This document shows positions 1 to 64,000 of a DNA stretch of 64,000 nt, one piece after another. Every line of letters begins with the position of its first letter. Position 1 is the stretch's first letter. The position numbers were made by a program, and so were the translations under genes. The notes under the pieces are model-generated. The model had not been told where the DNA came from, made no database searches, and was given only the letters and a program-made list of their open reading frames with translations. This stretch comes from Flavobacterium sp. SUN052 (GTDB lineage: Bacteria; Bacteroidota; Bacteroidia; Flavobacteriales; Flavobacteriaceae): NCBI RefSeq assembly GCF_028867935.1, contig NZ_JAPQNS010000010.1, positions 124,001 to 188,000 of the forward strand. The letters run 5' to 3'.

Positions 1-110
1 AAGCTAAACCGACGACCACCTTTAACAACCTTGGCTACACGGTTGATAGCGACTACGCGCTCTTTCAGTTCGGACTCGTTTACTTTTGAAGGTCTTGCGT
101 TCGTTACCAT
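1..110 (-). CDS. rpsE: 30S ribosomal protein S5, N-terminal part (cut by window edge)
   Basis: Only the first 36 or so codons are present; the gene runs off the left edge. The reading begins [18 protein letters not shown] and continues [19 protein letters not shown], the conserved start of S5, which binds 16S rRNA and helps control decoding accuracy in the small subunit. The ATG lies 7 nt after the stop of rplR, matching the usual spc order rplF-rplR-rpsE. Identity is firm despite the truncation. Confidence 0.93.
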
Positions 111-117
111 GTTTGCC

Positions 118-471
118 TTAGAATTTGAGGCCACCCTCGCGGGCACCGTCGGCCAATGCTTTCACTTTACCGTGGTACAGATAGCCATTCCGGTCGAACA
201 CCACTGCTGCGATGTTTTTAGCGGCTGCTTTTTCAGCAATCCGTTGACCTACTTGCTTGGCTACGTCCACCGTAAAGCCGTTAACTTCTGATTTCAACTC
301 GCCTGATGAAGCTGAAGCCAATGTATGACCAGCGACATCATCAATGAGTTGCGCGTAGATCGCTGTGTTCGAGCGAAATACGGACAGGCGTGGGCGTTCT
401 GCCGTTCCTGATACCTTGGCGCGGATCGAGTATTTGATCCGTTGACGCCGTTCAGCTTTATTCGTTGCCAT
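118..471 (-). CDS. rplR: 50S ribosomal protein L18
   Basis: The 117-residue product is full length for bacterial L18, which binds 5S rRNA and carries it into the central protuberance of the large subunit. The [18 protein letters not shown] stretch and the C-terminal [19 protein letters not shown] segment are typical of the family. It lies between rplF and rpsE as in other bacteria, 33 nt after rplF. No anomalies are seen. Confidence 0.97.
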
Positions 472-504
472 GTTATTTGATACCGACCAAATAGGCGATG
501 AGTC

Positions 505-1062
505 TTATTTCTTGGACGAAGACTTACCAGCTTTCCGGCGAATGATTTCACCCACGAAGCGGATACCTTTGCCTTTATATGGCTCAACCTTACGGAGTGA
601 GCGGATTTTAGCAGCTACGTCGCCGATTAATTGCTTGTCAATACCTTCCAGAATAACCTTTGGGTTTTGACCTTTTTCAGTAACGGCAGTTACTTTTATT
701 TCACTCGGAACAGCCACAAATACGTTGTGCGAGTAACCGAGTTGCAATTCAAGTACGTTGTTAGCAACAGTAGCTTTATAACCTACACCGACAATTTCCA
801 TTTCGGTTTTGTAGCCGGTGCTAACACCAACTACCATGTTATTCATCAAAGCACGATACAGACCGTGAAGTGCTTTATGACGCTTCTGATCAGTGGGGCG
901 AGATACCTGAATGTTACCTTCTTCAACAGCCACCGAAATATCGGGATCGACCGTTTGCGAAAGCGAGCCTTTCGGTCCCTTCACCGTTACGATGTTGCCA
1001 TTGTCGATGGACAACGAAACGCCACTGGGCAGAGCGATTGGTTTTTTACCTACGCGAGACAT
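505..1062 (-). CDS. rplF: 50S ribosomal protein L6
   Basis: The 185-residue product begins MSRVGKKPIALPSGVSLS, a classical L6 start, and has the two similar L6 folds in tandem. The second ends with the conserved KVEPYKGKGIRF segment. L6 sits near the base of the L7/L12 stalk and the sarcin-ricin loop. The gene lies 15 nt after rpsH. The extreme C-terminus is basic, RRKAGKSSSKK. Confidence 0.97.
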   Translation of the reverse strand: MSRVGKKPIALPSGVSLSIDNGNIVTVKGPKGSLSQTVDPDISVAVEEGNIQVSRPTDQKRHKALHGLYRALMNNMVVGVSTGYKTEMEIVGVGYKATVANNVLELQLGYSHNVFVAVPSEIKVTAVTEKGQNPKVILEGIDKQLIGDVAAKIRSLRKVEPYKGKGIRFVGEIIRRKAGKSSSKK

Positions 1063-1077
1063 TGTTCGTTCAATGGA

Positions 1078-1476
1078 TTAATAGACGTAACACAACACTT
1101 CACCACCTACGTTCATTGTTTTGGCTTCTTTATCAGTCATTACACCTTTAGAAGTCGAAACGATGGCAACACCCAAGCCGTTCAAAATACGCGGCAGGTT
1201 GTCGGCACCCCGGTACTGACGAAGACCAGGGCGGCTAATGCGCTGCAGGTCAACGATGGCGGGTTGCTTCGTCACGGCGTTGTACTTCAGAGCGATTTTG
1301 ATCACTCCCTGTGGGCCGTTATCGTCGAACTTGTAATTCTGAATGAACCCTTTGTCAAACAGAACTTTTGTTATTTCTTTCTTTATGTTGGATGCAGGGA
1401 TCTCCACAATCCGGTGCTTAGCACGGATAGCGTTTCTGATTCGGGTCAGATAGTCTGCAATTGGGTCTGTGTTCAT
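1078..1476 (-). CDS. rpsH: 30S ribosomal protein S8
   Basis: The 132-residue product starts [17 protein letters not shown] and ends with the S8 signature [12 protein letters not shown] followed by [10 protein letters not shown]8 binds helix 21 of 16S rRNA in the platform and, in E. coli, autoregulates the spc operon. It lies between rpsN and rplF as expected. I did not see a clear S8-binding mimic in the nearby mRNA, so regulation here is open. Confidence 0.97.
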
Positions 1477-1501
1477 CTTCCTCGTGTATTAGAGTTAGCT
1501 T

Positions 1502-1771
1502 CTACCAGCTTGACTTCGTTACGCCCGGAATCTTACCTGCACTGGCCATTTCGCGGAATGTTACCCGAGAAATACCAAATTTGCGCATGTAGCCTCTGGG
1601 GCGGCCTGTTAGTTTGCAACGATTGTGCAAGCGAACAGGTGATGCATTGCGGGGCAGTTTGTCTAAGCCAGCATAATCGCCTGCTTCTTTGAGGGCTGCC
1701 CGCTTGGTAGCATACTTGGCTACCATTGCTTCACGTTTCCGCTCCCGTGCTTTGATTGATTCTTTTGCCAT
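1502..1771 (-). CDS. rpsN: 30S ribosomal protein S14 (zinc-free form)
   Basis: The 89-residue product is the longer S14 form. It lacks the paired CxxC zinc motifs of the short form and has only one Cys ([16 protein letters not shown]). S14 is a late-assembling protein of the 30S head. The ending [14 protein letters not shown] is typical. It lies 29 nt after rplE. Confidence 0.96.
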
Positions 1772-1800
1772 GTTGTGTGACGCTTAGCGTTTCTACTTGC

Positions 1801-2355
1801 TTATTTCTTGCTGCTGGCAAATGGCATTCCGAGGGCCTTAAGCAACTCATAACTTTCGTTATCTGAGTCAGCTGTCGTTACGAACGTGATGTCCATACCC
1901 GAAATACGCGATACCTTGTCGATACTGATCTCCGGGAAGATGATCTGCTCCTGCACGCCAAACGTGTAGTTGCCCCGACCGTCGAACCCTTTATCGCTGA
2001 TGCCTTTGAAGTCCCGTACGCGAGGCAGTGCAACTGCTGTCAAACGATCCAGAAACTCGTACATCTTGTCGCCACGGAGCGTTACTTTCGCACCGATTGG
2101 CATTCCCTCCCGAAGTTTGAAGTTCGAAACGGCTTTCTTAGCAATAGTTGGAACAGCTTTCTGACCCGTAATCTGAGTCAACTCATCTACTCCTACATCT
2201 ACTAATTTCTTATCTGCAACGGCGGCTCCAATACCCTTGTTTACGACAATCTTGCTCAGGCGCGGTACTTGCATAACCGACTTATACTGAAACTTGTCTT
2301 TCAACTGGGTGACCACCTCATTGAGATATTTCTCTTTTAGTCTTGGCGTTGCCAC
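1801..2355 (-). CDS. rplE: 50S ribosomal protein L5
   Basis: The 184-residue product contains [17 protein letters not shown] near the start and the conserved [19 protein letters not shown] segment. L5 binds 5S rRNA together with L18 and contacts the P-site tRNA. The length is normal. The gene follows rplX after a 39-nt gap that shows nothing notable. Confidence 0.97.
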
Positions 2356-2394
2356 TTTCTTGACTCGTTTAATGGTGATTAACTACCAGACCGA

Positions 2395-2724
2395 TTAGAT
2401 AAACTTGTCGGTCTTCTTCGAGTACCGCTGCAACTTACCGTTCTCATTCACCCGACGACCTGTGCGTGTCGGCTGTTTGGTGGCGGGGTCGACTAACATC
2501 AAATTGCTGATGTGAACCGTTCCTTCCGTTTGAACTAAGCTACCTTGCGGGTTCTGCGCCGTTGGTTTGATGTGCTTCGTGATCATTGCGACCCCTTCAA
2601 TTTTAGCACGCTCTTTTTCAACCAGCACTTCCAACACTGTTCCCTGCTGGCCTTTTGAGTTTCCAGCGATCACCACAACGGTATCACCCGTTTTGATGTG
2701 AAATTTTGCTTTCTTCTTTTCCAT
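2395..2724 (-). CDS. rplX: 50S ribosomal protein L24
   Basis: The 109-residue product carries the KOW motif near its start (IKTGDTVVVIAGNSKGQQG) that defines L24, an early-assembling protein near the exit tunnel. The ATG is only 1 nt after the rplN stop, so translation is likely coupled. The basic C-terminus RTGRRVNENGKLQRYSKK is common in Bacteroidota L24. Confidence 0.97.
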   Translation of the reverse strand: MEKKKAKFHIKTGDTVVVIAGNSKGQQGTVLEVLVEKERAKIEGVAMITKHIKPTAQNPQGSLVQTEGTVHISNLMLVDPATKQPTRTGRRVNENGKLQRYSKKTDKFI

Positions 2725-2725
2725 C

Positions 2726-3094
2726 TTACAGTACTTCCGGGGCTAAAGAAACGATCTTCATAAATTGCTTCTCACGCAGCTCACGGGCAACAGGTCCGAA
2801 GATGCGGGTACCTCGTGGTTCGTCGTTATTGTTGAGCAAAACGGCAGCGTTATCTTCAAACCGGATATATGAACCGTCTTTACGGCGTACTTCCTTTTTA
2901 GTCCGAACGACAACAGCTTTAGAAACCGTTCCCTTTTTCATGTTGCTCGACGGGAGTGCCTGCTTCACGGTTACAACGATTTTGTCGCCTACCGATGCAT
3001 AACGCTTGCCCGTACCGCCCAGCACGCGGATAACTAGTACCTCTTTGGCACCACTGTTATCGGCTACGCCTAATCTTGATTCTTGCTGTACCAT
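2726..3094 (-). CDS. rplN: 50S ribosomal protein L14
   Basis: The 122-residue product starts [19 protein letters not shown] and ends [10 protein letters not shown], both hallmarks of L14, which lies at the subunit interface and contacts L19 and 16S rRNA. It sits 3 nt after rpsQ and 1 nt before rplX in the conserved order. No anomalies. Confidence 0.98.
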
Positions 3095-3097
3095 GAC

Positions 3098-3400
3098 TTA
3101 CTTGGCCTTTTCGATAATTTCGACTAATCTCCAACGCTTATTTTTGCTCAGAGGACGAGTTTCCATGATACGGACAGTATCACCGATACCGCAATCATTA
3201 TTTTCGTCGTGTGCCATGAACTTCGTTGTACGGTTCATAAACTTACCGTACATCGGGTGCTTCACCTTACGGTCAACCGCAACGGTGATGGTCTTTTGCA
3301 TTTTGTTGCTGACCACGCGCCCAACTCGCTCTTTCCGAGCATTACGCTCCACCGAAACCTGCTGCTCCGATTGAGGCTGTTCTACTTGCTGTGCTTCCAT
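3098..3400 (-). CDS. rpsQ: 30S ribosomal protein S17 with Gln/Glu-rich N-terminal extension
   Basis: The 100-residue product has the S17 core from about residue 19 ([20 protein letters not shown]) with its OB fold binding the 5' domain of 16S rRNA. The first 18 residues ([18 protein letters not shown]) form an acidic, Gln-rich extension before the core. No internal Met offers a shorter start, and the ATG is well placed 11 nt after rpmC, so the extension seems real. Confidence 0.95.
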
Positions 3401-3411
3401 CGTAGTATAGG

Positions 3412-3615
3412 CTATTCGGCTTGTGCCTGGCGCGTTTTAGTGGTTAGCTCCGTGTGTAAACGGGCAATCAGTTTGCGGGCCTCACGGATACGCATCGGAT
3501 TTTCGATGGGCGATACAGCGTGAGCGAATTTCAGCTTCAGTAAGCGGCTTTCTTCGGCCGTAATCTGATCTTTTAATTGCTCTGCTGACAGTGCCTTAAT
3601 TTCTTCCTTTTTCAT
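3412..3615 (-). CDS. rpmC: 50S ribosomal protein L29
   Basis: The 67-residue product is a two-helix protein starting [14 protein letters not shown] with the conserved [20 protein letters not shown] region. L29 sits by the tunnel exit near L23 and contributes to the docking site of trigger factor and SRP. It lies upstream of rpsQ as usual. The 71-nt gap separating it from rplP is longer than normal for this position; I see no clear structure in it. Confidence 0.96.
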
Positions 3616-3686
3616 GACGATTCAATGATCGGTAACTGCTGGTTGACATTGTGAGCCTTCCAACAGCTCCGAATCAGATGTCTTGT

Positions 3687-4112
3687 TTAGTCTTGTTCCT
3701 GATAGTCGCGACGTACAATGAACTTCGTGCGAACGGGCAACTTTTGGGCTGCTAACCGCAACGCTTCCATACCCGTTTCTAGGGGAACACCTGTTGTTTC
3801 GAACAGGATTGTGCCGGGCTTAATAACGGCTACCCAATATTCGGGAGCACCTTTACCTTTACCCATCCGCACTTCGGCGGGTTTCTTTGTGATTGGCTTA
3901 TCAGGGAAGATGCGAATCCAGACCTGGCCTTCACGCTTCATAGCGCGGGTTACTGAGATACGGGCAGCTTCTATCTGACGTGCCGTAATCCAACCCTGCT
4001 CCAGCGATTTGATAGCAAACGTACCGAATGCAATCTCCTGGCCACGGGTGGCAAGACCTTTGATCTTGCCTTTGTGCATCTTACGGAATTTGGTTCTTCT
4101 TGGCTGTAACAT
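3687..4112 (-). CDS. rplP: 50S ribosomal protein L16
   Basis: The 141-residue product begins [19 protein letters not shown], the invariant L16 start, and contains [21 protein letters not shown]16 contacts the A- and P-site tRNAs near the peptidyl transferase centre. It is separated from rpsC by 83 nt filled by a GTTTCnn heptamer array, whereas rpsC and rplP are nearly contiguous in most bacteria. Confidence 0.97.
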
Positions 4113-4195
4113 GTTTCTGTTATCAGTTTCAAGTTTCTATGTTTCAAGTTTCAGTGAATGGTAAACCTGAAACCTAAAATCCGAAACTATTCAGG
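4113..4195. repeat. Inverted GTTTCnn heptamer array between rplP and rpsC
   Basis: On the plus strand GTTTC recurs at 4113, 4126, 4133, 4141 and 4148, mostly 7-8 nt apart. Complementary GAAAC words follow at 4169-4173 and 4183-4187. GTTTCAG at 4148-4154 pairs exactly with CTGAAAC at 4167-4173 around a 12-nt loop; the outer part pairs imperfectly. It fills the whole rpsC-rplP gap inside a co-transcribed ribosomal operon. The architecture matches the other heptamer arrays in the window. Confidence 0.65.
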
Positions 4196-5071
4196 TTATC
4201 GTCTTCCTCCTCCACCACCGCCACGGTTTCCACCACCGCCACCGCGATTGCCACCAGCTCCACCACCACGGTTGTTGCCACCACGGTCATTACCACCACG
4301 CTCGTTGCGGCCACGGCCACCACGATCATTGCCATCGCGGTCGCCACGAGGACCACGGCGATCGCCACGATCATTGCCACGATCACTAGCCGTACGCTCA
4401 CCAGCAGCTGCAGCGCTTGCTAAAGCAGCAGGTGATAAGTCACGCTTGCCGTACACTTCGCCTTTGAATACCCATACTTTGATGCCGATTTTACCGTACA
4501 CCGTTTGAGCTTCTGAGATTGCGTAGTCGATATCGGCACGCAGTGTGTGCAGAGGAACCCGACCTTCTTTGTATTGCTCTGTGCGGGCCATTTCGGCACC
4601 ACCCAGACGGCCTGACAGTTTCAGCTTGATACCTTGAGCACCTACACGCATGGCAGCCTGGATAGACTGTTTCATAGCGCGACGGAACGAGATACGAGCC
4701 TGCAACTGCTGAGCAATTGCTTCACCGATCAGCTTGGCGTCGATTTCGGGCCGCTTAATCTCGAAGATGTTGATCTGAACGTCCTTACCGGTGATCTTCT
4801 TCAACTCTTCTTTTATCTTGTCAACCTCGCCACCGCCTTTACCAATTACAATACCTGGGCGAGCCGTGTGAATTGTAAGGGTAATCCGCTTCAGTGTACG
4901 TTCGATCACTACCCGTGAAATAGCTCCTTTCGGAATACGGGCTGCGATATATTTTCTAATTTTTTCGTCTTCGACCAGTTTGTCGGCAAACTCTTTGCCA
5001 CCATACCAGCTTGAGTCCCAACCACGGACGATACCAAGCCGAAAACCAACCGGATTAACTTTCTGTCCCAT
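4196..5071 (-). CDS. rpsC: 30S ribosomal protein S3 with Arg/Gly-rich tail
   Basis: The 291-residue product has a normal S3 core (starting [14 protein letters not shown]) with the KH-domain GKGG motif at 77-80 and the C-terminal domain ending near residue 208. S3 forms part of the mRNA entry channel and its helicase activity. After an Ala-rich linker (about 211-224) comes a 67-residue Gly/Arg/Asn/Asp-rich tail with many RGG, RGN and NRGG units. Usual S3 is about 210-240 residues. The tail is in frame with no sign of a frameshift, and the next gene follows after an 83-nt gap. Confidence 0.96.
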
Positions 5072-5077
5072 GTGTTA

Positions 5078-5467
5078 TTACTCGTTTTCCTGGGTTTGAG
5101 TCATTTCTTCTAACTCCTCTGGCATAGCCGCGCTGTCAACAACCAGTGTAATGTGGTTCGACCGCTTCCGAATCCGGTGACCACGACCTTGAGGAGCAGG
5201 ACGAAGACGCTTGAGCATCGGACCGCCATCCACAAAAACCGTTTTCACATATAGATCCGCGTCTTCAATGCTGGAGTCGGTATTTTTTTGCTGCCAGTTG
5301 GCAACTGCCGACAACAGCACCTTCTGCAATACATCAGCACCCTGCTGGGGCTGGTATTTTAGGATGCCAAGTGCCCGGCTCACGCGCTGACCACGAATCA
5401 GGTCGGCTATCAACCGCATTTTGCGGGGCGAAGAGGGCACGTTTTTCAGTTTTGCTACTGCTTCCAT
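5078..5467 (-). CDS. rplV: 50S ribosomal protein L22
   Basis: The 129-residue product contains the core [18 protein letters not shown] and the loop region [20 protein letters not shown] that reaches into the exit tunnel. It has a short acidic C-terminal tail, [13 protein letters not shown]. It is tightly packed between rpsS (4 nt) and rpsC (6 nt), consistent with one mRNA. Confidence 0.97.
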
Positions 5468-5471
5468 TTTT

Positions 5472-5750
5472 TTACCGTTTGCCCTTGTCTTTCTTCGCTA
5501 CGTGACCACGGAAGTTACGAGTAGGTGCAAACTCACCGAGTTTGTGACCAACCATGTTTTCCGTTACATACACCGGTATGAACTTGTTACCGTTGTGAAC
5601 GGCAAATGTGTGTCCAACGAAATCCGGAGAGATCATCGAACGGCGTGACCAGGTTTTGATGACCGACTTCTTGCCCGACTGATTCTGGGTCTGAACTTTA
5701 TTGTCCAGACGAAAATCTATATATGGGCCTTTCTTGAGTGAACGTGCCAT
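5472..5750 (-). CDS. rpsS: 30S ribosomal protein S19
   Basis: The 92-residue product begins [15 protein letters not shown] and contains the conserved [16 protein letters not shown] segment. S19 lies in the 30S head with S13 and contacts the A-site finger. It follows rplB by 7 nt and precedes rplV by 4 nt. No anomalies. Confidence 0.98.
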
Positions 5751-5757
5751 TTATGAA

Positions 5758-6582
5758 TTACTTTTTCCGTCGGCTAATGATCAACTTGCTTGATGCTTTC
5801 TTAGGAGCACGGGTCTTCTGACCCTTGGCGAACTGCCCGTTACGTGAGCGTGGGTGACCACCCGATGCCCGACCTTCACCACCACCCATTGGGTGATCGA
5901 CTGGGTTCATGGCAACACCCCGAACGCGTGGACGGCGACCCAACCAGCGCATACGGCCGGCTTTGCCCATCACAACGTTCATGTGGTCGGGGTTCGATAC
6001 CGAACCAACCGTAGCCATGCAGTTGCTCAACACCCGGCGAGTTTCGCCCGATGGCAGGCGGATAATAACGTACCGCTCTTCGCGGCCCACCAACTGAGCG
6101 TAGGTTCCAGCTGAACGAGCCATAGCGGCTCCTTTACCTGGTGTCAGTTCGATGTTGTGAATGATGGTACCGATTGGCATAGCCGACATCATCATTGCAT
6201 TACCAACATCAGGTGTTACGCCTTCGCCCGAACGGATTGTCTGACCAACGGTCAAACCCTGTGGGGCGATGATGTAGCGTTTTTCGCCGTCTTCGTACTG
6301 CACAAGGGCAATACGAGCCGAACGGTTTGGGTCATACTCTATAGTCATGACCTGTGCCGATACTTCAGGCTTATTACGCTTGAAGTCAATGATCCGGTAC
6401 ATCCGCTTGTGACCACCGCCAATATAGCGCATTGTCATGCGGCCCTGATCATTCCGACCGCCCGATCTTTTGAGCGGCTCCAGCAGGCTCTTAGTAGGCT
6501 TGCTAGTGGTGATCTCGGCAAAGTCCGGTGCTACACGAAAGCGTGTACCGGGCGTTACTGGTTTAAGTTTCTTAACTCCCAT
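5758..6582 (-). CDS. rplB: 50S ribosomal protein L2
   Basis: The 274-residue product is full length. The C-terminal part has the signature [19 protein letters not shown], whose His is needed for peptidyl transferase activity. The N-terminal part has the [16 protein letters not shown] segment. L2 is a primary 23S rRNA binder needed for subunit association. It lies 33 nt after rplW. No anomalies. Confidence 0.98.
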
Positions 6583-6615
6583 GATTCGTTAGTGCGTTTC
6601 AGTGCAACCGCCTTG

Positions 6616-6903
6616 TTACAGGTCAGCGTAGATGTCGATTACTTCACCCTCCGCTACCGTTACAATGGCCTTTTTGGTTGTTGGGGTCATGCCGCTTACA
6701 ATCCGACCCTTGATGTTTTTGCTCTTGCTTTTGCCGAGCGTAGTCATCGTCCGTACAGATGTTACATTAACACTGTACATTTTCTCGACAGCCTTACCGA
6801 TTTCTACTTTGTTAGCAGTTTTTGCTACTTCGAAAGCATACTTTCCCAGTTTAGACTGGGCTGTCATTTTTTCCGTGATAATTGGTCTTTTTAGAACGCT
6901 CAT
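6616..6903 (-). CDS. rplW: 50S ribosomal protein L23
   Basis: The 95-residue product starts MSVLKRPIITEKMTAQSKLG, a classical L23 opening, and has VRTMTTLGKSKSKNIKGR before the last strand. L23 is at the tunnel exit and docks trigger factor, SRP and the translocon. Its start codon overlaps the end of rplD by 4 nt, which points to translational coupling. Confidence 0.97.
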   Translation of the reverse strand: MSVLKRPIITEKMTAQSKLGKYAFEVAKTANKVEIGKAVEKMYSVNVTSVRTMTTLGKSKSKNIKGRIVSGMTPTTKKAIVTVAEGEVIDIYADL

Positions 6904-7535
6904 GATTGTTGCTCAAAAAGAGTTTGGATGGTTGACAGCGCTTCTTCACTAATAAGCAGTCGGTCGGCGTTCATCAAATCATAGGTACTAACCTGATTCG
7001 CCGTCATTACTTTTGCTTTCTGCACATTCCGGCTCGACAGTACCACATTAGCATTCACATCAGGCAGGATGAGCAACGTTTTGCGGTCAGAAACCGAAAG
7101 CGCGTTCAAAAACTCGATGTAGCTTTTTGTGCGGGGAGCGTCAAATGCGATAGAATCAATGACAGAGATACTGTTCTCTTTTGCTTTCACGGCGTAAGCC
7201 GATTGACGCGCCAGTGATTTTACTTTTTTGTTCAGTTTGAAGCTATAGTCACGAGGACGGGGACCAAATACACGGCCACCACCTACGAAAACTGGTGATT
7301 TCAAGCTACCAGCACGAGCACCACCCGTTCCTTTTTGCTTCTTCAATTTCCGGGTTGACCGGTTAACTTCTGCACGCTCTTTCGACTTGTGCGTTCCCTG
7401 ACGCTGATTGGCCAGATACTGCTTCACGTCTAGGTAAATGGCGTGCTCGTTTGGTTCGATGCCGAAAATGGTTTCTGGCAGCGTTACCTTCTTGCCCGTA
7501 TCCTCGCCTTTGCTGTTATATACGATTGCTTCCAT
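6900..7535 (-). CDS. rplD: 50S ribosomal protein L4
   Basis: The 211-residue product carries the L4 core KQKGTGGARAGSLKSPVFVG followed by GGRVFGPRPRDY, the loop that lines the exit tunnel. In E. coli L4 also represses the S10 operon by acting on its leader. Whether that happens here is unknown, but the rplC unit has a structured leader of its own (see 8205-8252). The gene lies 4 nt after rplC. Confidence 0.97.
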   Translation of the reverse strand: MEAIVYNSKGEDTGKKVTLPETIFGIEPNEHAIYLDVKQYLANQRQGTHKSKERAEVNRSTRKLKKQKGTGGARAGSLKSPVFVGGGRVFGPRPRDYSFKLNKKVKSLARQSAYAVKAKENSISVIDSIAFDAPRTKSYIEFLNALSVSDRKTLLILPDVNANVVLSSRNVQKAKVMTANQVSTYDLMNADRLLISEEALSTIQTLFEQQS

Positions 7536-7539
7536 GTCC

Positions 7540-8160
7540 TTACTTTTCGATAATTACGAATGAATTTTTGGCGCCCGGAACCGAACCACTAACAACAAGC
7601 AGGTTTTGGTCAGCCATAACCCGCAACACCTTCAGGTTTTGAACCGTTACACGGTTACCACCTGTACGACCTGCCATCCGCAGACCTTTAAAAACCCGCG
7701 ACGGGAACGAACAGGCACCAATTGAACCTGGGTGGCGACCCCGGTTGTGCTGTCCGTGGGTTTGACCACCCACACCACCAAAACCGTGACGTTTCACAAC
7801 GCCCTGGAAGCCTTTCCCTTTCGACGTTCCCACAACATCAACAAAATCACCTTCGACGAATACGTCGGCAACTTGTAGAGTTTGTCCCAAATCGAGTTTG
7901 TCTTTGAATTCTTTGAATTCAACCAACTTACGTTTTGGGGTGGTGCCAGCCTTTTTGAAATGGCCCATTTGCGGCTTGTTTGTGCTCTTTTCGCGCTTCT
8001 CGCCGAAGCCCAGTTGCACGGCTTCGTAACCGTCTTTCTCGTCGGTACGAACCTGGGTAACTACACAGGGACCAGTCTCAATAACTGTACATGCCAGAGC
8101 CTGCCCGTCCGCATTGTACACGCTAGTCATCCCGATTTTTTTTCCTATTAAACCAGACAT
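7540..8160 (-). CDS. rplC: 50S ribosomal protein L3
   Basis: The 206-residue product starts [19 protein letters not shown] and contains the [20 protein letters not shown] segment with the glutamine methylated in E. coli L3. L3 initiates 50S assembly. It is the first gene of a long transcription unit: a promoter-like pair and a predicted terminator of rpsJ lie in the 268-nt gap upstream. Confidence 0.98.
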
Positions 8161-8204
8161 TTTTTTTGTTGTAAGCAGGAAAAAGTTTGAAAAATTGTAC
8201 TCCT

Positions 8205-8218
8205 CTCCGAAAACGGAG
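8205..8218 (-). promoter_or_regulatory. Short stem-loop at the predicted 5' end of the rplC mRNA
   Basis: CTCCG and CGGAG form a 5-bp stem around a TTTT loop when read on the minus strand. It begins only a few nucleotides downstream of the TACTTTTG element at 8222-8229, so it should lie at or very near the 5' end of the rplC transcript. It could protect the leader or take part in ribosomal-protein feedback. Function is inference. Confidence 0.35.
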
Positions 8219-8221
8219 CCG

Positions 8222-8252
8222 CAAAAGTAGTGATTTTCAATTGAAACTACAA
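8222..8252 (-). promoter_or_regulatory. Bacteroidota-type promoter for rplC
   Basis: On the minus strand TTG (8252-8250) is followed after 20 nt by TACTTTTG (8229-8222), matching the TTG/TTTG - N19 to N22 - TAnnTTTG pattern used by Bacteroidota sigma factors. It lies 62 nt upstream of the rplC ATG and just past the hairpin at 8284-8313. A perfect 12-bp palindrome, TTTCAATTGAAA (8235-8246), occupies the spacer. Confidence 0.6.
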
Positions 8253-8283
8253 GCTACGTTTTGCATTTACTCCCGAAACATAA

Positions 8284-8313
8284 AAAGGTCAGGCGCAAAA
8301 ACACCTGACCTTT
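8284..8313 (-). terminator. Intrinsic terminator downstream of rpsJ
   Basis: AAAGGTCAGG (8284-8293) and CCTGACCTTT (8304-8313) form a perfect 10-bp stem with a 10-nt loop. Read on the minus strand, the descending arm runs into TTTTT. It sits about 115 nt after the rpsJ stop and just before the rplC promoter, so it should end or attenuate the rpsJ transcript. Read-through into rplC cannot be excluded. Confidence 0.6.
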
Positions 8314-8428
8314 CAGACAGACGTACCGACGTTTGAACGCCTTACTTTCTGTGAACGCCAGATGTGGTTTCCTTTCGGACCTTCACCCGATTTATGTTTC
8401 TTACCGCTCCCTTGCAGAAGCAGTCACA

Positions 8429-8734
8429 TTAAACCTTGATTTCTACATCAACACCACTTGGCAACTCCAGTTTCATCAGGGCATCAACCGTCTTTGCAGA
8501 TGTTGAGTAGATGTCAACCAGACGCTTGTAGGTGCAAAGTTGAAACTGCTCCCGAGACTTCTTGTTCACGTGTGGTGAGCGAAGTACGGTGTAGATTTCT
8601 TTGTTGGTTGGCAGTGGGATGGGGCCGCTAACAATGGCACCCGTAGATTTCACTGCCTTTACAATTTTCTCAGCTGATTTGTCAACCAACATGTGGTCGA
8701 ACGACTTCAGCTTGATGCGAATTTTCTGGCTCAT
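8429..8734 (-). CDS. rpsJ: 30S ribosomal protein S10
   Basis: The 101-residue product starts [20 protein letters not shown] and has the conserved [20 protein letters not shown] region. S10 is in the 30S head and doubles as NusE in antitermination. I chose the ATG at 8734: an in-frame ATG 16 codons upstream would add a segment absent from S10. The gene is flanked by predicted terminators on both sides (8834-8867 and 8284-8313), so it is probably transcribed by itself. Confidence 0.96.
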
Positions 8735-8808
8735 TATAGTTTGGTTCGGTTGCTTTAAAGAACGAGATTGGGAAAGAACCATTTACTCCCCGACCCGTTT
8801 TGAGGGTG

Positions 8809-8816
8809 CAAAGGTA
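8809..8816 (-). promoter_or_regulatory. -7 element of a promoter for rpsJ
   Basis: TACCTTTG on the minus strand matches TAnnTTTG and lies 75 nt upstream of the rpsJ ATG. The best TTG is only 13 nt further upstream, so the -33 region is weak and overlaps the fusA terminator. Position between a terminator and a highly expressed gene supports it. Confidence 0.45.
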
Positions 8817-8833
8817 AGAACTTATCTGTCAAT

Positions 8834-8867
8834 AAAAAAGGGATAGCTAAAAAGCCATCCCTTTTTT
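8834..8867 (-). terminator. Intrinsic terminator of fusA
   Basis: AAAAAAGGGAT (8834-8844) pairs perfectly with ATCCCTTTTTT (8857-8867). The stem continues with GCT/AGC after one mismatch. It begins 17 nt past the fusA stop and ends in a T-run on the minus strand. The A/T flanks would let it work in both directions. Confidence 0.8.
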
Positions 8868-8884
8868 ACATTATTTTTAATTCA

Positions 8885-10999
8885 TTAAGCGTGTACAGTA
8901 CCTTTTGCTTTCGCAACTACGCCGTCCGCCAGGTTATTTGGCAATACTTCATAGTGTGAGAAAGTCAAGTTAGCTGTTGCACGACCTGATGACATTGTAC
9001 GCAATTCAGTAATATAACCGAACAGTTCTGAAAGAGGAACATCAGCCTTGATCACCTGTGATCCGGCACGAGTGTCCATACCTTTCATGATACCCCGGCG
9101 ACGGTTCAGGTCACCCGTGATCGGTCCAGTGTATTCTTCAGGAGTCAATACTTCAACTGCCATAATTGGTTCGAGGATTTTCGGACCGGCATGACGAGCT
9201 GCTTCACGGAAACCGATACGAGCGGCTAATTCAAACGACAGTGAGTCGGAGTCAACGTCGTGATAAGAACCGTGGAACAGGCGAACTTTCATTGAGTCGA
9301 GTGGGTAACCTGCCAATGGGCCATTCTGCATCGATTCGTTGAAGCCTTTCTGTACAGCAGGGATGAATTCTTTTGGAATAACACCACCCACGATACCATT
9401 CACAAACTGAAGACCTGGTTTCACAACGCCATCTTCCTCATCGCGTGGAGAGATCTCGAACACGATGTCGGCGAATTTACCACGACCACCCGTCTGCTTC
9501 TTGTATACCTCGCGGTGTTCGAAGCTTTTGGTCAGTTTCTCTTTATACGCTACCTGAGGAGCACCCTGGTTTACCTCAACTTTGAACTCACGACGCATTC
9601 GGTCGATGATGATTTCAAGGTGAAGCTCGCCCATACCCCGGATAATCGTCTGGCCAGTTTCTTCATTCGACTCAACTTTGAGGGTTGGGTCTTCTTCAAT
9701 CAACTTACCAATTGCTTTAGAGAAGTTATCCTGGTCGGCAGTTTTCTTAGGCTCGATGGCATAACCGATAACGGGATCAGGGAATACCATTGATTCCAGA
9801 ACGATTGGGTTCTTCTCATCGCAAAGGGTATCACCCGTTTTGATGTCTTTGAAACCAACCACGGCACCAATATCACCAGCCCGCAATTTGTCGATCTGGT
9901 TCTGCTTGTTGGCGTGCATCTGGAAAATGCGTGAAATACGCTCCTTGTTGCCAGACCGTGTGTTCATAACGTATGAGCCCGAATCAAGAACACCCGAGTA
10001 AGCACGTACGAAACACAGACGACCTACGTAAGGGTCAGTTGCAATTTTGAACGCCAAGGCAGCAAATGGATCAGACTCCGATGGGTGACGAACTTCTTCG
10101 GCATCCGTGTTGGGGTTTGTTCCTTTAATTTCAGGCTTGTCCATTGGTGAAGGCAACAAGGCCATCACATAGTCGAGCATTGTCTGAACACCTTTGTTTT
10201 TGAATGACGAACCACATAACATCGGAACCACTTTCATGGCGATGGTTGCTTCGCGGAGGGCCTTCAGAATTTCGTCTTCAGTGATTGATGATTCATCTTC
10301 GAAGAATTTCTCCATCAACGTATCATCAAATTCAGCTACCGCTTCGAGCAACTTTCCGCGCCATTCTTTGGCTTCTTCGAGCATATCGTCGGGGATGGGC
10401 ACCTCAGTGAACGTCATCCCTTTGTCGTGCTCATTCCAAACAATACCCCGGAAGTTAATGAGGTCAACTACGCCTTTGAACTGATCTTCGGCACCAATTG
10501 GAAGCTGAAGTGGAACGGCGTGGCTACCCAGCATTTCGCGTACCTGCTTCACTACATTGAGGAAGTCAGCACCCGAACGGTCCATTTTGTTCACGAAGCC
10601 CAAACGAGCTACGTTGTAGTTGTTGGCCAAACGCCAGTTGGTTTCCGATTGAGGTTCTACACCGTCGACGGCAGAGAACAGGAATACCAGACCATCGAGA
10701 ACGCGCAACGAGCGATTTACTTCAACGGTGAAGTCAACGTGGCCCGGTGTGTCGATGATATTTACGTGATACTGCTGATTGCGATATTTCCAGTCAACAG
10801 TGGTAGCAGCCGACGTGATCGTGATGCCACGCTCTTGCTCCTGCTCCATCCAGTCCATGGTAGCAGCGCCTTCGTGTACCTCACCGATTTTGTGACTCAC
10901 ACCGGCGTAATACAGAATCCGCTCGGTCGTCGTCGTTTTACCGGCGTCAATGTGAGCAGCGATACCAATGTTGCGGAGGTATCGGAGATCAGTTGCCAT
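8885..10999 (-). CDS. fusA: Translation elongation factor G
   Basis: The 704-residue product is a full-length EF-G, the GTPase that drives translocation on the ribosome. It starts [20 protein letters not shown], with P-loop [15 protein letters not shown], switch [11 protein letters not shown] and NKMD of the G4 motif. Domains II-V follow, including [14 protein letters not shown] and the C-terminal [17 protein letters not shown]. It is next to rpsJ as in the str-S10 order, but rpsL and rpsG do not precede it. A consensus promoter and a strong terminator bracket it, so it is probably monocistronic. Confidence 0.98.
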
Positions 11000-11085
11000 A
11001 ATAGTATTTGAGAAATGTAGTTGATTAGTACGGAACCATGAAGGGCATTTGTGGATACGAAAAGCCCATTTTCACAATTAGGACG

Positions 11086-11116
11086 CAAAATTAAGCAAAA
11101 ATTAGTTGAAATCAAA
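11086..11116 (-). promoter_or_regulatory. Consensus Bacteroidota promoter for fusA
   Basis: Minus-strand TTTG (11116-11113), exactly 19 nt, then TAATTTTG (11093-11086). This is the full Bacteroidota -33/-7 consensus with optimal spacing, 87 nt upstream of the fusA ATG. It is the best promoter match found in the window. Confidence 0.75.
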
Positions 11117-11225
11117 GCATCGTCCCAATTAAGCGAATGTTAAAAGGCAGATAGTAAGGGACTTTTGGCAAAGCGCAAGGTTGTAATTTTCTCAGTTGAG
11201 CAAACTGATAGAGTGAATAGTTTGA

Positions 11226-11351
11226 TCACTTCGATAAGATTCCTTTAGTAATCAGATACGGTATTAGTATCCAAAGGAGTCCTTTGATCAGAAAGAAAAG
11301 GAAGCCCAGCCAGCCGACGCGCTTGAGCCAAAAGCGGAAACGGTCATTCAT
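11226..11351 (-). CDS. 41-residue membrane peptide
   Basis: An ATG at 11351 opens a 41-codon frame reading MNDRFRFWLKRVGWLGFLFF then LIKGLLWILIPYLITKGILSK and ending in TGA. It has a basic start, one long hydrophobic stretch (about residues 14-34) and a basic end, the pattern of a single-pass inner-membrane peptide. It lies 42 nt after the stop of the enolase-like gene on the same strand and may be co-transcribed with it. I recall similar short GFLFFLIKG-type proteins in Cytophagales, but could not check. Function unknown. Confidence 0.6.
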   Translation of the reverse strand: MNDRFRFWLKRVGWLGFLFFLIKGLLWILIPYLITKGILSK

Positions 11352-11393
11352 GATCAGTAAACTGGAAAACAGGGGAAGATGGTTCAATTGCGG

Positions 11394-12815
11394 TTATACA
11401 TCCCCAAATAGTTGGTCGTAATGGGCTGATGAGAGAAGAATGCCCCCACTTTCGGCATAAAATGAGGAGTCGGTAGGATAGACTCCTTGCTGCGTTTTTG
11501 TCCAGCTAGAACCTGCTTTGGGGTGGTAACTCATCAGCTTATCCCAATTTTTGAAATATTGGTGCCCGTTTGTCTCCTGCAAGCCGATTGTTACACCAGG
11601 AAATGACGGTAAGCGGGCTGCCACATTTTTATTCCAGTCGACCAGAATTGGGTTAACGGTTAGGTCGGCGCAAAAGCAGGGAACCCCTTTTTCATAAGCT
11701 AGCTGTGTAATTTTCATCGTCATGCTCAAGGTCTTGGCAATAGCTTTTACCGCAATTGCCGAGTAACCCTGCTGAATTCGAATGGCGGCATCCTCAACTG
11801 TATGAGCGCTTTCGTCAGCAGCAATCCGAACACCCAACTGACCAACGTATTCTTCATTCCGTTCTTCAAATGGCTCTTCGATCACGGCTATCTGATCAAA
11901 AGCGCCAATCTTTTTAGCGTGATCTAAAAACCGTAATAGCGTATCTTTCTTCTCGTATCGACCATTGGCGTCGAAATAATAAGGAATCTTACCGTTCTTC
12001 GTATAAGGCGTTTCGTAGTTTCCAAGCGTTTTATGAACGGCCGTGAGAAACGCAATGTCTTTCTCCAGCATTTCAAACTGCGTACCTGCCGAACCAGTTT
12101 TGAGCTTCATGATAAAATAGCCCTCGTCGGCAGCGGCTTTAATTTTATCAACCGTTGTTCCTACGCTAAAGGCAGGAATACTGGCTACTTTATCATGACG
12201 ATGCGACAGTCCGGGCCGATATTTAGCAGGGATCATGTCATCAAAGCGCGTCAGTTTGTTTTCCTGCGCAAATAGTAGCCAGGCTGCATTGTCGACACTA
12301 ACCAGAGCGTTTAGGGCAAAGGTTTTTCGCAGATCGGGATTGCCGGTTATTTTTTTTGCGTAGGCATACACCTCCGGTAACAACTCATCGACCAGATCCA
12401 CGGGACTGGAAAACGAACTCCCCTTCATCATCTGCAGCGCCCGGTCGGTGATGGCGTACATGAGCGCGTTGCCAACCCGTTCGGAGTGAGCTGCAAACAC
12501 CTTAGCGTCGGACCATAGCACGCCCTGCGTACACAACCCCACTTTGCGGATGCCTGAATCACTTTCGAGCATTGCAGCCGTTTGCCAGCTTTCGGTAATG
12601 GCGCTCCCTTTGAACCGATACGGATTGAGCGGTTCGCGCTCGAAATTGGAATCGATATTCTTGATCCGAATCGTCGCCAGCGATTTCTGCTCTGCCTGGG
12701 CACTGCTCAGGTTTGGTGAGAAACTGCTGCTCATGCCAACCGCCATTAATGAGCTTGCCGACTGGATAAACTCCCGGCGATTAAGAGGTGCGTTTTTACT
12801 TGGCTGGTTTGTCAT
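11394..12815 (-). CDS. Exported enolase-superfamily protein (mandelate racemase/MLE-like)
   Basis: The 473-residue product has an N-terminal twin-arginine-like leader (LNRREFIQSASSLMAVGMSS) and an enolase-superfamily barrel. Visible active-site residues are KLK at 237-239, metal ligands D282 (YFDANGRY), E313/E314 (IEEPFEE) and D333 (AADES), and a second Lys at 357. This is the layout of the mandelate racemase / muconate lactonising group, which abstracts a proton alpha to a carboxylate. The substrate cannot be told. The gene is 16 nt downstream of the cytochrome c dehydrogenase gene, so the pair probably acts on the same sugar acid or related compound outside the cytoplasm. Confidence 0.82.
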   Translation of the reverse strand: MTNQPSKNAPLNRREFIQSASSLMAVGMSSSFSPNLSSAQAEQKSLATIRIKNIDSNFEREPLNPYRFKGSAITESWQTAAMLESDSGIRKVGLCTQGVLWSDAKVFAAHSERVGNALMYAITDRALQMMKGSSFSSPVDLVDELLPEVYAYAKKITGNPDLRKTFALNALVSVDNAAWLLFAQENKLTRFDDMIPAKYRPGLSHRHDKVASIPAFSVGTTVDKIKAAADEGYFIMKLKTGSAGTQFEMLEKDIAFLTAVHKTLGNYETPYTKNGKIPYYFDANGRYEKKDTLLRFLDHAKKIGAFDQIAVIEEPFEERNEEYVGQLGVRIAADESAHTVEDAAIRIQQGYSAIAVKAIAKTLSMTMKITQLAYEKGVPCFCADLTVNPILVDWNKNVAARLPSFPGVTIGLQETNGHQYFKNWDKLMSYHPKAGSSWTKTQQGVYPTDSSFYAESGGILLSSAHYDQLFGDV

Positions 12816-12831
12816 TGGGCAGATTGGCGGG

Positions 12832-15153
12832 TTATTTCGGGATGTTGTTCAAGGTATACCAGGCTTCCGACGACCAAAGTGATTGATCACTTGCACTTGT
12901 CAGCTTGTCGGGCAATCGAAAATAGACGACGTGATTTTTCTTTAGACCAGGAATTTCCAGATAAACCCGAGTTCGGTCTTTGGAGTATTGTAGATTCGTG
13001 ACCGGCATTTTTGTTAAATCCAGCTTGGGACCGCCATAGTTTGGTGTTGGGCGATACCACCATTGTTGGACAAAAATATCGGCCGCCTGAAGAGATTTGC
13101 CTTCTGGTAGTGGTTCGGTAAATTCAATTTCGAACCCCTCCGGTTTAGCCCGAATAGCCAGCATCTCAAAGGTAGTCTTGTCATTATACGCCATCCGTTG
13201 TAAGCCAAATCTCTTTTCTTTCCAGCTCCACCCTCCGCCGGTCATGCCAATCTCGCCTACATACAAAGCGCCATCTGGCCCCCAACAAAGCCGATTGACT
13301 CCGGCTTCGAAGCCCTGACTGAAGCGGAAAACGGCTCCCTGATATTCACCCGATACTTTCTCCAGAAAATCACGTTTGATTCCGCCGTGAGTTACATCGC
13401 CATGCAACAACTGCCCTTTGTAGGGGCCATCTTGCATCAGAACCGGTTCCGAAGGTGAATTGCCGATTTCATTTTCGGGCAACCAAATGGCCGGTTGTGC
13501 TACGGGTGGACTAGCGTTTGAGTTGAGTAATCCCCAACCCATACCGTGATATTCGCCGGGTTTGATGTGAATCAGTTTGTTTCCCGGCACCCATTGTCCC
13601 TGATTATCAGTCACGAAAATATCTTGATTGGGGCCTAAACCAATTCCATTAGGTGTCCGCAGTCCATAGTTTACCCACTCGTAGCGCCCATCCATACCGA
13701 TTTTAATAGTTCGGCCCCGGTCGAGCAATTGTAGCTCGTTCGGTTTAAGTCGCATTGCCATCGAAAGCGTGGCATAGAAATAGCCGTCTTTATAGACTAG
13801 ACCAAAGGCAAACTCGTGAAAATCAGTGGATACGGCCCAACTGTTACAAATGGTCTGGTATTGGTCGATAATGTCGTCGCCATCCAGATCGACAAGGCGC
13901 GTCAGTTCTTGTTTCTGAAGGACATAGATTTGCTTATCGAATACGGTAATGCCTAGTGGTTCTGCTAAGCCGGAGGCAATACGTTTAATGCGTACATCGC
14001 TTGGATTACCGGTATTTAAGCGGTCAAGTAAATAAACACCACCAACGGTATCCCAGGTAGTTACCAGTAATCGTCCATCTGGCAGAAAGGCTAACCCGCC
14101 TACGCGTGGTTGAAAATCAGGGCGGTGGAGGGTAGTCAGGTTATAGCTGGGATGTACTCCTTCGATTTCTTCGCCAAAACCAGGGTTTGTTGTGCGCTGA
14201 TTGTCCTGTTTTTGAACTGCGGGAGCAAGGTCGATTTTCTCCTTAGGCTTTAGGGTGAAAATATAGTCGATGATCGTTTTGACTTCGTTCTCCGCCAGGG
14301 CGGGATGCGCGTTCATGATGCTGTTTCCCCACACGCCCGTCCCGCCCATACGAACTTTGCGAGCTAATAGCGAAACAGCATCTTTCTGGTTGGCATATCG
14401 GGCCGCAATTTGCTGAAATGATGGCCCAACCATTGGTTGGTCGACTTCATGACAGGTCGAGCAATCGCTTTTCTCAATCAAATATTGTCCCCGGTGAGCA
14501 AACTTCTCGGCAATAAGCGGAAGCGTTTGTGGAGGAAGCTCGGTAAAATAGGTTACCGATACCGTTGGCTGATTGGCCAGTAATGGCAGTGTAGTAGTAG
14601 TGAATTTCAGCGAAACACGAACGTTGGCCGGTACATTGGAGGTCGTAAACACACGCTCAAACCCTGGTTTGCCGCTAGCGTTACGGACAAATTCAGGACG
14701 CTCTTCAATGGAAATGGTATCGCCGGCAGTGGTGATCAGCGCGTATTTTAGATAGATTTGATTCGCTCGAAATGCATAACCTTTGTTGCTGATACTTGCC
14801 AGTACGTTTTTACCTCCGTTTTCAGCTACCCATTTTACGTTCAGCGTACTGTCCGATAAATAGGCTGTGCCCCAAGAGGTTGGCTGAATGGTTTTCTGGT
14901 CAGTATAGGGAGCTCCATCGAGAGAAACCCCGCCTTTCCAGACTTTATATAACGTACAGTGAGCCAGGTCATAGGCTGCGTAACAATCTTTATCCAGTGC
15001 CAGCGTGAGCATCCGGGGCTTGTTGTCCAGCACTGAGCGGACCGCCCACGGATCGCGGGGACGGTTTGTACTGACTGGCTTATTTGGGTTAACTGCACCC
15101 AGAAAAACAGCCAGAATGCTGCCCCCCAGGAAAAACAGCTTGGATTGACTCAT
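12832..15153 (-). CDS. Secreted cytochrome c / beta-propeller dehydrogenase-like protein
   Basis: From the ATG at 15153 the product has 773 residues with a signal peptide (MSQSKLFFLGGSILAVFLGA). An earlier in-frame ATG would put 24 polar residues ahead of it. A beta-sandwich-like region (about 40-215) precedes a class I cytochrome c domain with the heme motif CSTCH (231-235) and a likely axial Met in SIMNAHP. A large six-bladed propeller of the glucose/sorbosone dehydrogenase type follows. Such proteins are thought to oxidise sugars in the periplasm and pass electrons to heme. It is the promoter-proximal gene of the pair with the enolase-like gene. The exact substrate is unknown. Confidence 0.78.
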   Translation of the reverse strand: MSQSKLFFLGGSILAVFLGAVNPNKPVSTNRPRDPWAVRSVLDNKPRMLTLALDKDCYAAYDLAHCTLYKVWKGGVSLDGAPYTDQKTIQPTSWGTAYLSDSTLNVKWVAENGGKNVLASISNKGYAFRANQIYLKYALITTAGDTISIEERPEFVRNASGKPGFERVFTTSNVPANVRVSLKFTTTTLPLLANQPTVSVTYFTELPPQTLPLIAEKFAHRGQYLIEKSDCSTCHEVDQPMVGPSFQQIAARYANQKDAVSLLARKVRMGGTGVWGNSIMNAHPALAENEVKTIIDYIFTLKPKEKIDLAPAVQKQDNQRTTNPGFGEEIEGVHPSYNLTTLHRPDFQPRVGGLAFLPDGRLLVTTWDTVGGVYLLDRLNTGNPSDVRIKRIASGLAEPLGITVFDKQIYVLQKQELTRLVDLDGDDIIDQYQTICNSWAVSTDFHEFAFGLVYKDGYFYATLSMAMRLKPNELQLLDRGRTIKIGMDGRYEWVNYGLRTPNGIGLGPNQDIFVTDNQGQWVPGNKLIHIKPGEYHGMGWGLLNSNASPPVAQPAIWLPENEIGNSPSEPVLMQDGPYKGQLLHGDVTHGGIKRDFLEKVSGEYQGAVFRFSQGFEAGVNRLCWGPDGALYVGEIGMTGGGWSWKEKRFGLQRMAYNDKTTFEMLAIRAKPEGFEIEFTEPLPEGKSLQAADIFVQQWWYRPTPNYGGPKLDLTKMPVTNLQYSKDRTRVYLEIPGLKKNHVVYFRLPDKLTSASDQSLWSSEAWYTLNNIPK

Positions 15154-15288
15154 GCATTTAGCAGTTTGTGTGCATCCTTCTGAAGACTGATTTACGATTG
15201 ATCTACCCAGCGGATAAGTTGACAACTACCCGGTAAAGAGATTCCGATATAGGGCTCACGAAAGGTCTGGAAAGTTGAAGAAACCGTT

Positions 15289-15296
15289 TATTTTTG
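15289..15296 (+). promoter_or_regulatory. -7 element giving a possibly leaderless mRNA
   Basis: TATTTTTG matches TAnnTTTG and ends 6 nt before the ATG at 15303. A partial -33 (TCTG at 15266-15269) lies exactly 19 nt upstream. If used, transcription would begin at or within a few bases of the start codon. Confidence 0.45.
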
Positions 15297-15302
15297 TTGT
15301 TG

Positions 15303-16514
15303 ATGGCCAATACGAACTACCGGTATCAGCTTCCCCGAAAAGCGCTCAAAGGCGATTGTCCGCACTGTGGTCACCGACACCGAAAAACACTGAGTCGGTA
15401 TCAGGATAACCGGACAGGGGAGCTACTACCTGACAGTTACGGTCGTTGCGACCGCGAAAGTAATTGTGGTTACCACCTTAGCCCGTATCACAAAGGGCCA
15501 TCGGGAATGAGTTATGCCGATGAAACGAAGCAGCGTGAAGGTGGCGAAGCGTTGCCTCGGGAATGGTTTATGATTGCCGGAAAATTAGCGCACAAAGGAG
15601 TTGTTTGGGCCGATGTTGTAACAATTTTGTGTCGGCAGGAGGGAGCGACGGTTGACCAAGCAGAACGGGTGGCTGCGTATATATTTGACAGGAGACCGAC
15701 CCTAGCGGTCCAGCCTCAACAGAAAACTACAGGTTATGGAGTAGAAACGCAGGTGTATACTATTCCAGATGAAGTATTTGAAAAGTCGTTGAGCCACTAC
15801 GACCGCAATCAGTTTGCCTTGCTATTACAAAATCATTTTGGGGCTTATCTAGCTGAGGAACTGTTGAGCCGATTCAGAATCGGTACGTCGAGCTATTGGC
15901 CGGGAGCCTGTGTGTTCTGGTACATTGATGAGCAGGGGCGCAAACGAGGTGGGCAAATCAAACTGTTCGATGAGACTTTCCATACGGCCAAATATATCGA
16001 CCATAACGGCGAGAAACGCACTATGACCAGTTGGGTACACACCGCTTTTGCCCGGCGTTGCGACGAAACAAGTCAACCATACCCCGCCTGGCTGACTGAC
16101 TATTTGGACGAACACAACGATGTTCAAAAATCGCCTTGCCTGTTTGGTTTACCCCAATTACTTGCTGCCCCCGCAGGCCAGCCCGTTGCCGTTGTAGAAG
16201 CTCCCAAAACGGCCGTTCTGTGTACGCCTTATTTTCAGGGATTTGTTTGGGTGGCGGTTGGTGCCTTGTCATACCTCAATGCTGATCGATTAGCTCCATT
16301 AAAAGGACGCAACGTAACTCTGTTTCCTGACCTCTCGAAAGACGGTACTGCATTTGCCCGGTGGAGCCGAGTTGCTGAGACCCTGAGCCTGCAAGGTTTT
16401 AACGTGACGGTATCAGAGTTTCTGGAATTGCGAGCAACCGATGAGCAAAAAGCAGTCGGGCTAGATTTAGCAGATTATTTGCTCGATCAGTGGGATCAGT
16501 ATCCGCATCAATAG
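15303..16514 (+). CDS. Zinc-finger and Toprim-like protein (DUF6371-like, primase-related)
   Basis: The 403-residue product begins MANTNYRYQLPRKALKGDC. The N-terminal part has a CPHCGHRH motif and further Cys residues (GRCDRESNCGYH), a probable zinc ribbon. The C-terminal half has VVEAPKTAVL and LFPDLSKDGTAFARW, resembling the E and D motifs of a Toprim domain. This layout recalls DUF6371-type proteins of Bacteroidota, which resemble DnaG-like primases of mobile elements. It is the only such gene here; no integrase, helicase or relaxase is nearby. The adjacent tRNA-Val is a common integration target, so it may be a relic of an inserted element. An alternative start is a TTG three codons upstream. 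Confidence 0.6.
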   Translation: MANTNYRYQLPRKALKGDCPHCGHRHRKTLSRYQDNRTGELLPDSYGRCDRESNCGYHLSPYHKGPSGMSYADETKQREGGEALPREWFMIAGKLAHKGVVWADVVTILCRQEGATVDQAERVAAYIFDRRPTLAVQPQQKTTGYGVETQVYTIPDEVFEKSLSHYDRNQFALLLQNHFGAYLAEELLSRFRIGTSSYWPGACVFWYIDEQGRKRGGQIKLFDETFHTAKYIDHNGEKRTMTSWVHTAFARRCDETSQPYPAWLTDYLDEHNDVQKSPCLFGLPQLLAAPAGQPVAVVEAPKTAVLCTPYFQGFVWVAVGALSYLNADRLAPLKGRNVTLFPDLSKDGTAFARWSRVAETLSLQGFNVTVSEFLELRATDEQKAVGLDLADYLLDQWDQYPHQ

Positions 16515-16575
16515 CATGAGTATTAATCGTTCGCCTTACGAGAAGAGTATGTTAGCCCGTTAAGCTATAAACGCA

Positions 16576-16603
16576 AAAAAGCCAGTCGAGTGACTGGCTT
16601 TTT
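16576..16603. terminator. Bidirectional intrinsic terminator
   Basis: AAAAAGCCAGTC (16576-16587) pairs perfectly with GACTGGCTTTTT (16592-16603) around a 4-nt loop. It ends the primase-like gene on the plus strand (62 nt after its stop) and the tRNA-Val transcript on the minus strand, with T-runs in both directions. Confidence 0.85.
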
Positions 16604-16608
16604 CTTTG

Positions 16609-16683
16609 TGGGAGTTGAGGGATTCGAACCCCCGACCCTCTGCTTGTAAGGCAGATGCTCTGAACCAACTGAGCTAAACTCCC
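16609..16683 (-). tRNA. tRNA-Val (anticodon UAC)
   Basis: Read on the minus strand the 75-nt gene folds into a full cloverleaf. The acceptor is GGGAGTT/AACTCCC with discriminator A; the D arm is GCTC/GAGC; the anticodon arm is TCTGC-CTTACAA-GCAGA with anticodon TAC; the T loop is TTCGAAT. UAC reads Val codons (GUA and wobble). The 3' CCA is not encoded, so the CCA-adding enzyme (cca at 53123) is needed. Confidence 0.96.
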
Positions 16684-16719
16684 TTTTATTTTCCCGCCCG
16701 TTGTTGTCGTTTGGGAGTG

Positions 16720-16751
16720 CAAATATAGCGGGATAAAATGCCTTTACGCAA
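16720..16751 (-). promoter_or_regulatory. Promoter for tRNA-Val
   Basis: Minus-strand TTG (16751-16749), 21 nt, TATATTTG (16727-16720), 36 nt upstream of the mature tRNA 5' end. It matches the Bacteroidota pattern. Confidence 0.55.
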
Positions 16752-16853
16752 GCCCAGGCACGAAAATTTTTTCAATAATGAATTGGTGAAATACTGAAAG
16801 AGTGATTTTCAGCTGATTAAGTCTGAAAAAAATTTCGGTTTTGTTCGATGATC

Positions 16854-17603
16854 TTACTCGAAGTTCAAATACAGCGTGACTGTATGCGTGGTGAGCCGCT
16901 GGATACCGGCATTGTTGGCTGCACTCGTTCCAGTGACGGGATTAAACAGATTCACCAATCCGTGCGAGAAACGAAGTTCAGGGCTGATTTTGGTGTATTC
17001 CAGAAACTGCTCGAACCCGATTCCATAATCGACGGTGAAGTCGGTGGTTTTGGTATTGAGCTTTCCTGAGGTCTGCGCCTGTTTCTTGCGGACGTTGGTT
17101 TCCACAGCCGCCGTGGCCCCGGCAATCAGATACATCCGACTGTTTTTACGCCGTTCCGATTTGTATTTTACCAAAAACGGGAATTCCATCCAAGTCGATT
17201 CGCGGGTTTCCCGGCGGGGTTCGGTGCCATCGGGATATTCATACTTTACCTCACGACCATACAGCGATACGGCAGGGGTAAACCGCAGATCGAAACGCTC
17301 GGTCAGAAAGGTATTTACCAAAATGCCAACTCGAAAGGAGGGAGAGTTAGGCGAATAAAGCCGTACTGCCGGATCATCATTCACGTAAGCAGGGCTGTAC
17401 TTTACATTGAAGCGCGTTACGGGCATGGCAAAGAAAAACCCGTAGTGAATCGGCTTGTCGTCGTAAAATTCGAGGTGTTTGCGGAAATACGCGTAGCCCT
17501 GAGCACGGGACTGGCTCACGGCTACACATAAAAATAACGCAATGATAATCAGGCTTTTTGCCCGATGTAAATAGAAGCAACGCCGAACGTCAGGGGTATC
17601 CAT
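16854..17603 (-). CDS. porT: PorT-like outer membrane protein (type IX secretion)
   Basis: The 249-residue product has a hydrophobic signal (SLIIIALFLCVAVSQSRAQ) and the beta-strand pattern of a small outer membrane barrel, with FFFAMPVTRFNVKYSP near the start and SPELRFSHGLVNLF near the end, typical of PorT. PorT is needed for the type IX secretion system, which exports proteins with C-terminal sorting domains. The location right after ubiE/menG is the usual place for porT in Bacteroidota. Its ATG lies 55 nt inside the end of ubiE; no later ATG precedes the signal peptide. Upstream regulation would be shared with ubiE. Confidence 0.75.
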   Translation of the reverse strand: MDTPDVRRCFYLHRAKSLIIIALFLCVAVSQSRAQGYAYFRKHLEFYDDKPIHYGFFFAMPVTRFNVKYSPAYVNDDPAVRLYSPNSPSFRVGILVNTFLTERFDLRFTPAVSLYGREVKYEYPDGTEPRRETRESTWMEFPFLVKYKSERRKNSRMYLIAGATAAVETNVRKKQAQTSGKLNTKTTDFTVDYGIGFEQFLEYTKISPELRFSHGLVNLFNPVTGTSAANNAGIQRLTTHTVTLYLNFE

Positions 17604-18274
17604 TTAGTCTTGGTAAAACCGGCGGCTTCAAAGATGCGCAAAAAGTCAGGGCCACCGGGGAAAGCCTGCACCGACTCAGGGAGATAGGTGTAGGCCGACT
17701 GATCGCGGCTGACAAGGCGCCCAATGAGCGGCAGGATGGTATTCGAGTAAAAACCGTACAACTGCTTGAACGGAAAGGCACGGGGATTCGAGAATTCAAG
17801 AACCAGACAAACGCCACCGGAGCGAGTAACACGGTGCATGTCGGTGAGGCCCTTAAGCAGATTCTCGAAGTTCCTTACGCCAAAGGAAACGATGACGGCA
17901 TCGAATTCATTGTCTTGAAACGGTAATCCCTCAGAATCACCCGCCCGCATTTCAATGATGTGGTCAAGTCCGCGTTTCGCCATTTTTTCGCGACCAACAC
18001 GCAGCATTCCTTCCGAAATATCGACACCAATAATCTTTTCAGGTTTCAGAGACAGAGCTTCAATGGCAAAGTCGCCAGTACCGGTAGCAATGTCGAGCAT
18101 CTTTTTAGGGGCAAACGGCTTTAGCTGACGAATCGCTTTTTTGCGCCACAAAATGTCGACGCCCCCACTGAGAACATGGTTCAGGAGATCGTATTTGGGC
18201 GAAATATTGTCGAACATCTCGGCAACCTGTTCGCGCTTGCTGGTGGTTTTATCTTTGTACGGGACGACGGGCAT
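17549..18274 (-). CDS. ubiE: Demethylmenaquinone methyltransferase
   Basis: The 241-residue product is a SAM-dependent methyltransferase with motif I LDIATGTGDFAIEA, VDISEGMLRVGREKM and the UbiE signature FGVRNFENLLKGLTDMHRV. It makes menaquinone from demethylmenaquinone, the last step of the quinone pathway; the DHNA prenyltransferase gene menA lies 24 kb away at 42383. In Bacteroidota, which use menaquinone, the name menG also applies. The gene overlaps porT by 55 nt. A CAGnnnn heptamer array lies just upstream of its start. Confidence 0.93.
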   Translation of the reverse strand: MPVVPYKDKTTSKREQVAEMFDNISPKYDLLNHVLSGGVDILWRKKAIRQLKPFAPKKMLDIATGTGDFAIEALSLKPEKIIGVDISEGMLRVGREKMAKRGLDHIIEMRAGDSEGLPFQDNEFDAVIVSFGVRNFENLLKGLTDMHRVTRSGGVCLVLEFSNPRAFPFKQLYGFYSNTILPLIGRLVSRDQSAYTYLPESVQAFPGGPDFLRIFEAAGFTKTKWIPLTFGVASIYIGQKA

Positions 18275-18280
18275 CTTTTC

Positions 18281-18366
18281 GGTGAGCAGTTATCAGTTAT
18301 CAGCCAACAGTAGAACAGCGATCGTAACTCAGGAAATGCTCACTGTTAGCTGATAACTGCTCACTG
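18281..18366. repeat. Inverted CAGnnnn heptamer array
   Basis: The left arm reads GGTGAG CAGTTAT CAGTTAT CAGCCAA CAGTAGA (18281-18314). The right arm (18332-18366) in reverse complement reads CAGTGAG CAGTTAT CAGCTAA CAGTGAG CATTTCC. GTGAGCAGTTATCAG (18282-18296) pairs perfectly with 18350-18364. The left arm has one additional copy of CAGTTAT, so the arms differ by exactly one 7-nt unit. Unlike the others, this array lies between two divergent 5' ends (ubiE and the dipeptidase). Confidence 0.75.
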
Positions 18367-18463
18367 AAACAAACCGTCTGTATAAAAGGAAAGTTTGGCA
18401 ATGGGCGGGCAATTGCTTAGTTTTCTGTTTCTGATTGCTGGCTTCGACTTTGTATCTATTCGT

Positions 18464-19663
18464 ATGACTCCCTCTCTACTGCCCTTTGCTTCGCTTTTTC
18501 TGACGCTTATTTTCCCACCCGCCGATGATGATCGACTGACTAAAAAAGCCCGCGCTATTCATAGCCGTGTTCTTACGCTGGATACTCACGCTGATGCGCC
18601 GATTAATCTTCAGAAAGACGGGTTTGATATTGGCGTTGCCCATGATGTAAAAAAAGACGCTACGCAAATAGACTTTCCACGCATGAAGCAAGGTAAGATG
18701 GATGCCATGTTTTTTGCGGTTTATATGGCACAGGGGCCACGAACGCCCGAAGGGCACACAGCGGCCAAAGACAAGGCATTAGACATTTTTGAGCGTATTC
18801 ACGCGGCTTTACGCAAATACCCGAACCAAGCGGAGTTAGCTACCTCACCTGCTGATGCCTATCGGATTGAAAAGCTAGGTCGCCGGGCGGTGTTTATCGG
18901 TATGGAAAATGGCTATCCGGTGGGGGAAGACCTGTCGTTGCTGAAAACTTATTACGATTTGGGATGCCGCTATATTACGCTTTCGCACTTTGCCAACAAT
19001 GCTATTTGCGATTCGGCCACCGATCCCGATGGGCCAATTCATAACGGCCTGAGCCCGTTTGGGCGGCAGGTAGTGGCTGAAATGAATCGATTGGGTATGA
19101 TGATCGACGTGTCTCACATTTCAGACAAATCGTTCTACGATGTGCTGGCACTATCGAAAGCACCTGTTGTGGCTTCTCACTCAAATTCGCGGGCGTTATG
19201 TGAATTTCCGCGTAATATGACCGACCAGATGATTAAAGATCTGGCGGCTAAAGGTGGGGTAGTTCAGGTGAATTTTGTGAGCGACTACCTGCGCAAACCT
19301 TCCGATGAACACCGGCAAGCCTTAAACAGCGTTCGTATGGCAGGCGTTGGTAAAGTTGTCACGCCGGATGTACGGGCTAAAATAGAAGCCAAAACAGACT
19401 CCATCAAAAAGGTGTATGCTAACGAACGGGCGAGCATTGCCGACATTGTTAACCACATCGACCACATCGTAAAACTGGTGGGCATCGATCACGTTGGCAT
19501 CGGCAGTGATTTCGATGGAGGAGGGGGCGTAAACGGCCTCGAAGATGTAAGCGAAATCGAAAATCTAACGATTGAGTTTGTCCGCCGGGGCTATTCCGAA
19601 GCCGACATTGCCAAGATCTGGGGAGGTAACTTATTACGTGTACTGGATCAGGCAAAAAAATAG
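18464..19663 (+). CDS. Secreted membrane dipeptidase (renal dipeptidase family, M19)
   Basis: The 399-residue product from this ATG starts with a signal-like segment (MTPSLLPFASLFLTLIFPP). An upstream in-frame start at 18401 is possible and would also give a hydrophobic N-terminus. Zinc ligands of the M19 dipeptidases are all visible: HAD in TLDTHADAP, Glu in GMENGYP, His in LSHFANN and ASHSNSRA, and the DHVGIGSDFDGGGG loop. The enzyme hydrolyses dipeptides, including D-residue ones. The stop codon TAG is the first triplet of the inverted repeat at 19661. Confidence 0.9.
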   Translation: MTPSLLPFASLFLTLIFPPADDDRLTKKARAIHSRVLTLDTHADAPINLQKDGFDIGVAHDVKKDATQIDFPRMKQGKMDAMFFAVYMAQGPRTPEGHTAAKDKALDIFERIHAALRKYPNQAELATSPADAYRIEKLGRRAVFIGMENGYPVGEDLSLLKTYYDLGCRYITLSHFANNAICDSATDPDGPIHNGLSPFGRQVVAEMNRLGMMIDVSHISDKSFYDVLALSKAPVVASHSNSRALCEFPRNMTDQMIKDLAAKGGVVQVNFVSDYLRKPSDEHRQALNSVRMAGVGKVVTPDVRAKIEAKTDSIKKVYANERASIADIVNHIDHIVKLVGIDHVGIGSDFDGGGGVNGLEDVSEIENLTIEFVRRGYSEADIAKIWGGNLLRVLDQAKK

Positions 19664-19754
19664 TCATTTTGTGGTCATTCATTGTCATTGGTAGCCATTG
19701 GTCGTTCTGACTGACTAACTTACATAATGACAATGAATGGCCATAAAATGACTA
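19661..19754. repeat. Long inverted repeat with a roughly 10-nt GTCATT unit, overlapping a stop codon
   Basis: The 29 nt at 19661-19689 pair with 19726-19754 over their full length with only two G-T wobbles, leaving a 36-nt loop. GTCATT-like words recur at 19663, 19674, 19684 and 19694, 10-11 nt apart. The first three bases are the TAG stop of the dipeptidase gene. The element fills the gap between two convergent genes. There is no clear T-run at either end, so it is not a standard terminator. Confidence 0.75.
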
Positions 19755-19768
19755 TCAATGACAACCAA

Positions 19769-20815
19769 CTATGACAATACCTGATACAGCACTACCGGTG
19801 TCGATTTGTTTTTGAGTTGAAACGAGCCAACTTCTTCACACTGGAACGATTCTTTGACGATTTGATAAGAGGATTCGGTAATGAAAATCTGGCCAGCCTG
19901 AGCAACTGTTTGTAAGCGTTGGGCCGTATTCACAACGTCGCCAATTACGGTATAATCAAGTCGGCGGAGGGCCGCTGAGCCAATGTTTCCCGATACGACT
20001 TCGCCGGAATTTATACCAATAGATACCTGAGGCTGGTAGTCGGGTTCGGTGTCGAGTGCATCGCGGACGGAACCGATGCTAGTACGAATGGCCAGCGCAG
20101 CTTCTATAGCTCGGTCAAGGTGGTACTCGCCCTGGAAAACAGCCATTACAGCATCCCCCATAAACTTGTCCACGTAGCCTTCCTGCGAAATTATCTCCTT
20201 GACAATCAGGTCAAAATACTTGTTGATGAGCCCAACCACTGTGTTCGGCTTTTCGCGCTCGGCGATGGATGTGAACCCACAAATATCCACGAATAGAATG
20301 GTCGCTTTGACAAGTTCATTGGCAGTAAGCGAGGTTTCAAATTCTGAGCGTGTCATGAATTTCAACACGCTCTCGTCTACATACATCCGTAGAATATTGT
20401 TCTCCTTAACGGCCTGAAGGGTATCGCGAATTTGCTGAACGTGTTTCACCGTTTTCAGCATGGTCATTTCCAAATCCTCGAAGTTGACGGGCTTGCAGAC
20501 AAAATCGAACGCCCCCCGATTCATGGCTGTGCGGATATTGTCCATATCGCCATAGGCTGATACCATCACTGCCTTGATGATAGGATTCAGATCGGCCATT
20601 TTAACGAGCAATGTCAACCCATCCATTTCGGGCATGTTAATGTCGCTCAATACAACATCAATATCGGGGAAGGCCTGGAGTTGGACGAGTGCTTCGACGC
20701 CATTTTGAGCAAACAGAAACTCATAATGCCCTTCGCGAATTTGCCGACGAAACTTCTGCTTTATGAGCAGTTCCAAATCCTGTTCGTCGTCAACAACTAA
20801 TATCTTAGCTTTCAT
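19769..20815 (-). CDS. Response regulator with class III adenylate cyclase output
   Basis: The 348-residue product has a receiver domain (about 1-125; phospho-acceptor D58 in LSDINMP, switch Lys in CKPV) and a class III nucleotidyl cyclase domain (about 165-348). All key residues are present: metal-binding D177 (FVDICGF) and D221 (GDAVM), adenine-selecting K217 and D287, and N296 and R300 for catalysis (GDVVNTAQR). This predicts ATP to cAMP conversion controlled by phosphorylation. It is the last gene of a kinase-regulator run on the minus strand (27954 down to 19769). The cyclic-nucleotide-binding protein at 28049 is a candidate effector. Confidence 0.9.
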   Translation of the reverse strand: MKAKILVVDDEQDLELLIKQKFRRQIREGHYEFLFAQNGVEALVQLQAFPDIDVVLSDINMPEMDGLTLLVKMADLNPIIKAVMVSAYGDMDNIRTAMNRGAFDFVCKPVNFEDLEMTMLKTVKHVQQIRDTLQAVKENNILRMYVDESVLKFMTRSEFETSLTANELVKATILFVDICGFTSIAEREKPNTVVGLINKYFDLIVKEIISQEGYVDKFMGDAVMAVFQGEYHLDRAIEAALAIRTSIGSVRDALDTEPDYQPQVSIGINSGEVVSGNIGSAALRRLDYTVIGDVVNTAQRLQTVAQAGQIFITESSYQIVKESFQCEEVGSFQLKNKSTPVVLYQVLS

Positions 20816-20827
20816 AAAGTTAACGTA

Positions 20828-20919
20828 TAATGAGAGATGGAGAATGGGTACTGTGTGAGCGAAAAGAATATATCACAACAGCAGGGCATTATTCATTGTA
20901 CACGACTCATTACACATTA
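20828..20919. repeat. Inverted nAATGnn heptamer array
   Basis: The left arm is TAATGAG AGATGGA GAATGGG TACTGTG (20828-20855). The right arm (20885-20919) in reverse complement is TAATGTG TAATGAG TCGTGTA CAATGAA TAATGCC. Pairing between arms is patchy, weaker than in other arrays, but the 7-nt phase is kept. The right arm enters the 3' end of the receiver gene at 20910 and supplies its stop codon and last codons. Confidence 0.5.
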
Positions 20920-21293
20920 TTTAACGGTTTCAGTTTGGCTTTGAGTTCAACAAAATCTAGGGGCTTCGTCAGGAAATCATCGGCACCAAGCTCCATAGCC
21001 TGATTGTAACTCTGAGCATCACCATACGCTGTAATCATCATAACAATAGGCGGTGGTGGCTGGCGGAAGTCATCTTTTATATGACGTAAAAGTTCCAGAC
21101 CACTCATACCGGGCATATTGATGTCCGACAAAATCAGGACTGCTTCGGAGGCCAGTTTTCTAAGGCATTCCAGGGCTTCCTCCCCGGAGTTGGCAAACGT
21201 AAAGCGGATTTCCCCGCTCCTGATTTCACGGCGAAACCGCTGCTCAAACAGGGGTTGCACATCGGATTCGTCGTCAACTACTAAAATATTCAT
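20910..21293 (-). CDS. Single-domain response regulator (receiver only)
   Basis: The 127-residue product is a stand-alone receiver: acidic pair DD (7-8), phospho-acceptor D57 in LSDINMPGMSG, TAYGD and switch Lys in LTKPLDF. It closely resembles the receiver of the neighbouring cyclase regulator (both have LSDINMP and QRFRREIRSG-like segments). It has no output domain, so it may be a phosphate shuttle between the nearby hybrid-less kinases and the cyclase. The last residues and the stop lie in the heptamer array at 20885-20919. A TAnnTTTG site (CAAAAATA on the plus strand, 21316-21323) is 23 nt upstream. Confidence 0.93.
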   Translation of the reverse strand: MNILVVDDESDVQPLFEQRFRREIRSGEIRFTFANSGEEALECLRKLASEAVLILSDINMPGMSGLELLRHIKDDFRQPPPPIVMMITAYGDAQSYNQAMELGADDFLTKPLDFVELKAKLKPLNNV

Positions 21294-21315
21294 GGAGGGG
21301 TTTTTGGCTATTTGA

Positions 21316-21323
21316 CAAAAATA
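21316..21323 (-). promoter_or_regulatory. -7 element upstream of the receiver gene
   Basis: TATTTTTG on the minus strand matches TAnnTTTG, 23 nt before the ATG at 21293. No -33 TTG at the right distance is seen. Confidence 0.35.
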
Positions 21324-21340
21324 AGCAAAACGAACTGGGT

Positions 21341-22873
21341 CTAGGGCTTTTTTGACACATCGGTCAGATCCAATTGTTGTATTAAAGCCGGTTTTTCGGG
21401 CGTAAGCGTAAAAAAGACCTCAACAGCTCCTTGTTCGCCTTCGATCTGGAATCGACCACGTAATTGGTTTTCAGGACGCAATTCACTTACACGTATTATT
21501 TTGCCAATCTTAGTGAATATAACCTGACTCTCTTTTCGTCGGTCGGCGATTGATCGGTCAGGAAAGAAATTCTCAGCGAAAATTGGTTTTTTTTCAGCTT
21601 CAACCCAATTAGGTAATAGTGCAGCTAACTCGGCCTTGCGCTGGGTCAATATTTCTGATACCGGCAGCTGCCGTGGTTGCAATCCCGCCTTGGTAAGAAT
21701 TAAATCGATTACAGCCCAGTTGGGGGTGCCGAGGTTAGCATAAGTTAGGTTGCCAAACGCGATAACACCAATGCCGTATTCGGGAAGCATCCGCCATTGG
21801 CTCCCAAAGCCGGGCAATCCGCCACTGTGGGCTACGTATTCACGTCCGTCACCATCGCGGCTCCAGCCCAACCCGTAGGCATAATGATTTACCATTGGCG
21901 TAGCGCGACCACTTGGAAATTTAAACGACGGGTTCAAATCCCGAAAGGTTCGGGGCAAATGCATTTCGCGCAATGAACTACGTTTGAGTACGGGCGATTC
22001 GGCATCGCTACGGGGTGGCCATGCGCTAAGATGAAGGGATACGTAGCGACCAAAATCGTCGATGGATGTTAACAGGCCACCCATAGCGCCATAGCTGCCG
22101 TCGGCCAGTAGGGCTTCTTCAACCCATTGTTCATTAAGCCAGCGATAGCCGTGGGCCAGTTGGTTGGCTGGAGCACGGGTGTATTCCCATTCGGTGTGGG
22201 TCATGCCCAAGGGTTTAAGCACCTGCTCGGTAATGTAGTTCTGGTAAGGTTTGCCCGATACGTTAGTGATGATACGGCCTAGCAACGCAAAGCCGAGGTT
22301 ACTGTATTCGTAGCTGATACCCGGTACATTGGAAAACGAAACGCCTTCGCGGATATGTTTGAGCAACTCCGCGTCGGAATCGGCCAGTTGGCGGTCGCCC
22401 CAAGGGTTATCTTCGGGGAAGCCACCCGCGTGGGTCAACAGGTCGCGCACGGTAACGGCTGGCGCATCGCTGGTGAGATAGGTCAGGTTTTTTGCTTCTG
22501 GGATGTACTTGCTGATTGGCGCATCGAGGCTTAGTTTGCCCGCGTCGCGGAGTTTCAAAATCGCCAGAGCAGTAATGCTCTTGGTCATTGATGCAATCCG
22601 AAACATGGATTGAGGTGTGGCGGGTGTTTTTTTAGCTACGTCGGTATAGCCTGTTCCACCCGATAGCACCAGTTGTCCGTCGACGACAACACCAAAGGTC
22701 AGGCCAGGAAAGTGATTTTTGGTTGCCCATTCCCGGTAAATGGTTTCGATATCAGGCGCAAGCTCCCTGATTTTGGCTGCCCGGACATCATTGGCAAATA
22801 AAGGTGGTTTATAGGGTTGGCCTATCACCAAATTAGCCAGTAAGCAGGTTAGAAGAAGTACAAGTCGAGTCAT
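21341..22873 (-). CDS. Secreted beta-lactamase-like serine hydrolase (class C/PBP family)
   Basis: The 510-residue product from the ATG at 22873 has a signal peptide (MTRLVLLLTCLLANLVIG). An earlier in-frame ATG 21 codons upstream would bury it. The beta-lactamase fold shows SMTK (S-x-x-K nucleophile), YSN and HSGG motifs in order. A C-terminal domain of about 100 residues follows. Such proteins include D-aminopeptidases and esterases as well as lactamases, so drug resistance should not be assumed. It sits between the kinases and the receiver gene on the same strand; a link to signalling is unknown. Confidence 0.87.
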   Translation of the reverse strand: MTRLVLLLTCLLANLVIGQPYKPPLFANDVRAAKIRELAPDIETIYREWATKNHFPGLTFGVVVDGQLVLSGGTGYTDVAKKTPATPQSMFRIASMTKSITALAILKLRDAGKLSLDAPISKYIPEAKNLTYLTSDAPAVTVRDLLTHAGGFPEDNPWGDRQLADSDAELLKHIREGVSFSNVPGISYEYSNLGFALLGRIITNVSGKPYQNYITEQVLKPLGMTHTEWEYTRAPANQLAHGYRWLNEQWVEEALLADGSYGAMGGLLTSIDDFGRYVSLHLSAWPPRSDAESPVLKRSSLREMHLPRTFRDLNPSFKFPSGRATPMVNHYAYGLGWSRDGDGREYVAHSGGLPGFGSQWRMLPEYGIGVIAFGNLTYANLGTPNWAVIDLILTKAGLQPRQLPVSEILTQRKAELAALLPNWVEAEKKPIFAENFFPDRSIADRRKESQVIFTKIGKIIRVSELRPENQLRGRFQIEGEQGAVEVFFTLTPEKPALIQQLDLTDVSKKP

Positions 22874-22963
22874 TCGTATTCCGTTTAAACAGGTTGTAAT
22901 TTTTGGAAAAGATGTACTGAATGCCAATTTAAGCACTTTGGACGATCCTCAGCGGATTTTTGC

Positions 22964-25096
22964 TTAAACTGGCAAGTCAATAGTAAACGTCGTTCCCTCA
23001 CCTTCTACACTTTCAACCGCAATGGTGCCGCCATGACCTTTGGTGATAATGTCATAGGCAAGCGACAGGCCCAACCCTGTTCCTTCGCCGGTGGGTTTGG
23101 TCGTGAAAAAGGGTTGGAAGATCTTTTGCCGAACAGCCTCAGACATTCCTGCTCCATTGTCGCGCACCCGAATCCGAACGCCCGTTGTTGTCCGCTCTGT
23201 TTGGACCGTCAGGTTGGGCTGGTAACTGGATTGATCTAGTTTCGCTGAGAGGCCGGACCGCCGTTGCTGAGTGGCATAAAACCCGTTGTTAAACAGGTTG
23301 AGCAATACCCGGCCAATGTCCTGGGAAACGAGCGGAATACTGGGTAGATTTTGAGCGAAACTGGTCTCCAAGGTACAATTAAAGGATTTGTCTTTGGCTC
23401 GGAGTCCGTGGTAACTCAACCGTAAATATTCGTCGGCCAGGGCGTTGAGGTTAGTCGACTCTTTCTGACTATTGCCCTTGCGCGAATGAGCCAACATGCT
23501 TTTAACGATTCCCGAAGCCCGTTGGCCATGATGAGTGATCTTTTGCATATTCTGCTCCAGATCATCCAGCAATTCTGTTTCTAACTCAGAGTCTCTTAGG
23601 CCTGTAGTATGGGGGGAGTCAGAGCGATCACTACCTTTTTGAATCTCTTCCTTTAATTCATTAACCAACTCAATACTTACTTCGGCGAAGTTATTAACGA
23701 AGTTGAGCGGATTCTGAATTTCATGGGCAATACCGGCCGTGAGTTCGCCCAACGAGGCTAGTTTTTCCTGCTGTACCAGTTGGTTCTGAGCCGCCTTTAG
23801 CTCGGCCTGTTGTTGGCGAAGTTGTTCGTTTGTTTTGATCTGCCGCTGGTTATTGCGCCATAACACAACTGCTACTATACCCAGCAGGCCAAGGCCGATG
23901 AATGCGCCAAAAAGTCGTTGCTGCTGTCTGTTATCTTCTTCTGCCTGCAAGGCCGCAGCCGCCTGCTGCTCGGCTGCTTTTGCATTTTGCTGTAGAATAG
24001 TCAGCTGCTGCCGCGTTTGCGAACCCGATAATGTATCGTTGTAGGCGATGTAGCTCTGCTGATATTGGTACGCTTGCCGAAAGTCATTTTGTCGGGCGTA
24101 AGCAAGAGACAAAACGCTACTGGCGTCGCGGATCACCTCTTTATAGCCAATCTGACGGCTTAAGTTCCAGCTTCGTTGCCCGTAGAAAACGGCACTGTCG
24201 GGGCGATTGATACCGAGTTGGGCGCGGGCCATTACGGTTTGTGCCCACGAAATAACTTCGAATTGACCCCTGGCCAGTAACTCCCTCAGGGCCCGGTGAG
24301 CCGTCGCAATTGCCTCTTGATGCCGACCCTGTTCTATCTGGACCGCTGCCAGATTGCTTTCTGCCTGGGCTTTGAGCTGCGGGTTGTTCATGGCTTCGGC
24401 CATTCGAATTGACTTATCATAATAGCTCTCTGCTTTTTCAGGGTCGCCCTGTAGCCGGTATAATTCGCCGAGGGAGTTGAGCGTTCTGCACACGTTTTTG
24501 AGATCATTGGCCTGGTCGTACATATCCATAACCTGTGTTGTGTAATCCAGAGCCAAGTCATAATCGCCGAGGAGTATGTGGAGTGCACTTAAGTGTGAGA
24601 GGGTATTTCTGATGAGCGACTGGTCGTTGTACTTTTGGGCCATCCGAAGGCTTTGTTGCCCCAACTCGAAAGCAACGGCATAATCGCCCCGCTGGGTGCT
24701 TACCCATCCCAGGCGGTTCAGTGCCTGCGCCAGGCCAAGACTATCGCCCAGATCGTTGAATTTGCTGCTGGCTTGGGCCAGGTACTCAGTGGCTTTGTCG
24801 TACTTATCCAGTCCGCTATAGGCCCTTCCCAATGCCAATTGTGCATTCGCGATACCGCGTTCATACTTAGCTTTTTGAGCTAGTTTCAATGCTTCATCAG
24901 CATACTGAAGGGCTTCAATTCGATTCTCATCGGAAATCGCCCCCGACAGATTTAGCAACCGGTTGACCCGGGCGGTATCCGTTTTTGCCGTAACCAGTTG
25001 ACGTTTCAAGGCGCCGACGAGAGAGTCCTGGGCCTGTGATAGATGACTCGTAAATAGCACTATGAACAGCCAGATACCTATAGTTGATTGTTTCAT
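22964..25096 (-). CDS. TPR-containing sensor histidine kinase
   Basis: The 710-residue product has a signal peptide (1-22), about seven TPR units (about 40-360) outside the membrane, one transmembrane helix (395-413), a coiled coil (415-445) and a kinase core. The H-box [16 protein letters not shown] has H458; the ATPase domain has [19 protein letters not shown] and the [18 protein letters not shown] lid. Its core is nearly the same as that of the next two upstream kinases. It follows the 25099 gene by 2 nt, so the two are probably co-translated. No receiver is fused, so it must signal to a separate regulator such as 20910 or 19769. Confidence 0.93.
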
Positions 25097-25098
25097 GC

Positions 25099-26484
25099 CT
25101 ACGCGGGTAGCTCAATGATAAATTCTGTCCCCTCACCTTCTGCGCTTTCCAATTTAATAGTACCATTATGGCCCTTCGTCACAATATCATAGCTCAATGA
25201 TAAGCCTAATCCTGTTCCCTCGCCGGTGGGTTTGGTGGTGAAAAAGGGCTGAAAAATCTTTTGCCGAACGGCTTCGGGTATTCCCGCTCCATTGTCGCGC
25301 ACCCGAATTCGAACGCCAGTCAAAAGTTTCTCTGTTTGTACTGTAACAGTAGGATGGTAGTCAGATTGCTCCTGTTTCGTTGGGGCGCCGGACCGCCTTT
25401 GCTGAGTGGCATAAAAGGCATTGTTAAATAGGTTGAGCAGAACCCGGCCAATATCCTGCGGAACTATACTTACTAGCCCAATGTCAGGGTCAGCAATAAG
25501 CTCGAATTTAGCATTAAAGGTTTTGTCTTTGGCTCTCAATCCGTGGTAGCTCAATCGCAGATACTCATCAGCCAATGCATTGATGTCGGTGAATTCGCGT
25601 TGGCCTGTGCTGGTGCGGGAGTGTTCGAGCATGCCCTTCACAATGCTGCTGGCCCGATGACCATGCTGGGCAATTTTTTGCAGGTTACTTTTCAAATCAC
25701 TCAACAATTCGGTTTCTAACGCAAGATCCCGGTTGGTTTTCTGCTGTTCATCTTCCAGTTCGCTTACCAGTTCTGCTGATACCTCCGAGAAGTTATTGAC
25801 GAAGTTGAGGGGATTCTGAATTTCGTGGGCAATGCCCGCCGTGAGTTCACCTAGCGAGGCCATTTTCTCCTTCTGGATCAGCTGTGCCTGCGTAATACGG
25901 AGTTCGGCCAGAGTTTGTTCAAGCTCCTCTTTTTGGCGGGTGATTTCGGCCGTTCTGACGCCTACAATGCGCTCCAGTTCACTGTTCTGGGCCTCGATTA
26001 TCTGCCTTACTTTTCGCTCTTCTTCCCAGGCCAGTCGCTCTTTCTCGGCGGCTTTTCTCTGATACACAGCAAAAAAGTTGAGGCCGATATACCATAAACT
26101 GGCGAAAGCCCAGGATGTACCTACAATGTTTCCATATTGGTTTAGCAGGCGGCTGTTAAAGCTGTCTAGCGTGATAGTAGCCGCAAAGCAGATCATAAAC
26201 GGTATAATTCCAATTAGCAGCGTACGGGCTGGCCGGTAATCCCGGATTTTCGCCATTGCGGCAACCAACACTAAGCTTAGAAGAAAGATATACCAGTTTC
26301 CAATGTTTTTGACCGGCAGGAGGGAGTTCACTATGAACACCAACAACCAAAGTATCCACCATATATGCTTAAGCATCTTATCCCAGGATGGCAGACGGGA
26401 AGGCGTGTCGAAAAAGCGCCGGAAAAAAGAGAATAGCCATGCCGCAAGGCCAATACTAATAAAAAGGCTGCCTTCTGAATTCAT
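25099..26484 (-). CDS. Sensor histidine kinase with multi-pass membrane N-terminus
   Basis: The 461-residue product has about four transmembrane helices (roughly 5-20, 41-58, 63-80, 88-140), a coiled-coil linker (145-205) and a HisKA/HATPase core with phospho-acceptor H220 in [16 protein letters not shown]. It lacks any known sensor domain, so the membrane part may sense. The core closely resembles those of the flanking kinases, which suggests tandem duplication. The HATPase motifs [13 protein letters not shown] and TGLGLSLSYDIV are intact. Only 2 nt separate it from the TPR kinase downstream. Confidence 0.93.
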   Translation of the reverse strand: MNSEGSLFISIGLAAWLFSFFRRFFDTPSRLPSWDKMLKHIWWILWLLVFIVNSLLPVKNIGNWYIFLLSLVLVAAMAKIRDYRPARTLLIGIIPFMICFAATITLDSFNSRLLNQYGNIVGTSWAFASLWYIGLNFFAVYQRKAAEKERLAWEEERKVRQIIEAQNSELERIVGVRTAEITRQKEELEQTLAELRITQAQLIQKEKMASLGELTAGIAHEIQNPLNFVNNFSEVSAELVSELEDEQQKTNRDLALETELLSDLKSNLQKIAQHGHRASSIVKGMLEHSRTSTGQREFTDINALADEYLRLSYHGLRAKDKTFNAKFELIADPDIGLVSIVPQDIGRVLLNLFNNAFYATQQRRSGAPTKQEQSDYHPTVTVQTEKLLTGVRIRVRDNGAGIPEAVRQKIFQPFFTTKPTGEGTGLGLSLSYDIVTKGHNGTIKLESAEGEGTEFIIELPA

Positions 26485-26601
26485 AAAAAGTCAAATCACT
26501 GAAAGTGGTTACCTGCAAGATAAGTTTATGTCTGTAATCAGACAACGAACTCTGACTTAGGTCAAGGTATCACTGGCGAGAAAACGTTAAGGGTGTTTCG
26601 G

Positions 26602-27954
26602 TTAAGCTGGTAATTCGATGATAAAGGTTGTTCCCACGCCCTCTTTGCTCTCTACTTCAATAGTGCCGCCATGCCCTTTGGTAATAATGTCATATGCCAA
26701 TGACAAACCAAGCCCCGTACCCTGACCAGTGGGTTTGGTGGTGAAAAAGGGCTGGAACATTTTGGCTTTGACGGCCTCTGGCATTCCTGTTCCGTTGTCA
26801 CCAACGTAGATGCGAACCATTTCATTGGCACATTCAGTCCGAACAGTAACGGTAGGCTGGTAGCCCGGTTGGTTTAGGTGTACCCGCTGCTGGGTGGCAT
26901 AAAAGGCGTTGTTGTACATGTTGAGCAACACCCGGCCAATGTCCTGCGGCACTACACTAACCTTACCAATACCTGGGTCGGCCGTAATGTCAAAGCGGGC
27001 ATTGAAGGTTTTATCTTTGGCGCGCAGCCCGTGGTAGGCCAGCTTGAGGTATTCGTCGGCCAGAGCGTTGAGATCGGTGGGTTCGCGCTGGCCCGTGCTG
27101 GCGCGGGAGTGCTGAAGCATTCCCTTGACAATACTGCTGGCTCTGCCGCCGTGATGGGTGATTTTTTGCAGATTTTTGGCCAAATCTTCCAGCAGCTCAA
27201 GTTCTAAACCTTCGTCTCGTTGGGCTCCTTTTTCCCGCTCTTCGCGGAGTTCAGTCACTAGCTCCGCGCTGACTTCGGAGAAGTTATTGACGAAGTTAAG
27301 GGGGTTCTGGATCTCGTGAGCGATGCCCGCTGTAAGCTCGCCTAACGAAGCTAATTTTTCCTGTTGAATCAATTGGTTTTGAACGGCTCTCAGCTCCGAA
27401 AGAGCTTCCTGAAGTTCTTCTTTCTGACGGGTAATTTCGGCGGTACGCTCCGAAACAAGGCGTTCGAGTTCGGCTTTGGCTGCTTCGTTTATCTGCCGTT
27501 CTCGCTCGCGTTCTTCCTGTTCCTTGTCGAGGGCTTTGCGCTGGCGGGATGTATAAACGGTAAATGCAATCAGCCAGGTTAAAGCGGCCATGGCGATCAG
27601 CGATATGGTATCGTCATAGCTATCATGAAACGAGGGGAATAGTAACTTAAGCAGATCACTGAATAAGGCAACGGAAACGAACGGGACAATAGCCTGTATT
27701 AGCATACGGGGCAGTCGTTGTTCCCGGACATGGTAACAAACGTGTAAACAGGCTACGAGTCCAAGTTTCCACGTCCATTCAACCGATTCGTCAACATACT
27801 TAGGCGTAAAAAAGCTAAGCCCCGCCACCGTACCAAGCGCTATTTGTGTTCCCAGCAGAAGTTTCTCTTCGCGGGGCATGGTTTGGCTTGTTTGTAGAAA
27901 CCGCCGGACAAACCGGATGTAAATGATGGTCATCACAAAAAAGGAAATATCCAT
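26602..27954 (-). CDS. Sensor histidine kinase with multi-pass membrane N-terminus
   Basis: The 450-residue product has about four transmembrane helices in the first 135 residues, a charged coiled coil (140-200) and a kinase core with H213 in [16 protein letters not shown]. HATPase motifs are intact, with VGDNGTGMPEAV in place of RDNGAG. It is the first of three kinases in a row on the minus strand; the gap to the next is 117 nt. It faces, divergently, the cyclic-nucleotide-binding protein gene 94 nt away. No partner regulator is fused. Confidence 0.93.
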   Translation of the reverse strand: MDISFFVMTIIYIRFVRRFLQTSQTMPREEKLLLGTQIALGTVAGLSFFTPKYVDESVEWTWKLGLVACLHVCYHVREQRLPRMLIQAIVPFVSVALFSDLLKLLFPSFHDSYDDTISLIAMAALTWLIAFTVYTSRQRKALDKEQEERERERQINEAAKAELERLVSERTAEITRQKEELQEALSELRAVQNQLIQQEKLASLGELTAGIAHEIQNPLNFVNNFSEVSAELVTELREEREKGAQRDEGLELELLEDLAKNLQKITHHGGRASSIVKGMLQHSRASTGQREPTDLNALADEYLKLAYHGLRAKDKTFNARFDITADPGIGKVSVVPQDIGRVLLNMYNNAFYATQQRVHLNQPGYQPTVTVRTECANEMVRIYVGDNGTGMPEAVKAKMFQPFFTTKPTGQGTGLGLSLAYDIITKGHGGTIEVESKEGVGTTFIIELPA

Positions 27955-28048
27955 GCGCTGGTTGAGTCAAAGAGTTGTTATGCGGTTTTAGGCTGGTAAG
28001 ATAATGGCTTCCGGGCAAAATTGCCTGTTTTGTGTTTTCTTTGCTTTT

Positions 28049-31000
28049 ATGATTGGAAACCGCTCATCCGAACAGTTTAATCGCTCACTTGGTATTCGGG
28101 CCGATGAAGGGCAGACCGTCGGGCTGTTTTTTCTGCACAATTTTCTGTTGGGCGTCGGTACCATGCTGGTGTACGTAACTGCCAACGTAATTCTGCTCGA
28201 AAATAAGCCTGAAACCAGTCTACCAGTAGCCTATATCGTTTCGGCGCTGGGCATGATGGGTATCGGACGGGTGTACGCTCATTTCGAGCATCATTTAAAG
28301 CTCAGCCGGTTGGTCGTTCGGGTACTGTGGGCCGTCATTTTGCTGACGGCTATCATTGCCGTACTAGTAGCGTTTGGGCATTCGGTGGCGGCAGCAGTGG
28401 CCATCATGGTTGGTTTCCGGGGTATCTATCTGTTAACAAACCTTGAATTCTGGGCCATTTCTGCTCTTGTTTTCGACGTTCGGCAGAGTAAGCGACTGTT
28501 TAGTATTATCAGTTCGGGCGATTTACCCGCCAAGGCATTGGGGGCTATTCTGGTGGCGCTTATTCACAGTCATGGCGACTTACTGGCTTTGCTCGTGCTG
28601 GCATTTGTGGTTTTTGGAGCAGCTCTGTATGTTACGGCACTCACCATCCGGCTCCACAACGTGCATGCTCCACACGCCGTAGCTCGCCCGATCCGACGGC
28701 CGCAAACGCGCTGGGTTCAACAATTATTTGGCGGTAGCGAACTAATTCGGGCGGTTTGTCTGACAATGATCCCGGTGGCTATGGTGGCTGCGGGCATCGA
28801 ATACGAGTTTTTCATCAACGTAAAGCACAAGGTCCATCATCAAACCGCCGTACTGACCTACCTGAGTTATGTGCTGGCGCTGACCTACCTGGTGGCAATG
28901 GTTGTGAAAGTGCTGGCATCGCGCCGGACACTGGAGCAGTTTGGTATTCTGAATACGCTTCGGCTATTACCTGGTGCCGCGCTCGGCTGGGTTTTGCTCT
29001 ATGTATTTGTGTCGCTACGGCCCGACGATGAGAACTTACAGATGATTTATCTGTGCGGGCTATACATGGTTTTCGAGGTGGTCCGTCGCGCTCTTTTTGA
29101 CCCGGTTGTGCTGGTCCTATTTCAGCCGCTGCCCGCCCACCAACGCCTGAAAGGCCATACGCTGGCCAAAGGTTTTTTTGAACCGTTGGGTATGGGGCTG
29201 GCTGGGGTGTTCCTGTTTTTTCTGCGCGAAAGTCCCTACTATGCTGACTGGGCCTTGCTGGTAGGCATTGGCATTGTAAGTGCGATCCTGTGGCCTTTGC
29301 TGGCCAAAACGTATCGCAATTACCTGCATACCTTGCAGGATGCATTAGGCCGCCGGTTTATTGCTGCCGAGGAGCTGGCTCTTCCGGCCGAAGCTACCGC
29401 TATCATTGCCCGAACCTTAAGCAGCGATCGTCCAGAAGCGGTGCTGGCTGCTTTAGACTACTTACCACACGATCAGCCTGCATTGCTTCTTGAGAAGCGC
29501 GATACGCTATTGAATCATGCCGATGCGCGGGTACGGCTGCATACGCTGGAGGTGGCCTCGGACCGGACTATTCACCTACCACCATCGGCCCTGACCGACC
29601 GCGTTCTTAATGATGCCGATCCGATGGTACGCCAGCAGGCGGCTCAATTGCTGGCCAGCCAAACTAAAGATGCTATTGCTACGGGTCTTCTGAGTACCAG
29701 CGATCGGGCTGTGCGGCAGGGTGCCATCATCGGGTTTTATAGAAATGGATTCAGTCAGGCACCCGCTTTAGCCAGTTTAAATGCGTTAGCGCAGGGCCAG
29801 AATGTTACAGATCAGAAAGTAGTACTGGCTTGTATAACGGCGCTGCACCTTACCGATAGAGTGCCGTATGTCCTGAATGCCCTGAAAAGCGACGATTCAT
29901 CCATCGTATCGGGGGCGTTGATGGCGGGTGGAGTGCAAACCGAACCGACGGTCTGGCACCAGATGGTTGCGTTTCTGACTGATCGCCAACACGGGCGCAC
30001 AGCCGTTCGGGCGCTGGCGATGGTTGGCGATAAGGTGCTATCGGCCTTACCCATGCCTATGTCGGCTACCGATAACCCGCTTCTACTCCGACGCACTATT
30101 GCCGTTGTGGATCGAATTCGGAGTAAAGCTTCCCAAAACTGGCTGCTTGAGATGTTGCCGCATACGCCTGTTCCAATGCGGTCGGCATTGCTGAAAAGCC
30201 TCAGTTCATACCCCTTCACCGACCAGACCGATCAGCTTTACGAACAGTTGGTGGCGGAGGAACTTCGGCTAGCTCAGCGATTACTACATGGTCGTGCCGA
30301 AAATGACATGCATTCTTTGCTGACAGAAGCGGTTCAGTACGAAATGGATGGGGTTGTCGATCGGTTGCTGTTGCTGATGATGGGTTTATACGATAAGGAG
30401 ACCGTCAATAGTGTTCGGCAAAGTCTCGACCATCAGGCTCAGGAGCGCCGGGCCAACTCCCTCGAATTGCTCGAAAACCTGATCCCCCGCCCTGTTTACG
30501 GTACTTTGCTCGCCCTAACCGACGATTTGCCCCTCCCCGAACGACTAGCCTTAATCAATTCATCCGTTGGGTCTTTCGATGAGCAGACGGACCTTAAAGC
30601 TTACATCACGCAACAGGGGCAAACCCGATTTACACCCTGGACGGTTGTGGTCGCCGAACACTTGTTGGCAAACCAGAACCTCGCCCAACCATCTACAACC
30701 TTTATGGAACACAACACCACTTCCCCGAGTCATGCCGGCGGACCAGCCACCGCCACTTCTGAAATTGAGCGTGTGTTGGTACTTCGGAATAGCTCGTTGT
30801 TTGCCAGCACTCCCGCCAACGTTCTCAGCACCATAGCCCCGATTATGAAAGAGGTGTATGTTACAGAGGGGGAAACGATTGTTAATAAAGGCGAAGTAGG
30901 TACGTTTATGTTTATCATTCACCAGGGGCAAGTTGGTATTTACGATGGTGACCGGCAACTGACTACCCTAAAAGAAGGTGATGTTGTTGGTGAACTCTCT

Positions 31001-31174
31001 CTGCTGGATGCCGAACCTCGCTCAGCATCAGTTATTGCCCATACTGATCTGACTTTATATCGCATCGATCAGGCCGATTTCTATGACCTTATGGAAGAAC
31101 GTGATGAAGTCATGCAGAATATTATTCGAATGCTGTGCAGCCGCATTCGGGCCCAGAATCAGAAACGGGGGTAG
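28049..31174 (+). CDS. Membrane transporter-like/HEAT-repeat protein with cyclic-nucleotide-binding domain
   Basis: The product has 1041 residues from this ATG; an ATG 15 codons upstream (28004) is an alternative. The N-terminal 430 or so residues hold about 12 hydrophobic helices resembling the MFS or NTP/NDP-antiporter fold. A long alpha-helical region (about 450-900) with repeated L-x-x-DRxxxVR-type units looks like HEAT repeats. The C-terminal 120 residues form a cyclic-nucleotide-binding domain with the phosphate cassette GDVVGELSLLDAEPRSASV, keeping the Glu and Arg that hold the nucleotide. With a predicted adenylate cyclase regulator nearby (19769), it is a plausible cAMP-gated membrane effector. 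What is transported, if anything, is unknown. Confidence 0.8.
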   Translation: MIGNRSSEQFNRSLGIRADEGQTVGLFFLHNFLLGVGTMLVYVTANVILLENKPETSLPVAYIVSALGMMGIGRVYAHFEHHLKLSRLVVRVLWAVILLTAIIAVLVAFGHSVAAAVAIMVGFRGIYLLTNLEFWAISALVFDVRQSKRLFSIISSGDLPAKALGAILVALIHSHGDLLALLVLAFVVFGAALYVTALTIRLHNVHAPHAVARPIRRPQTRWVQQLFGGSELIRAVCLTMIPVAMVAAGIEYEFFINVKHKVHHQTAVLTYLSYVLALTYLVAMVVKVLASRRTLEQFGILNTLRLLPGAALGWVLLYVFVSLRPDDENLQMIYLCGLYMVFEVVRRALFDPVVLVLFQPLPAHQRLKGHTLAKGFFEPLGMGLAGVFLFFLRESPYYADWALLVGIGIVSAILWPLLAKTYRNYLHTLQDALGRRFIAAEELALPAEATAIIARTLSSDRPEAVLAALDYLPHDQPALLLEKRDTLLNHADARVRLHTLEVASDRTIHLPPSALTDRVLNDADPMVRQQAAQLLASQTKDAIATGLLSTSDRAVRQGAIIGFYRNGFSQAPALASLNALAQGQNVTDQKVVLACITALHLTDRVPYVLNALKSDDSSIVSGALMAGGVQTEPTVWHQMVAFLTDRQHGRTAVRALAMVGDKVLSALPMPMSATDNPLLLRRTIAVVDRIRSKASQNWLLEMLPHTPVPMRSALLKSLSSYPFTDQTDQLYEQLVAEELRLAQRLLHGRAENDMHSLLTEAVQYEMDGVVDRLLLLMMGLYDKETVNSVRQSLDHQAQERRANSLELLENLIPRPVYGTLLALTDDLPLPERLALINSSVGSFDEQTDLKAYITQQGQTRFTPWTVVVAEHLLANQNLAQPSTTFMEHNTTSPSHAGGPATATSEIERVLVLRNSSLFASTPANVLSTIAPIMKEVYVTEGETIVNKGEVGTFMFIIHQGQVGIYDGDRQLTTLKEGDVVGELSLLDAEPRSASVIAHTDLTLYRIDQADFYDLMEERDEVMQNIIRMLCSRIRAQNQKRG

Positions 31175-31201
31175 CTGGAAAACACTCAATTAGTGCATTT
31201 A

Positions 31202-31256
31202 ACAAGGGGGGATTTGCCCGGATTTAGTTTAAAAATCCGGGCAAATCCCCCCTTGT
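31202..31256. repeat. Perfect 24-bp inverted repeat after the cNMP-binding gene
   Basis: The 24 nt at 31202-31225 pair perfectly with 31233-31256 across a 7-nt loop. The arms are built of GGATTT-like words (GGGGGGATTTGCCCGGATTT on the plus strand). It starts 28 nt after the stop of the preceding gene. There is no long T-run after it, so it may act as an RNA stabiliser or a repeat element rather than a classical terminator. Confidence 0.8.
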
Positions 31257-31549
31257 CTTATACGCTGCGCTACAACCCCGAAAAATACAAATTGTATTAT
31301 GGGGCATATAATCTATTGGCTTCTCTTCGTAGCGTTCAATTATTCCTGAAGATCATAGAAAAAATTCAAGTAGTTCATTTATAGGGACTTATTGTACTTT
31401 CCCATTTTTCGCTATACGATTACGCTATTCACTTGCACGGAATAAAGAAGTTTGGACAAAACCATGATTTTGAGTCTGTGAACTCTTGCGTTGGATAGGC
31501 TGAACCGCACACCTTTGTCGCAGTCAAACACTAATTCACAAATACGCAA
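31257..31549. other. Intergenic stretch without a recognisable gene
   Basis: AT-rich sequence between the hairpin at 31202-31256 and the secreted protein gene. I see no convincing reading frame. Near its right end TTG (31486-31488), 21 nt and CACCTTTG (31510-31517, one mismatch to TAnnTTTG) could form the promoter of the gene at 31550. The rest shows nothing I can name. Confidence 0.5.
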
Positions 31550-32146
31550 ATGAAACGGATTCAACTGACAATGGCTGCCTTGATGGTAGCTGCGGGACTG
31601 GTAAGCACGGGAGGTGTTTATGGCCAGACGAGTGACGGTGTGTCGCGGGTGAATGTTCAGAAATCAGACAGCAAAAAAGTACGACTATATACACCCAGCG
31701 GAGTTGACATGGCTATCATTGATGCCAACGGAACAACGCTTTACAAAGGAGACGTGCGGGGTAGTGCAGAAAAGGGAACGTCGATCAACCTGGCCAACTT
31801 ACCCGACGGGCATTACTTCCTGACCGCTACAAACAACGATTTCTGGTTGTCGCAAGGGTTAACAATCCGCAACGATCAGGTAACTGTAGACGCGCAAAAT
31901 GCATCAGCATTGGTTAAACCAATGCTGGTTCCTTACGGGAAAAACAAGTTTGAAATTGCGATGCCTGGTGCAAAAACGCTCAACGTAGCTCTTTATGATC
32001 GTGTTAACACACTGGTATTCAGTGAAACATACCAGGAAGGTGATGTGCATCGCTTCGACCTGAACCGGCTGCCCGAGGGTGACTACACCTTCGTAGTTGG
32101 TCCAGATTACAAGCAGTTTACGGAGCGTATCGCCGTACAGCGGTAG
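31550..32146 (+). CDS. Secreted protein with two tandem beta-sandwich repeats
   Basis: The 198-residue product has a signal peptide (about 1-25, ending GGVYGQ). Two similar segments follow: residues about 40-108 and about 128-196. Each has a G-x-x-L-Y/F strand, then LANLPDGHYFLTATN or LNRLPEGDYTFVVGP, then a closing strand. The LPxGxYxxxV signature resembles type IX secretion sorting domains, but both repeats are internal to a small protein. It stands alone on the plus strand with a possible promoter upstream (31486-31517). Function unknown; it may be a surface or matrix protein. Confidence 0.7.
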   Translation: MKRIQLTMAALMVAAGLVSTGGVYGQTSDGVSRVNVQKSDSKKVRLYTPSGVDMAIIDANGTTLYKGDVRGSAEKGTSINLANLPDGHYFLTATNNDFWLSQGLTIRNDQVTVDAQNASALVKPMLVPYGKNKFEIAMPGAKTLNVALYDRVNTLVFSETYQEGDVHRFDLNRLPEGDYTFVVGPDYKQFTERIAVQR

Positions 32147-32149
32147 AAA

Positions 32150-32222
32150 GGATACTGGATTTTGGATACTGGACGTTAGACACTTCGCTGTTTGTCATCC
32201 AGTATCCAACGTCCAAAATCCA
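32150..32222. repeat. Inverted nGGATnn heptamer array
   Basis: After GGATAC (32150-32155), the left arm reads TGGATTT TGGATAC TGGACGT TAGACAC (32156-32183). The right arm (32195-32222) in reverse complement reads TGGATTT TGGACGT TGGATAC TGGATGA. Aligned, the arms differ by one additional TGGATAC unit in the left arm. It lies between the 3' ends of two convergent genes and runs to within 3 nt of the LytTR regulator stop codon. Confidence 0.75.
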
Positions 32223-32225
32223 ATA

Positions 32226-33029
32226 TTATCCTCCATGCAGGCTGCGCATGAAATCCTCTTTATAGTTTTTGCCAAGCGGGATAATGTGCCCTGCGAGTGT
32301 AACGGTCTGTTCATCAAAAGTATCGACGCACCGGACATTCACTGCAAATGACCGATGGACCCGCACCATTCGGGCATAATTGAGCCGTTCGAGCGCTGCT
32401 GACAGAGACAAGCGAAGAATATACCGCTTTGTTGTGGTCACAAAATAGGTGTAATTGTCTTCGGCTTCGAGCACGAGCATATCCATCAGGCTGATTTTGA
32501 CAAACTGAAATCCCTGTTTGATAAAGATATGGTCGTCAATTTTGAGAATTGCGTCGCGACTGGCTGTATCGGTTTTAACATTTATAGGAGTAGTGTCAGG
32601 TGACGCTATGACCGCTTCTGAAGTTGACAAACTCGTGGTCAGTTCTGGTTGTTTAGCGAAATTGTGAATCGCTAACTCAATGGCAATCCGCAGGTTGAGC
32701 AAATTGTGTGGCTTGGTCATGTACGCTGCCGGAGCTGTTTGCTTGGCCCGCTCAATGGTGTCGATGTCGGAGAATGCAGTCAGGTAAATAACCGGCACGG
32801 ACCGAATTTTCATCAGTTGCCGAACGGTTTCAACGCCATCAATGTCGCCCCGGATGTTGATGTCACACAGGAGTAAATCAACTTCGTTTTTCTGAAAAAG
32901 ATCAATGGCTTTGGCTCCGTTAGAGGCCATACCAACGACACAATAACCCTCCGATTCGAGGCTATCACACAGAGCCATTGCCAGAATGGCTTCGTCTTCA
33001 ACGATAAGAATATTAATGGATTTTTCCAT
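32226..33029 (-). CDS. LytTR-family response regulator
   Basis: The 267-residue product from the ATG at 33029 (MEKSINILIVEDEAILAM) has a receiver with phospho-acceptor Asp in LLLCDINIRGDIDG and a C-terminal LytTR DNA-binding domain (LVLEAEDNYTYFVTTTKRYI then RVHRSFAVNVRCVDTF). A poorly conserved linker of about 40 residues joins them. An upstream in-frame start would add residues not seen in the family. It follows the sensor kinase gene by 13 nt, so the two form a pair. LytTR regulators bind direct repeats upstream of secreted-polymer genes; the target here is unknown. Confidence 0.92.
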   Translation of the reverse strand: MEKSINILIVEDEAILAMALCDSLESEGYCVVGMASNGAKAIDLFQKNEVDLLLCDINIRGDIDGVETVRQLMKIRSVPVIYLTAFSDIDTIERAKQTAPAAYMTKPHNLLNLRIAIELAIHNFAKQPELTTSLSTSEAVIASPDTTPINVKTDTASRDAILKIDDHIFIKQGFQFVKISLMDMLVLEAEDNYTYFVTTTKRYILRLSLSAALERLNYARMVRVHRSFAVNVRCVDTFDEQTVTLAGHIIPLGKNYKEDFMRSLHGG

Positions 33030-33042
33030 GATGGTGGCAATA

Positions 33043-35067
33043 TCAGGCCGCCCGAGCAACAGCCCGACTTACTAGCGGTTCGTTGGCGGGTATCCGAATG
33101 AGAAATTGCGTGCCGTTGTGATTCTCTACCGAAACAATCCCTCCAATCTGATCCGATAAAGCGGCAATAAGCCGTTTCCCAAATGACCCGCCTGGTCGGT
33201 GCCAACTTGTCATGTCGAGACCGGGGCCATTGTCGGCTACGCACAGAGTAAGTCCGTCGCTCTGGCGGTGAAGGCCAACCGATAGCCGGGGTTGCGACGT
33301 GTTGGGAAGTGCATATTTAAAGGCATTAGTTAATAATTCGTTGAGAATCAGTCCAAAAGGAATGGCCAAGTCGACGTCGATTTCCTGCTTTTCCACACTT
33401 ATCTCTACCTGTAAAGTCTCGGAAGTATAGCCATAGGCACCCATCAGTGATTCAATCAGGCTGGTAATATAATCGCCCATATCGATGGTTGTGACGGCTT
33501 CGGTCTGGTACAATCGCTGGTGCAGAATCGACATGGCCTGAACGCGCTGCTGCCCCTCGCGAAAGGCTCGCTTGGCACTTTCGTCGGACAGGCGGTTTGA
33601 CTGTAGTTCGAGAAGGCCCGATACAATAGCCAGATTATTTTTGACCCGGTGATGCAACTCGCGCATGAGCATACGAAGTTGCTCTGCCTGATGCTGAATC
33701 TGCGTCCGGTTCTCCCTGATACGTCGGTATTGCCATGAGAGCAGTGCCGATAGGAATACAAACAGCCCGACACTAAGGGCTAATCCCGCCAGCTGCCGTT
33801 GCTGAAGTTCATTTTTATCCTGTAATTGCCTGATGTCAGCTTCTTTCTGGCGGGTGGTGAAGCGAGCCTGAATTTCAGCTACACTTTTAGCTTTAGCTAG
33901 ATCAGCCTGGGTTTGAATACGCAGTAAATCGCGGTCCTTATCAGCGGCCACCTGAGCCAATGAACGGGTGTTTTGTAAGGCTAGCCTCGCCCGGACACCG
34001 GCGATTTGCTCTTCTTTTTCGGCTTCAATGGTGGCCAGGTCATGAGCACGTTTATTGTCAAATTCAGCTTGTAAGCGGGTGATTTGCTGTAGTTTATCGG
34101 CCCGTCCTAGGGAGTCCTCAATTTGTTTTCCATCTTCTAGGTACTTTAGCGCCTGCTTAAAATTACCCGCATCGCGATGTGCTTTATAAGCAGAACCAAG
34201 CGTGTTGAAAAGCCGATGCGGGTCGTTGATCTGATACGAAAATTGAAGTGCTTCTTCGGCATATTTAATCGCCTGATCATACTGTTTTTTCTGACGGTAA
34301 GCCTCGCAAAGATTCCGCAGGTTGTGTTCAATATTGGCTTTACGATTGGCACCCCGGTTCAGCGTCAGCGCCTTATTCAAGTAGATGATAGCCTGATCGT
34401 ACTGCTGGTCGGGGATAATCGACAATTGGGCGAGGTTACCGTAAAGCGTAGCCAGCGTCACGTTATTGATCTTGGCTCGTTCAAGCAGTTCAAGCCCCGA
34501 CCGATAGGCCTGTCGGGCCTCTTCAAACGCTTTTAGGTCGCGCTGAATAATACCGACAATGTTGTAGGCATTGGCAATGAACCCAACATTGCCAAGCTGT
34601 TGATTCATGGCCAGCCCCCGTTTGGCATACAATAATGCTTTTTGCGAGATAGCCGTTATTTTCTGGGCATCGGCCATACGTTTGTACGTGAGAGCCAGCC
34701 CTATATTCACCCCTGCTATTCCCTCCGTAAAGTTTGCCCGTTCGTAAATAGGTAAGGCTCTTTGTAATAAAGCTGCCGACGTAGTGAAATCACTTTTGTC
34801 GCGTATGTCAATGGCTAAGCATGTCAATCCGCGTGCTTCAACCAATGGTTGCTTGTGCGTTATTCCCCAGTCGTAGATGCGTTGGGCATAGAAACGCGAT
34901 GAATCGCTTCCGTGATCACGGTGTACTTGCCAGCGGGCATACCAGCCGTCAATCTGCAGAGAATCAGTGCGGGCAAGCGGTTTGGTTTGCCCACGGACAA
35001 ATGGAGCCAATGGCCCAGCCAGCCAGCCCAGAACAAGCAAAATAAGGGTAAGCCGCCCGGCGACCAT
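33043..35067 (-). CDS. TPR sensor histidine kinase of the HisKA_2/HWE-like type
   Basis: The 674-residue product has a signal peptide (MVAGRLTLILLVLGWLAGP), several TPR units (about 80-330), a helical linker, a transmembrane helix near residue 430 (GLALSVGLFVFLSALLSW) and a kinase core with the H-box ELHHRVKNNLAIVSGLL, the HisKA_2-type motif. The HATPase N-box LNELLTNAFKYALP and G-box ADNGPGLDM follow. It is paired with the LytTR regulator downstream. A TTG-N22-TATATTTG promoter-like site is found at 35084-35116. Confidence 0.92.
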   Translation of the reverse strand: MVAGRLTLILLVLGWLAGPLAPFVRGQTKPLARTDSLQIDGWYARWQVHRDHGSDSSRFYAQRIYDWGITHKQPLVEARGLTCLAIDIRDKSDFTTSAALLQRALPIYERANFTEGIAGVNIGLALTYKRMADAQKITAISQKALLYAKRGLAMNQQLGNVGFIANAYNIVGIIQRDLKAFEEARQAYRSGLELLERAKINNVTLATLYGNLAQLSIIPDQQYDQAIIYLNKALTLNRGANRKANIEHNLRNLCEAYRQKKQYDQAIKYAEEALQFSYQINDPHRLFNTLGSAYKAHRDAGNFKQALKYLEDGKQIEDSLGRADKLQQITRLQAEFDNKRAHDLATIEAEKEEQIAGVRARLALQNTRSLAQVAADKDRDLLRIQTQADLAKAKSVAEIQARFTTRQKEADIRQLQDKNELQQRQLAGLALSVGLFVFLSALLSWQYRRIRENRTQIQHQAEQLRMLMRELHHRVKNNLAIVSGLLELQSNRLSDESAKRAFREGQQRVQAMSILHQRLYQTEAVTTIDMGDYITSLIESLMGAYGYTSETLQVEISVEKQEIDVDLAIPFGLILNELLTNAFKYALPNTSQPRLSVGLHRQSDGLTLCVADNGPGLDMTSWHRPGGSFGKRLIAALSDQIGGIVSVENHNGTQFLIRIPANEPLVSRAVARAA

Positions 35068-35083
35068 AGGTTTAGTGAAAAAA

Positions 35084-35116
35084 CAAATATAGTCTATGGA
35101 TTAGGCATTACGGCAA
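35084..35116 (-). promoter_or_regulatory. Promoter for the LytTR two-component pair
   Basis: Minus-strand TTG (35116-35114), 22 nt, TATATTTG (35091-35084), 17 nt upstream of the kinase ATG. It overlaps the end of the upstream LytTR gene. Confidence 0.5.
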
Positions 35117-35486
35117 TACTGCGCTTAACACATATCCACCTCCGACGTGAAATAGCCACTTTCTCTCCAGTCGACAGATTCAGTTGGGGGCCTTTGTGGG
35201 TGAGTTGGACTTTATGGATAAAATCCCGGTTGACCATACAGTTCTGATGCACCCGAATATACTGACTAACGGGTAGTTTGAGTTCGTAATGTTTCAGGGT
35301 GTAAGCCATAATCTGCCGACTTCCATCACGCCAGTATAGCCAGCTATATCCCTTTACTCCCCGAATCATAACCAGGTCATGAATAGGCCGGGTGCGCCAG
35401 CCTGTGACTGGATCGTTGACACGAATAACGCTTACTTGAGATTGGGTTGGTTTTGTAGCCGTTACGCCGGTAAATAATGTGTTCAT
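35094..35486 (-). CDS. Stand-alone LytTR DNA-binding protein
   Basis: The 130-residue product has a LytTR domain over its C-terminal 100 residues (LVMIRGVKGYSWLYWRDG, LPVSQYIRVHQNCMVNRDFI) and no receiver. The N-terminal 25 residues are polar. Such proteins can act as constitutive or otherwise modulated regulators. It is transcribed toward the kinase-regulator pair, 26 nt upstream, so it may be in the same unit or control it. No signal or membrane segment is seen. Confidence 0.85.
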   Translation of the reverse strand: MNTLFTGVTATKPTQSQVSVIRVNDPVTGWRTRPIHDLVMIRGVKGYSWLYWRDGSRQIMAYTLKHYELKLPVSQYIRVHQNCMVNRDFIHKVQLTHKGPQLNLSTGEKVAISRRRWICVKRSIAVMPNP

Positions 35487-35776
35487 GGTTGAGAAAGAGA
35501 AGTTAGCTAAAAAGTGAGGAGATTACAGGTGAAAATTGGTCTACCGAATACGATTCGAAGTAGCCATTTTGACGGTTTGAAATCAATAGAGGAGTGGTGA
35601 GCACCGGGAGGATGTATGCCAACGCAGGATTTATGTACGTAAACACATGTCTCGAATTTGGTGTCATAAAAAAAGCTTCATCAATTTATCTTCATGTGTT
35701 GCCTTCTGCTGTTCCTGACGTCTAAAAAATGGATGTATCATGCTCGCTCCATCATTCGCTAACTGACTTGTGTCGT

Positions 35777-38101
35777 ATGAAAAAAACTGTACCCCTGTCA
35801 GGCTTTGGCCTGTTTGCAACGCTACTTTTAACTGGCTCACAGTCGTTCGGTCAAACGATTAGCGGAACCGTTTTTCGCGACTTTAACAGCAACGGTCAAC
35901 GAGAAACAGCTACTGGGTCAGCTACATACGGTGAGCCCGGTATTGCTGGTGTTGTTGTCACCGCATTCAACACGACAAACACGCCCGTTGCCAGCGCCAC
36001 TACCAGTGCTTCTGGTACCTACACGCTGACCACCGGCTCCGGTAATTTTCGGGTGGCATTTACGAATTTTCAGACGGGTGATTTTGTCTCATTCCGAGGG
36101 CAGCAGAATCGTACGGATGTCCGATTTGTGGCCGGTGGGGCAACCAATATCGACCTCGCGCTAAACTACTCGGCCCATTATTGTGGTGTTTCCGACCCTG
36201 CTTTACTGGTGCCCTGCTACATCAATGGCGACCCGGTGAGCACCACGGCAACGTCGAGCGCGGCAGCCGCGGGCAATCGTGATGTGCTGGTATCGGTGCC
36301 GTATAGTGCATCGGGACTAACACCGCCCGAGACAATGGTGGCTACCGGAAAGCAGATCGGAGCTGTGTATGGACTGGCAGTGCATCGGGCGGCTAACAAA
36401 CTTTTTTCGGCGGCCTTCACCAAACGGCACGTTGGTTTTGGGCCGGGTGGCCCCGGCGGTATTTACCTCACCAATCTGGCTACGAATACCTCCACTTTAT
36501 TTACAACGCTCAACGCAGGATCTGACCCACACTTGGGCCTACCTGCCGAAGCGGGCACGTCAAACCGCGACGCCAGTGCGTTTGATGCGATCGGCAAAAC
36601 AGGTTTGGGCGACATCGAGATTTCCGACGATGGGCGAATGCTCTACGTGGTGAACCTTTTCGACCGGCGTATTTACCTGATTCCGTTGCTTGCTGAGGCA
36701 CCCGCTGGAGCCGATCCACTTAATTACCTGGCCCCTGGTACCGTTACATCGGTTACTATTCCCGACCCTGGCTGCGCCAATCAGACGTACCGCCCCTTTG
36801 CGCTGAAGGTGTCGCGGGGAAAACTGTTTGTGGGTATGGTGTGCAGCAATGAGGGAGTATCTGTTGGCCAAAACCCACTCAGTGTACCGGCTCCGGGTAA
36901 TGCGTCGGTGTACGCGTTCGACATAACGCCCTTGACCAATACCTTGAGCACCTCGGCTAATCAGGTGTTGAACTTTCCCCTGACGTATCCCAAAGGCACA
37001 GCCGTGGAGGGCGTCGAAGTGCTGAAGAAGTGGTATGCCTGGGGCGACAATTTCTACAATGCGCCGTATAGCGCAACTAGCACACAAGGCACCGATGTCA
37101 GTTACCCGCAACCTTGGCTGACCGATATTGAATTTGACGTGGACGGAACCATGATTCTGGGCTTACGCGACCGGTTTGGCGACCAAACCGGCTATCTGAA
37201 CGATGCGCCAAACCCCGTCGATACCAAAATGTATTCGGGTTTAGCAACTGGTGATCTGTTGCGGGCGGGTCGGTGCGGCCCCAATGGAACGTATGTGCTC
37301 GAAGCGGCTGGATCGGTTTGTTCGAGCCTGAGTACGTTGAGTGGCCAAAACGGTGAAGGGCCCGGTGGCGGTGAATTTTACGACGATAATGCGTTTTGCT
37401 GCCATAGCGAAACCAGCTACGGTGGTTTGGCGCTGTTGCCGGGCCGTGGCGAGGTCGTAAACGTAACGCTCGACCCCCTCGATCTAAACTCGGCGGGTTT
37501 CCGGTTTTACGATAACCTGACGGGGCAACAACGCCGGGCACAGGAGTATCATCGGAGCGGTACCCGCATTTATCAATCAGAGAACGCCATTACGTTTGGA
37601 AAAGCCAACGGCCTGGGCGATGTAGAACTAGCCTGTAGTGCCGCTCCGATTCAGATTGGTAACCGCGTCTGGAATGATACCAACTCCAACGGTCGACAGG
37701 ATGCTGGTGAAACGGGCATTGCCAGCGTGACATTAGGTTTATATCTGAACGGGGTATTGCTGGCGACTACCCAAACCGATGCTGATGGGGAATACTATTT
37801 TGGCCCCGACAATGTACCGGGCGGTGTGCAATCCTACACCAACTACGAAATCCGCATTAATCTGTCGACACCTGCGCTGGCAGGGCAAACGGCCTCCGCG
37901 GTTAACCTAGCGGGCGATGATTTAATAGACTCCGACGGAATAACAAGCAACGGAAACGCCATTGCAGCTGTATTGACAGATAGCTACGGGCAAAACAATT
38001 ATTCAATTGATTTCGGGTTTACCAGTTGCCCTCCGCAGAAATGCGTTCCGATTACAATTGGACGAATAAGCGGCCGAGAGCTTCCGGCCGGTATTCGGTA
38101 A
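35777..38101 (+). CDS. Secreted SdrD-B-like surface protein
   Basis: The 774-residue product from the ATG at 35777 has a signal peptide (MKKTVPLSGFGLFATLLLTG). An SdrD-B-like domain follows (GTVFRDFNSNGQRETA, GTYTLTTGSGNFRV), then a region with propeller-like strands (EISDDGRMLYVVNLFDRR, about 200-560). A second SdrD-B domain near the C-terminus has GNRVWNDTNSNGRQDAGETG and DADGEYYFGPDN. These domains bind Ca2+ and stiffen stalk proteins. The C-terminus ends in a Cys-containing tail (SCPPQKCVPITIG) without a clear sorting domain. A terminator follows at 38131. Its role is probably at the cell surface. Confidence 0.75.
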   Translation: MKKTVPLSGFGLFATLLLTGSQSFGQTISGTVFRDFNSNGQRETATGSATYGEPGIAGVVVTAFNTTNTPVASATTSASGTYTLTTGSGNFRVAFTNFQTGDFVSFRGQQNRTDVRFVAGGATNIDLALNYSAHYCGVSDPALLVPCYINGDPVSTTATSSAAAAGNRDVLVSVPYSASGLTPPETMVATGKQIGAVYGLAVHRAANKLFSAAFTKRHVGFGPGGPGGIYLTNLATNTSTLFTTLNAGSDPHLGLPAEAGTSNRDASAFDAIGKTGLGDIEISDDGRMLYVVNLFDRRIYLIPLLAEAPAGADPLNYLAPGTVTSVTIPDPGCANQTYRPFALKVSRGKLFVGMVCSNEGVSVGQNPLSVPAPGNASVYAFDITPLTNTLSTSANQVLNFPLTYPKGTAVEGVEVLKKWYAWGDNFYNAPYSATSTQGTDVSYPQPWLTDIEFDVDGTMILGLRDRFGDQTGYLNDAPNPVDTKMYSGLATGDLLRAGRCGPNGTYVLEAAGSVCSSLSTLSGQNGEGPGGGEFYDDNAFCCHSETSYGGLALLPGRGEVVNVTLDPLDLNSAGFRFYDNLTGQQRRAQEYHRSGTRIYQSENAITFGKANGLGDVELACSAAPIQIGNRVWNDTNSNGRQDAGETGIASVTLGLYLNGVLLATTQTDADGEYYFGPDNVPGGVQSYTNYEIRINLSTPALAGQTASAVNLAGDDLIDSDGITSNGNAIAAVLTDSYGQNNYSIDFGFTSCPPQKCVPITIGRISGRELPAGIR

Positions 38102-38130
38102 AAAGCTTATTTGAGAGAATATGTCGAAGG

Positions 38131-38163
38131 AAACCCCGGTGACGCTTGTTGCCGGGGTTTTTT
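38131..38163 (+). terminator. Intrinsic terminator of the SdrD-like gene
   Basis: AAACCCCGG (38131-38139) pairs with CCGGGGTTT (38152-38160) around a 12-nt loop, followed by a T-run. It also faces the 3' end of the convergent FUSC gene and could act on both. Confidence 0.8.
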
Positions 38164-38214
38164 GTTTCATACGGTGGATTGCAACCGCGCGGGCAACCCC
38201 GGCCACCGTACTGC

Positions 38215-40389
38215 CTACGCGATTTCGCTGATTACGCGTTTCATATCGACGGTCAGTTTTTGAATGAACTGGAGTTGTTCGCCTAGTAACTGCTCATCGG
38301 CTAGGAGAGACGGTGAAGCTGTCTCCGGCAGCGTTGTTCCTGACTCATGGGCCTCTGCGCCATCTGGGATGGTCACCCGTTTTTGGGGATCGATTTGGGC
38401 AAGGGCATCCTGAAGATAAGCCACCGACCGGCGTAGCGGTCGTAGGAACTGACTACCCAACGCTGGGTTTTCCCGATTCAGGGTATTGGTGGCAATGGTG
38501 GCGATGTTAGACGCAAAAATGTGGTTCAGAACAGCAAACTCCAGCAAATCCTGCTGATGACTCTGTTTACTTTTGGGTTCCGACAACATCCGCTCGAACG
38601 CTGCCGACAGGTTGGCCGACTGCACGTATAATTCCTTGCGAGACAGTTTGTATTCGATCACTGAAACGGGTTTGCCGCTTAAACTATCAGCCAATTTTTG
38701 GAGGTATTGTAGGTCGGCCTGAAGTACATCGCGGAGGTGGTTGGCTACCTGGTCCGATTCCCAACGCGGAAACAGGCCATAGCTGGCACCTAACGCGATG
38801 AGTCCACCCACAATCGTATCCAGCACGCGCTCTTCGACCACTTCGCGAAGGCCAACGCCCATAAAATGCAGCAAAATCAGTACAAAAGGCGTTACGCACA
38901 TCACCATCGTAATGTAGTTCCAACGCTGCAAGCTATAGGTGCCAAGCATAAACAGAACCATGAACACAAACAGAACGGTCGTGTTGGTAATTGTCAACAA
39001 CAGAACCACACCCAGTAGCCCACCAGCCAGCGTACCCAGTAGTCGGTCGCGGTTGCGTTGCTGGGTGAGGGCGTAGGCGGGTTTGAGAATAACGGTGATT
39101 GTCAGTAAAATCCAGTAGGTGTGGTGGCCACTACTCCAGAGTGTGGCAATCAGATACCCAACCAAACAGGCAATAGCCATGCGGAGAGCGTATCGAAACG
39201 TAGTGGAGCTTAAGGTCAGGTTGTCGCGTAACTGACTCAGCTGAATAGGTTGATGCGATACGAAGCGTGTATAATCAAACGAGGTAGTTTCGCCCTTTGC
39301 CTCCTGCTCACTGGGTTCTGGAGTATCTACCGGAAGCTTTAGCAGCGTATTGATCCGTTCGGTGAGCTGGCGGATGCTGACCAGAATACGCTTTAGCACC
39401 AGTGGATTACCGGTTTGCTCGGATACGGTCAGGTTGTCAATTTGCGCATATAGTTGAGTAAACTCAGCCGATATATCGAGGGGTGCCTGCCGCGTTCCAT
39501 TCTCCTGAATTGACAGCCCGATGGCGTCTAGTTCGCCGACTAATCGCCGGATAAGCCGGGCTATTTCGTTGAGCAAACCAGTAGCACCAAACCGTTCCCG
39601 AAGCGAGTGGTAATCGTAGTACATGGCCGAAATCTGCTCGTATAGATCAACTACTTCGGAAAACGTGAGTACCAAGGCCCGCCCTTCTGAGGTTGTTTCT
39701 TCCACCATCCGGCGACTTTTGAACAGCAGTTCCCGCACTACATCCTGCTTTTCGCTCACGGTCACGTGCTGCGCAACCAGCCGCCGGTAATCGTCGTCGA
39801 GGTTGGTGCGTCCGTCGTAAAAATCGGCCTTGATACGCAGGAAATCGGCAATTTCGTGAATGCATTCGGCCAAAGCCTGCTGCGCCTGCCGGTACGGCCG
39901 AAACTGCCGAAATGCCAGACTAATGGCTGTATACCAAACCCCACCAATCAGAATCAGCCCCGCGTGCAACCAGATTGACGAAATGGGCAAGGGCCGATCC
40001 ATCATCAGGATCATAATCAGCATACCAGCAGACCCTACGGCGGCTGCCCGATTACCATAGACGTTGAACAGAGCAAAAAAGAAGCTCAGCAGGCCAATTT
40101 CAAGACCCAGCGTCCAGGGGTTCAATCGGGCATAACCCGTCAGAATGGCTGTGAGAAAGCTAAACCCACAGCATATCAACAGGCCATTGCGTTTGTGAAC
40201 AAGTGGGCCGGGACTGTCGGTAATGCTCGCTGATAAGGCACCCAGTCCCAGCATCAGACCCCAATCGGGCAGGTTTTGTACCCGGAAGAAATACAGCGCC
40301 GGTAATAAAATGGCTGCGGTAGTCCGCAGCCCATCCGAAAAATAGTGGCTGAATAAGAAGTAACGGACAGAGCGGAGAAGGTGGGCCAT
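38215..40389 (-). CDS. FUSC/YccS-type integral membrane protein
   Basis: The 724-residue product has two blocks of transmembrane helices (about 15-165 and about 395-520) separated by a helical cytoplasmic domain, with another soluble helical region at the C-terminus. The layout and the repeated GxLLGVVLLLTIT-like second block resemble the FUSC family (fusaric acid resistance/aromatic acid exporter, YccS/YhfK). Members export weak aromatic acids or are of unknown function. It stands alone between convergent and distant genes. Substrate unknown. Confidence 0.82.
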   Translation of the reverse strand: MAHLLRSVRYFLFSHYFSDGLRTTAAILLPALYFFRVQNLPDWGLMLGLGALSASITDSPGPLVHKRNGLLICCGFSFLTAILTGYARLNPWTLGLEIGLLSFFFALFNVYGNRAAAVGSAGMLIMILMMDRPLPISSIWLHAGLILIGGVWYTAISLAFRQFRPYRQAQQALAECIHEIADFLRIKADFYDGRTNLDDDYRRLVAQHVTVSEKQDVVRELLFKSRRMVEETTSEGRALVLTFSEVVDLYEQISAMYYDYHSLRERFGATGLLNEIARLIRRLVGELDAIGLSIQENGTRQAPLDISAEFTQLYAQIDNLTVSEQTGNPLVLKRILVSIRQLTERINTLLKLPVDTPEPSEQEAKGETTSFDYTRFVSHQPIQLSQLRDNLTLSSTTFRYALRMAIACLVGYLIATLWSSGHHTYWILLTITVILKPAYALTQQRNRDRLLGTLAGGLLGVVLLLTITNTTVLFVFMVLFMLGTYSLQRWNYITMVMCVTPFVLILLHFMGVGLREVVEERVLDTIVGGLIALGASYGLFPRWESDQVANHLRDVLQADLQYLQKLADSLSGKPVSVIEYKLSRKELYVQSANLSAAFERMLSEPKSKQSHQQDLLEFAVLNHIFASNIATIATNTLNRENPALGSQFLRPLRRSVAYLQDALAQIDPQKRVTIPDGAEAHESGTTLPETASPSLLADEQLLGEQLQFIQKLTVDMKRVISEIA

Positions 40390-40446
40390 TGAAAAGCAAA
40401 TTAAACTACAACCCTTGCATACTAAACCCTGCCAATGCGGTCGCTC

Positions 40447-41511
40447 TTACCCTTTTTTTACCAAATCCGTCAGCAAATCAATCCAGATTGGACTGTCGTT
40501 GAGGCTTTCAACCAGTTGCCAGTGTTGGCCGCCGTGCTTCTCAAAGAGTTCTTTGTATTCTTCGCCTACTTCGATGGTCGTTTCCAGACAGTCGGCCACG
40601 AAGGCGGGGGAGAAAGCCAATACGCTTTTGACGCCCTTTTTGGCCAGTTCGGGAATAACGTCGTCGGTATAGGGTTTCACCCACGGGTCGCTGCCCAAGC
40701 GCGATTGAAAACAAGTTGTGTAGTTGCCTTCAGGAATGCCCAGATGCTTTACCAGTTGCCGGGTTGTTTCGAAACATTGCGCCCGGTAACAGTGCTGGTT
40801 CATGGCCGTGAGTGAGCCGCAACATTCGCCCAGCTTACAAACCTGCTTCGTTACGTCGCCCTTGCGGATCTGGCGCTCGGGTAGGCCGTGGTAACTAAAC
40901 AGAACGTGGTCGTAGTGGCGTTCTGACAGGTATTTTTTACCCAGGTTCACAAAGCCCTCAATAAACAGGGGATGATCGTGAAAGCTATTGACGAACCGAA
41001 GTTGCGGCATCACCTGCCAGTCTTTCAGTATGTCCATCACTTTCTCATATACCGAGCCGGTGCTGGCCGAAGCATATTGAGGAAAGAACGGAATTACAAT
41101 GATTTCAGTAAGTCCAAGTCGTTGGAAATGAGCCAAACCATCCTGGATACTAGGGCTTTGGTAGCGCATCGCCAGCTTCACCTCATACTCATCAGTGCCG
41201 AGTCGCTCCTGTAGAAGGCGCTCCGCAGCCTCTCCGTAAAACTTAAGTGGAGAACCCCTTTCCGTCCACAACTCTTTATAAACCTTGGCCGATTTTGGGG
41301 CGCGGAAAGGAGCAATAATCCCATTGACAAGCACAAAGCGGGGAATTGCCGGAATGTCGATCACGCGACCGTCCATGAGGAACTCACGAAGGTACTTGCG
41401 CACGTCGGGTACGGCCGGGCTGTCGGGGGTGCCCAGATTTACCAGCAGGACACCTGTTCGGCCACGTGGCTTATGTTTGTTGACGGGGGGAGATAAAACG
41501 GGGGATTCCAT
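40447..41511 (-). CDS. hemH: Ferrochelatase
   Basis: The 354-residue product has VLLVNLGTPDSPAVPDVRKY at the start, the catalytic His in LFSYHGLPERQIRKGD and the Glu-containing region near AFSPAFVADCLETTIE. It inserts Fe2+ into protoporphyrin IX in the last step of heme synthesis. Cys residues in LGECCG and the SRLGSDPWVKPYTDD loop are typical. It is the last gene of a co-directional run gpx - menA - secreted protein - hemH, so respiratory cofactors are grouped. Heme is needed by the cytochrome c protein at 12832. Confidence 0.96.
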   Translation of the reverse strand: MESPVLSPPVNKHKPRGRTGVLLVNLGTPDSPAVPDVRKYLREFLMDGRVIDIPAIPRFVLVNGIIAPFRAPKSAKVYKELWTERGSPLKFYGEAAERLLQERLGTDEYEVKLAMRYQSPSIQDGLAHFQRLGLTEIIVIPFFPQYASASTGSVYEKVMDILKDWQVMPQLRFVNSFHDHPLFIEGFVNLGKKYLSERHYDHVLFSYHGLPERQIRKGDVTKQVCKLGECCGSLTAMNQHCYRAQCFETTRQLVKHLGIPEGNYTTCFQSRLGSDPWVKPYTDDVIPELAKKGVKSVLAFSPAFVADCLETTIEVGEEYKELFEKHGGQHWQLVESLNDSPIWIDLLTDLVKKG

Positions 41512-41529
41512 AGGAAGAAAAAAACTAGT

Positions 41530-42303
41530 CTAATACCGGCTCAAATCAGGCCGGTCAAATGCGGTGAATACTTCGCCGGGCAGACCCGTAAATACGCGAA
41601 TGTCAGTGAGTTCGCGGGGGCCACGCTTGCCCGAAAGCAAAATCTCGCCATGTTTGATATAATCGGTCCAAGTGAGCGTAAAGCCGGGTTTTTCGTCCGT
41701 GAATTTTGCGTAGTAAGCCCACTGAGACACTAAATGCGATGTTTTGTCCACCCAAACTTTGTATTTGTTATCAGGTGTATTGCCTACTCCTTTAAATGTC
41801 AGCTGGATTACTTCGGCAGCTTTGTTGTCCTGCGTTGGCTCATCGCCAAGGTACTTGAGCGTCACCCCCGAATCTTTAAGTTTGAAGGGCATCACCAGCC
41901 AGTATGAGTCGTTGATCCAGGCCCCTTTGGCGGCTTTTACATATTTGCTCACCGAGTCTGCATTGGTTTCCTCTTTACCATTGCGGAATACTTTACCCTG
42001 ATCGTTATTCACGTTCAGGATTACGGTCTGGTCATTTTTGAGATTATCAACGCGGACGTTGCCCGTCCATTTGTCCCAGATCAGGTGCCGGTTGCCAAAA
42101 AACGTCCAGGCAATAATATGAGTTTTGTCCCAGGCTTTGCGCCCTCCCATTGCCTGCATCACCTGATCGGCGAGCTTTATAGCTGCCGGGTCGGAGCCAA
42201 CCATGTCGAAGCCTTCCGCAGGCGGATTAGACGAAGAACGTTGCGCCAGCAGGGGCGAAGCAGTCAGTAAAACGGCTACCAGAATCAGTTGAAGTTTACG
42301 CAT
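41530..42303 (-). CDS. Secreted protein of unknown function
   Basis: The 257-residue product from the ATG at 42303 has a signal peptide (MRKLQLILVAVLLTASPLLA). A longer in-frame start exists but would overlap menA and lack a signal. The mature protein is rich in aromatic and charged strands (WTFFGNRHLIWDKWTGNVRV, TWTDYIKHGEILLSGKRG) like a lipocalin- or LolA-like beta sheet, but I do not recognise the family. It lies between menA and hemH on the same strand, 18 nt before hemH. A TAnnTTTG site is at 42331-42338. Confidence 0.8.
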   Translation of the reverse strand: MRKLQLILVAVLLTASPLLAQRSSSNPPAEGFDMVGSDPAAIKLADQVMQAMGGRKAWDKTHIIAWTFFGNRHLIWDKWTGNVRVDNLKNDQTVILNVNNDQGKVFRNGKEETNADSVSKYVKAAKGAWINDSYWLVMPFKLKDSGVTLKYLGDEPTQDNKAAEVIQLTFKGVGNTPDNKYKVWVDKTSHLVSQWAYYAKFTDEKPGFTLTWTDYIKHGEILLSGKRGPRELTDIRVFTGLPGEVFTAFDRPDLSRY

Positions 42304-42330
42304 AGTAGGGAAAGAGTCGAATGTATAATG

Positions 42331-42338
42331 CAAAAATA
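42331..42338 (-). promoter_or_regulatory. -7 element upstream of the secreted protein gene at 41530
   Basis: TATTTTTG on the minus strand matches TAnnTTTG and lies 27 nt before the ATG at 42303, which supports that start over the longer frame. No clear -33 is seen. Confidence 0.4.
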
Positions 42339-42382
42339 GTTTGGTTTGAGCTTTGTTTAATGAATAAGCCGGCCGCAACTGA

Positions 42383-43279
42383 TTAAATGACTTGCCCCAC
42401 GCCAAACAGGATTACAAAAAGCAAGGTTGATAGGGCAAGTTGGCCTAAGCGGGGGTTAAGTTCGGAAGGTTGGTGATGCGTTGCCACAGCCCTACCATTC
42501 AAGATAAACAACGGAAACGCCAGTAAGTACAGGTACGTAACCATCGGCGCCGACGTTAGCACCGAGTAAAGCAGGGCGCAACACATACCAGCCAGCAACA
42601 GCGCCCAATGATACTGAACGGCTCCCTGTCGGCCAAGTCGTACCGGAATAGAGTTTTTACCGGTTTTGGCGTCGGTCTCAATATCACGGATGTTATTGAT
42701 ATTCAAAACGCCCGTAGCGAAAAGGCCCACGCTGGTGGCAGGTAAAAACAAGAGCGTGTCAAAACGGAGGGTGTGCAGATAATAGGTGCCTAATACGCCA
42801 ACCCAACCAAAAAAGATCAGCACCGCAATGTCGCCGAAACCGGCATACCCATAAGGACGTTTGCCGTTGGTATAGCCAATTGCAGCGGCAATACACCCCA
42901 GACCCAGAATCAGAAAGAACCAGAAAATGGCTTTGCCGTCACCGGTGCGTGTAGCCTCCACCAGCAGCCAAATCCCTGATACCAGCGATAATGCCGATGT
43001 TATGATAATGCCCCGTAGCATGGCCTCTTTGGTAATGTCGCCAGTAGCTACGGCTCGGCGTGGCCCAACGCGTTCGGCGGTGTCTTTTCCCGATACCGCG
43101 TCGCCATAATCGTTAGCGAAATTCGACAGAATTTGGAGGAAGATAGTGGTCAAACAGGCCAATGCGGCAATAAGCGGGTTAAACATTCCGGCCGAATAGG
43201 CCAGGAAACTACCCAAAATAATACTAGCCAACGCCAGAGGCAAAGTGCGCGGCCGGGCAGCAGCAATCCAGGATTTCAT
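42383..43279 (-). CDS. menA: 1,4-dihydroxy-2-naphthoate polyprenyltransferase
   Basis: The 298-residue product is a UbiA-family membrane prenyltransferase with about eight helices. The two Asp-rich motifs are NDYGDAVSGKD and NNIRDIETDAKTGKNS, which bind Mg2+ and the prenyl diphosphate. It attaches the isoprenoid tail to DHNA to give demethylmenaquinone, which UbiE (17549) then methylates. The ATG at 43279 is 6 nt after the gpx stop; an in-frame TTG two codons upstream is less likely. It is co-directional with gpx and hemH. Confidence 0.95.
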   Translation of the reverse strand: MKSWIAAARPRTLPLALASIILGSFLAYSAGMFNPLIAALACLTTIFLQILSNFANDYGDAVSGKDTAERVGPRRAVATGDITKEAMLRGIIITSALSLVSGIWLLVEATRTGDGKAIFWFFLILGLGCIAAAIGYTNGKRPYGYAGFGDIAVLIFFGWVGVLGTYYLHTLRFDTLLFLPATSVGLFATGVLNINNIRDIETDAKTGKNSIPVRLGRQGAVQYHWALLLAGMCCALLYSVLTSAPMVTYLYLLAFPLFILNGRAVATHHQPSELNPRLGQLALSTLLFVILFGVGQVI

Positions 43280-43285
43280 AATCAA

Positions 43286-43903
43286 TTAGAGTCCAACCGC
43301 TTTTTTGAATTCCGCATCGTCGGGTTTTACGCCTGAAGCAAAAAAGTTGGTAAGCTGCCCCTGCTCGTTGATCACGTATTTGCAGAAGTTCCAAGACGGG
43401 GCCTTGTCATTCCAGCCATTCTGATCTTTTTTGGAAAGCCACTGATACAGGGGATGCTGCGTGTTGCCCACCACGTCGACTTTTTCGAACATAGGGAACG
43501 TTACGCCGTAATTTTTCTGGCAAAACGACGCAATTTCGTCATTACTACCCGGCTCCTGACCCATAAAATTGTTGGCCGGAAACCCCAGTACTACCACCTT
43601 GTCGCCGTGTGCTTTGTGAAATTTCTCCCAATCAGCATACTGAGGGGTGTAGCCACATTTTGAAGCCGTATTCAGAATTACAATCTTTTTGCCCTTGTAC
43701 TTACCCAGATCGACTGTTTTTCCATCAATGGACTTAACGGTAAAATCGAACAGGGTTTTTGCCGATGCCGTGGCATTAGCGGGAGCATAAGCAGCGTCTT
43801 TTTTGTCGCTGAAAATACCTTTTACGATGGTTGAAATAGACATAGCATTGAAAGCCACCAGCGCAAGGGCGGCAATAGCGAAAATAGTGAGTGTACGTTT
43901 CAT
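43286..43903 (-). CDS. Exported glutathione peroxidase-like peroxidase
   Basis: The 205-residue product has an N-terminal hydrophobic segment (TIFAIAALALVAFNAM), a signal or anchor, and a thioredoxin-fold peroxidase domain. The catalytic Cys is C83 in NTASKCGYTPQY, with GFPANNFMGQEPG and the Trp-Asn of WNFCKYV completing the usual Cys/Gln/Trp/Asn set. It reduces hydrogen peroxide or lipid peroxides, probably with thioredoxin. It precedes menA with only 6 nt, so envelope oxidative defence and quinone synthesis may be co-expressed. Confidence 0.92.
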   Translation of the reverse strand: MKRTLTIFAIAALALVAFNAMSISTIVKGIFSDKKDAAYAPANATASAKTLFDFTVKSIDGKTVDLGKYKGKKIVILNTASKCGYTPQYADWEKFHKAHGDKVVVLGFPANNFMGQEPGSNDEIASFCQKNYGVTFPMFEKVDVVGNTQHPLYQWLSKKDQNGWNDKAPSWNFCKYVINEQGQLTNFFASGVKPDDAEFKKAVGL

Positions 43904-43921
43904 GAAATCAGGTAGAAAAGA

Positions 43922-43993
43922 AACGGGTTGTTAAATACCCCGTCAGTTGTAGTCAGAAATAACTACGAATGACAGTCTATCTGACAACCCGTT
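43922..43993 (-). terminator. Long branched hairpin between a small membrane gene and gpx
   Basis: AACGGGTTGT (43922-43931) pairs with ACAACCCGTT (43984-43993). Inside, GTCAGTTGTAGT and ACTACGAATGAC pair over 12 positions with one mismatch and one wobble. Read on the minus strand the outer stem is followed by TTTCTTTT, so it could terminate the 44016 gene. The internal stem makes it larger than a simple terminator. Confidence 0.5.
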
Positions 43994-44015
43994 GTTTGAA
44001 AGAATGGTTTAACGG

Positions 44016-44318
44016 TCAGGCCGCATCGCTGACATAGACTTTAATGCCGCCAACGAGTGGCGCTATCAGATTATAAATAACGCCAAAAATGGCTCCAAAC
44101 ACCATCCCCAAAATACCGTAGCCAATAGGGAGTATAATAAGCATGGCAATACCTCCGCCAAACATGGCGGAACCTCCATCTCCTTTTCCCATCAGTCCCA
44201 TAAAGACTGAACCGAAAGCCATAAAGAGAAGGGCAAAAAAGAGGCCTATTGCGGCTAGCAAAGCACCATATACCAGAGCAACCGAACCTACGTCTACTTT
44301 CTTAATTTCACGTTTCAT
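44016..44318 (-). CDS. Small integral membrane protein
   Basis: The 100-residue product has a charged start (MKREIKKVDVGS) and two long hydrophobic Gly-rich stretches (about 12-37 and about 52-90) that would span the membrane. The look resembles DUF3566-type small membrane proteins, though I am not sure of the family. It stands between argS and gpx on the same strand and is followed by the hairpin at 43922-43993. Function unknown. Confidence 0.8.
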   Translation of the reverse strand: MKREIKKVDVGSVALVYGALLAAIGLFFALLFMAFGSVFMGLMGKGDGGSAMFGGGIAMLIILPIGYGILGMVFGAIFGVIYNLIAPLVGGIKVYVSDAA

Positions 44319-44372
44319 ACGAACTGAATAAGTTAAAGGGTTTAGGTTCGTAATGTACGTTTTTTTGCAATG

Positions 44373-46163
44373 CTACATCTTCTCCGGCACGTCGATTCCC
44401 AGTAGGCCCATCGCTTTTTTAATCGTCTGTCCCACCAAATCAGCCAACACCACCCGCACCAGCAAAATATCGGGATTCGGTTCGCTTAGAATGGAAACCT
44501 CAGCGTAGAACTGGTTGAATGTTTTAGCCAGCTCATAGGCATACTGAGCCATGTACGAGGGCGCATAATCAGCACCAGCCTCGGCTAACCGTTGCGGGTA
44601 TTGACTTAACAAAAACAAGAGCTGCTGCTCAGTCGGGTGAAACGTAATGGCCGGTAGCTCCTCGGGAATATTCAAGCCCATCTCCGCCACTTTCCGCATG
44701 ACGGAGCGTGTCCGGGCGTAAGTATATTGGATAAATGGCCCCGTGTGCCCGTGTACGTCCACCGACTCTTCGGGGTTGAAGAGCATCCGTTTTTGGGCGT
44801 CAACTTTCAGCAGGAAATATTTCAAGGCGCCAAGGCCAATCATCTGGAACAAAGTCTCCTGCTCTTCGGGCGAGAACTCGTCCATTTTGCCTTTAGCCGC
44901 TTCGTCGGCAGCAGCACGGGCGGCTTCGGTCACGGTAGCCACCAGATCGTCAGCATCAACTACTGTGCCTTCGCGCGATTTCATTTTGCCCGTTGGCAGG
45001 TCGACCATACCGTAGGAGAGGTGGTAGCAACCATCGGCGTAGGGCCGCCCCAACCTGCGCATAATTGAGAAGAGCACCTGGAAGTGGTAATCCTGCTCGT
45101 TGCCCACCACCCAGATGGAGCGGTCATTATGAAAATCGTTGAACTTAAGATCGGTGGTGCCAAGGTCCTGCGTGATGTACACCGACGTGCCATCGGAACG
45201 GAGCACCAGTTTCTGGTCGAGCCCTTCGGCGGTGAGGTCGATCCAGACAGAGCCGTCGTCTTTACGGTAGAAAACCCCTGATTCGAGGCCTTCTTCCACT
45301 ACTTCTTTACCCAGCAAATATGTCTGGGACTCGTAGTAGGTTTTGTCGAAATGGGTGCCGATTTTCTGGTATGTTTCGGCAAAGCCAGCGTACACCCACT
45401 CGTTCATCTGCTTCCAGAGCGCTACCGTTTCGGCATCACCCTGTTCCCAAAGGCGCAGCATGGCCTGGGCTTCGAGAATAAGGGGAGCCTGCTTTTCGGC
45501 TTTTTCTTTATCGACTCCTTCGGTTACTAACTCGCCAATCTGGGCTTTGTATGCCTTATCGAACAGCACATAATACTTCCCGATTAAGTGGTCGCCTTTC
45601 AAGCCTGACGATTCGGGTGTTTCCCATTGGCCATCTTCATTTTGACCAAACTTCTGATACGCCAGCATCGACTTGCAAATGTGGATACCCCGGTCGTTCA
45701 CAATGCAGGTACGAACCACATCGAAGCCATTCGCATCCAGAATCCGACTCACCGATTCACCCAGGAAGTTATTCCGTAAGTGGCCAAGGTGCAGCGGTTT
45801 ATTGGTGTTGGGCGACGAAAACTCGACCATTACTGACCCTTTGCCGGTTGTCTCGGGTGTACCTGCCCGCAGAGTCGTCAGGAGGTTTGTCCAGACGGAG
45901 TCGGCAACGCTCAGGTTCAGAAAACCCTGCACAACGTTGAATCCGCTCACTATGGCGGTATTGTCAACCAGCCACTGCCCAATAGTCTGCCCAATCTCTC
46001 CGGGTGATTTTCGGAGCGATTTCGTCAAGGCAAAAGTGACAAATGTATAGAGCCCCTCAAACGCTGGTTTGGTGGGTTGAAGAGTAATGTCAGATATGGT
46101 TTCGCCGTAGGTAGTGGCAATGGCCTGCTGAATAGCAGCTTTCAAGTGTGCTTGTAAATCCAT
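44373..46163 (-). CDS. argS: Arginyl-tRNA synthetase
   Basis: The 596-residue product is a class I synthetase that charges tRNA-Arg. The HIGH motif is PLHLGHLRNN, the KMSKS counterpart is GKMKSREG, and the N-terminal Add1 domain (1-90) and C-terminal DALR anticodon-binding domain (ending GLLGIDVPEKM) are present. Length is normal. A TAnnTTTG site (46207-46214) lies 43 nt upstream. The neighbours are functionally unrelated. Confidence 0.97.
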   Translation of the reverse strand: MDLQAHLKAAIQQAIATTYGETISDITLQPTKPAFEGLYTFVTFALTKSLRKSPGEIGQTIGQWLVDNTAIVSGFNVVQGFLNLSVADSVWTNLLTTLRAGTPETTGKGSVMVEFSSPNTNKPLHLGHLRNNFLGESVSRILDANGFDVVRTCIVNDRGIHICKSMLAYQKFGQNEDGQWETPESSGLKGDHLIGKYYVLFDKAYKAQIGELVTEGVDKEKAEKQAPLILEAQAMLRLWEQGDAETVALWKQMNEWVYAGFAETYQKIGTHFDKTYYESQTYLLGKEVVEEGLESGVFYRKDDGSVWIDLTAEGLDQKLVLRSDGTSVYITQDLGTTDLKFNDFHNDRSIWVVGNEQDYHFQVLFSIMRRLGRPYADGCYHLSYGMVDLPTGKMKSREGTVVDADDLVATVTEAARAAADEAAKGKMDEFSPEEQETLFQMIGLGALKYFLLKVDAQKRMLFNPEESVDVHGHTGPFIQYTYARTRSVMRKVAEMGLNIPEELPAITFHPTEQQLLFLLSQYPQRLAEAGADYAPSYMAQYAYELAKTFNQFYAEVSILSEPNPDILLVRVVLADLVGQTIKKAMGLLGIDVPEKM

Positions 46164-46206
46164 TCGATTTTGTTGGCCCGGATAGCCAACGGGGAGTTTT
46201 CTGGTG

Positions 46207-46214
46207 CAAAAGTA
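46207..46214 (-). promoter_or_regulatory. -7 element upstream of argS
   Basis: TACTTTTG on the minus strand matches TAnnTTTG 43 nt before the argS ATG. No -33 TTG at the right distance. Confidence 0.35.
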
Positions 46215-46273
46215 CGAAAGGCAAAGCCATGAATGGATTGCCGTCGGGAAAAGGTCTTAATTAGCAGTTGAGT

Positions 46274-47098
46274 CTATTTCCGTTTCCCGAGCCACAGCAG
46301 GCTGTTGATAATGAGTTTATCCTGAATCGGATTGCCGAACGTGAACGACAATTCTTTATTGGTCTTGTGTTCATAGTCGATGTCGTTATGGCCCATATTC
46401 AGGTAGATCATCCGGTATTTTTTGTTAGTCCAGACCACCGGATAGTAGCCACTGTGCCAGATCTCGTGGGGTTTGGGCCCGGTTCCGAGTGGAAAACTGG
46501 TTGAGTCGATAGCCAGCAAAATATCAATGTCTGGGTTGGTTCGTAACTCGCCCGTCCAGCGGTACCATTCATTCGGAGAAGCCGTAAACGTTTTGGGCAG
46601 TTTCCGAAGAGCGGGATGTTTGCTATTCTCAACCCGCAGTACTGCCGAAGTGGGTCGCCAGGTGTTGCTGCGGTAGGACCCCGACCCCAGAAACTCATTA
46701 TGATACCAGTCCCAGTTTTGCGGGTAGGTGGAGGGCGTCAGGGCGAAAGCGGCAAAATGGAAACCCATCCAGGCACCACCCTGCTTCATATATGTTTCGA
46801 AAGCGGCTCGCTGTGCTGGTTCGTCGGGGCGGGTATCAAGAAAAATCACCACCTGATACCTAGCTAAAAACTGAGCGTTGAGGTTCGTCCAGTCAGCTGT
46901 CGAATCATAACGGAAGCCATATTGAGCAGCCATCTTCGGAAACCACCGGTTGGCTTCGTGCACAAAGCTGATATGAGCGGCATCGTTTTTGGCTGTGTAA
47001 AACGCGATCACGTTGAAGGTGGGAGACCTCTGTTGGGCGGATGCGCTGATTGTCAGAAAAAAAAGCCAAACCAACAGGGCTGACGTGTATAGTTTCAT
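46274..47098 (-). CDS. Secreted ThuA-domain protein
   Basis: The 274-residue product has a signal peptide (LVWLFFLTISASAQQ) and a ThuA fold, a glutamine-amidotransferase-like Rossmann domain: YQVVIFLDTRPDEPAQ, GAWMGFHFAAFA, RWTGELRTNPDIDILL and MIYLNMGHNDIDY. ThuA proteins are tied to trehalose or other sugar use in many bacteria and are common in sugar-degrading Bacteroidota, but the reaction is not known. It stands alone, divergent from the secreted protein gene at 47269. Confidence 0.85.
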   Translation of the reverse strand: MKLYTSALLVWLFFLTISASAQQRSPTFNVIAFYTAKNDAAHISFVHEANRWFPKMAAQYGFRYDSTADWTNLNAQFLARYQVVIFLDTRPDEPAQRAAFETYMKQGGAWMGFHFAAFALTPSTYPQNWDWYHNEFLGSGSYRSNTWRPTSAVLRVENSKHPALRKLPKTFTASPNEWYRWTGELRTNPDIDILLAIDSTSFPLGTGPKPHEIWHSGYYPVVWTNKKYRMIYLNMGHNDIDYEHKTNKELSFTFGNPIQDKLIINSLLWLGKRK

Positions 47099-47268
47099 CG
47101 TTTAGGGAGTAGGCCTTATGGTCAGTTTTACCGCCAGAGGGGCCGCAATTTAGTTAAATTGACTACGCTATCTGCTAGTGTGACAATGCCTTACATGAGT
47201 AACGCAGTCTATATTAGTTATTGCGTCTAAATCGCTTTGTTACTAACTTCACCTACCAACACAAAACC

Positions 47269-48831
47269 ATGACTGCACGATTACTCTTCCTGATAAGTTG
47301 GCTCCTGATGGCGGCCTGTGTGCCCGTGCAGGCTCAGATGGAACAGGCTCGCCGACTCGAACTCCCCACCGATACCGGTGAAAACGAATCGTTTGACGTA
47401 ACGACGTTAGGCGAGCGTGGCGTTCTGGTAACGATTCGTAAGGGCGGCTTTTACGCAAACGACCCCGCCGAGTTTCGGTTTCAGGCCTATAACACTGATC
47501 TGAAAGAAATGTGGACCGCTCAATTCAAAAGCGATGGGCGTTTCGAACCCCGTCTGTCTTACCACAATACCGATTTTTTGTACTGGCTTTTTCAGGAAGT
47601 AAACACCGATAATATCCAGATTCTTCGTGTGAACCTTCAGGACGGCATCACCGAAACGTTTACGGGCAACCTGCTCGATGGCTTGGTGATGAGCCATTTC
47701 AGAGTAGTTGATAATCAGGCCTATATCGGGGGGACGCACAACACACGGCCCGTTGTGATGGCGTTTTCCTTTTTCGATCATACTACCAAAGTGCTCCCCG
47801 GTCTGTATGCCAACCACATCGAAATAAGCAGTATAGAGGTTGACCCCGTCCGGCGCGAGGTCCATGTGCTGGTACATACGCAGAAACGCGGCTGCCAATT
47901 TTCAGTGCGTTCGTATGGCTATGATGCTAAACCAATCAGAACGCTTGAGTTTGGTGGCGAGGATCATAATTTGATTTCGGGTAAGCTGTTGACTGTCAAC
48001 AATGATGAGCTGATGTTGATTGGGAATTATTCGACCGATTGCACCCCTTACTCGCAGGGAATTTATGTGACGCGTATCAGCCACGGGGAAACCGGCCCCG
48101 CCGATGCTGACCGGGTTCAGTACATCGAGTTCTCGGCGCTGCAAAACTTTTTTAAGTACCTAAAGCCGAAGCAGCAGCAAAAAATGCAGGCCCGTATCGA
48201 CAAGCGTAAGCAGGAGAACCGCGACACTAAATTTCGATACCGGCTCATTGTTCACGACCCCATCCTGACCGACGAGGGTCTTCTGTTAGTGGCCGAAGTG
48301 TATTATCCGCAGTATCGCGGCACTGCCTTGCCCTATGTGGTGAATGCTCCCCGCGTTGGCCCAGCCGCCGTTGATCGCTATTTCGACACGTTCCGCTACA
48401 CCCATGCCATTGTCTGCGGCTTCGACAGGCAGGGTAATTTGTTGTGGGATAATTGCTTAGCTATTCAGGATCTGGAAAGCGCCGAGCTAACCGAGATGGT
48501 GCAGGTGTCACAACAAGACGGTAAACTGGTAATGGCTTATCCCCATAAAGGTGAAATTAACACAGAAGTAATTCAGGGGAATCGGACTGTTCGGGAAGTT
48601 GAAAAGTACTCCCTCAAAGTAGGTGCCAACGAAAAACAGAAGATCACCGACAGCGAAAACGAAAATCTGGCGGCCTGGTACGGGCAGTATTTTCTGGCAT
48701 GTGGCTTCCAGAAAATCATTGACGACCCCCGCCAGGGATTTAATCCCCGCGAAGTGTTTTACCTCAACAAGCTAACGTATTCATTGGCTGAGAAATCAGG
48801 CGATGACAAAGCCAGCCGAACAGGCAAGTAG
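47269..48831 (+). CDS. Secreted protein of unknown function
   Basis: The 520-residue product from the ATG at 47269 has a signal peptide (MTARLLFLISWLLMAACVPV); a longer in-frame frame starts 16 codons upstream without one. A Cys in the leader (MAAC) could suggest a lipoprotein, but the context VPVQAQ fits a signal peptidase I site. The body has many short beta strands, possibly a propeller, and a basic insert around residues 300-325 (KPKQQQKMQARIDKRKQENR). I do not recognise the family. It stands alone on the plus strand. Confidence 0.75.
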   Translation: MTARLLFLISWLLMAACVPVQAQMEQARRLELPTDTGENESFDVTTLGERGVLVTIRKGGFYANDPAEFRFQAYNTDLKEMWTAQFKSDGRFEPRLSYHNTDFLYWLFQEVNTDNIQILRVNLQDGITETFTGNLLDGLVMSHFRVVDNQAYIGGTHNTRPVVMAFSFFDHTTKVLPGLYANHIEISSIEVDPVRREVHVLVHTQKRGCQFSVRSYGYDAKPIRTLEFGGEDHNLISGKLLTVNNDELMLIGNYSTDCTPYSQGIYVTRISHGETGPADADRVQYIEFSALQNFFKYLKPKQQQKMQARIDKRKQENRDTKFRYRLIVHDPILTDEGLLLVAEVYYPQYRGTALPYVVNAPRVGPAAVDRYFDTFRYTHAIVCGFDRQGNLLWDNCLAIQDLESAELTEMVQVSQQDGKLVMAYPHKGEINTEVIQGNRTVREVEKYSLKVGANEKQKITDSENENLAAWYGQYFLACGFQKIIDDPRQGFNPREVFYLNKLTYSLAEKSGDDKASRTGK

Positions 48832-48843
48832 GGGAGGCCCAAA

Positions 48844-49455
48844 TCAAATCTCCAATCCGCGATACAGTCGTTTCAGTGACAATGGGCACTCATGCAGGGC
48901 ATACAAAACTGCTGTTGCATCGTCACCGTCGTAATCGCGCAAAATCCAGGTAGCGTCAGGTTGTCGGGTGTATACCGATACATGCTTGTACTCCTGACTC
49001 ACCAAAACGTATTCTTTAAACGAAGGTAAGGTTCTGTACAAGTCGAACTTACCCGCCCGGTCGTACTTCTCAGTCGATTTGGAAAGAACTTCTACAATCA
49101 CCAGCGGATTGGTAATTGTGTCTAAGCGATTCTGAAAATAGGTTGGTTTCTCGCAAATCACAACGGCATCAGGGTAAACCACTTTGTCGAACTGTTCAAT
49201 TCTAATTTTAGTGTCGCTACCGTTCACAAAGTAATTGTACTCGTTATCTTCAACAAAGTTGTTAAGTAAAGTCAAGGCTTTACCCGCCAGGTTGTCGTGT
49301 TTAAACGTACCACCAGCCATTAATTTATAGTATCCATTGTGAAATTCATGTTTATGAAGGGATTTCTCTTCAGCACGAAAATAAGCCTCCAGCGATACAC
49401 GACGTGGTTGGCGGGTTGCCCGGTGGCTTGATGGTGATATGAGTGCTTCGGCCAT
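48844..49455 (-). CDS. Uma2-family (DUF820) putative endonuclease
   Basis: The product from the ATG at 49455 has 203 residues and a PD-(D/E)XK-like core: EFHNGYYKLMAGGTFKHDNL, PDAVVICE, LVIVEVLSKSTEKYD and EYVLVSQEYKHVSVY. Uma2 genes are numerous in Cytophagales and cyanobacteria, often in many copies and with unknown role. I chose 49455 because a TAnnTTTG site (49477-49484) overlaps the earlier ATG at 49479. It converges on the secreted protein gene with a 12-nt gap. Confidence 0.83.
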   Translation of the reverse strand: MAEALISPSSHRATRQPRRVSLEAYFRAEEKSLHKHEFHNGYYKLMAGGTFKHDNLAGKALTLLNNFVEDNEYNYFVNGSDTKIRIEQFDKVVYPDAVVICEKPTYFQNRLDTITNPLVIVEVLSKSTEKYDRAGKFDLYRTLPSFKEYVLVSQEYKHVSVYTRQPDATWILRDYDGDDATAVLYALHECPLSLKRLYRGLEI

Positions 49456-49476
49456 AGAATACAGTTGAGCGATTGT

Positions 49477-49484
49477 CAAAGTTA
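49477..49484 (-). promoter_or_regulatory. -7 element upstream of the Uma2 gene
   Basis: TAACTTTG on the minus strand matches TAnnTTTG 21 nt before the ATG at 49455. It rules against the earlier in-frame ATG if used. No -33 seen. Confidence 0.4.
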
Positions 49485-49596
49485 ACTAGAAACGGCTAGG
49501 TTTTCGAGGGCTTTATCGAGGATCAAAAATTTTTTACCGACTTAAAAACTAAGCCCTGTGATCTTTCGTATGTATAAGTATTAATATTTTAAAGAT

Positions 49597-49710
49597 ATGA
49601 AACGCGACCTTGTACAATTGAAAGTAGACCCTATTTCAGCCTTGTCATGGCTAGGGGTTATTGGAATTGCTACGAGCCTCATGATCCTATTGGTGAGCTC
49701 ACTGATATAG
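49597..49710 (+). CDS. 37-residue single-pass membrane peptide
   Basis: An ATG at 49597 opens a 37-codon frame reading MKRDLVQLKVDPISALSW then LGVIGIATSLMILLVSSLI and ending in TAG. It has a polar basic start and one hydrophobic helix (about residues 15-37). The A/T-rich upstream sequence (TTTTAAAGAT) is compatible with Bacteroidota translation start regions, which lack strong Shine-Dalgarno sequences. It ends 24 nt before the stop of the convergent NarL-type regulator. Whether it is expressed is unproven. Confidence 0.45.
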   Translation: MKRDLVQLKVDPISALSWLGVIGIATSLMILLVSSLI

Positions 49711-49734
49711 TTGAGGCCTTCTCAACTCCTCTAT

Positions 49735-50385
49735 TCACCCAAAAAGCCCGGTTCGCATTGCTTTGACCACGGCTTCCGATTTGGAGTTGACGTGCAGCTT
49801 TTGGTAAATATTCACGATGTGGGTTCGTACAGTGCCCATACTTATCTGACAATTGGCTGCAATAAGCTTATACGAATCCCCATTGACCAGGCATTTGAGC
49901 ACGAGTTGCTCTTTGTCGGTGAGCTGGAAATTCGTTGATGGCGACGACGTGTTACGGGCAGGGCTAGGCTTTTGAAAGGTAGAAAGTACTTTAAGCGCAA
50001 TGGATGGGGTCATAGCCGCCCCGCCCGACATAACTTCCCGAATGGCCTCAATAATGCGGTCGCCGGGCGTTTTTTTGAGCAGATAACCTACGGCCCCTGC
50101 TGAGATAGCCGCAAAAATCCGGTCGGTATCTTCATACACAGTAAGCATCAGCACCTTCGGTAGGCAATCGGCATCGCGCAGGAGGGTCACGGCTTCAATC
50201 CCCGTGCGGCCGGGCATGTCAATATCCATAAGAATCACGTCGGGCTGATCCATCGATACGGTTTCAACAACAGTCAACGCATTAGCATAGGTCCCGGTCG
50301 TTATCAGGTCATCGGTGGCGTCGAAGAAAAGGGCTAGTGTATCGCGCAGCGAGTCGTTATCGTCGTAAATAGAAATCCGGATCAT
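49735..50385 (-). CDS. NarL/LuxR-type response regulator
   Basis: The 216-residue product has a receiver (phospho-acceptor D54 in LMDIDMPGRTG, LLKKTPG as the switch-Lys region) and a C-terminal LuxR helix-turn-helix (LTDKEQLVLKCLVNGDSYKL, GTVRTHIVNIYQKLHVNSKS). It follows the DegS-like kinase gene 57 nt downstream and is its evident partner. It is a transcription factor; targets are not visible. Start and length are normal for the family. Confidence 0.95.
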   Translation of the reverse strand: MIRISIYDDNDSLRDTLALFFDATDDLITTGTYANALTVVETVSMDQPDVILMDIDMPGRTGIEAVTLLRDADCLPKVLMLTVYEDTDRIFAAISAGAVGYLLKKTPGDRIIEAIREVMSGGAAMTPSIALKVLSTFQKPSPARNTSSPSTNFQLTDKEQLVLKCLVNGDSYKLIAANCQISMGTVRTHIVNIYQKLHVNSKSEAVVKAMRTGLFG

Positions 50386-50442
50386 AGAAGTAAAGGTAGG
50401 CGATGTAGTCCCGTTGCGTTATCGGATAAAGATATGGTATAG

Positions 50443-52377
50443 CTATGTGTTGCCAACGGTCAGGTTGAGCCGTGTGCCCTGCCCCGGTGCTGATTCTACG
50501 GCTAGTTGCCCGCCAATGGCTTTCGCACGTTCCTGCATACTCTGTTGACCCGTACGACTGCTTGGCTGATTAGGGTCGAACCCCTGGCCATTATCTTCGA
50601 TCTGCACCTGTAATTGGTTGCCTACCCGGCTAAACCGGACGGTGGCTTCGGTGGCGTTAGCGTATTTTGCCAGGTTGTTAATGGCTTCTTTACCAATTAG
50701 ATACAAATGTCGGCGCACATCCATCGACATGGGTACGTTGTTCACCGATGGATCAATCGTGAAGGCTAGTTGTGTTCCCTGCGACTCGATTAGCGGGCGG
50801 GCGTAGGCTTGTAATCGTAGGGCAAGCTGTTGCAGGCTGTCATTACCAGGGTTGATCGTCCAGATAATTTCATCCATCGCTTCCAGAATCTGACGGGCGT
50901 CGGTGTATATTTTCTGAATCATTCGTTGCGCGGTTTCAGGTCGGTTCTGGTCAATTAAGCCGTTGACCATGCCGCTGAGCAGCGATATACTGCTGAGTGT
51001 GCTGCCAATTTCATCGTGCAGATCGTGAGCAATCTGCTTACGAATTTTCTGTGCATCCTCCAGTCGGCGCAGTCGCCCCCGGTTAATGAGCCAGGCCCCT
51101 ACTGCGATGCTTAGTAGCAACAGTAGCACCGTGACAACCAGCATGGCATTGGTTTTTAGCTCGGCACGCGCTGTTGCTTCGGCCTGAAACTGTTTCTCTT
51201 TTTCCAGCAACCGGATACGGGCTTCTTTCTTTTCGGTCTCGTAGTGAGTAAGCAAGCGTTGCACCTCCGTGTTAGTCCGAACCGTAGCGGTCGAGTCGAT
51301 CAGGCGCGTCCTTTGTAACTCGAACGCATAGGCATCTTTAAACCGTTGCTGTTTGGCATAGAGATCGGCCAGAGCCTGAGTGTAGATCTTGGTGTCGGTA
51401 GGATCGGCCTGTTTACTAATTAGCGTAATTGCTTTTTTGAGGTAGGCTTCGGCCTCAGCGTCTTTACTAAGAGCAGCATACAAGCGGCCTAGGTGCCCAT
51501 TGGAATAGGCAATAGCGAGGTCATTTTTCTGTTTTTCGGCAAGAGCCAATGATTGTTTAGCCAATGGTACACCCGTTGCAGGCTGGTTGAGAATCAGGTA
51601 AGTTCGGGCGAGATTAGAAAGTGCGTCAACCTGTAACAGGTCGAAGTTCATTTCTCTGGCCATTTTCAGGCATTGCTGATAATGCGAAAGAGCCCGATTT
51701 GGCTGTTTGAGTTCATTGTAGAGGTCTCCTAATTGATTCTCGAAAATAGCAATGCCGCGTGGATCGTTTAGTTCTCGGAAAATTTCACCTGCCTGCTGGT
51801 AGTAGGGGAGAGCCTGTTGCATTCGGCCCATCTTGACCAAAGCGCCCCCGATCAGGCGGTGTGGTGTTGGAAAGCGGGGTTTGATCTGATTCTGCTCTTG
51901 CCATTTTACGGCTCGTAAGGCCGCTTCCATCGTTTTTTCTGGCTGGTTCAGTCTGTCGTAACCCGTGGCCACATTACCCAGTGCCTGGTAGCGCACTGCT
52001 GGCGGAACCGGGTGTTGCTCCGCAGCCTGCAACGCCTGCTGAAAATAGCTGAGTGCCTGCTGATAGTCGCCTTTTAAGTAGGCGGCCGTAGCCCGGTTAG
52101 TGTGGCCCTTCACAAATGAAGGCCAAAGTGCCAGCCGTTGTGCCAGTCCAATCTGTTGGCGGGCCAGGGAGTCGGCACGGCTGTAGTCGGCTCGTTTATA
52201 AATTAACTGGAACGTAGCGTCGGTTTGTGCTTTAAGGTACAGTGAGTCGGTAGGAGCCGTCCGCAAAAAAATCATTAATGAATCGAGGCTGTGCGGTATT
52301 TGGGCTGAACCGGTTATTGTCAGCAAGCAGGTAAGCAGATAAACAAAAACTAAACGAATGGGTACGATATAGGACAT
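50443..52377 (-). CDS. TPR sensor histidine kinase (HisKA_3, NarX/DegS type)
   Basis: The 644-residue product has a signal peptide (RLVFVYLLTCLLTITGSA), about six TPR units (about 50-360), a transmembrane helix (about 405-425, NAMLVVTVLLLLLSIAVGAWL) and a HisKA_3 core with the H-box QIAHDLHDEIGSTLSSI. The HATPase G-box IEDNGQGFDPNQ is present. The arrangement outside TPR-TM-kinase is typical of Bacteroidota. It pairs with the NarL-type regulator downstream. Confidence 0.94.
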   Translation of the reverse strand: MSYIVPIRLVFVYLLTCLLTITGSAQIPHSLDSLMIFLRTAPTDSLYLKAQTDATFQLIYKRADYSRADSLARQQIGLAQRLALWPSFVKGHTNRATAAYLKGDYQQALSYFQQALQAAEQHPVPPAVRYQALGNVATGYDRLNQPEKTMEAALRAVKWQEQNQIKPRFPTPHRLIGGALVKMGRMQQALPYYQQAGEIFRELNDPRGIAIFENQLGDLYNELKQPNRALSHYQQCLKMAREMNFDLLQVDALSNLARTYLILNQPATGVPLAKQSLALAEKQKNDLAIAYSNGHLGRLYAALSKDAEAEAYLKKAITLISKQADPTDTKIYTQALADLYAKQQRFKDAYAFELQRTRLIDSTATVRTNTEVQRLLTHYETEKKEARIRLLEKEKQFQAEATARAELKTNAMLVVTVLLLLLSIAVGAWLINRGRLRRLEDAQKIRKQIAHDLHDEIGSTLSSISLLSGMVNGLIDQNRPETAQRMIQKIYTDARQILEAMDEIIWTINPGNDSLQQLALRLQAYARPLIESQGTQLAFTIDPSVNNVPMSMDVRRHLYLIGKEAINNLAKYANATEATVRFSRVGNQLQVQIEDNGQGFDPNQPSSRTGQQSMQERAKAIGGQLAVESAPGQGTRLNLTVGNT

Positions 52378-52560
52378 AAAGTAGAGAGATTCGATTTGTT
52401 CTCTTGAAACTAAGCAATCTAACTTGTATTCGCAAGATAGCGAAAGAGTTACGATTCAGCGTTACGGAAAATGCAGCCCTACGAATTCTTACTTTCAAAC
52501 ACCGGGCAGACCTCTTTCTGTCCTTTTGCTCATTCACTCTTTATACCGGAACCTCCGTCG

Positions 52561-52568
52561 TATCTTTG
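52561..52568 (+). promoter_or_regulatory. -7 element upstream of the YrdC-like gene
   Basis: TATCTTTG matches TAnnTTTG and lies 16 nt before the ATG at 52585. It supports that start over a longer frame beginning at 52471. Confidence 0.5.
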
Positions 52569-52584
52569 TGAGTTTATAGATCGT

Positions 52585-53115
52585 ATGATTCAAACACCTC
52601 GCGAACTCACCCACCTGCTCCGGCAGGGAAAACTTATTGGCCTGGCCGACGAAACGGGCTTCTCTGTAGCCTGTGACCCTCAAAATGATGAGGCTGTTGC
52701 TAAACTCCTGCAACTTCAGTTCGATATGGGCCACCCGCTGTTGCCAACAGTGTTAGTGCAGGATGCCAATCAGGTAAGTTTGTATGTAGCCAAAATGCCG
52801 GAGATTGCTTTTGATCTGGTTGAATTTGCCAATAAACCGCTGACCGTGTTGTATGAACAAGGTAAAAATGTATCGTCGGTTTTGCTCGATAAAGAGCCAG
52901 AAATCGCCGTTCGTCGTTCGCTGAATGCTGAAATTCAGCGCTTCATCGGAGGATACAGCAAAGGATTGTTGACGCTCCCCTTCGAAACGTCGATGCCTCC
53001 CAAACAAACGCAGGACCTTATTGAAGGTGGCATTGGACAGGTAGTTTCAGTTATTAAAAAGCCCCAGATTATGCGGCTCGGTTTCAACGGCGAAATCGAA
53101 TTTATCCGCCGGTAA
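52585..53115 (+). CDS. YrdC/Sua5-like protein with degenerate active site
   Basis: The 176-residue product from the ATG at 52585 (MIQTPRELTHLLRQGKLIGL) shows the YrdC fold: DETGFSVACDPQNDEAVAKL, PTVLVQDANQVSLYVAKM, FANKPLTVLYEQGKNV. YrdC/Sua5 makes threonylcarbamoyl-AMP for the t6A base of tRNA. Here the family's KxRP-type basic residues after the CDP segment are replaced (LQLQFDMGHPLLP), so normal catalysis is doubtful. Only 7 nt separate it from cca, another tRNA gene, so the two are likely co-expressed. A longer frame from 52471 is less likely because a TAnnTTTG site lies inside it. Confidence 0.72.
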   Translation: MIQTPRELTHLLRQGKLIGLADETGFSVACDPQNDEAVAKLLQLQFDMGHPLLPTVLVQDANQVSLYVAKMPEIAFDLVEFANKPLTVLYEQGKNVSSVLLDKEPEIAVRRSLNAEIQRFIGGYSKGLLTLPFETSMPPKQTQDLIEGGIGQVVSVIKKPQIMRLGFNGEIEFIRR

Positions 53116-53122
53116 ACGTTCT

Positions 53123-54565
53123 ATGAATTTCTCGGAGACACTCCATAAAAATCCTGTTTTTGACCAGATTGCCCAGCAGGCCAGCGCACTCAACGTACCC
53201 GCTTATGTGATTGGTGGTTACGTGCGCGACCTGATTCTGAATCGACCTTCCAAAGATATTGACGTTGTTTGTCTGGGAAGCGGCATTGTACTTGCCGACG
53301 CTGTGGGTAAACAGTTGGGCGTGCAGGTGAGCGTGTTTCAAAGTTTTGGAACGGCCATGCTCAAAACGCCCGATGGCTTTGAGGTTGAGTTTGTGGGGGC
53401 AAGGCGTGAATCGTACCGGGCTGAGTCGCGAAAGCCAATCGTCGAAGATGGTTCGCTTCAGGATGACCAGAATCGGCGCGACTTTACAATCAACGCTATG
53501 GGAATCAGCCTCATGCGTGATACCTACGGCGATCTGGTTGATCCGTTTAACGGACTTGCCGATCTCAAGCGCAAAACCATCCGCACTCCGCTTGATCCCG
53601 AAATTACTTTCTCCGACGATCCCTTGCGTATGATGCGGGGTATTCGATTTGCCGCCCAGCTAAACTTCGATATTGAGCCAGACACCTTTGATGCTATTGT
53701 TCGAATGAAAGACCGGATCAGCATTGTCTCGGCCGAGCGCATCACCGCCGAACTGAATAAGATTATTATGGCGCCAACACCCTCTTACGGCTTCAAACTG
53801 CTGTATCATGCAGGGCTGCTGGATATAATTTTCCCAGAGTTTGTGTTGCTCAAAGGGGCGGAGTTTGTAGAGGGCAAAGGGCATAAAGACAACTTTTACC
53901 ATACCCTGCAAGTGCTCGACAATGTGGCCAATCGGGCTAATCCGGCCAAGGCTGCTCCCGACCGCGAAACTGAACTATGGCTTCGGTGGGCGGCCGTGCT
54001 GCACGACATTGCAAAACCAGCCACCAAACGCTTCGATCAGCGGGTAGGCTGGACGTTTCATGGTCACGAAGACTTGGGTGCCCGTATGGTGCCGGTGCTT
54101 TTCAAGAAACTGAAACTGCCGCTGAACGAGAAAATGAAGTACGTCCAAAAACTCGTTCGTCTGCACCTGCGACCCATTACTCTTGTCAAAGAAACAATCA
54201 CTGACTCAGCGCTACGGCGATTGCTGGTTGATGCCGGCAACGATTTAGATGGGTTAATGGCTCTGTGCCGCGCCGACATCACGTCGAAGAACTACGAGAA
54301 AGTGCAAAAACACCTTCGTAACTTCGGAAACGTAGAACAAAAGCTGCACGATTTGGAAGAACGGGATAAACTACGCAACTTCCAGCCCATCATTACCGGT
54401 GAACTCATTATGGAGACGTTTGGTCTACAACCGTCAAAGGAAGTGGGCGAAATAAAAACAGTGATTCGGGAAGCGATTATTGAAGGAACTGTTCCAAATA
54501 CACTGGAAGAAGCCATGCCGTTTTTGCTTGAAGAAGGCCGTAAACGTGGACTTACACCAAAATAA
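53123..54565 (+). CDS. cca: CCA tRNA nucleotidyltransferase
   Basis: The 480-residue product has the class II nucleotidyltransferase head: GGYVRD (31-36), DIDVV with catalytic Asp pair (45-47), a RRDFTIN motif and the MRGIRFAAQLNFDIE motif. A C-terminal HD domain follows (AAVLHDIAKPATKR, HGHEDLGARM). It adds or repairs CCA at tRNA 3' ends; tRNA-Val in this window lacks an encoded CCA. It is co-transcribed with the YrdC-like gene. A related poly(A) polymerase cannot be excluded by sequence alone, but gene content favours cca. Confidence 0.92.
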   Translation: MNFSETLHKNPVFDQIAQQASALNVPAYVIGGYVRDLILNRPSKDIDVVCLGSGIVLADAVGKQLGVQVSVFQSFGTAMLKTPDGFEVEFVGARRESYRAESRKPIVEDGSLQDDQNRRDFTINAMGISLMRDTYGDLVDPFNGLADLKRKTIRTPLDPEITFSDDPLRMMRGIRFAAQLNFDIEPDTFDAIVRMKDRISIVSAERITAELNKIIMAPTPSYGFKLLYHAGLLDIIFPEFVLLKGAEFVEGKGHKDNFYHTLQVLDNVANRANPAKAAPDRETELWLRWAAVLHDIAKPATKRFDQRVGWTFHGHEDLGARMVPVLFKKLKLPLNEKMKYVQKLVRLHLRPITLVKETITDSALRRLLVDAGNDLDGLMALCRADITSKNYEKVQKHLRNFGNVEQKLHDLEERDKLRNFQPIITGELIMETFGLQPSKEVGEIKTVIREAIIEGTVPNTLEEAMPFLLEEGRKRGLTPK

Positions 54566-54572
54566 ATAACCG

Positions 54573-54663
54573 TAGATTGTAGATACTGGATGTTAGATAG
54601 TGGATTTTTGTCGCACATAAATCAATATCCAGCGTCTGGTATCCTAAATCCAATATCTTGATT
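54573..54663. repeat. Inverted nGGATnn heptamer array after cca
   Basis: The left arm is five clean units: TAGATTG TAGATAC TGGATGT TAGATAG TGGATTT (54573-54607). The right arm (54619-54663) in reverse complement reads AATCAAGATAT TGGATTT AGGATAC CAGACGC TGGATAT TGATT. Same unit type as the arrays at 32150 and 57581. It ends 2 nt before the ATG of the next gene, leaving no room for a separate promoter or leader outside the array. Confidence 0.7.
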
Positions 54664-54665
54664 AG

Positions 54666-54872
54666 ATGAATAACAACACTCAATTCAGGCGTTTTTTCGG
54701 TGCTGCGCTGACAATCATCGGCACCGTTGTCATTCTGTTTGCCTGCGTAGCGTTCCTGAAAGACGGCAAACCCGTGCTTGGCCTGAGCGTTACCAAAGGC
54801 GAATCGGCAGCCCCATTTATTGTGGGTCTGATTTTCTTCATTTCGGGCGTCAATCTGGTGCGCGAATCTTAA
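54666..54872 (+). CDS. Small membrane protein, two helices
   Basis: The 68-residue product has two hydrophobic helices (about 12-32 and about 48-64) joined by a short polar loop (KDGKPVLGLSVTKGE). I do not recognise the family. It follows cca on the same strand, right behind the heptamer array, and overlaps the 3' end of the convergent M23 peptidase gene by 4 nt. It may depend on read-through from cca. Confidence 0.72.
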   Translation: MNNNTQFRRFFGAALTIIGTVVILFACVAFLKDGKPVLGLSVTKGESAAPFIVGLIFFISGVNLVRES

Positions 54873-55714
54873 TTTCTGCTGGCCGTTAGCAACCACGAAT
54901 AGGGGTTACGCGGAATGGGCAGGCCGCTGGGAAGCAGTTGCAGGTACATGAGGTGAAGGTGCGTTGGCGACCGGGTTTTGTAGGCATTAAAGCCTGTGCG
55001 GCCCATGGTCGCTAACTTTTGCCCGGCCTGCACCCACTGGCCCGGTGTTACGTCGACTACGTTGTTGTGCGCGTAATAAAACAACCCATGCATCACGGGG
55101 TCGTATACCCAAACCCAGTTGCCGCCCCGGTATTCACTGCCCGGTTTCCAGCCGGTTTCGATGGCCAGCACAAGACCGTTGGTCATCGACAATATATCGA
55201 CAGGTTGCCGGTTGCGGTCGTCCAGGCAATCCTGATTCGTATCGCGAATAAAAATATCCTGAGCGGGATGGCTGCCCCGTACAGTGTAATCAAATAAATC
55301 GAATCCAGTGCCCCGATACCCCTCGCCATGGGTGCCACCAATAGCACTCGGGCCATAGCCCCGAATGGGAAAGACAAAGTAGTTACGGGTTCGTTTGAGG
55401 CTGTCGAGAGAAAGACTATCAGATCGGGTTAGGGTATCGGCTTCCATAATGGCCCCGTAAGAAGAGTCTTTGCCTGCAAAACGGGCTTTTAAGCCATTCA
55501 TAATGGAACTGAACCGATTGCGGGCATCATCGGGTGTTATGGCCTGCCGCCGAATTTCAATGTATAGTGTCTGAAAATCCTGGCAGTAGCTATACACGGT
55601 TGGCTCGGTTGGGACAGCAGTCACCACTTGTGATGACGCCACATTTACCCCTCCCAAAACGACGGCTACCACGACCCCCAAAAAGCGCATAAGACGACCT
55701 AAACTTACTTTCAC
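54869..55714 (-). CDS. Secreted M23 metallopeptidase
   Basis: The 281-residue product has a signal peptide (FLGVVVAVVLGGVNVASS) and a C-terminal LytM/M23 zinc peptidase domain. The ligands are His and Asp in GGTHGEGYRGTGFDLFDY and the HxH in SPTHLHLMYL, with AHNNVVDVTPGQWVQAGQKL between. M23 enzymes cut peptidoglycan cross-bridges or act as regulators of such enzymes. It follows the DUF6089 barrels on the same strand; the gap to the nearer barrel is 42 nt. Confidence 0.9.
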   Translation of the reverse strand: MKVSLGRLMRFLGVVVAVVLGGVNVASSQVVTAVPTEPTVYSYCQDFQTLYIEIRRQAITPDDARNRFSSIMNGLKARFAGKDSSYGAIMEADTLTRSDSLSLDSLKRTRNYFVFPIRGYGPSAIGGTHGEGYRGTGFDLFDYTVRGSHPAQDIFIRDTNQDCLDDRNRQPVDILSMTNGLVLAIETGWKPGSEYRGGNWVWVYDPVMHGLFYYAHNNVVDVTPGQWVQAGQKLATMGRTGFNAYKTRSPTHLHLMYLQLLPSGLPIPRNPYSWLLTASRN

Positions 55715-55756
55715 CGAACAAGTCTGACAGAGTTGACCGGTAAAAGTACTGAAAAA

Positions 55757-56452
55757 TTACTCAGGGCACGTAATCTTATAAAACGTGTAACTGATTGTAA
55801 GGGCCGTGTAGGTATAGCTGTCGCTGAGAGCAGGGTTGCCTGCAGACAGTTTGGGAGCGCCGGGTGTTTTGGCAAGACCGTCGAGGTCATCATTGCGTGT
55901 GAAGCGAGTGCCAAACTCCAGACCTATACTCCAGGGACGCTTAATCTCGTATTTAAGCCCAACACCCAGTGGGTAAATAATATGTGAACCGCCTTCTTTT
56001 TTGGGACTGTACGACATATAACCCAAGCCACCAAACACGTAGGGAGACCAGTTTTTTGTTTTTCGCGTCATTTTCCAGTCCCGGAAAAAATATTCCATAT
56101 CGAGCGTTGCCTCACTTACCCGCGTCCGAAACGACAGGTTCCGTGCCTGCTGAAAAGGATCATTACTGACCTGATCTTCGCCTTTGATGCCGCCCATGGC
56201 AATACCCGCCCGCGCCGAAAACGAGCGCGTGAGGTTGTACCGAAAAAATAAATTGCCCGCTGGACGATAAAAGCGTGGATTCAGACTGGGTGAAATGTCG
56301 CCCTTATAAAGCATTCCCCCCAAGCCTGCACCCACCTCAATTTGCTGGGCGTTAACGACCGAAGAAAGGGTAAAAAGGCCGATAAAAAGCCCGACCGTGA
56401 ATAGTCGGGCGTGTTGTTTACTGTTCAAGGTGTTGCTGTTGATAATGAGCAC
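55757..56452 (-). CDS. DUF6089-type outer membrane barrel (PorG-like paralogue)
   Basis: The 231-residue product has a signal sequence (TVGLFIGLFTLSSVVNAQ) and about eight beta strands ending in an aromatic-rich strand (ALTISYTFYKI). It starts its mature part IEVGAGLGGMLYKGDISPS, resembling the upstream DUF6089 protein and the type IX secretion protein PorG. The two neighbours are probably duplicates that have drifted apart. PorG links outer membrane and periplasmic parts of the type IX system. Which of the two is the true PorG is not clear. Confidence 0.75.
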   Translation of the reverse strand: MLIINSNTLNSKQHARLFTVGLFIGLFTLSSVVNAQQIEVGAGLGGMLYKGDISPSLNPRFYRPAGNLFFRYNLTRSFSARAGIAMGGIKGEDQVSNDPFQQARNLSFRTRVSEATLDMEYFFRDWKMTRKTKNWSPYVFGGLGYMSYSPKKEGGSHIIYPLGVGLKYEIKRPWSIGLEFGTRFTRNDDLDGLAKTPGAPKLSAGNPALSDSYTYTALTISYTFYKITCPE

Positions 56453-56483
56453 GCGGGTAAAGAGGCCTTACGTGCCATTTCTA

Positions 56484-57467
56484 TTACCGAATAGGTGGGC
56501 ATTTGATCTTGCCCGGAATCGTATAAATAAGTTGTACTTGAGTTAACAAGTAGCCGTCTGACAAAACACCTTTGGCTCCCCGCGTTGTTGTGGTCAGGGC
56601 ATTAAGATCGTTGGTTGTGTAGTCAGTAAATTGTGGCTCACGGTCTTTGTTTTTACGCGCAGCAAACTGCTCTAACCGCCGGTCGGCCATGGTTGCCGAC
56701 AAACCTGACAATACACCCGCAGCGGCATAGGGTCCGCCCGCATCATCCAGATAGTCAGAGAACGTGTACCGATACCCAATCTCGGCGGCAAGAGTCCAAT
56801 CATCGTTGTACTTGTATCGTACCCCAAAACCTACTGGAATGGCCATTGTTACCAAGGAATACGGTTTTGCATAACCCGGTTGCCCTTGCCCTTCGGTACC
56901 GAGTGGCTGTAGTTTTACCCATTTACGTCCACTGTCCTGATCAGGCGTGTTGGGGTCTACATAACCAACAGGTGTGCGAGCTTCGGGGCTATGTGCCACC
57001 AAAGCCAGACCCAGAAATACATACGGTGAAAATTGAGCCCGCTGGTTTGAATTGCGACCATCAGGGCGGAATTTGTAAATGCCTGTCAACGCAAACTCCT
57101 TCAAATCGTTGCGGAAGTGCAGGTTACGCACGTACTGAACGGCATTGCCGTTATTCCCTTTGTTGAAGGTATAGTCATCGCCCGTGATGCGGGCCCAGGT
57201 AAACCCGGCTCTGGCTGCTACGTGCGGAGTGAAATGCCGGGTGTAATTCAACCCAGCGTTCCAGCGGAGCAAAATAAAGGTGGCTTTGGGGGCGGTCCGG
57301 TATCCTGCCAGATCGCCGTAATAGCTCGACGTGCCAACGCCGATACCAACCTCCGAATAAGGAGCAAATTGGGAATTCTGCCGACGCTGTGCTATGCTCT
57401 CTCCAGCTATCGCGCCCACTAACAGCGCCGACAAAACACCCGAGGTCAATGCGTATGTACGCTTCAT
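56484..57467 (-). CDS. DUF6089-type outer membrane barrel (PorG-like)
   Basis: The 327-residue product has a signal peptide (LTSGVLSALLVGAIAGESIA) and a beta-barrel with SEVGIGVGTSSYYGDLAGYR early, PYVFLGLALVAHSPEART in the middle and a C-terminal strand LTQVQLIYTIPGKIKCPP. In many Bacteroidota the order CBS protein - nadK - DUF6089 is conserved, and this gene holds that position. It is the better PorG candidate. It lies 31 nt upstream of its shorter paralogue and 214 nt after nadK, a gap containing a heptamer array. Confidence 0.78.
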   Translation of the reverse strand: MKRTYALTSGVLSALLVGAIAGESIAQRRQNSQFAPYSEVGIGVGTSSYYGDLAGYRTAPKATFILLRWNAGLNYTRHFTPHVAARAGFTWARITGDDYTFNKGNNGNAVQYVRNLHFRNDLKEFALTGIYKFRPDGRNSNQRAQFSPYVFLGLALVAHSPEARTPVGYVDPNTPDQDSGRKWVKLQPLGTEGQGQPGYAKPYSLVTMAIPVGFGVRYKYNDDWTLAAEIGYRYTFSDYLDDAGGPYAAAGVLSGLSATMADRRLEQFAARKNKDREPQFTDYTTNDLNALTTTTRGAKGVLSDGYLLTQVQLIYTIPGKIKCPPIR

Positions 57468-57580
57468 ATTGTGATGGTAAAACCGATCCGAACTGAATGT
57501 CGATTGAAACCGACTCTATTCCGAAACGGGTATAAATGGTCTTTTATTGAAAAAGGAGGGCGAAAATTATGCCAGGATGA

Positions 57581-57677
57581 TTTTGGATTGGGGATTTCGG
57601 ATTGTGGATTTATTGCTGACGCATGATTTTGCTTTGCGTTGGCAATGAATCCACAATCCGAAATCCCCAATCCGAAA
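57581..57677. repeat. Inverted GGATTnn heptamer array, 36-bp stem
   Basis: 57581-57616 pairs with 57642-57677 over 36 positions with two U-G wobbles and no mismatch. The left arm carries GGATTGG GGATTTC GGATTGT GGATTTA in perfect 7-nt phase. The 25-nt loop contains a further 5-bp stem (ACGCA/TGCGT at 57619 and 57635). It lies in the 214-nt gap after nadK and starts 4 nt past the nadK stop. It is the most regular array in the window. Confidence 0.85.
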
Positions 57678-57681
57678 CCCG

Positions 57682-58557
57682 TTAATTTCGAATATCAAAA
57701 CCCCAGTTTAGCTTGCTCCTTAGGGTATTAAGAAAATTGTCGTCGTTGAGTTTGACGAGCCGGACAGAGAATTTTTCTTTCTGAAGACTGAGCCGAGTGG
57801 AAACATCCACGGTGCGCGAACGGGAATCGAGCGCGACAAGAAAATTACCGCTTCGGCTCGATACTTCGAACGACAATTGGCAGGAATCCATTACAACCAT
57901 GGGGCGTACGTTGAGGTTGTGCGGGCTGATAGGCGTGATAATAAAGTTGTCGGTGTGCGGTAATAACACGGGGCCTCCGCAGCTGAGCGAGTAACCCGTG
58001 GAGCCGGTGGGTGTTGAAATAATCAGGCCGTCGGCCCAATAAGAGTTTAAAAACTGTCCGTCGAGGTAGGTGTGTACCGTAATCATCGACGACATTTCGG
58101 TGCGGGTAATCGTGAAATCGTTGAGGGCGTAGGGGATACCTTCAAAAATATCCTTGTCCGTTTGTAAGCTCACCATCGACCGCTCATCAATCGAAAACTG
58201 ATCGTTGAAGATGGCGTGGAGCATATATTTGATGGCTGTAGGAGCCACCGTTGCCAGAAACCCGAGTCGGCCGATGTTGATACCAACAATGGGCGTTTGG
58301 CGGGCTCCTACGTGAGCTACTGATTCGAGCAGGGTGCCGTCTCCGCCCAAACTGAGCATAAAATCGGCCTCGAACAACTCACTGGGATGGTGGTACGTTG
58401 AGTTGGCACTATGGGCTACACCCGCAAAACTCAGAAACTCGTGGTACGAATGCGAAATTTGAACTTCGGCTTTGCGTTCGGCCAAGTCATCGAACATGGC
58501 TTGCACGTAAGGCTTAGTCTGTACGCTGAAATTACGCCCGTGAATGGCAATTTTCAT
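57682..58557 (-). CDS. nadK: NAD kinase
   Basis: The 291-residue product has GGDG (71-74, in LSLGGDGTLLESV), GINIGRLGFLA and DGLIISTPTGSTGYSLSCGG, the motifs of NAD kinase. It phosphorylates NAD to NADP with ATP. It lies directly behind the CBS-ACT gene with 1 nt between them, so the two are coupled. The same pair precedes DUF6089 in many Bacteroidota. Confidence 0.96.
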   Translation of the reverse strand: MKIAIHGRNFSVQTKPYVQAMFDDLAERKAEVQISHSYHEFLSFAGVAHSANSTYHHPSELFEADFMLSLGGDGTLLESVAHVGARQTPIVGINIGRLGFLATVAPTAIKYMLHAIFNDQFSIDERSMVSLQTDKDIFEGIPYALNDFTITRTEMSSMITVHTYLDGQFLNSYWADGLIISTPTGSTGYSLSCGGPVLLPHTDNFIITPISPHNLNVRPMVVMDSCQLSFEVSSRSGNFLVALDSRSRTVDVSTRLSLQKEKFSVRLVKLNDDNFLNTLRSKLNWGFDIRN

Positions 58558-58558
58558 G

Positions 58559-59227
58559 TTACGTATTTAAATACCTAAGCAGCAAATCGAGCCGCTCCTG
58601 GTCAATGCTTTCAATGGGGGTGTTGGCAAAAGCAGATTCTACATTGTACCCAAAACGTTCGAGTGTCGAGACCACAGGCCCAATGTCGCGTCGGTTCAGT
58701 TTAAGTGTTAACCGCGAGCGGTCGGGCATTCCGTAAGCGGCACTGCTGAAATAACTACCAATGATTTTGACGTTGTTCGACTCGATTAACCGGCTGATTT
58801 CGGTCAGCGAGTAATCACGCTCGTCAATAGTTAGCACCAGAATAGCTCCTGGTTCGGTAATACCCAGTTCGCGGGCAAAATTCTTCAACAGCTCGTTCAC
58901 CGATACCGTGCCCATAAACTCCCGATCATCATTGAGCACAGCAATAACCTCAAGCCGATGTTCCAGAGCAAGGTTCAACAGCTCAAGAGAATGTTGGTTT
59001 TCAAAAGCATACACCTGCTCAAATAGCCGCATGACATCAGTCAGGGGGATATCTTCGTCGGCCACATCCATGAGCAAATCTTCCGACAATACCCCTTTAT
59101 ATTCATTCTGATCGGTCAGCACCATCTGGCCGATTCGATGTTCCTGCATCCACTCCATAGCCTCGCCAACGGTGTCGGTGAGTTTCAGAGCTGGGAGCAT
59201 CGGATCAATAAGTTCGGCAGCAAGCAT
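58559..59227 (-). CDS. CBS-ACT regulatory protein
   Basis: The 222-residue product has two CBS domains in the first 125 or so residues (VGEAMEWMQEHRIGQMVLTD, LEHRLEVIAVLNDDREFMGT) and an ACT-like C-terminal domain (LTIDERDYSLTEISRLIES). CBS modules bind adenine nucleotides. Its tight link to nadK suggests it senses the adenylate or NAD state, but this is inference. No catalytic domain is seen. Confidence 0.85.
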   Translation of the reverse strand: MLAAELIDPMLPALKLTDTVGEAMEWMQEHRIGQMVLTDQNEYKGVLSEDLLMDVADEDIPLTDVMRLFEQVYAFENQHSLELLNLALEHRLEVIAVLNDDREFMGTVSVNELLKNFARELGITEPGAILVLTIDERDYSLTEISRLIESNNVKIIGSYFSSAAYGMPDRSRLTLKLNRRDIGPVVSTLERFGYNVESAFANTPIESIDQERLDLLLRYLNT

Positions 59228-59333
59228 AACGTGCGATAGCAGCGGGAAAAGCTGTATGCAGGAAAACTAAGAAAAAGTTAGCAGAGTTTCCAAAGGTTAT
59301 TGTAAAACTTAGCTGGCAAATTTCACGAGCGTC

Positions 59334-60098
59334 TTAATCCATGTAAAGACCCCCGTTGATTTCCAATGTTTCGCCAGTAATGTAGCGGGCCTGGTCGGAG
59401 GCTAAAAATAAAATACCGTAAGCTGTTTCCTGTGCGGTGCCTTCGCGCTTCAGCGGAATATTGTCTACCATTTTGGCGCGCATTTCTGGTGGGGTCAACT
59501 TGTCGTGGAAGGGCGTGGAGATGACACCCGGAGCTACCCCATTAACTGTTATACCCAGCGGGGCCAATTCCTTCGCGAAGTTCTTGGTTAGCGTAAGAAC
59601 AGCCGCTTTCATGCTCGCATAGGGCCCTGCGCCTACGCTCCCTCCGTTGCGGGCTGCCACCGACGTAACGTTGACAATACGAGCCTGCTGACTGTTTTTG
59701 AGCATGGGCAAGGCCAGTTGTGAACACCAGAATGCGCTGCTGACGTTGACATCGAAAATAGATTGCCATAATGTATCATCCATCGTTTCGAACGAACGCC
59801 GTTCGATCAGCGTGCCCGCATTGTTGACCAGCACGTCGAGCCGGTCGCCGAGCAATAAGCGCGTTTGTTCCAGCAAATAAATGGCACCCGCCCGTTGCGA
59901 TAAGTCGGCACCGATGGCATGGGCTGTTCCGCCTTCGGCCCGAATTTGAGCAACGGTTTCTTCGGCTTCTGTTTGATTTTTGTGGTAGTTGAGTACCACG
60001 TTTGCACCCGCCTGAGCAAACTCAATGGCTGTGGCTTTGCCAATTCCCGAACTGGCACCGGTTACCAGAACATTTTTGCCGGAAAAGTCGATCTTCAT
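59334..60098 (-). CDS. Short-chain dehydrogenase/reductase
   Basis: The 254-residue product is a classical SDR with the cofactor loop VTGASSGIGKATA, NNAG, catalytic Ser in NVTSVAARNGG and Tyr-x-x-x-Lys in YASMK. The region NYHKNQTEAEETVAQIRAEG fits glucose-1-dehydrogenase or FabG-like members; preference for NAD or NADP is not certain. It follows the aminotransferase gene by 49 nt on the same strand, so the two might form a unit. The substrate is unknown. Confidence 0.88.
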   Translation of the reverse strand: MKIDFSGKNVLVTGASSGIGKATAIEFAQAGANVVLNYHKNQTEAEETVAQIRAEGGTAHAIGADLSQRAGAIYLLEQTRLLLGDRLDVLVNNAGTLIERRSFETMDDTLWQSIFDVNVSSAFWCSQLALPMLKNSQQARIVNVTSVAARNGGSVGAGPYASMKAAVLTLTKNFAKELAPLGITVNGVAPGVISTPFHDKLTPPEMRAKMVDNIPLKREGTAQETAYGILFLASDQARYITGETLEINGGLYMD

Positions 60099-60147
60099 GT
60101 TGGAGTAAAGGCAGAAAGACCGGTTTTTTCCTCAGACGGTGCGATTT

Positions 60148-61401
60148 CTACGCGGCCAACTCGGTCAACGCCTTCACAAACGAATCTAGCTCTGCCGTTG
60201 TGGTGAAGAGGTGGGGCGTTACCCGGACGCCCTGCACATTGGCGTTGCTGATGGCTACCGTCCAGATATGGTATTTATCGAGCAGTGTTTTCGCCAGTTG
60301 ACCCGGTGCCATGCCGCGAACACCGACGTTGGCAATGGCACAGGCGCGGGTTGGGTCAGCGGGGGTGTTCAGTATGATGTTGGGCAGAGACCGAACTTTT
60401 GAAGCCCAATACGTTTGTAAATACCGCAACCGGGCCTCTTTGCGGGCAATGCCCACCATGTTGTGAAACCGGATGGTATCGGGCAGTGTCAGGTCGGTAT
60501 GGACGGGGTGCGTACCCGTATGGTTCAGTTTACGGATGTCGTCGTCGGGGTAACCTGCGTCGGCAAACATCGGCCAGATGTTCTTGATCTTATCGCGACG
60601 GACATACAACAAACCGGCTCCCAGCGGATTGCCAAGCCATTTGTGCAGGCTACTGCCGTAGTAATCGCAACCCAGATCGGGAATTTTAAAATCGAAGTGG
60701 CCAACTGCATGCGCTCCGTCGACCATCACCTCCACACCGTGCCGGTGAGCCATGTCGGCAATTTTCCGAACGGGTAATATCTGCCCTGTGATATTTACAA
60801 TGTGGCAGAGCATCAGCAGGCGCGTTTTGGGAGTGATAGCTCCTTCGTACAGCGCTACGATTTCCTCGTCGGATTTGGGGTGGTTGGGCAGCGAGATCTG
60901 TTTGTTCACAATGCCGTAGCGTCGGGCCTGTTGGGCAAACATATCGAGCATAGCACCGTAATCCTGCACGGCCATGACGGCTTCGTCGCCGGGTTTCCAG
61001 TCGATACCCGAAATAATGGTGTCAAGCGATTCGGTGGTGTTGCGCGTGATAATCAGTTCTTCAACCGGGCAACCAACCAGGGTAGCTAATTGCTGCCGGG
61101 CAATCAGTTTATCATCGAATTGCCGGGTCCGCATATAATAGGAAGACACCCGGTTTACGTTGCGGACGTGGTCTACAAAGGCATCCATCACCTCGTTGGG
61201 GGCCAGAACATAATAGCCGTTTTCGAGGTGAATAAACTCGTTCGTAACCGTAAAGTGAGACCGGAGTTCCGTCCAGAAACTCTCCTCCTGCGCTGTTTGC
61301 AAAGGTGATTTACCCGCCACCGATTGAAGCAGCGTTTCTAACGGAGTAAACGGTAGGGCCGATAGGCCAGTTATGGAGCGGAGGAAATCGCGTTTGGTCA
61401 T
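60148..61401 (-). CDS. Exported class V aminotransferase-like PLP enzyme
   Basis: The 417-residue product from the ATG at 61401 begins MTKRDFLRSITGLSALPF, a twin-arginine-like leader with a KR pair. The PLP-binding Lys is in GSSLHKWLGNPLGAGLLYV, preceded by the cofactor-binding VDGAHAVGHFDF. The closest known relatives are isopenicillin-N epimerase-like and cysteine desulfurase-like enzymes. An upstream in-frame ATG at 61461 lies inside the heptamer array and is unlikely. Substrate unknown. Confidence 0.85.
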   Translation of the reverse strand: MTKRDFLRSITGLSALPFTPLETLLQSVAGKSPLQTAQEESFWTELRSHFTVTNEFIHLENGYYVLAPNEVMDAFVDHVRNVNRVSSYYMRTRQFDDKLIARQQLATLVGCPVEELIITRNTTESLDTIISGIDWKPGDEAVMAVQDYGAMLDMFAQQARRYGIVNKQISLPNHPKSDEEIVALYEGAITPKTRLLMLCHIVNITGQILPVRKIADMAHRHGVEVMVDGAHAVGHFDFKIPDLGCDYYGSSLHKWLGNPLGAGLLYVRRDKIKNIWPMFADAGYPDDDIRKLNHTGTHPVHTDLTLPDTIRFHNMVGIARKEARLRYLQTYWASKVRSLPNIILNTPADPTRACAIANVGVRGMAPGQLAKTLLDKYHIWTVAISNANVQGVRVTPHLFTTTAELDSFVKALTELAA

Positions 61402-61403
61402 AG

Positions 61404-61528
61404 CAGTTACCAGTGAGTATCCAACAGTGAGCGACCTGCTGTTTAGAAAAACTTTCAGCAAGATACTAATTATTGGCTGTCGCGCTTCGCTGCTATACGG
61501 CTCACTGTTGGATGTTCACTACTACCTG
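61404..61528. repeat. Inverted CAGnnnn heptamer array
   Basis: The left arm reads CAGTTAC CAGTGAG TATCCAA CAGTGAG (61404-61431). The right arm (61501-61528) in reverse complement reads CAGGTAG TAGTGAA CATCCAA CAGTGAG. ATCCAACAGTGAGC (61419-61432) pairs perfectly with 61500-61513; the loop is 67 nt. Same family as the arrays at 18281 and 63789. It sits directly after the alpha/beta hydrolase stop and right before the aminotransferase ATG. Confidence 0.7.
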
Positions 61529-62323
61529 TCAGGCCATTACCGCTTCAGCCTGAATAGGGTTGCGGGCCAGCCAGTCGAGCAGAAGCTCGTTGAACCGTTC
61601 GGGTTGTTCCATCATGGGGGCGTGGCAGCACTTATCAATGAAGTGCAACTCCGAATTGGCAATAAACCGATTAAACTCGTGGGCTACTTCGGCAGGAGTG
61701 ATGGTATCGTTGAGACCCCAGATCAACAGCGTCGGTACGTTGATGCTGGCCAGGTCTTTCGCTACGTTATTTCGTTGAGCCGATTTAGCGATCTGCACAA
61801 TGTTCATGCATTTGGGAATGCTGCTCGTAATATCGAACACCTCATCAATTAGCTCTTTGGTAGCCACTTTGGGGTCGTAGAACGTGTACGATACGCGCTC
61901 AGCGATATAATCGTAGCTACCGCGTTTGGGAAACGAACCGCCCATTGAGTTTTCGAATAGCCCGGAGCTACCGGTAAGCAGCAGTCGCTTTACCATGTCG
62001 GGGTGCTTGAATGTGTACAGCAAGCCAACATGGCCCCCCAGCGAATTACCCAACAGAGTTAGGTCGGTAAGGTTGCGGTAGGCGACAAACTTTTCGATGA
62101 AGGCTACCAGCCCTTCCAGCCCGGCTTCCCGAACAGGCATGTCGTAGATAGGCATTACGGGGATCACAACCCGGTACTGACCCGAAAACGTACGGATAAC
62201 ACCATCCCAGTTACTAAGGGCGCCAAAAAGACCATGCAGCAGCAACAACACGTCGCCCTGCCCTTCGTCGATGTAGCGAAATCCTTCTTCTTCGCGGATA
62301 GAATATGTAACTGATGAATCCAT
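61529..62323 (-). CDS. Alpha/beta hydrolase
   Basis: The 264-residue product has the oxyanion loop LLLHGLFGALSNWDG, the nucleophile elbow GNSLGGHVG (Ser), an acid Asp in LNDTITP and the final His in CCHAPMMEQPERF. The fold and length are those of ester or C-C bond hydrolases such as the MenH/BphD-like group. Substrate unknown. A TAnnTTTG site is at 62362-62369. It is followed by the heptamer array at 61404-61528. Confidence 0.9.
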   Translation of the reverse strand: MDSSVTYSIREEEGFRYIDEGQGDVLLLLHGLFGALSNWDGVIRTFSGQYRVVIPVMPIYDMPVREAGLEGLVAFIEKFVAYRNLTDLTLLGNSLGGHVGLLYTFKHPDMVKRLLLTGSSGLFENSMGGSFPKRGSYDYIAERVSYTFYDPKVATKELIDEVFDITSSIPKCMNIVQIAKSAQRNNVAKDLASINVPTLLIWGLNDTITPAEVAHEFNRFIANSELHFIDKCCHAPMMEQPERFNELLLDWLARNPIQAEAVMA

Positions 62324-62361
62324 TAGGCTTGTGATTTTAACACCGTATACTTGTTACTGGG

Positions 62362-62369
62362 CAAATATA
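62362..62369 (-). promoter_or_regulatory. -7 element upstream of the alpha/beta hydrolase
   Basis: TATATTTG on the minus strand matches TAnnTTTG, 38 nt before the ATG at 62323. No clear -33. The remaining AT-rich gap to 62541 shows nothing else recognisable except the next site. Confidence 0.35.
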
Positions 62370-62513
62370 ATATAATCTGAGAATAAGAATGAATAGATTT
62401 TTTTCAACTATTGATTAACAGGTGGTTATAAATTTAGAACTTTTTATAATTCTATTTTTCTTGAAAAATTACTAAACTCACTAATCGACAGTCATATATT
62501 AACGATATGACCG

Positions 62514-62521
62514 TAATTTTG
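62514..62521 (+). promoter_or_regulatory. -7 element upstream of the FAD oxidoreductase
   Basis: TAATTTTG matches TAnnTTTG 20 nt before the ATG at 62542. No -33 TTG at the usual distance. Confidence 0.4.
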
Positions 62522-62541
62522 GCGATCAAACTTCACCACCA

Positions 62542-63801
62542 ATGTCTGCCCAACCTATTATTATTGTCGGAGCCGGTATCGCCGGTTTAAGTTGTGCTGT
62601 TCAGTTGCAACAAGCGGGGCGTGAAATTCTACTCCTGGAAGCTTCCGACGGTGTAGGTGGCCGCGTGCGTACTGACCTTATCGATGGATTTCGGCTTGAC
62701 CGGGGTTTTCAGATTTTGCTTACAGCCTATCCCGAAGCGCAACGTCTGCTCAATTATTCAGCACTTAAGTTGCGGACCTTCCGGTCGGGCGCTCTTATCC
62801 ACGATGAGGCTAACGGATGGATGAAACTTCTGAATCCTTTGCAGGAGCCGCTGACGGTGTTTCAAACCCTCACCTCACCCGTAGGAACGTTAACGGACAA
62901 ACTCACTATTGTGTCATTGTTGCGCCGAACCCAGGAACTCCCCCTGGACGAACTATTTCGGCAACCGGCAACCACCACAATGGACTTTTTGCGGGATAAG
63001 GGTTTTTCGGAGCAGATGATCGAGCGTTTTTTTTGTCCCTTCTTCGGCGGTGTCTTTCTGGAAGATCACCTTCGTACGTCGAGCAATTTTTTTGAGTTTT
63101 GCTTTCGCATGTTTTACACCGGCGACGCAGCTATACCGGCCTTAGGCATGGGCGAGATACCGGCTCAGTTAGCGGCCCGGCTACGGGCCGAAAATATACG
63201 GTTAAACACGCCCGTCGTTCGGGTAACGGGGTCGGAGGTGCAACTGGCATCGGGTGAAGTGCTGGCGGCTTCGGCCGTTGTTGTGGCTGTTGATGCTGCT
63301 CCAGCCACTCGCCTGTTGGGCCTACCTGAGCCTACCATAGATGACTTTACGCATACCACCTGCACGTATTTCGCGATGCCGGAGGAGCACAAACCTGCCG
63401 TGAAAAACGGAGAGAAACTGCTTTTACTGAACACAAAACGTACGGGAGCAGTGCATAATCTGGCTGTGCTTACTGATGTGTCGCCGGAGTACGCACCGGC
63501 TGGGCAGAGCCTTGTTTCAGTCAGCACGCAGGGGATGGATATTATCGACGAAGCAGCCCTTACCAACCGTATCCGGCTGGAGATGACTAATTGGTTTGGA
63601 GAATCGGTGAGCCATTGGCGGCATTTGCGGACCTATCATTTACCCCAGGCGCTGCCTGCTTACGGGCCAGAAAACAGCGCTAAACCCTTGCAATTAGCTC
63701 CTAATCTGTTTCAGTGTGGCGATCAAACAGCTTACCCGTCGTTAAACGCAGCTCTGCAAACCGGGCGATTAGTAGCGGAAGCAATAAGCAGTTTGCAGTG
63801 A
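62542..63801 (+). CDS. FAD-dependent amine oxidase/phytoene desaturase-like oxidoreductase
   Basis: The 419-residue product has an N-terminal FAD-binding Rossmann motif (IIVGAGIAGLSCAVQLQQAG) with EASDGVGGRVRTD, and a C-terminal FAD segment (QCGDQTAYPSLNAALQTGRL). The family includes protoporphyrinogen oxidase, phytoene desaturases and amine oxidases. HemH is in the window, but HemG-like function is only a possibility. It faces, across a heptamer array, another FAD oxidoreductase (63863), so the two may be related. Its last codons and stop lie in that array. Confidence 0.85.
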   Translation: MSAQPIIIVGAGIAGLSCAVQLQQAGREILLLEASDGVGGRVRTDLIDGFRLDRGFQILLTAYPEAQRLLNYSALKLRTFRSGALIHDEANGWMKLLNPLQEPLTVFQTLTSPVGTLTDKLTIVSLLRRTQELPLDELFRQPATTTMDFLRDKGFSEQMIERFFCPFFGGVFLEDHLRTSSNFFEFCFRMFYTGDAAIPALGMGEIPAQLAARLRAENIRLNTPVVRVTGSEVQLASGEVLAASAVVVAVDAAPATRLLGLPEPTIDDFTHTTCTYFAMPEEHKPAVKNGEKLLLLNTKRTGAVHNLAVLTDVSPEYAPAGQSLVSVSTQGMDIIDEAALTNRIRLEMTNWFGESVSHWRHLRTYHLPQALPAYGPENSAKPLQLAPNLFQCGDQTAYPSLNAALQTGRLVAEAISSLQ

Positions 63802-63888
63802 GCAGTAGCAGTCTGCTGACGCGTATCTTCGGTCTGTGGTGCTTACTGCCAATTGCAATTACTCACTGCTTACTGCCACTGCCCACTG
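63789..63888. repeat. Inverted CAGTnnG heptamer array at two convergent gene ends
   Basis: The left arm reads CAGTTTG CAGTGAG CAGTAG CAGTCTG (63789-63815), with one 6-nt unit. The right arm has CTTACTG (63842), CTCACTG (63862), CTTACTG (63869), CCACTG (63876) and CCCACTG (63882), again with one 6-nt unit. The stop TGA of the 62542 gene lies in the second left unit. The right arm codes for the last residues of the convergent gene. Confidence 0.65.
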
Positions 63889-64000
63889 ATTTAGCCATCG
63901 CTATACCCGATAAAAACGCACCTTCGATGTTGCCGGAGCCAAAGCCGTCGCCCCCAAACAGAAGCGGAGCAGGCGTATTTGCCGCCAGAAAAGGCTCTGA
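63863..64000 (-). CDS. FAD-dependent oxidoreductase, C-terminal end only (cut by window edge)
   Basis: Reading the minus strand from the right edge gives SEPFLAANTPAPLLFGGDGF then GSGNIEGAFLSGIAMAKSVG and SGSKQ before a TGA at 63863-63865. The GGDGFGxGNIEGAFLSG pattern is the C-terminal FAD-binding segment of renalase- or amine-oxidase-like flavoproteins. The final KSVGSGSKQ is encoded by CAGTnnG array units, suggesting the array has overwritten or extended the original end. The start lies outside the window. Confidence 0.75.
   Translation of the reverse strand, partial: SEPFLAANTPAPLLFGGDGFGSGNIEGAFLSGIAMAKSVGSGSKQ

Follow-up and report, generated by a model that had tools for sequence, protein, structure and literature searches.

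Hairpins built from inverted arrays of degenerate 7-nt units stand at eight intergenic sites of the window (the whole 64,000-nt stretch analysed), and we can confirm that these arrays are non-random and real. We give roughly even chances to the reading that they are sequence-interchangeable hairpins occupying slots at gene borders, chiefly behind stop codons, and renewed by slippage and by exchange of gap alleles. Its basis is observed: the non-randomness of the inverted arrays, their position, the swapping of core families in the same gap of relatives, the scarcity of classical terminators in convergent gaps that have a unit hairpin, indels of exactly 7 nt and some compensatory changes. Why heptamers outnumber all other mid-length repeats in bacteria is an old puzzle (Mrazek 2007, as quoted in PMC4679880). 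It becomes testable here, with one gap of an essential operon, many species, many replacements and a clear prediction of the hairpin's role; if a role at 3' ends is true, a terminator-like function passes among unrelated sequences.

The arrays and their sites

In the S10 ribosomal operon, rpsC (minus strand) has its stop at 4196 and rplP starts at 4112; the GTTTCnn hairpin (4113-4195) fills the gap between them completely. A GGATnnn hairpin (32150-32222) occupies all of a 79-nt convergent gap, and a GGATnnn-like one (54573-54663) lies 7 nt past the stop of gene 53123-54565 (plus strand), which resembles a CCA tRNA nucleotidyltransferase gene with a match below the family cut-off. The minus-strand NAD kinase gene has its stop at 57682, 4 nt away from a GGATTnn hairpin with a TTGCTGACGC-like tip (57581-57677). 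Two hairpins consist of CAGTnAn heptads: one with a long loop (61404-61528), between the stop of gene 61529-62323 and the start of gene 60148-61401, and one (63789-63888) spanning the stop codon of gene 62542-63801 (plus strand). The nAATGnn heptads at 20828-20919, with a weak dyad, run into the 3' end of a response-regulator gene (20910-21293), and the CAGnnnn hairpin at 18281-18366 is found in a divergent gap, 6 nt upstream of a ubiE-like start (18274). A ninth hairpin, of 10-nt units (GTCATTnnTG, 19661-19754), is located in the convergent gap between M19 dipeptidase and cyclase genes; no strand is assigned to any of the nine. According to the gene calls, read by eye, a stop codon is touched or lies at most 7 nt away at seven of the eight sites, with 18281 the exception, in agreement with the placement at gene 3' ends that the first-pass annotation had claimed for seven of them. 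A start codon also adjoins two sites, 4113 (directly before rplP) and 61404 (2 bases from gene 60148-61401). At Rfam gathering thresholds the sole match in the window was a tRNA (16609-16683); the sites lie between protein genes, and none is in a trnL intron.

Each site was compared with 1000 dinucleotide shuffles of its own sequence, in which lag-7 matches and inverted pairing were scored. The lag-7 score was equalled in none of the shuffles at 4113, 18281, 32150, 54573, 57581 and 63789, in 2 at 20828 and in 25 at 61404; inverted pairing was equalled in none at 18281, 32150, 57581 and 61404, in 3 at 63789, 6 at 54573, 8 at 4113 and 33 at 20828. By these counts the dyad is weakest at 20828 and the repeat at 61404. 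The two features jointly were equalled in 0/1000 shuffles at all eight sites, which bears out the single plan first noticed there, with tandem 7-nt units on either side of a loop, the second set inverted. The longer unit attributed to the ninth site is also upheld: at 19661 the peak is at lag 10 (reached by 0/1000 shuffles) and lag 7 is ordinary (635/1000); this family has eight members in the own-genome sequence covered. A coordinate-free scan detected five inverted pairs of lag-7 arrays in the window, at four sites (4113, 18281, 32150 and 57581), with a threshold that missed the other four (20828, 54573, 61404 and 63789). In 400 kb of contig C1 the same scan returned six lag-7 inverted pairs at five sites and none in five Markov shuffles of that stretch. 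At the remaining lags between 5 and 18 the window yielded 0-1 pairs and contig C1 0-4, with four each at lags 8 and 14, and a stricter detector (35 comparisons, threshold 24) returned nothing at lag 7. A chance origin of the arrays is ruled out by the site shuffles, the coordinate-free scan and the rpsC-rplP gaps of relatives described below.

Genome-wide position, unit length and terminators

The host of the window resembles Rudanella (Spirosomataceae); a same-genus label for 100 genomes whose NAD kinases are only 38-46% identical contradicts this placement and was disregarded. The genome survey covered 1.66 Mb, with 105 convergent, 431 co-directional and 144 divergent gaps delimited by gene calls from our own codon model; the cut-off for "periodic" was z 3 in the survey of unit lengths and inverted repeats and 2.8 in those of families and positions. 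Strong inverted repeats are present in 53/105 convergent, 76/431 co-directional and 8/144 divergent gaps (0, 1 and 1 after letter shuffling), and unit hairpins in 13, 44 and, rarely, 3 of the same gaps, respectively. The median distance from unit hairpin to stop codon is 5 nt, and 63 of the 70 distances do not exceed 20 nt; the median to starts is 15 nt. Lag 7 or 14 was best in 16 cases and lag 8 in 14, and units of 10 nt also occur. Core families, including CAGTGAG, GGATTnn, AATGnnn and GTTTAnn, recur across loci; among the arm families of the window genome the loops mostly differ, apart from a tip module, and the members have no shared ends. In a sample of the phylum, CAGTKAN arrays were found in 22/247 genomes, the tool's reversed pattern also being strong in some genomes, and the CTGAKAN pattern in 20/247; the CTGAKAN counts do not serve as a control, CTGATAA being complementary to TTATCAG.

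Unit hairpins and classical terminators, the latter taken as a GC-rich hairpin followed by a T-run and located by our own scan, nearly exclude each other in convergent gaps: terminators are present in 1/13 gaps with a unit hairpin versus 50/92 without (Fisher p=0.002). With convergent and co-directional gaps pooled, the figures are 5/57 versus 116/479 (p=0.007); in co-directional gaps alone they are 4/44 versus 66/387, which is not significant (p=0.20). Thus, unit hairpins are not as a rule intrinsic terminators of that form. A hairpin at a 3' end may instead act as a terminator, or as a 3'-end barrier, that dispenses with a U-tract, and such a role would make the families interchangeable at 3' ends. 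Termination cannot explain every site, because 18281 is part of a 5' leader and the operon around the rpsC-rplP hairpin should be transcribed through.

Replacement within orthologous gaps

We sampled 54 rpsC-rplP gaps and computed the lag-7 statistic on the 41 non-redundant gaps of at least 40 nt, obtaining z=20.7; by eye, most fold into one main hairpin, and a hairpin was found in the majority of the gaps sampled. The core labels need 22 changes on an rpsC+rplP tree (least possible 10), a count made on a quick gene tree with 16/51 inner branches unsupported and with labels assigned by eye. The labels are clustered on that tree, shuffled labels needing a mean of 36.2 changes and 0/200 shuffles going that low. 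The motif to the right of the hairpin tends, also by eye, to track the core (CAGTCGT 12/12, GTCAGTC 5/6, GTTTCAA 3/4, CAGTTTT 8/10), although the link is not one-to-one, as AACTTCTT follows ATGAG too (3/3) and also AGTTAAC (L169). The gap of the window has GTTTCAA and AACTGATAACAGAAA in common with L143 and L159; the tree instead groups the window with Rudanella (99*). Compensatory changes were seen by eye in the stems of L175/L176, L181/L184 and L178/L179, and RNAalifold on 11 related gaps gave a covariation term of 0.08 kcal/mol, with changes on both sides in 4/18 pairs. The heptad arms of 11 aligned Spirosoma-group gaps have no 7-nt indels. Isolated wobble pairs number 42 A.C versus 25 G.T in the rpsC-rplP stems and 77 G.T versus 63 A.C in co-directional gaps; in neither set is there the strand bias expected from selection on a transcript.

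Other gaps vary as well. In the convergent gap of site 32150, the relatives G104 and G102 have a GC-rich hairpin with a run of 5 and 4 T, respectively, behind it, and G105 has an AATG heptad hairpin. By eye, the unit may be 7, 8 or 10 nt long in orthologous gaps, and unit length is therefore not a conserved quantity at a locus. The array is wholly missing in 5/6 of the orthologous gaps checked for sites 54573, 61404 and 63789: that of 61404 from L053, where the two flanking genes overlap or abut, and that of 63789 from L053 and L055. In G102 and G104, which are about 90% identical and were compared over about 40 kb in seven stretches (two overlapping by ~1.6 kb), 3/8 reliable indels of at least 4 nt are exactly 7 nt long, with a likeness to the neighbouring 7 nt of 0.86, 0.71 and 0.57. 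Both the pattern in relatives' gaps, with other cores, and the 7-nt indels that the first-pass annotation had suggested looking for are thus present. Since the same gap in related species often carries the same hairpin plan in another sequence, it seems to be the hairpin, and not its letters, that lasts.

In the reading we favour, the inverted repeat of a slot would stay while its letters, its core family and at times its unit length are replaced. Slippage by 7 nt could lengthen, shorten and homogenise the arrays, the complementarity of the arms being maintained through hairpin-templated copying or through selection for pairing, and recombination in the conserved flanking genes may also swap whole gap alleles among relatives. 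Rather unlikely, in our estimation, is a stronger form: that bacteria of this family maintain structural slots between genes, one of them in the S10 operon, whose arms are continually rewritten by 7-nt-biased copying (slippage together with arm-to-arm templating), so that the plan is inherited and the sequence is not.

Alternative explanations and precedents

It is possible, and we entertain it tentatively, that the hairpins are neutral or selfish intergenic repeats that spread where they do no harm, for example behind stops, and that displace or break terminators without replacing their function. One heptad hairpin, 102 nt long, is scattered through two relatives, G102 and G104, in the manner of a transposon. 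Of 80 and 84 candidate places there, respectively, 40 per genome were scored, with identities on the best strand of 85-100% in G104 and 87-98% in G102, where four matches are partial; G000 and G101 have only one partial match each. The four copies compared have unrelated flanks and common ends and loop, and direct repeats of at least 7 nt border 16/23 copies versus 15/288 mismatched flank pairs, the target duplications, where found, having a median of 9 nt. In its inverted ends, target duplications, many copies and unrelated flanks the element resembles bacterial MITEs. The clean absences at 54573, 61404 and 63789 and the lack of an RNA-strand bias among wobble pairs also suit neutral spread. 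In contrast, the periodic hairpins of the window genome have target duplications of at least 7 nt in 0/60 cases and, unlike MITEs, no shared ends, and their loops mostly differ outside the tip module; moreover, most sampled rpsC-rplP gaps keep a hairpin, some with compensatory changes. A process that copies unit length and not sequence, for instance by a polymerase that switches templates in strokes of 7 nt, is improbable. The first-pass annotation had inferred such a mechanism, and the occurrence of many 7-nt cores at one orthologous gap and the exact 7-nt indels fit it; however, core families are shared by separate loci, so that the idea of length copied and sequence free is only partly right, unit length varies at orthologous gaps, and arrays of 8-nt units are almost as common in this genome.

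REP and REPIN elements are dispersed intergenic palindromes with a fixed consensus and a link to RAYT, for which roles in termination or mRNA stability have been proposed. The genome has four matches to Y1 transposases, two of them with flanking REP-like hairpins (GTACGGTGGATTTGTAATCC at L193, CGTCGC/TTAGCGACC at L191), and related GTACGATGG hairpins are dispersed. Heptad hairpins share with REPs the form of dispersed intergenic palindromes, but their arms have no fixed consensus and no RAYT association: none of the four Y1 loci has one in the 3.2-3.4 kb covered there, and we give hardly any credence to their being REP/REPIN elements mobilised by a RAYT (Y1) transposase. Very unlikely, too, is post-transcriptional control by an RNA-binding protein (of the S1, Csp or CsrA type) acting on single-stranded heptamers, as proposed for the TAACTGA repeats of Beggiatoaceae in PMC4679880. 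Those repeats are the same core on the other strand, found before starts and inside ribosomal protein operons, and start codons are near sites 4113, 18281 and 61404. The heptamers here, however, are paired in arms and mostly beside stop codons, and one gap hosts different cores, which a protein recognising one sequence would not tolerate.

The STRRs of filamentous cyanobacteria are likewise short tandem heptamers between genes, but they are described as direct arrays and not as the paired arms seen here. The view that such arrays are undescribed in Bacteroidota does not survive: direct TAACTGA arrays between genes are published for five Bacteroidetes as well as for Beggiatoaceae and Cyanobacteria, some of them within ribosomal protein operons (MacGregor 2015, PMC4679880). 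On the other strand a TAACTGA array reads as a CAGTTAT array. In the main genome studied there, the arrays are mostly upstream of starts, with one inverted case and one core, whereas ours are inverted, variable in core and closer to stops than to starts. A literature search with the CTTCGACTCCGCTCAG family sequence gave nothing on bacterial repeats among the matches listed. Nor is the inverted form without precedent. The closest is the P6b stem-loop in the group I intron of tRNA-Leu(UAA) (trnL) in Nostoc and Calothrix, a stem of heptanucleotide motifs that pair across the loop. It has two interchangeable classes, TDNGATT and NNTGAGT, with repeated class replacement and with 7-nt units gained or lost on one or both sides (PMC4476775). 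Unlike P6b, which occupies one intron position in one phylum, the present hairpins occupy many intergenic gaps in another phylum, with more cores and other unit lengths. The features described there have counterparts here: tandem degenerate 7-nt units pair across a loop at our eight sites and in the 41 rpsC-rplP gaps, GGATTnn and GAGTGAn resemble TDNGATT and NNTGAGT, and core classes are replaced at the same place, by the 22 label changes counted on the quick tree with labels assigned by eye.

Inverted unit arrays in the window and in its host genome

At each of the eight heptad sites of the window, whose hairpins consist of arms of tandem degenerate 7-nt units, a loop and the same units inverted (starting at 4113, in the rpsC-rplP gap, 18281, 20828, 32150, 54573, 57581, 61404 and 63789), lag-7 repetition, i.e., the match of the sequence with itself shifted by 7 nt, and inverted pairing were jointly reached in 0 of 1000 dinucleotide shuffles; the ninth site, 19661, built of 10-nt units, was also upheld against 1000 such shuffles. 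The weakest dyad is that of site 20828 (inverted pairing matched by 33/1000 shuffles) and the weakest repetition that of site 61404 (lag-7 matched by 25/1000). The features of the window are real, and the class to which they belong is broader than the first-pass annotation had noticed.

The genome holding the window (8.1 Mb; the window is 124001-188000 of contig C2) is that of a Rudanella-like member of the Spirosomataceae, because NAD kinase identity amounts to 95% with a Cytophagales MAG (G101, locus L053), 92% with Rudanella paleaurantiibacter (G102, L054) and 71% with Spirosoma terrae (G103, L055). We surveyed 680 gaps of 30-400 nt, delimited by our own gene calls, in 1.6 Mb of its contig C1 plus the window. 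Strong inverted repeats occur in 53/105 convergent, 76/431 co-directional and 8/144 divergent gaps, as against 0, 1 and 1, respectively, at the same strength in the shuffled gaps. Heptad hairpins were found in 7 convergent, 10 co-directional and 1 divergent gap, and, in 400 kb sampled from each of two relatives, in 15/159 gaps of G104 (whose 400 kb include 5,000 letters N) and 9/203 of G103. Among the clearly periodic hairpins of the host the best lag is 7 in 13, 14 in 3, 8 in 14, 10 in 10, 5 in 6, 13 in 5 and another in 7; the corresponding figures are 10 (lag 7), 5 (lag 14), 4 (lag 8) and 4 (others) in G104, and 7 (lag 7), 1 (lag 14) and 1 (lag 9) in G103. Shuffled halves gave no periodic hairpins at the same threshold. 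Thus, the 7-nt unit proposed at first is prominent in the host but not alone, since best lags spread over 7, 14, 8, 10, 5 and 13.

Gene borders and hairpin families

Unit hairpins occupy 13/105 convergent, 44/431 co-directional and 3/144 divergent gaps. They lie at a median of 5 nt from the stop codon (63/70 distances are at most 20 nt) and of 15 nt from the start (31/50 at most 20 nt). In our own scan for classical terminators, a hairpin followed by a T-run, these were present in 1/13 convergent gaps with a unit hairpin versus 50/92 without (p=0.002), in 4/44 versus 66/387 co-directional gaps (p=0.20) and in 5/57 versus 116/479 of both orientations pooled (p=0.007). It is from their position and their exclusion with terminators that we infer a role at gene 3' ends. 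Behind the gene at 28004-31174, a perfect, non-periodic inverted repeat (31202-31256) has arms of 24 bp around a loop of 7 nt.

The idea that unit length is copied while sequence is free gave way to recurring families when 92 periodic hairpins (60 from the host, 23 from G104 and 9 from G103) were clustered: CAGTGAG-like (n=17; periods 7, 13 and 14), AAAGAGTG (n=13; period 8), GTCATTnnTG (n=8; period 10), CCCCTCTCC (n=6), GGATT (n=5), GGTAATTG (n=5; period 8) and GTTTATG (n=5), besides smaller families and many singletons, including the rpsC-rplP hairpin of the window. Within a family the arms are common and the loops mostly not, outside a common tip. In several families the heptad arms are joined by the tip TTGCTGACGC..GCGTCAGCAA, which in CTTCGACTCC hairpins makes up the outer part. 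A family of long hairpins, TTGCTGACGC..CTTCGACTCCGCTCAGCCTGAC, is found on contig C1 (e.g., 564643-564761 and 849748-849867) and in the G104 slice (228266-228358), two members being 90% identical over 120 nt, loop included. A GCTGACGC module is present in 16 hairpins of the sequence examined, 9 of which carry CTTCGAC. Of four Y1 transposase genes, two (L191, L193) have REP-like hairpins beside them, and none has heptads in the 3.2-3.4 kb covered at each locus; GTACGATGG hairpins, related to those at L191 and L193, are dispersed through the genome.

Replacement and change at orthologous gaps

The rpsC-rplP gap was compared among 54 loci, the window and 53 of relatives, retrieved from a subset of the genomes searched. 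In the 41 non-redundant gaps of at least 40 nt, lag-7 reached a z of 20.7, lag-14 12.0 and lag-8 4.5; lags 4 and 15 gave about 2, and lags 3, 5, 6, 9 and 10 fell below chance. Most of these 41 fold, by eye, into one main hairpin. The core, the repeated part of the unit, varies (CAGTCGT, CAGTTTT, GTCAGTC, GTTTCAA, ATGAGnn, AGTTAAC, GTTTGAC and others); the label is "short or plain hairpin" in ten gaps, "irregular" in four and "none" in L114. The core labels require 22 changes on a quick rpsC+rplP tree (minimum possible 10) versus 36.2 for shuffled labels, so that close relatives usually carry a common core. L142, L143 and L146, neighbours in a supported group of that tree, have three different core labels, and the states in Rudanella are GTTTCAA (window), ATGAG (G102 and G104), AGTTAAC (G105) and none (G101). 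By eye, the motif to the right of the hairpin tends to accompany the core across the tree, and one such motif, AACTTCTT, accompanies three different cores; the association may point to exchange of whole-gap alleles, short of proof. Beside the window's hairpin, inside the rpsC 3' end (4203-4353), there is tandem repetition with lags of 15, 18, 21 and 24.

At site 18281, a unit array was seen by eye in the corresponding stretch of 12 of 14 relatives (several with one arm in the part shown), with CAG, AATG/TCATTAT, TTGAATGA or AAAGAGCG-like cores, and not in L240 and L243. The gap of site 32150 holds AATG heptads in G105 and a GC-rich hairpin followed by 5 T in G104 and 4 T in G102; no hairpin was spotted in G101, where the left-hand gene was not found. 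The 10-nt units of site 19661 correspond, by eye, to 8-nt-like units in G102, G104 and G101 and to a remnant in G105. L053 has another palindrome at site 57581 and L054 a GTGAG hairpin, with nothing obvious in L055 and L056. The array of site 61404 is missing in L053, that of 63789 in L053 and L055, and that of 54573 in L055 and, within the ~95 nt covered, in L053; L054 carries another, irregular array there.

Seven stretches of G102 and G104 (about 40 kb, 89-98% identical) contain eight reliable indels of at least 4 nt, of 7 (three times), 9, 12, 15, 17 and 63 nt. The expectation of 7-nt indels in relatives was thus borne out in three of eight cases, but not in the arms of 11 aligned CAGTCGT-group gaps, where none occurred. 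The three exact 7-nt indels resemble neighbouring sequence at 0.86, 0.71 and 0.57; the 63-nt indel, present solely in G104, takes in the loop and the greater part of one arm. In close pairs, compensatory pair changes can be seen by eye; a wobble test gave no sign of selection on a sense RNA, and the covariation term of RNAalifold on 11 gaps was almost nil. By eye, the left arm of a G102 hairpin (L054:4343-4497) is similar to the complementary sequence of the G104 right arm (slice 280776-280949), as if the hairpin had been inverted or one arm copied from the other. Our reading is that the hairpins are interchangeable occupants of slots at gene borders and would be renewed through unit slippage, allele exchange and occasional transposition.

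A dispersed 102-nt hairpin and precedents

A 102-nt heptad hairpin with the ends TCAGTACTGG..CCAGTACTGA (loci L264, L285 and others) is dispersed in two Rudanella relatives, G102 and G104, each of which has it in 40 or more places (80 candidates in G102 and 84 in G104, 40 scored in each), with better-strand identities of 87-98% and 85-100%, respectively. Partial matches exist in the host (n=1, L267), G101 (n=1), G146 (n=3) and G190 (n=2), and none in G105, G103, G167 and G156. Flanks are unrelated among four copies. Of 23 copies examined, which include three orthologous pairs, 16 are bordered by target duplications, seen as direct repeats 7-15 nt long (median 9), versus 15/288 mismatched flank pairs. 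This dispersal, the unrelated flanks and the direct repeats show that MITE-like behaviour is possible for a heptad hairpin. Several copies are inserted, by eye, within AATG heptad arrays. Three orthologous copies show no 7-nt indels, and target duplications were found in 0/60 hairpins of the host's own families.

The nearest precedent is the stem of the Nostoc trnL intron, in which, according to PMC4476775, two heptad classes substitute for each other. Direct heptamer arrays are already on record for Bacteroidetes (PMC4679880); among the literature matches listed, no title or abstract opening of an open paper dealt with intergenic families of inverted heptads in Bacteroidota. In a phylum-wide sample of other Bacteroidota, CAGTnAn heptads in opposite orientation lie 44 nt apart in G340 (C17:166191-166281) and 50 nt apart in G379 (C19:15250-15367). 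A reversed control pattern had 58-172 matches per strand in G333, G341, G356 and G321 of this sample, which mark other high-copy heptad arrays in some Bacteroidota.
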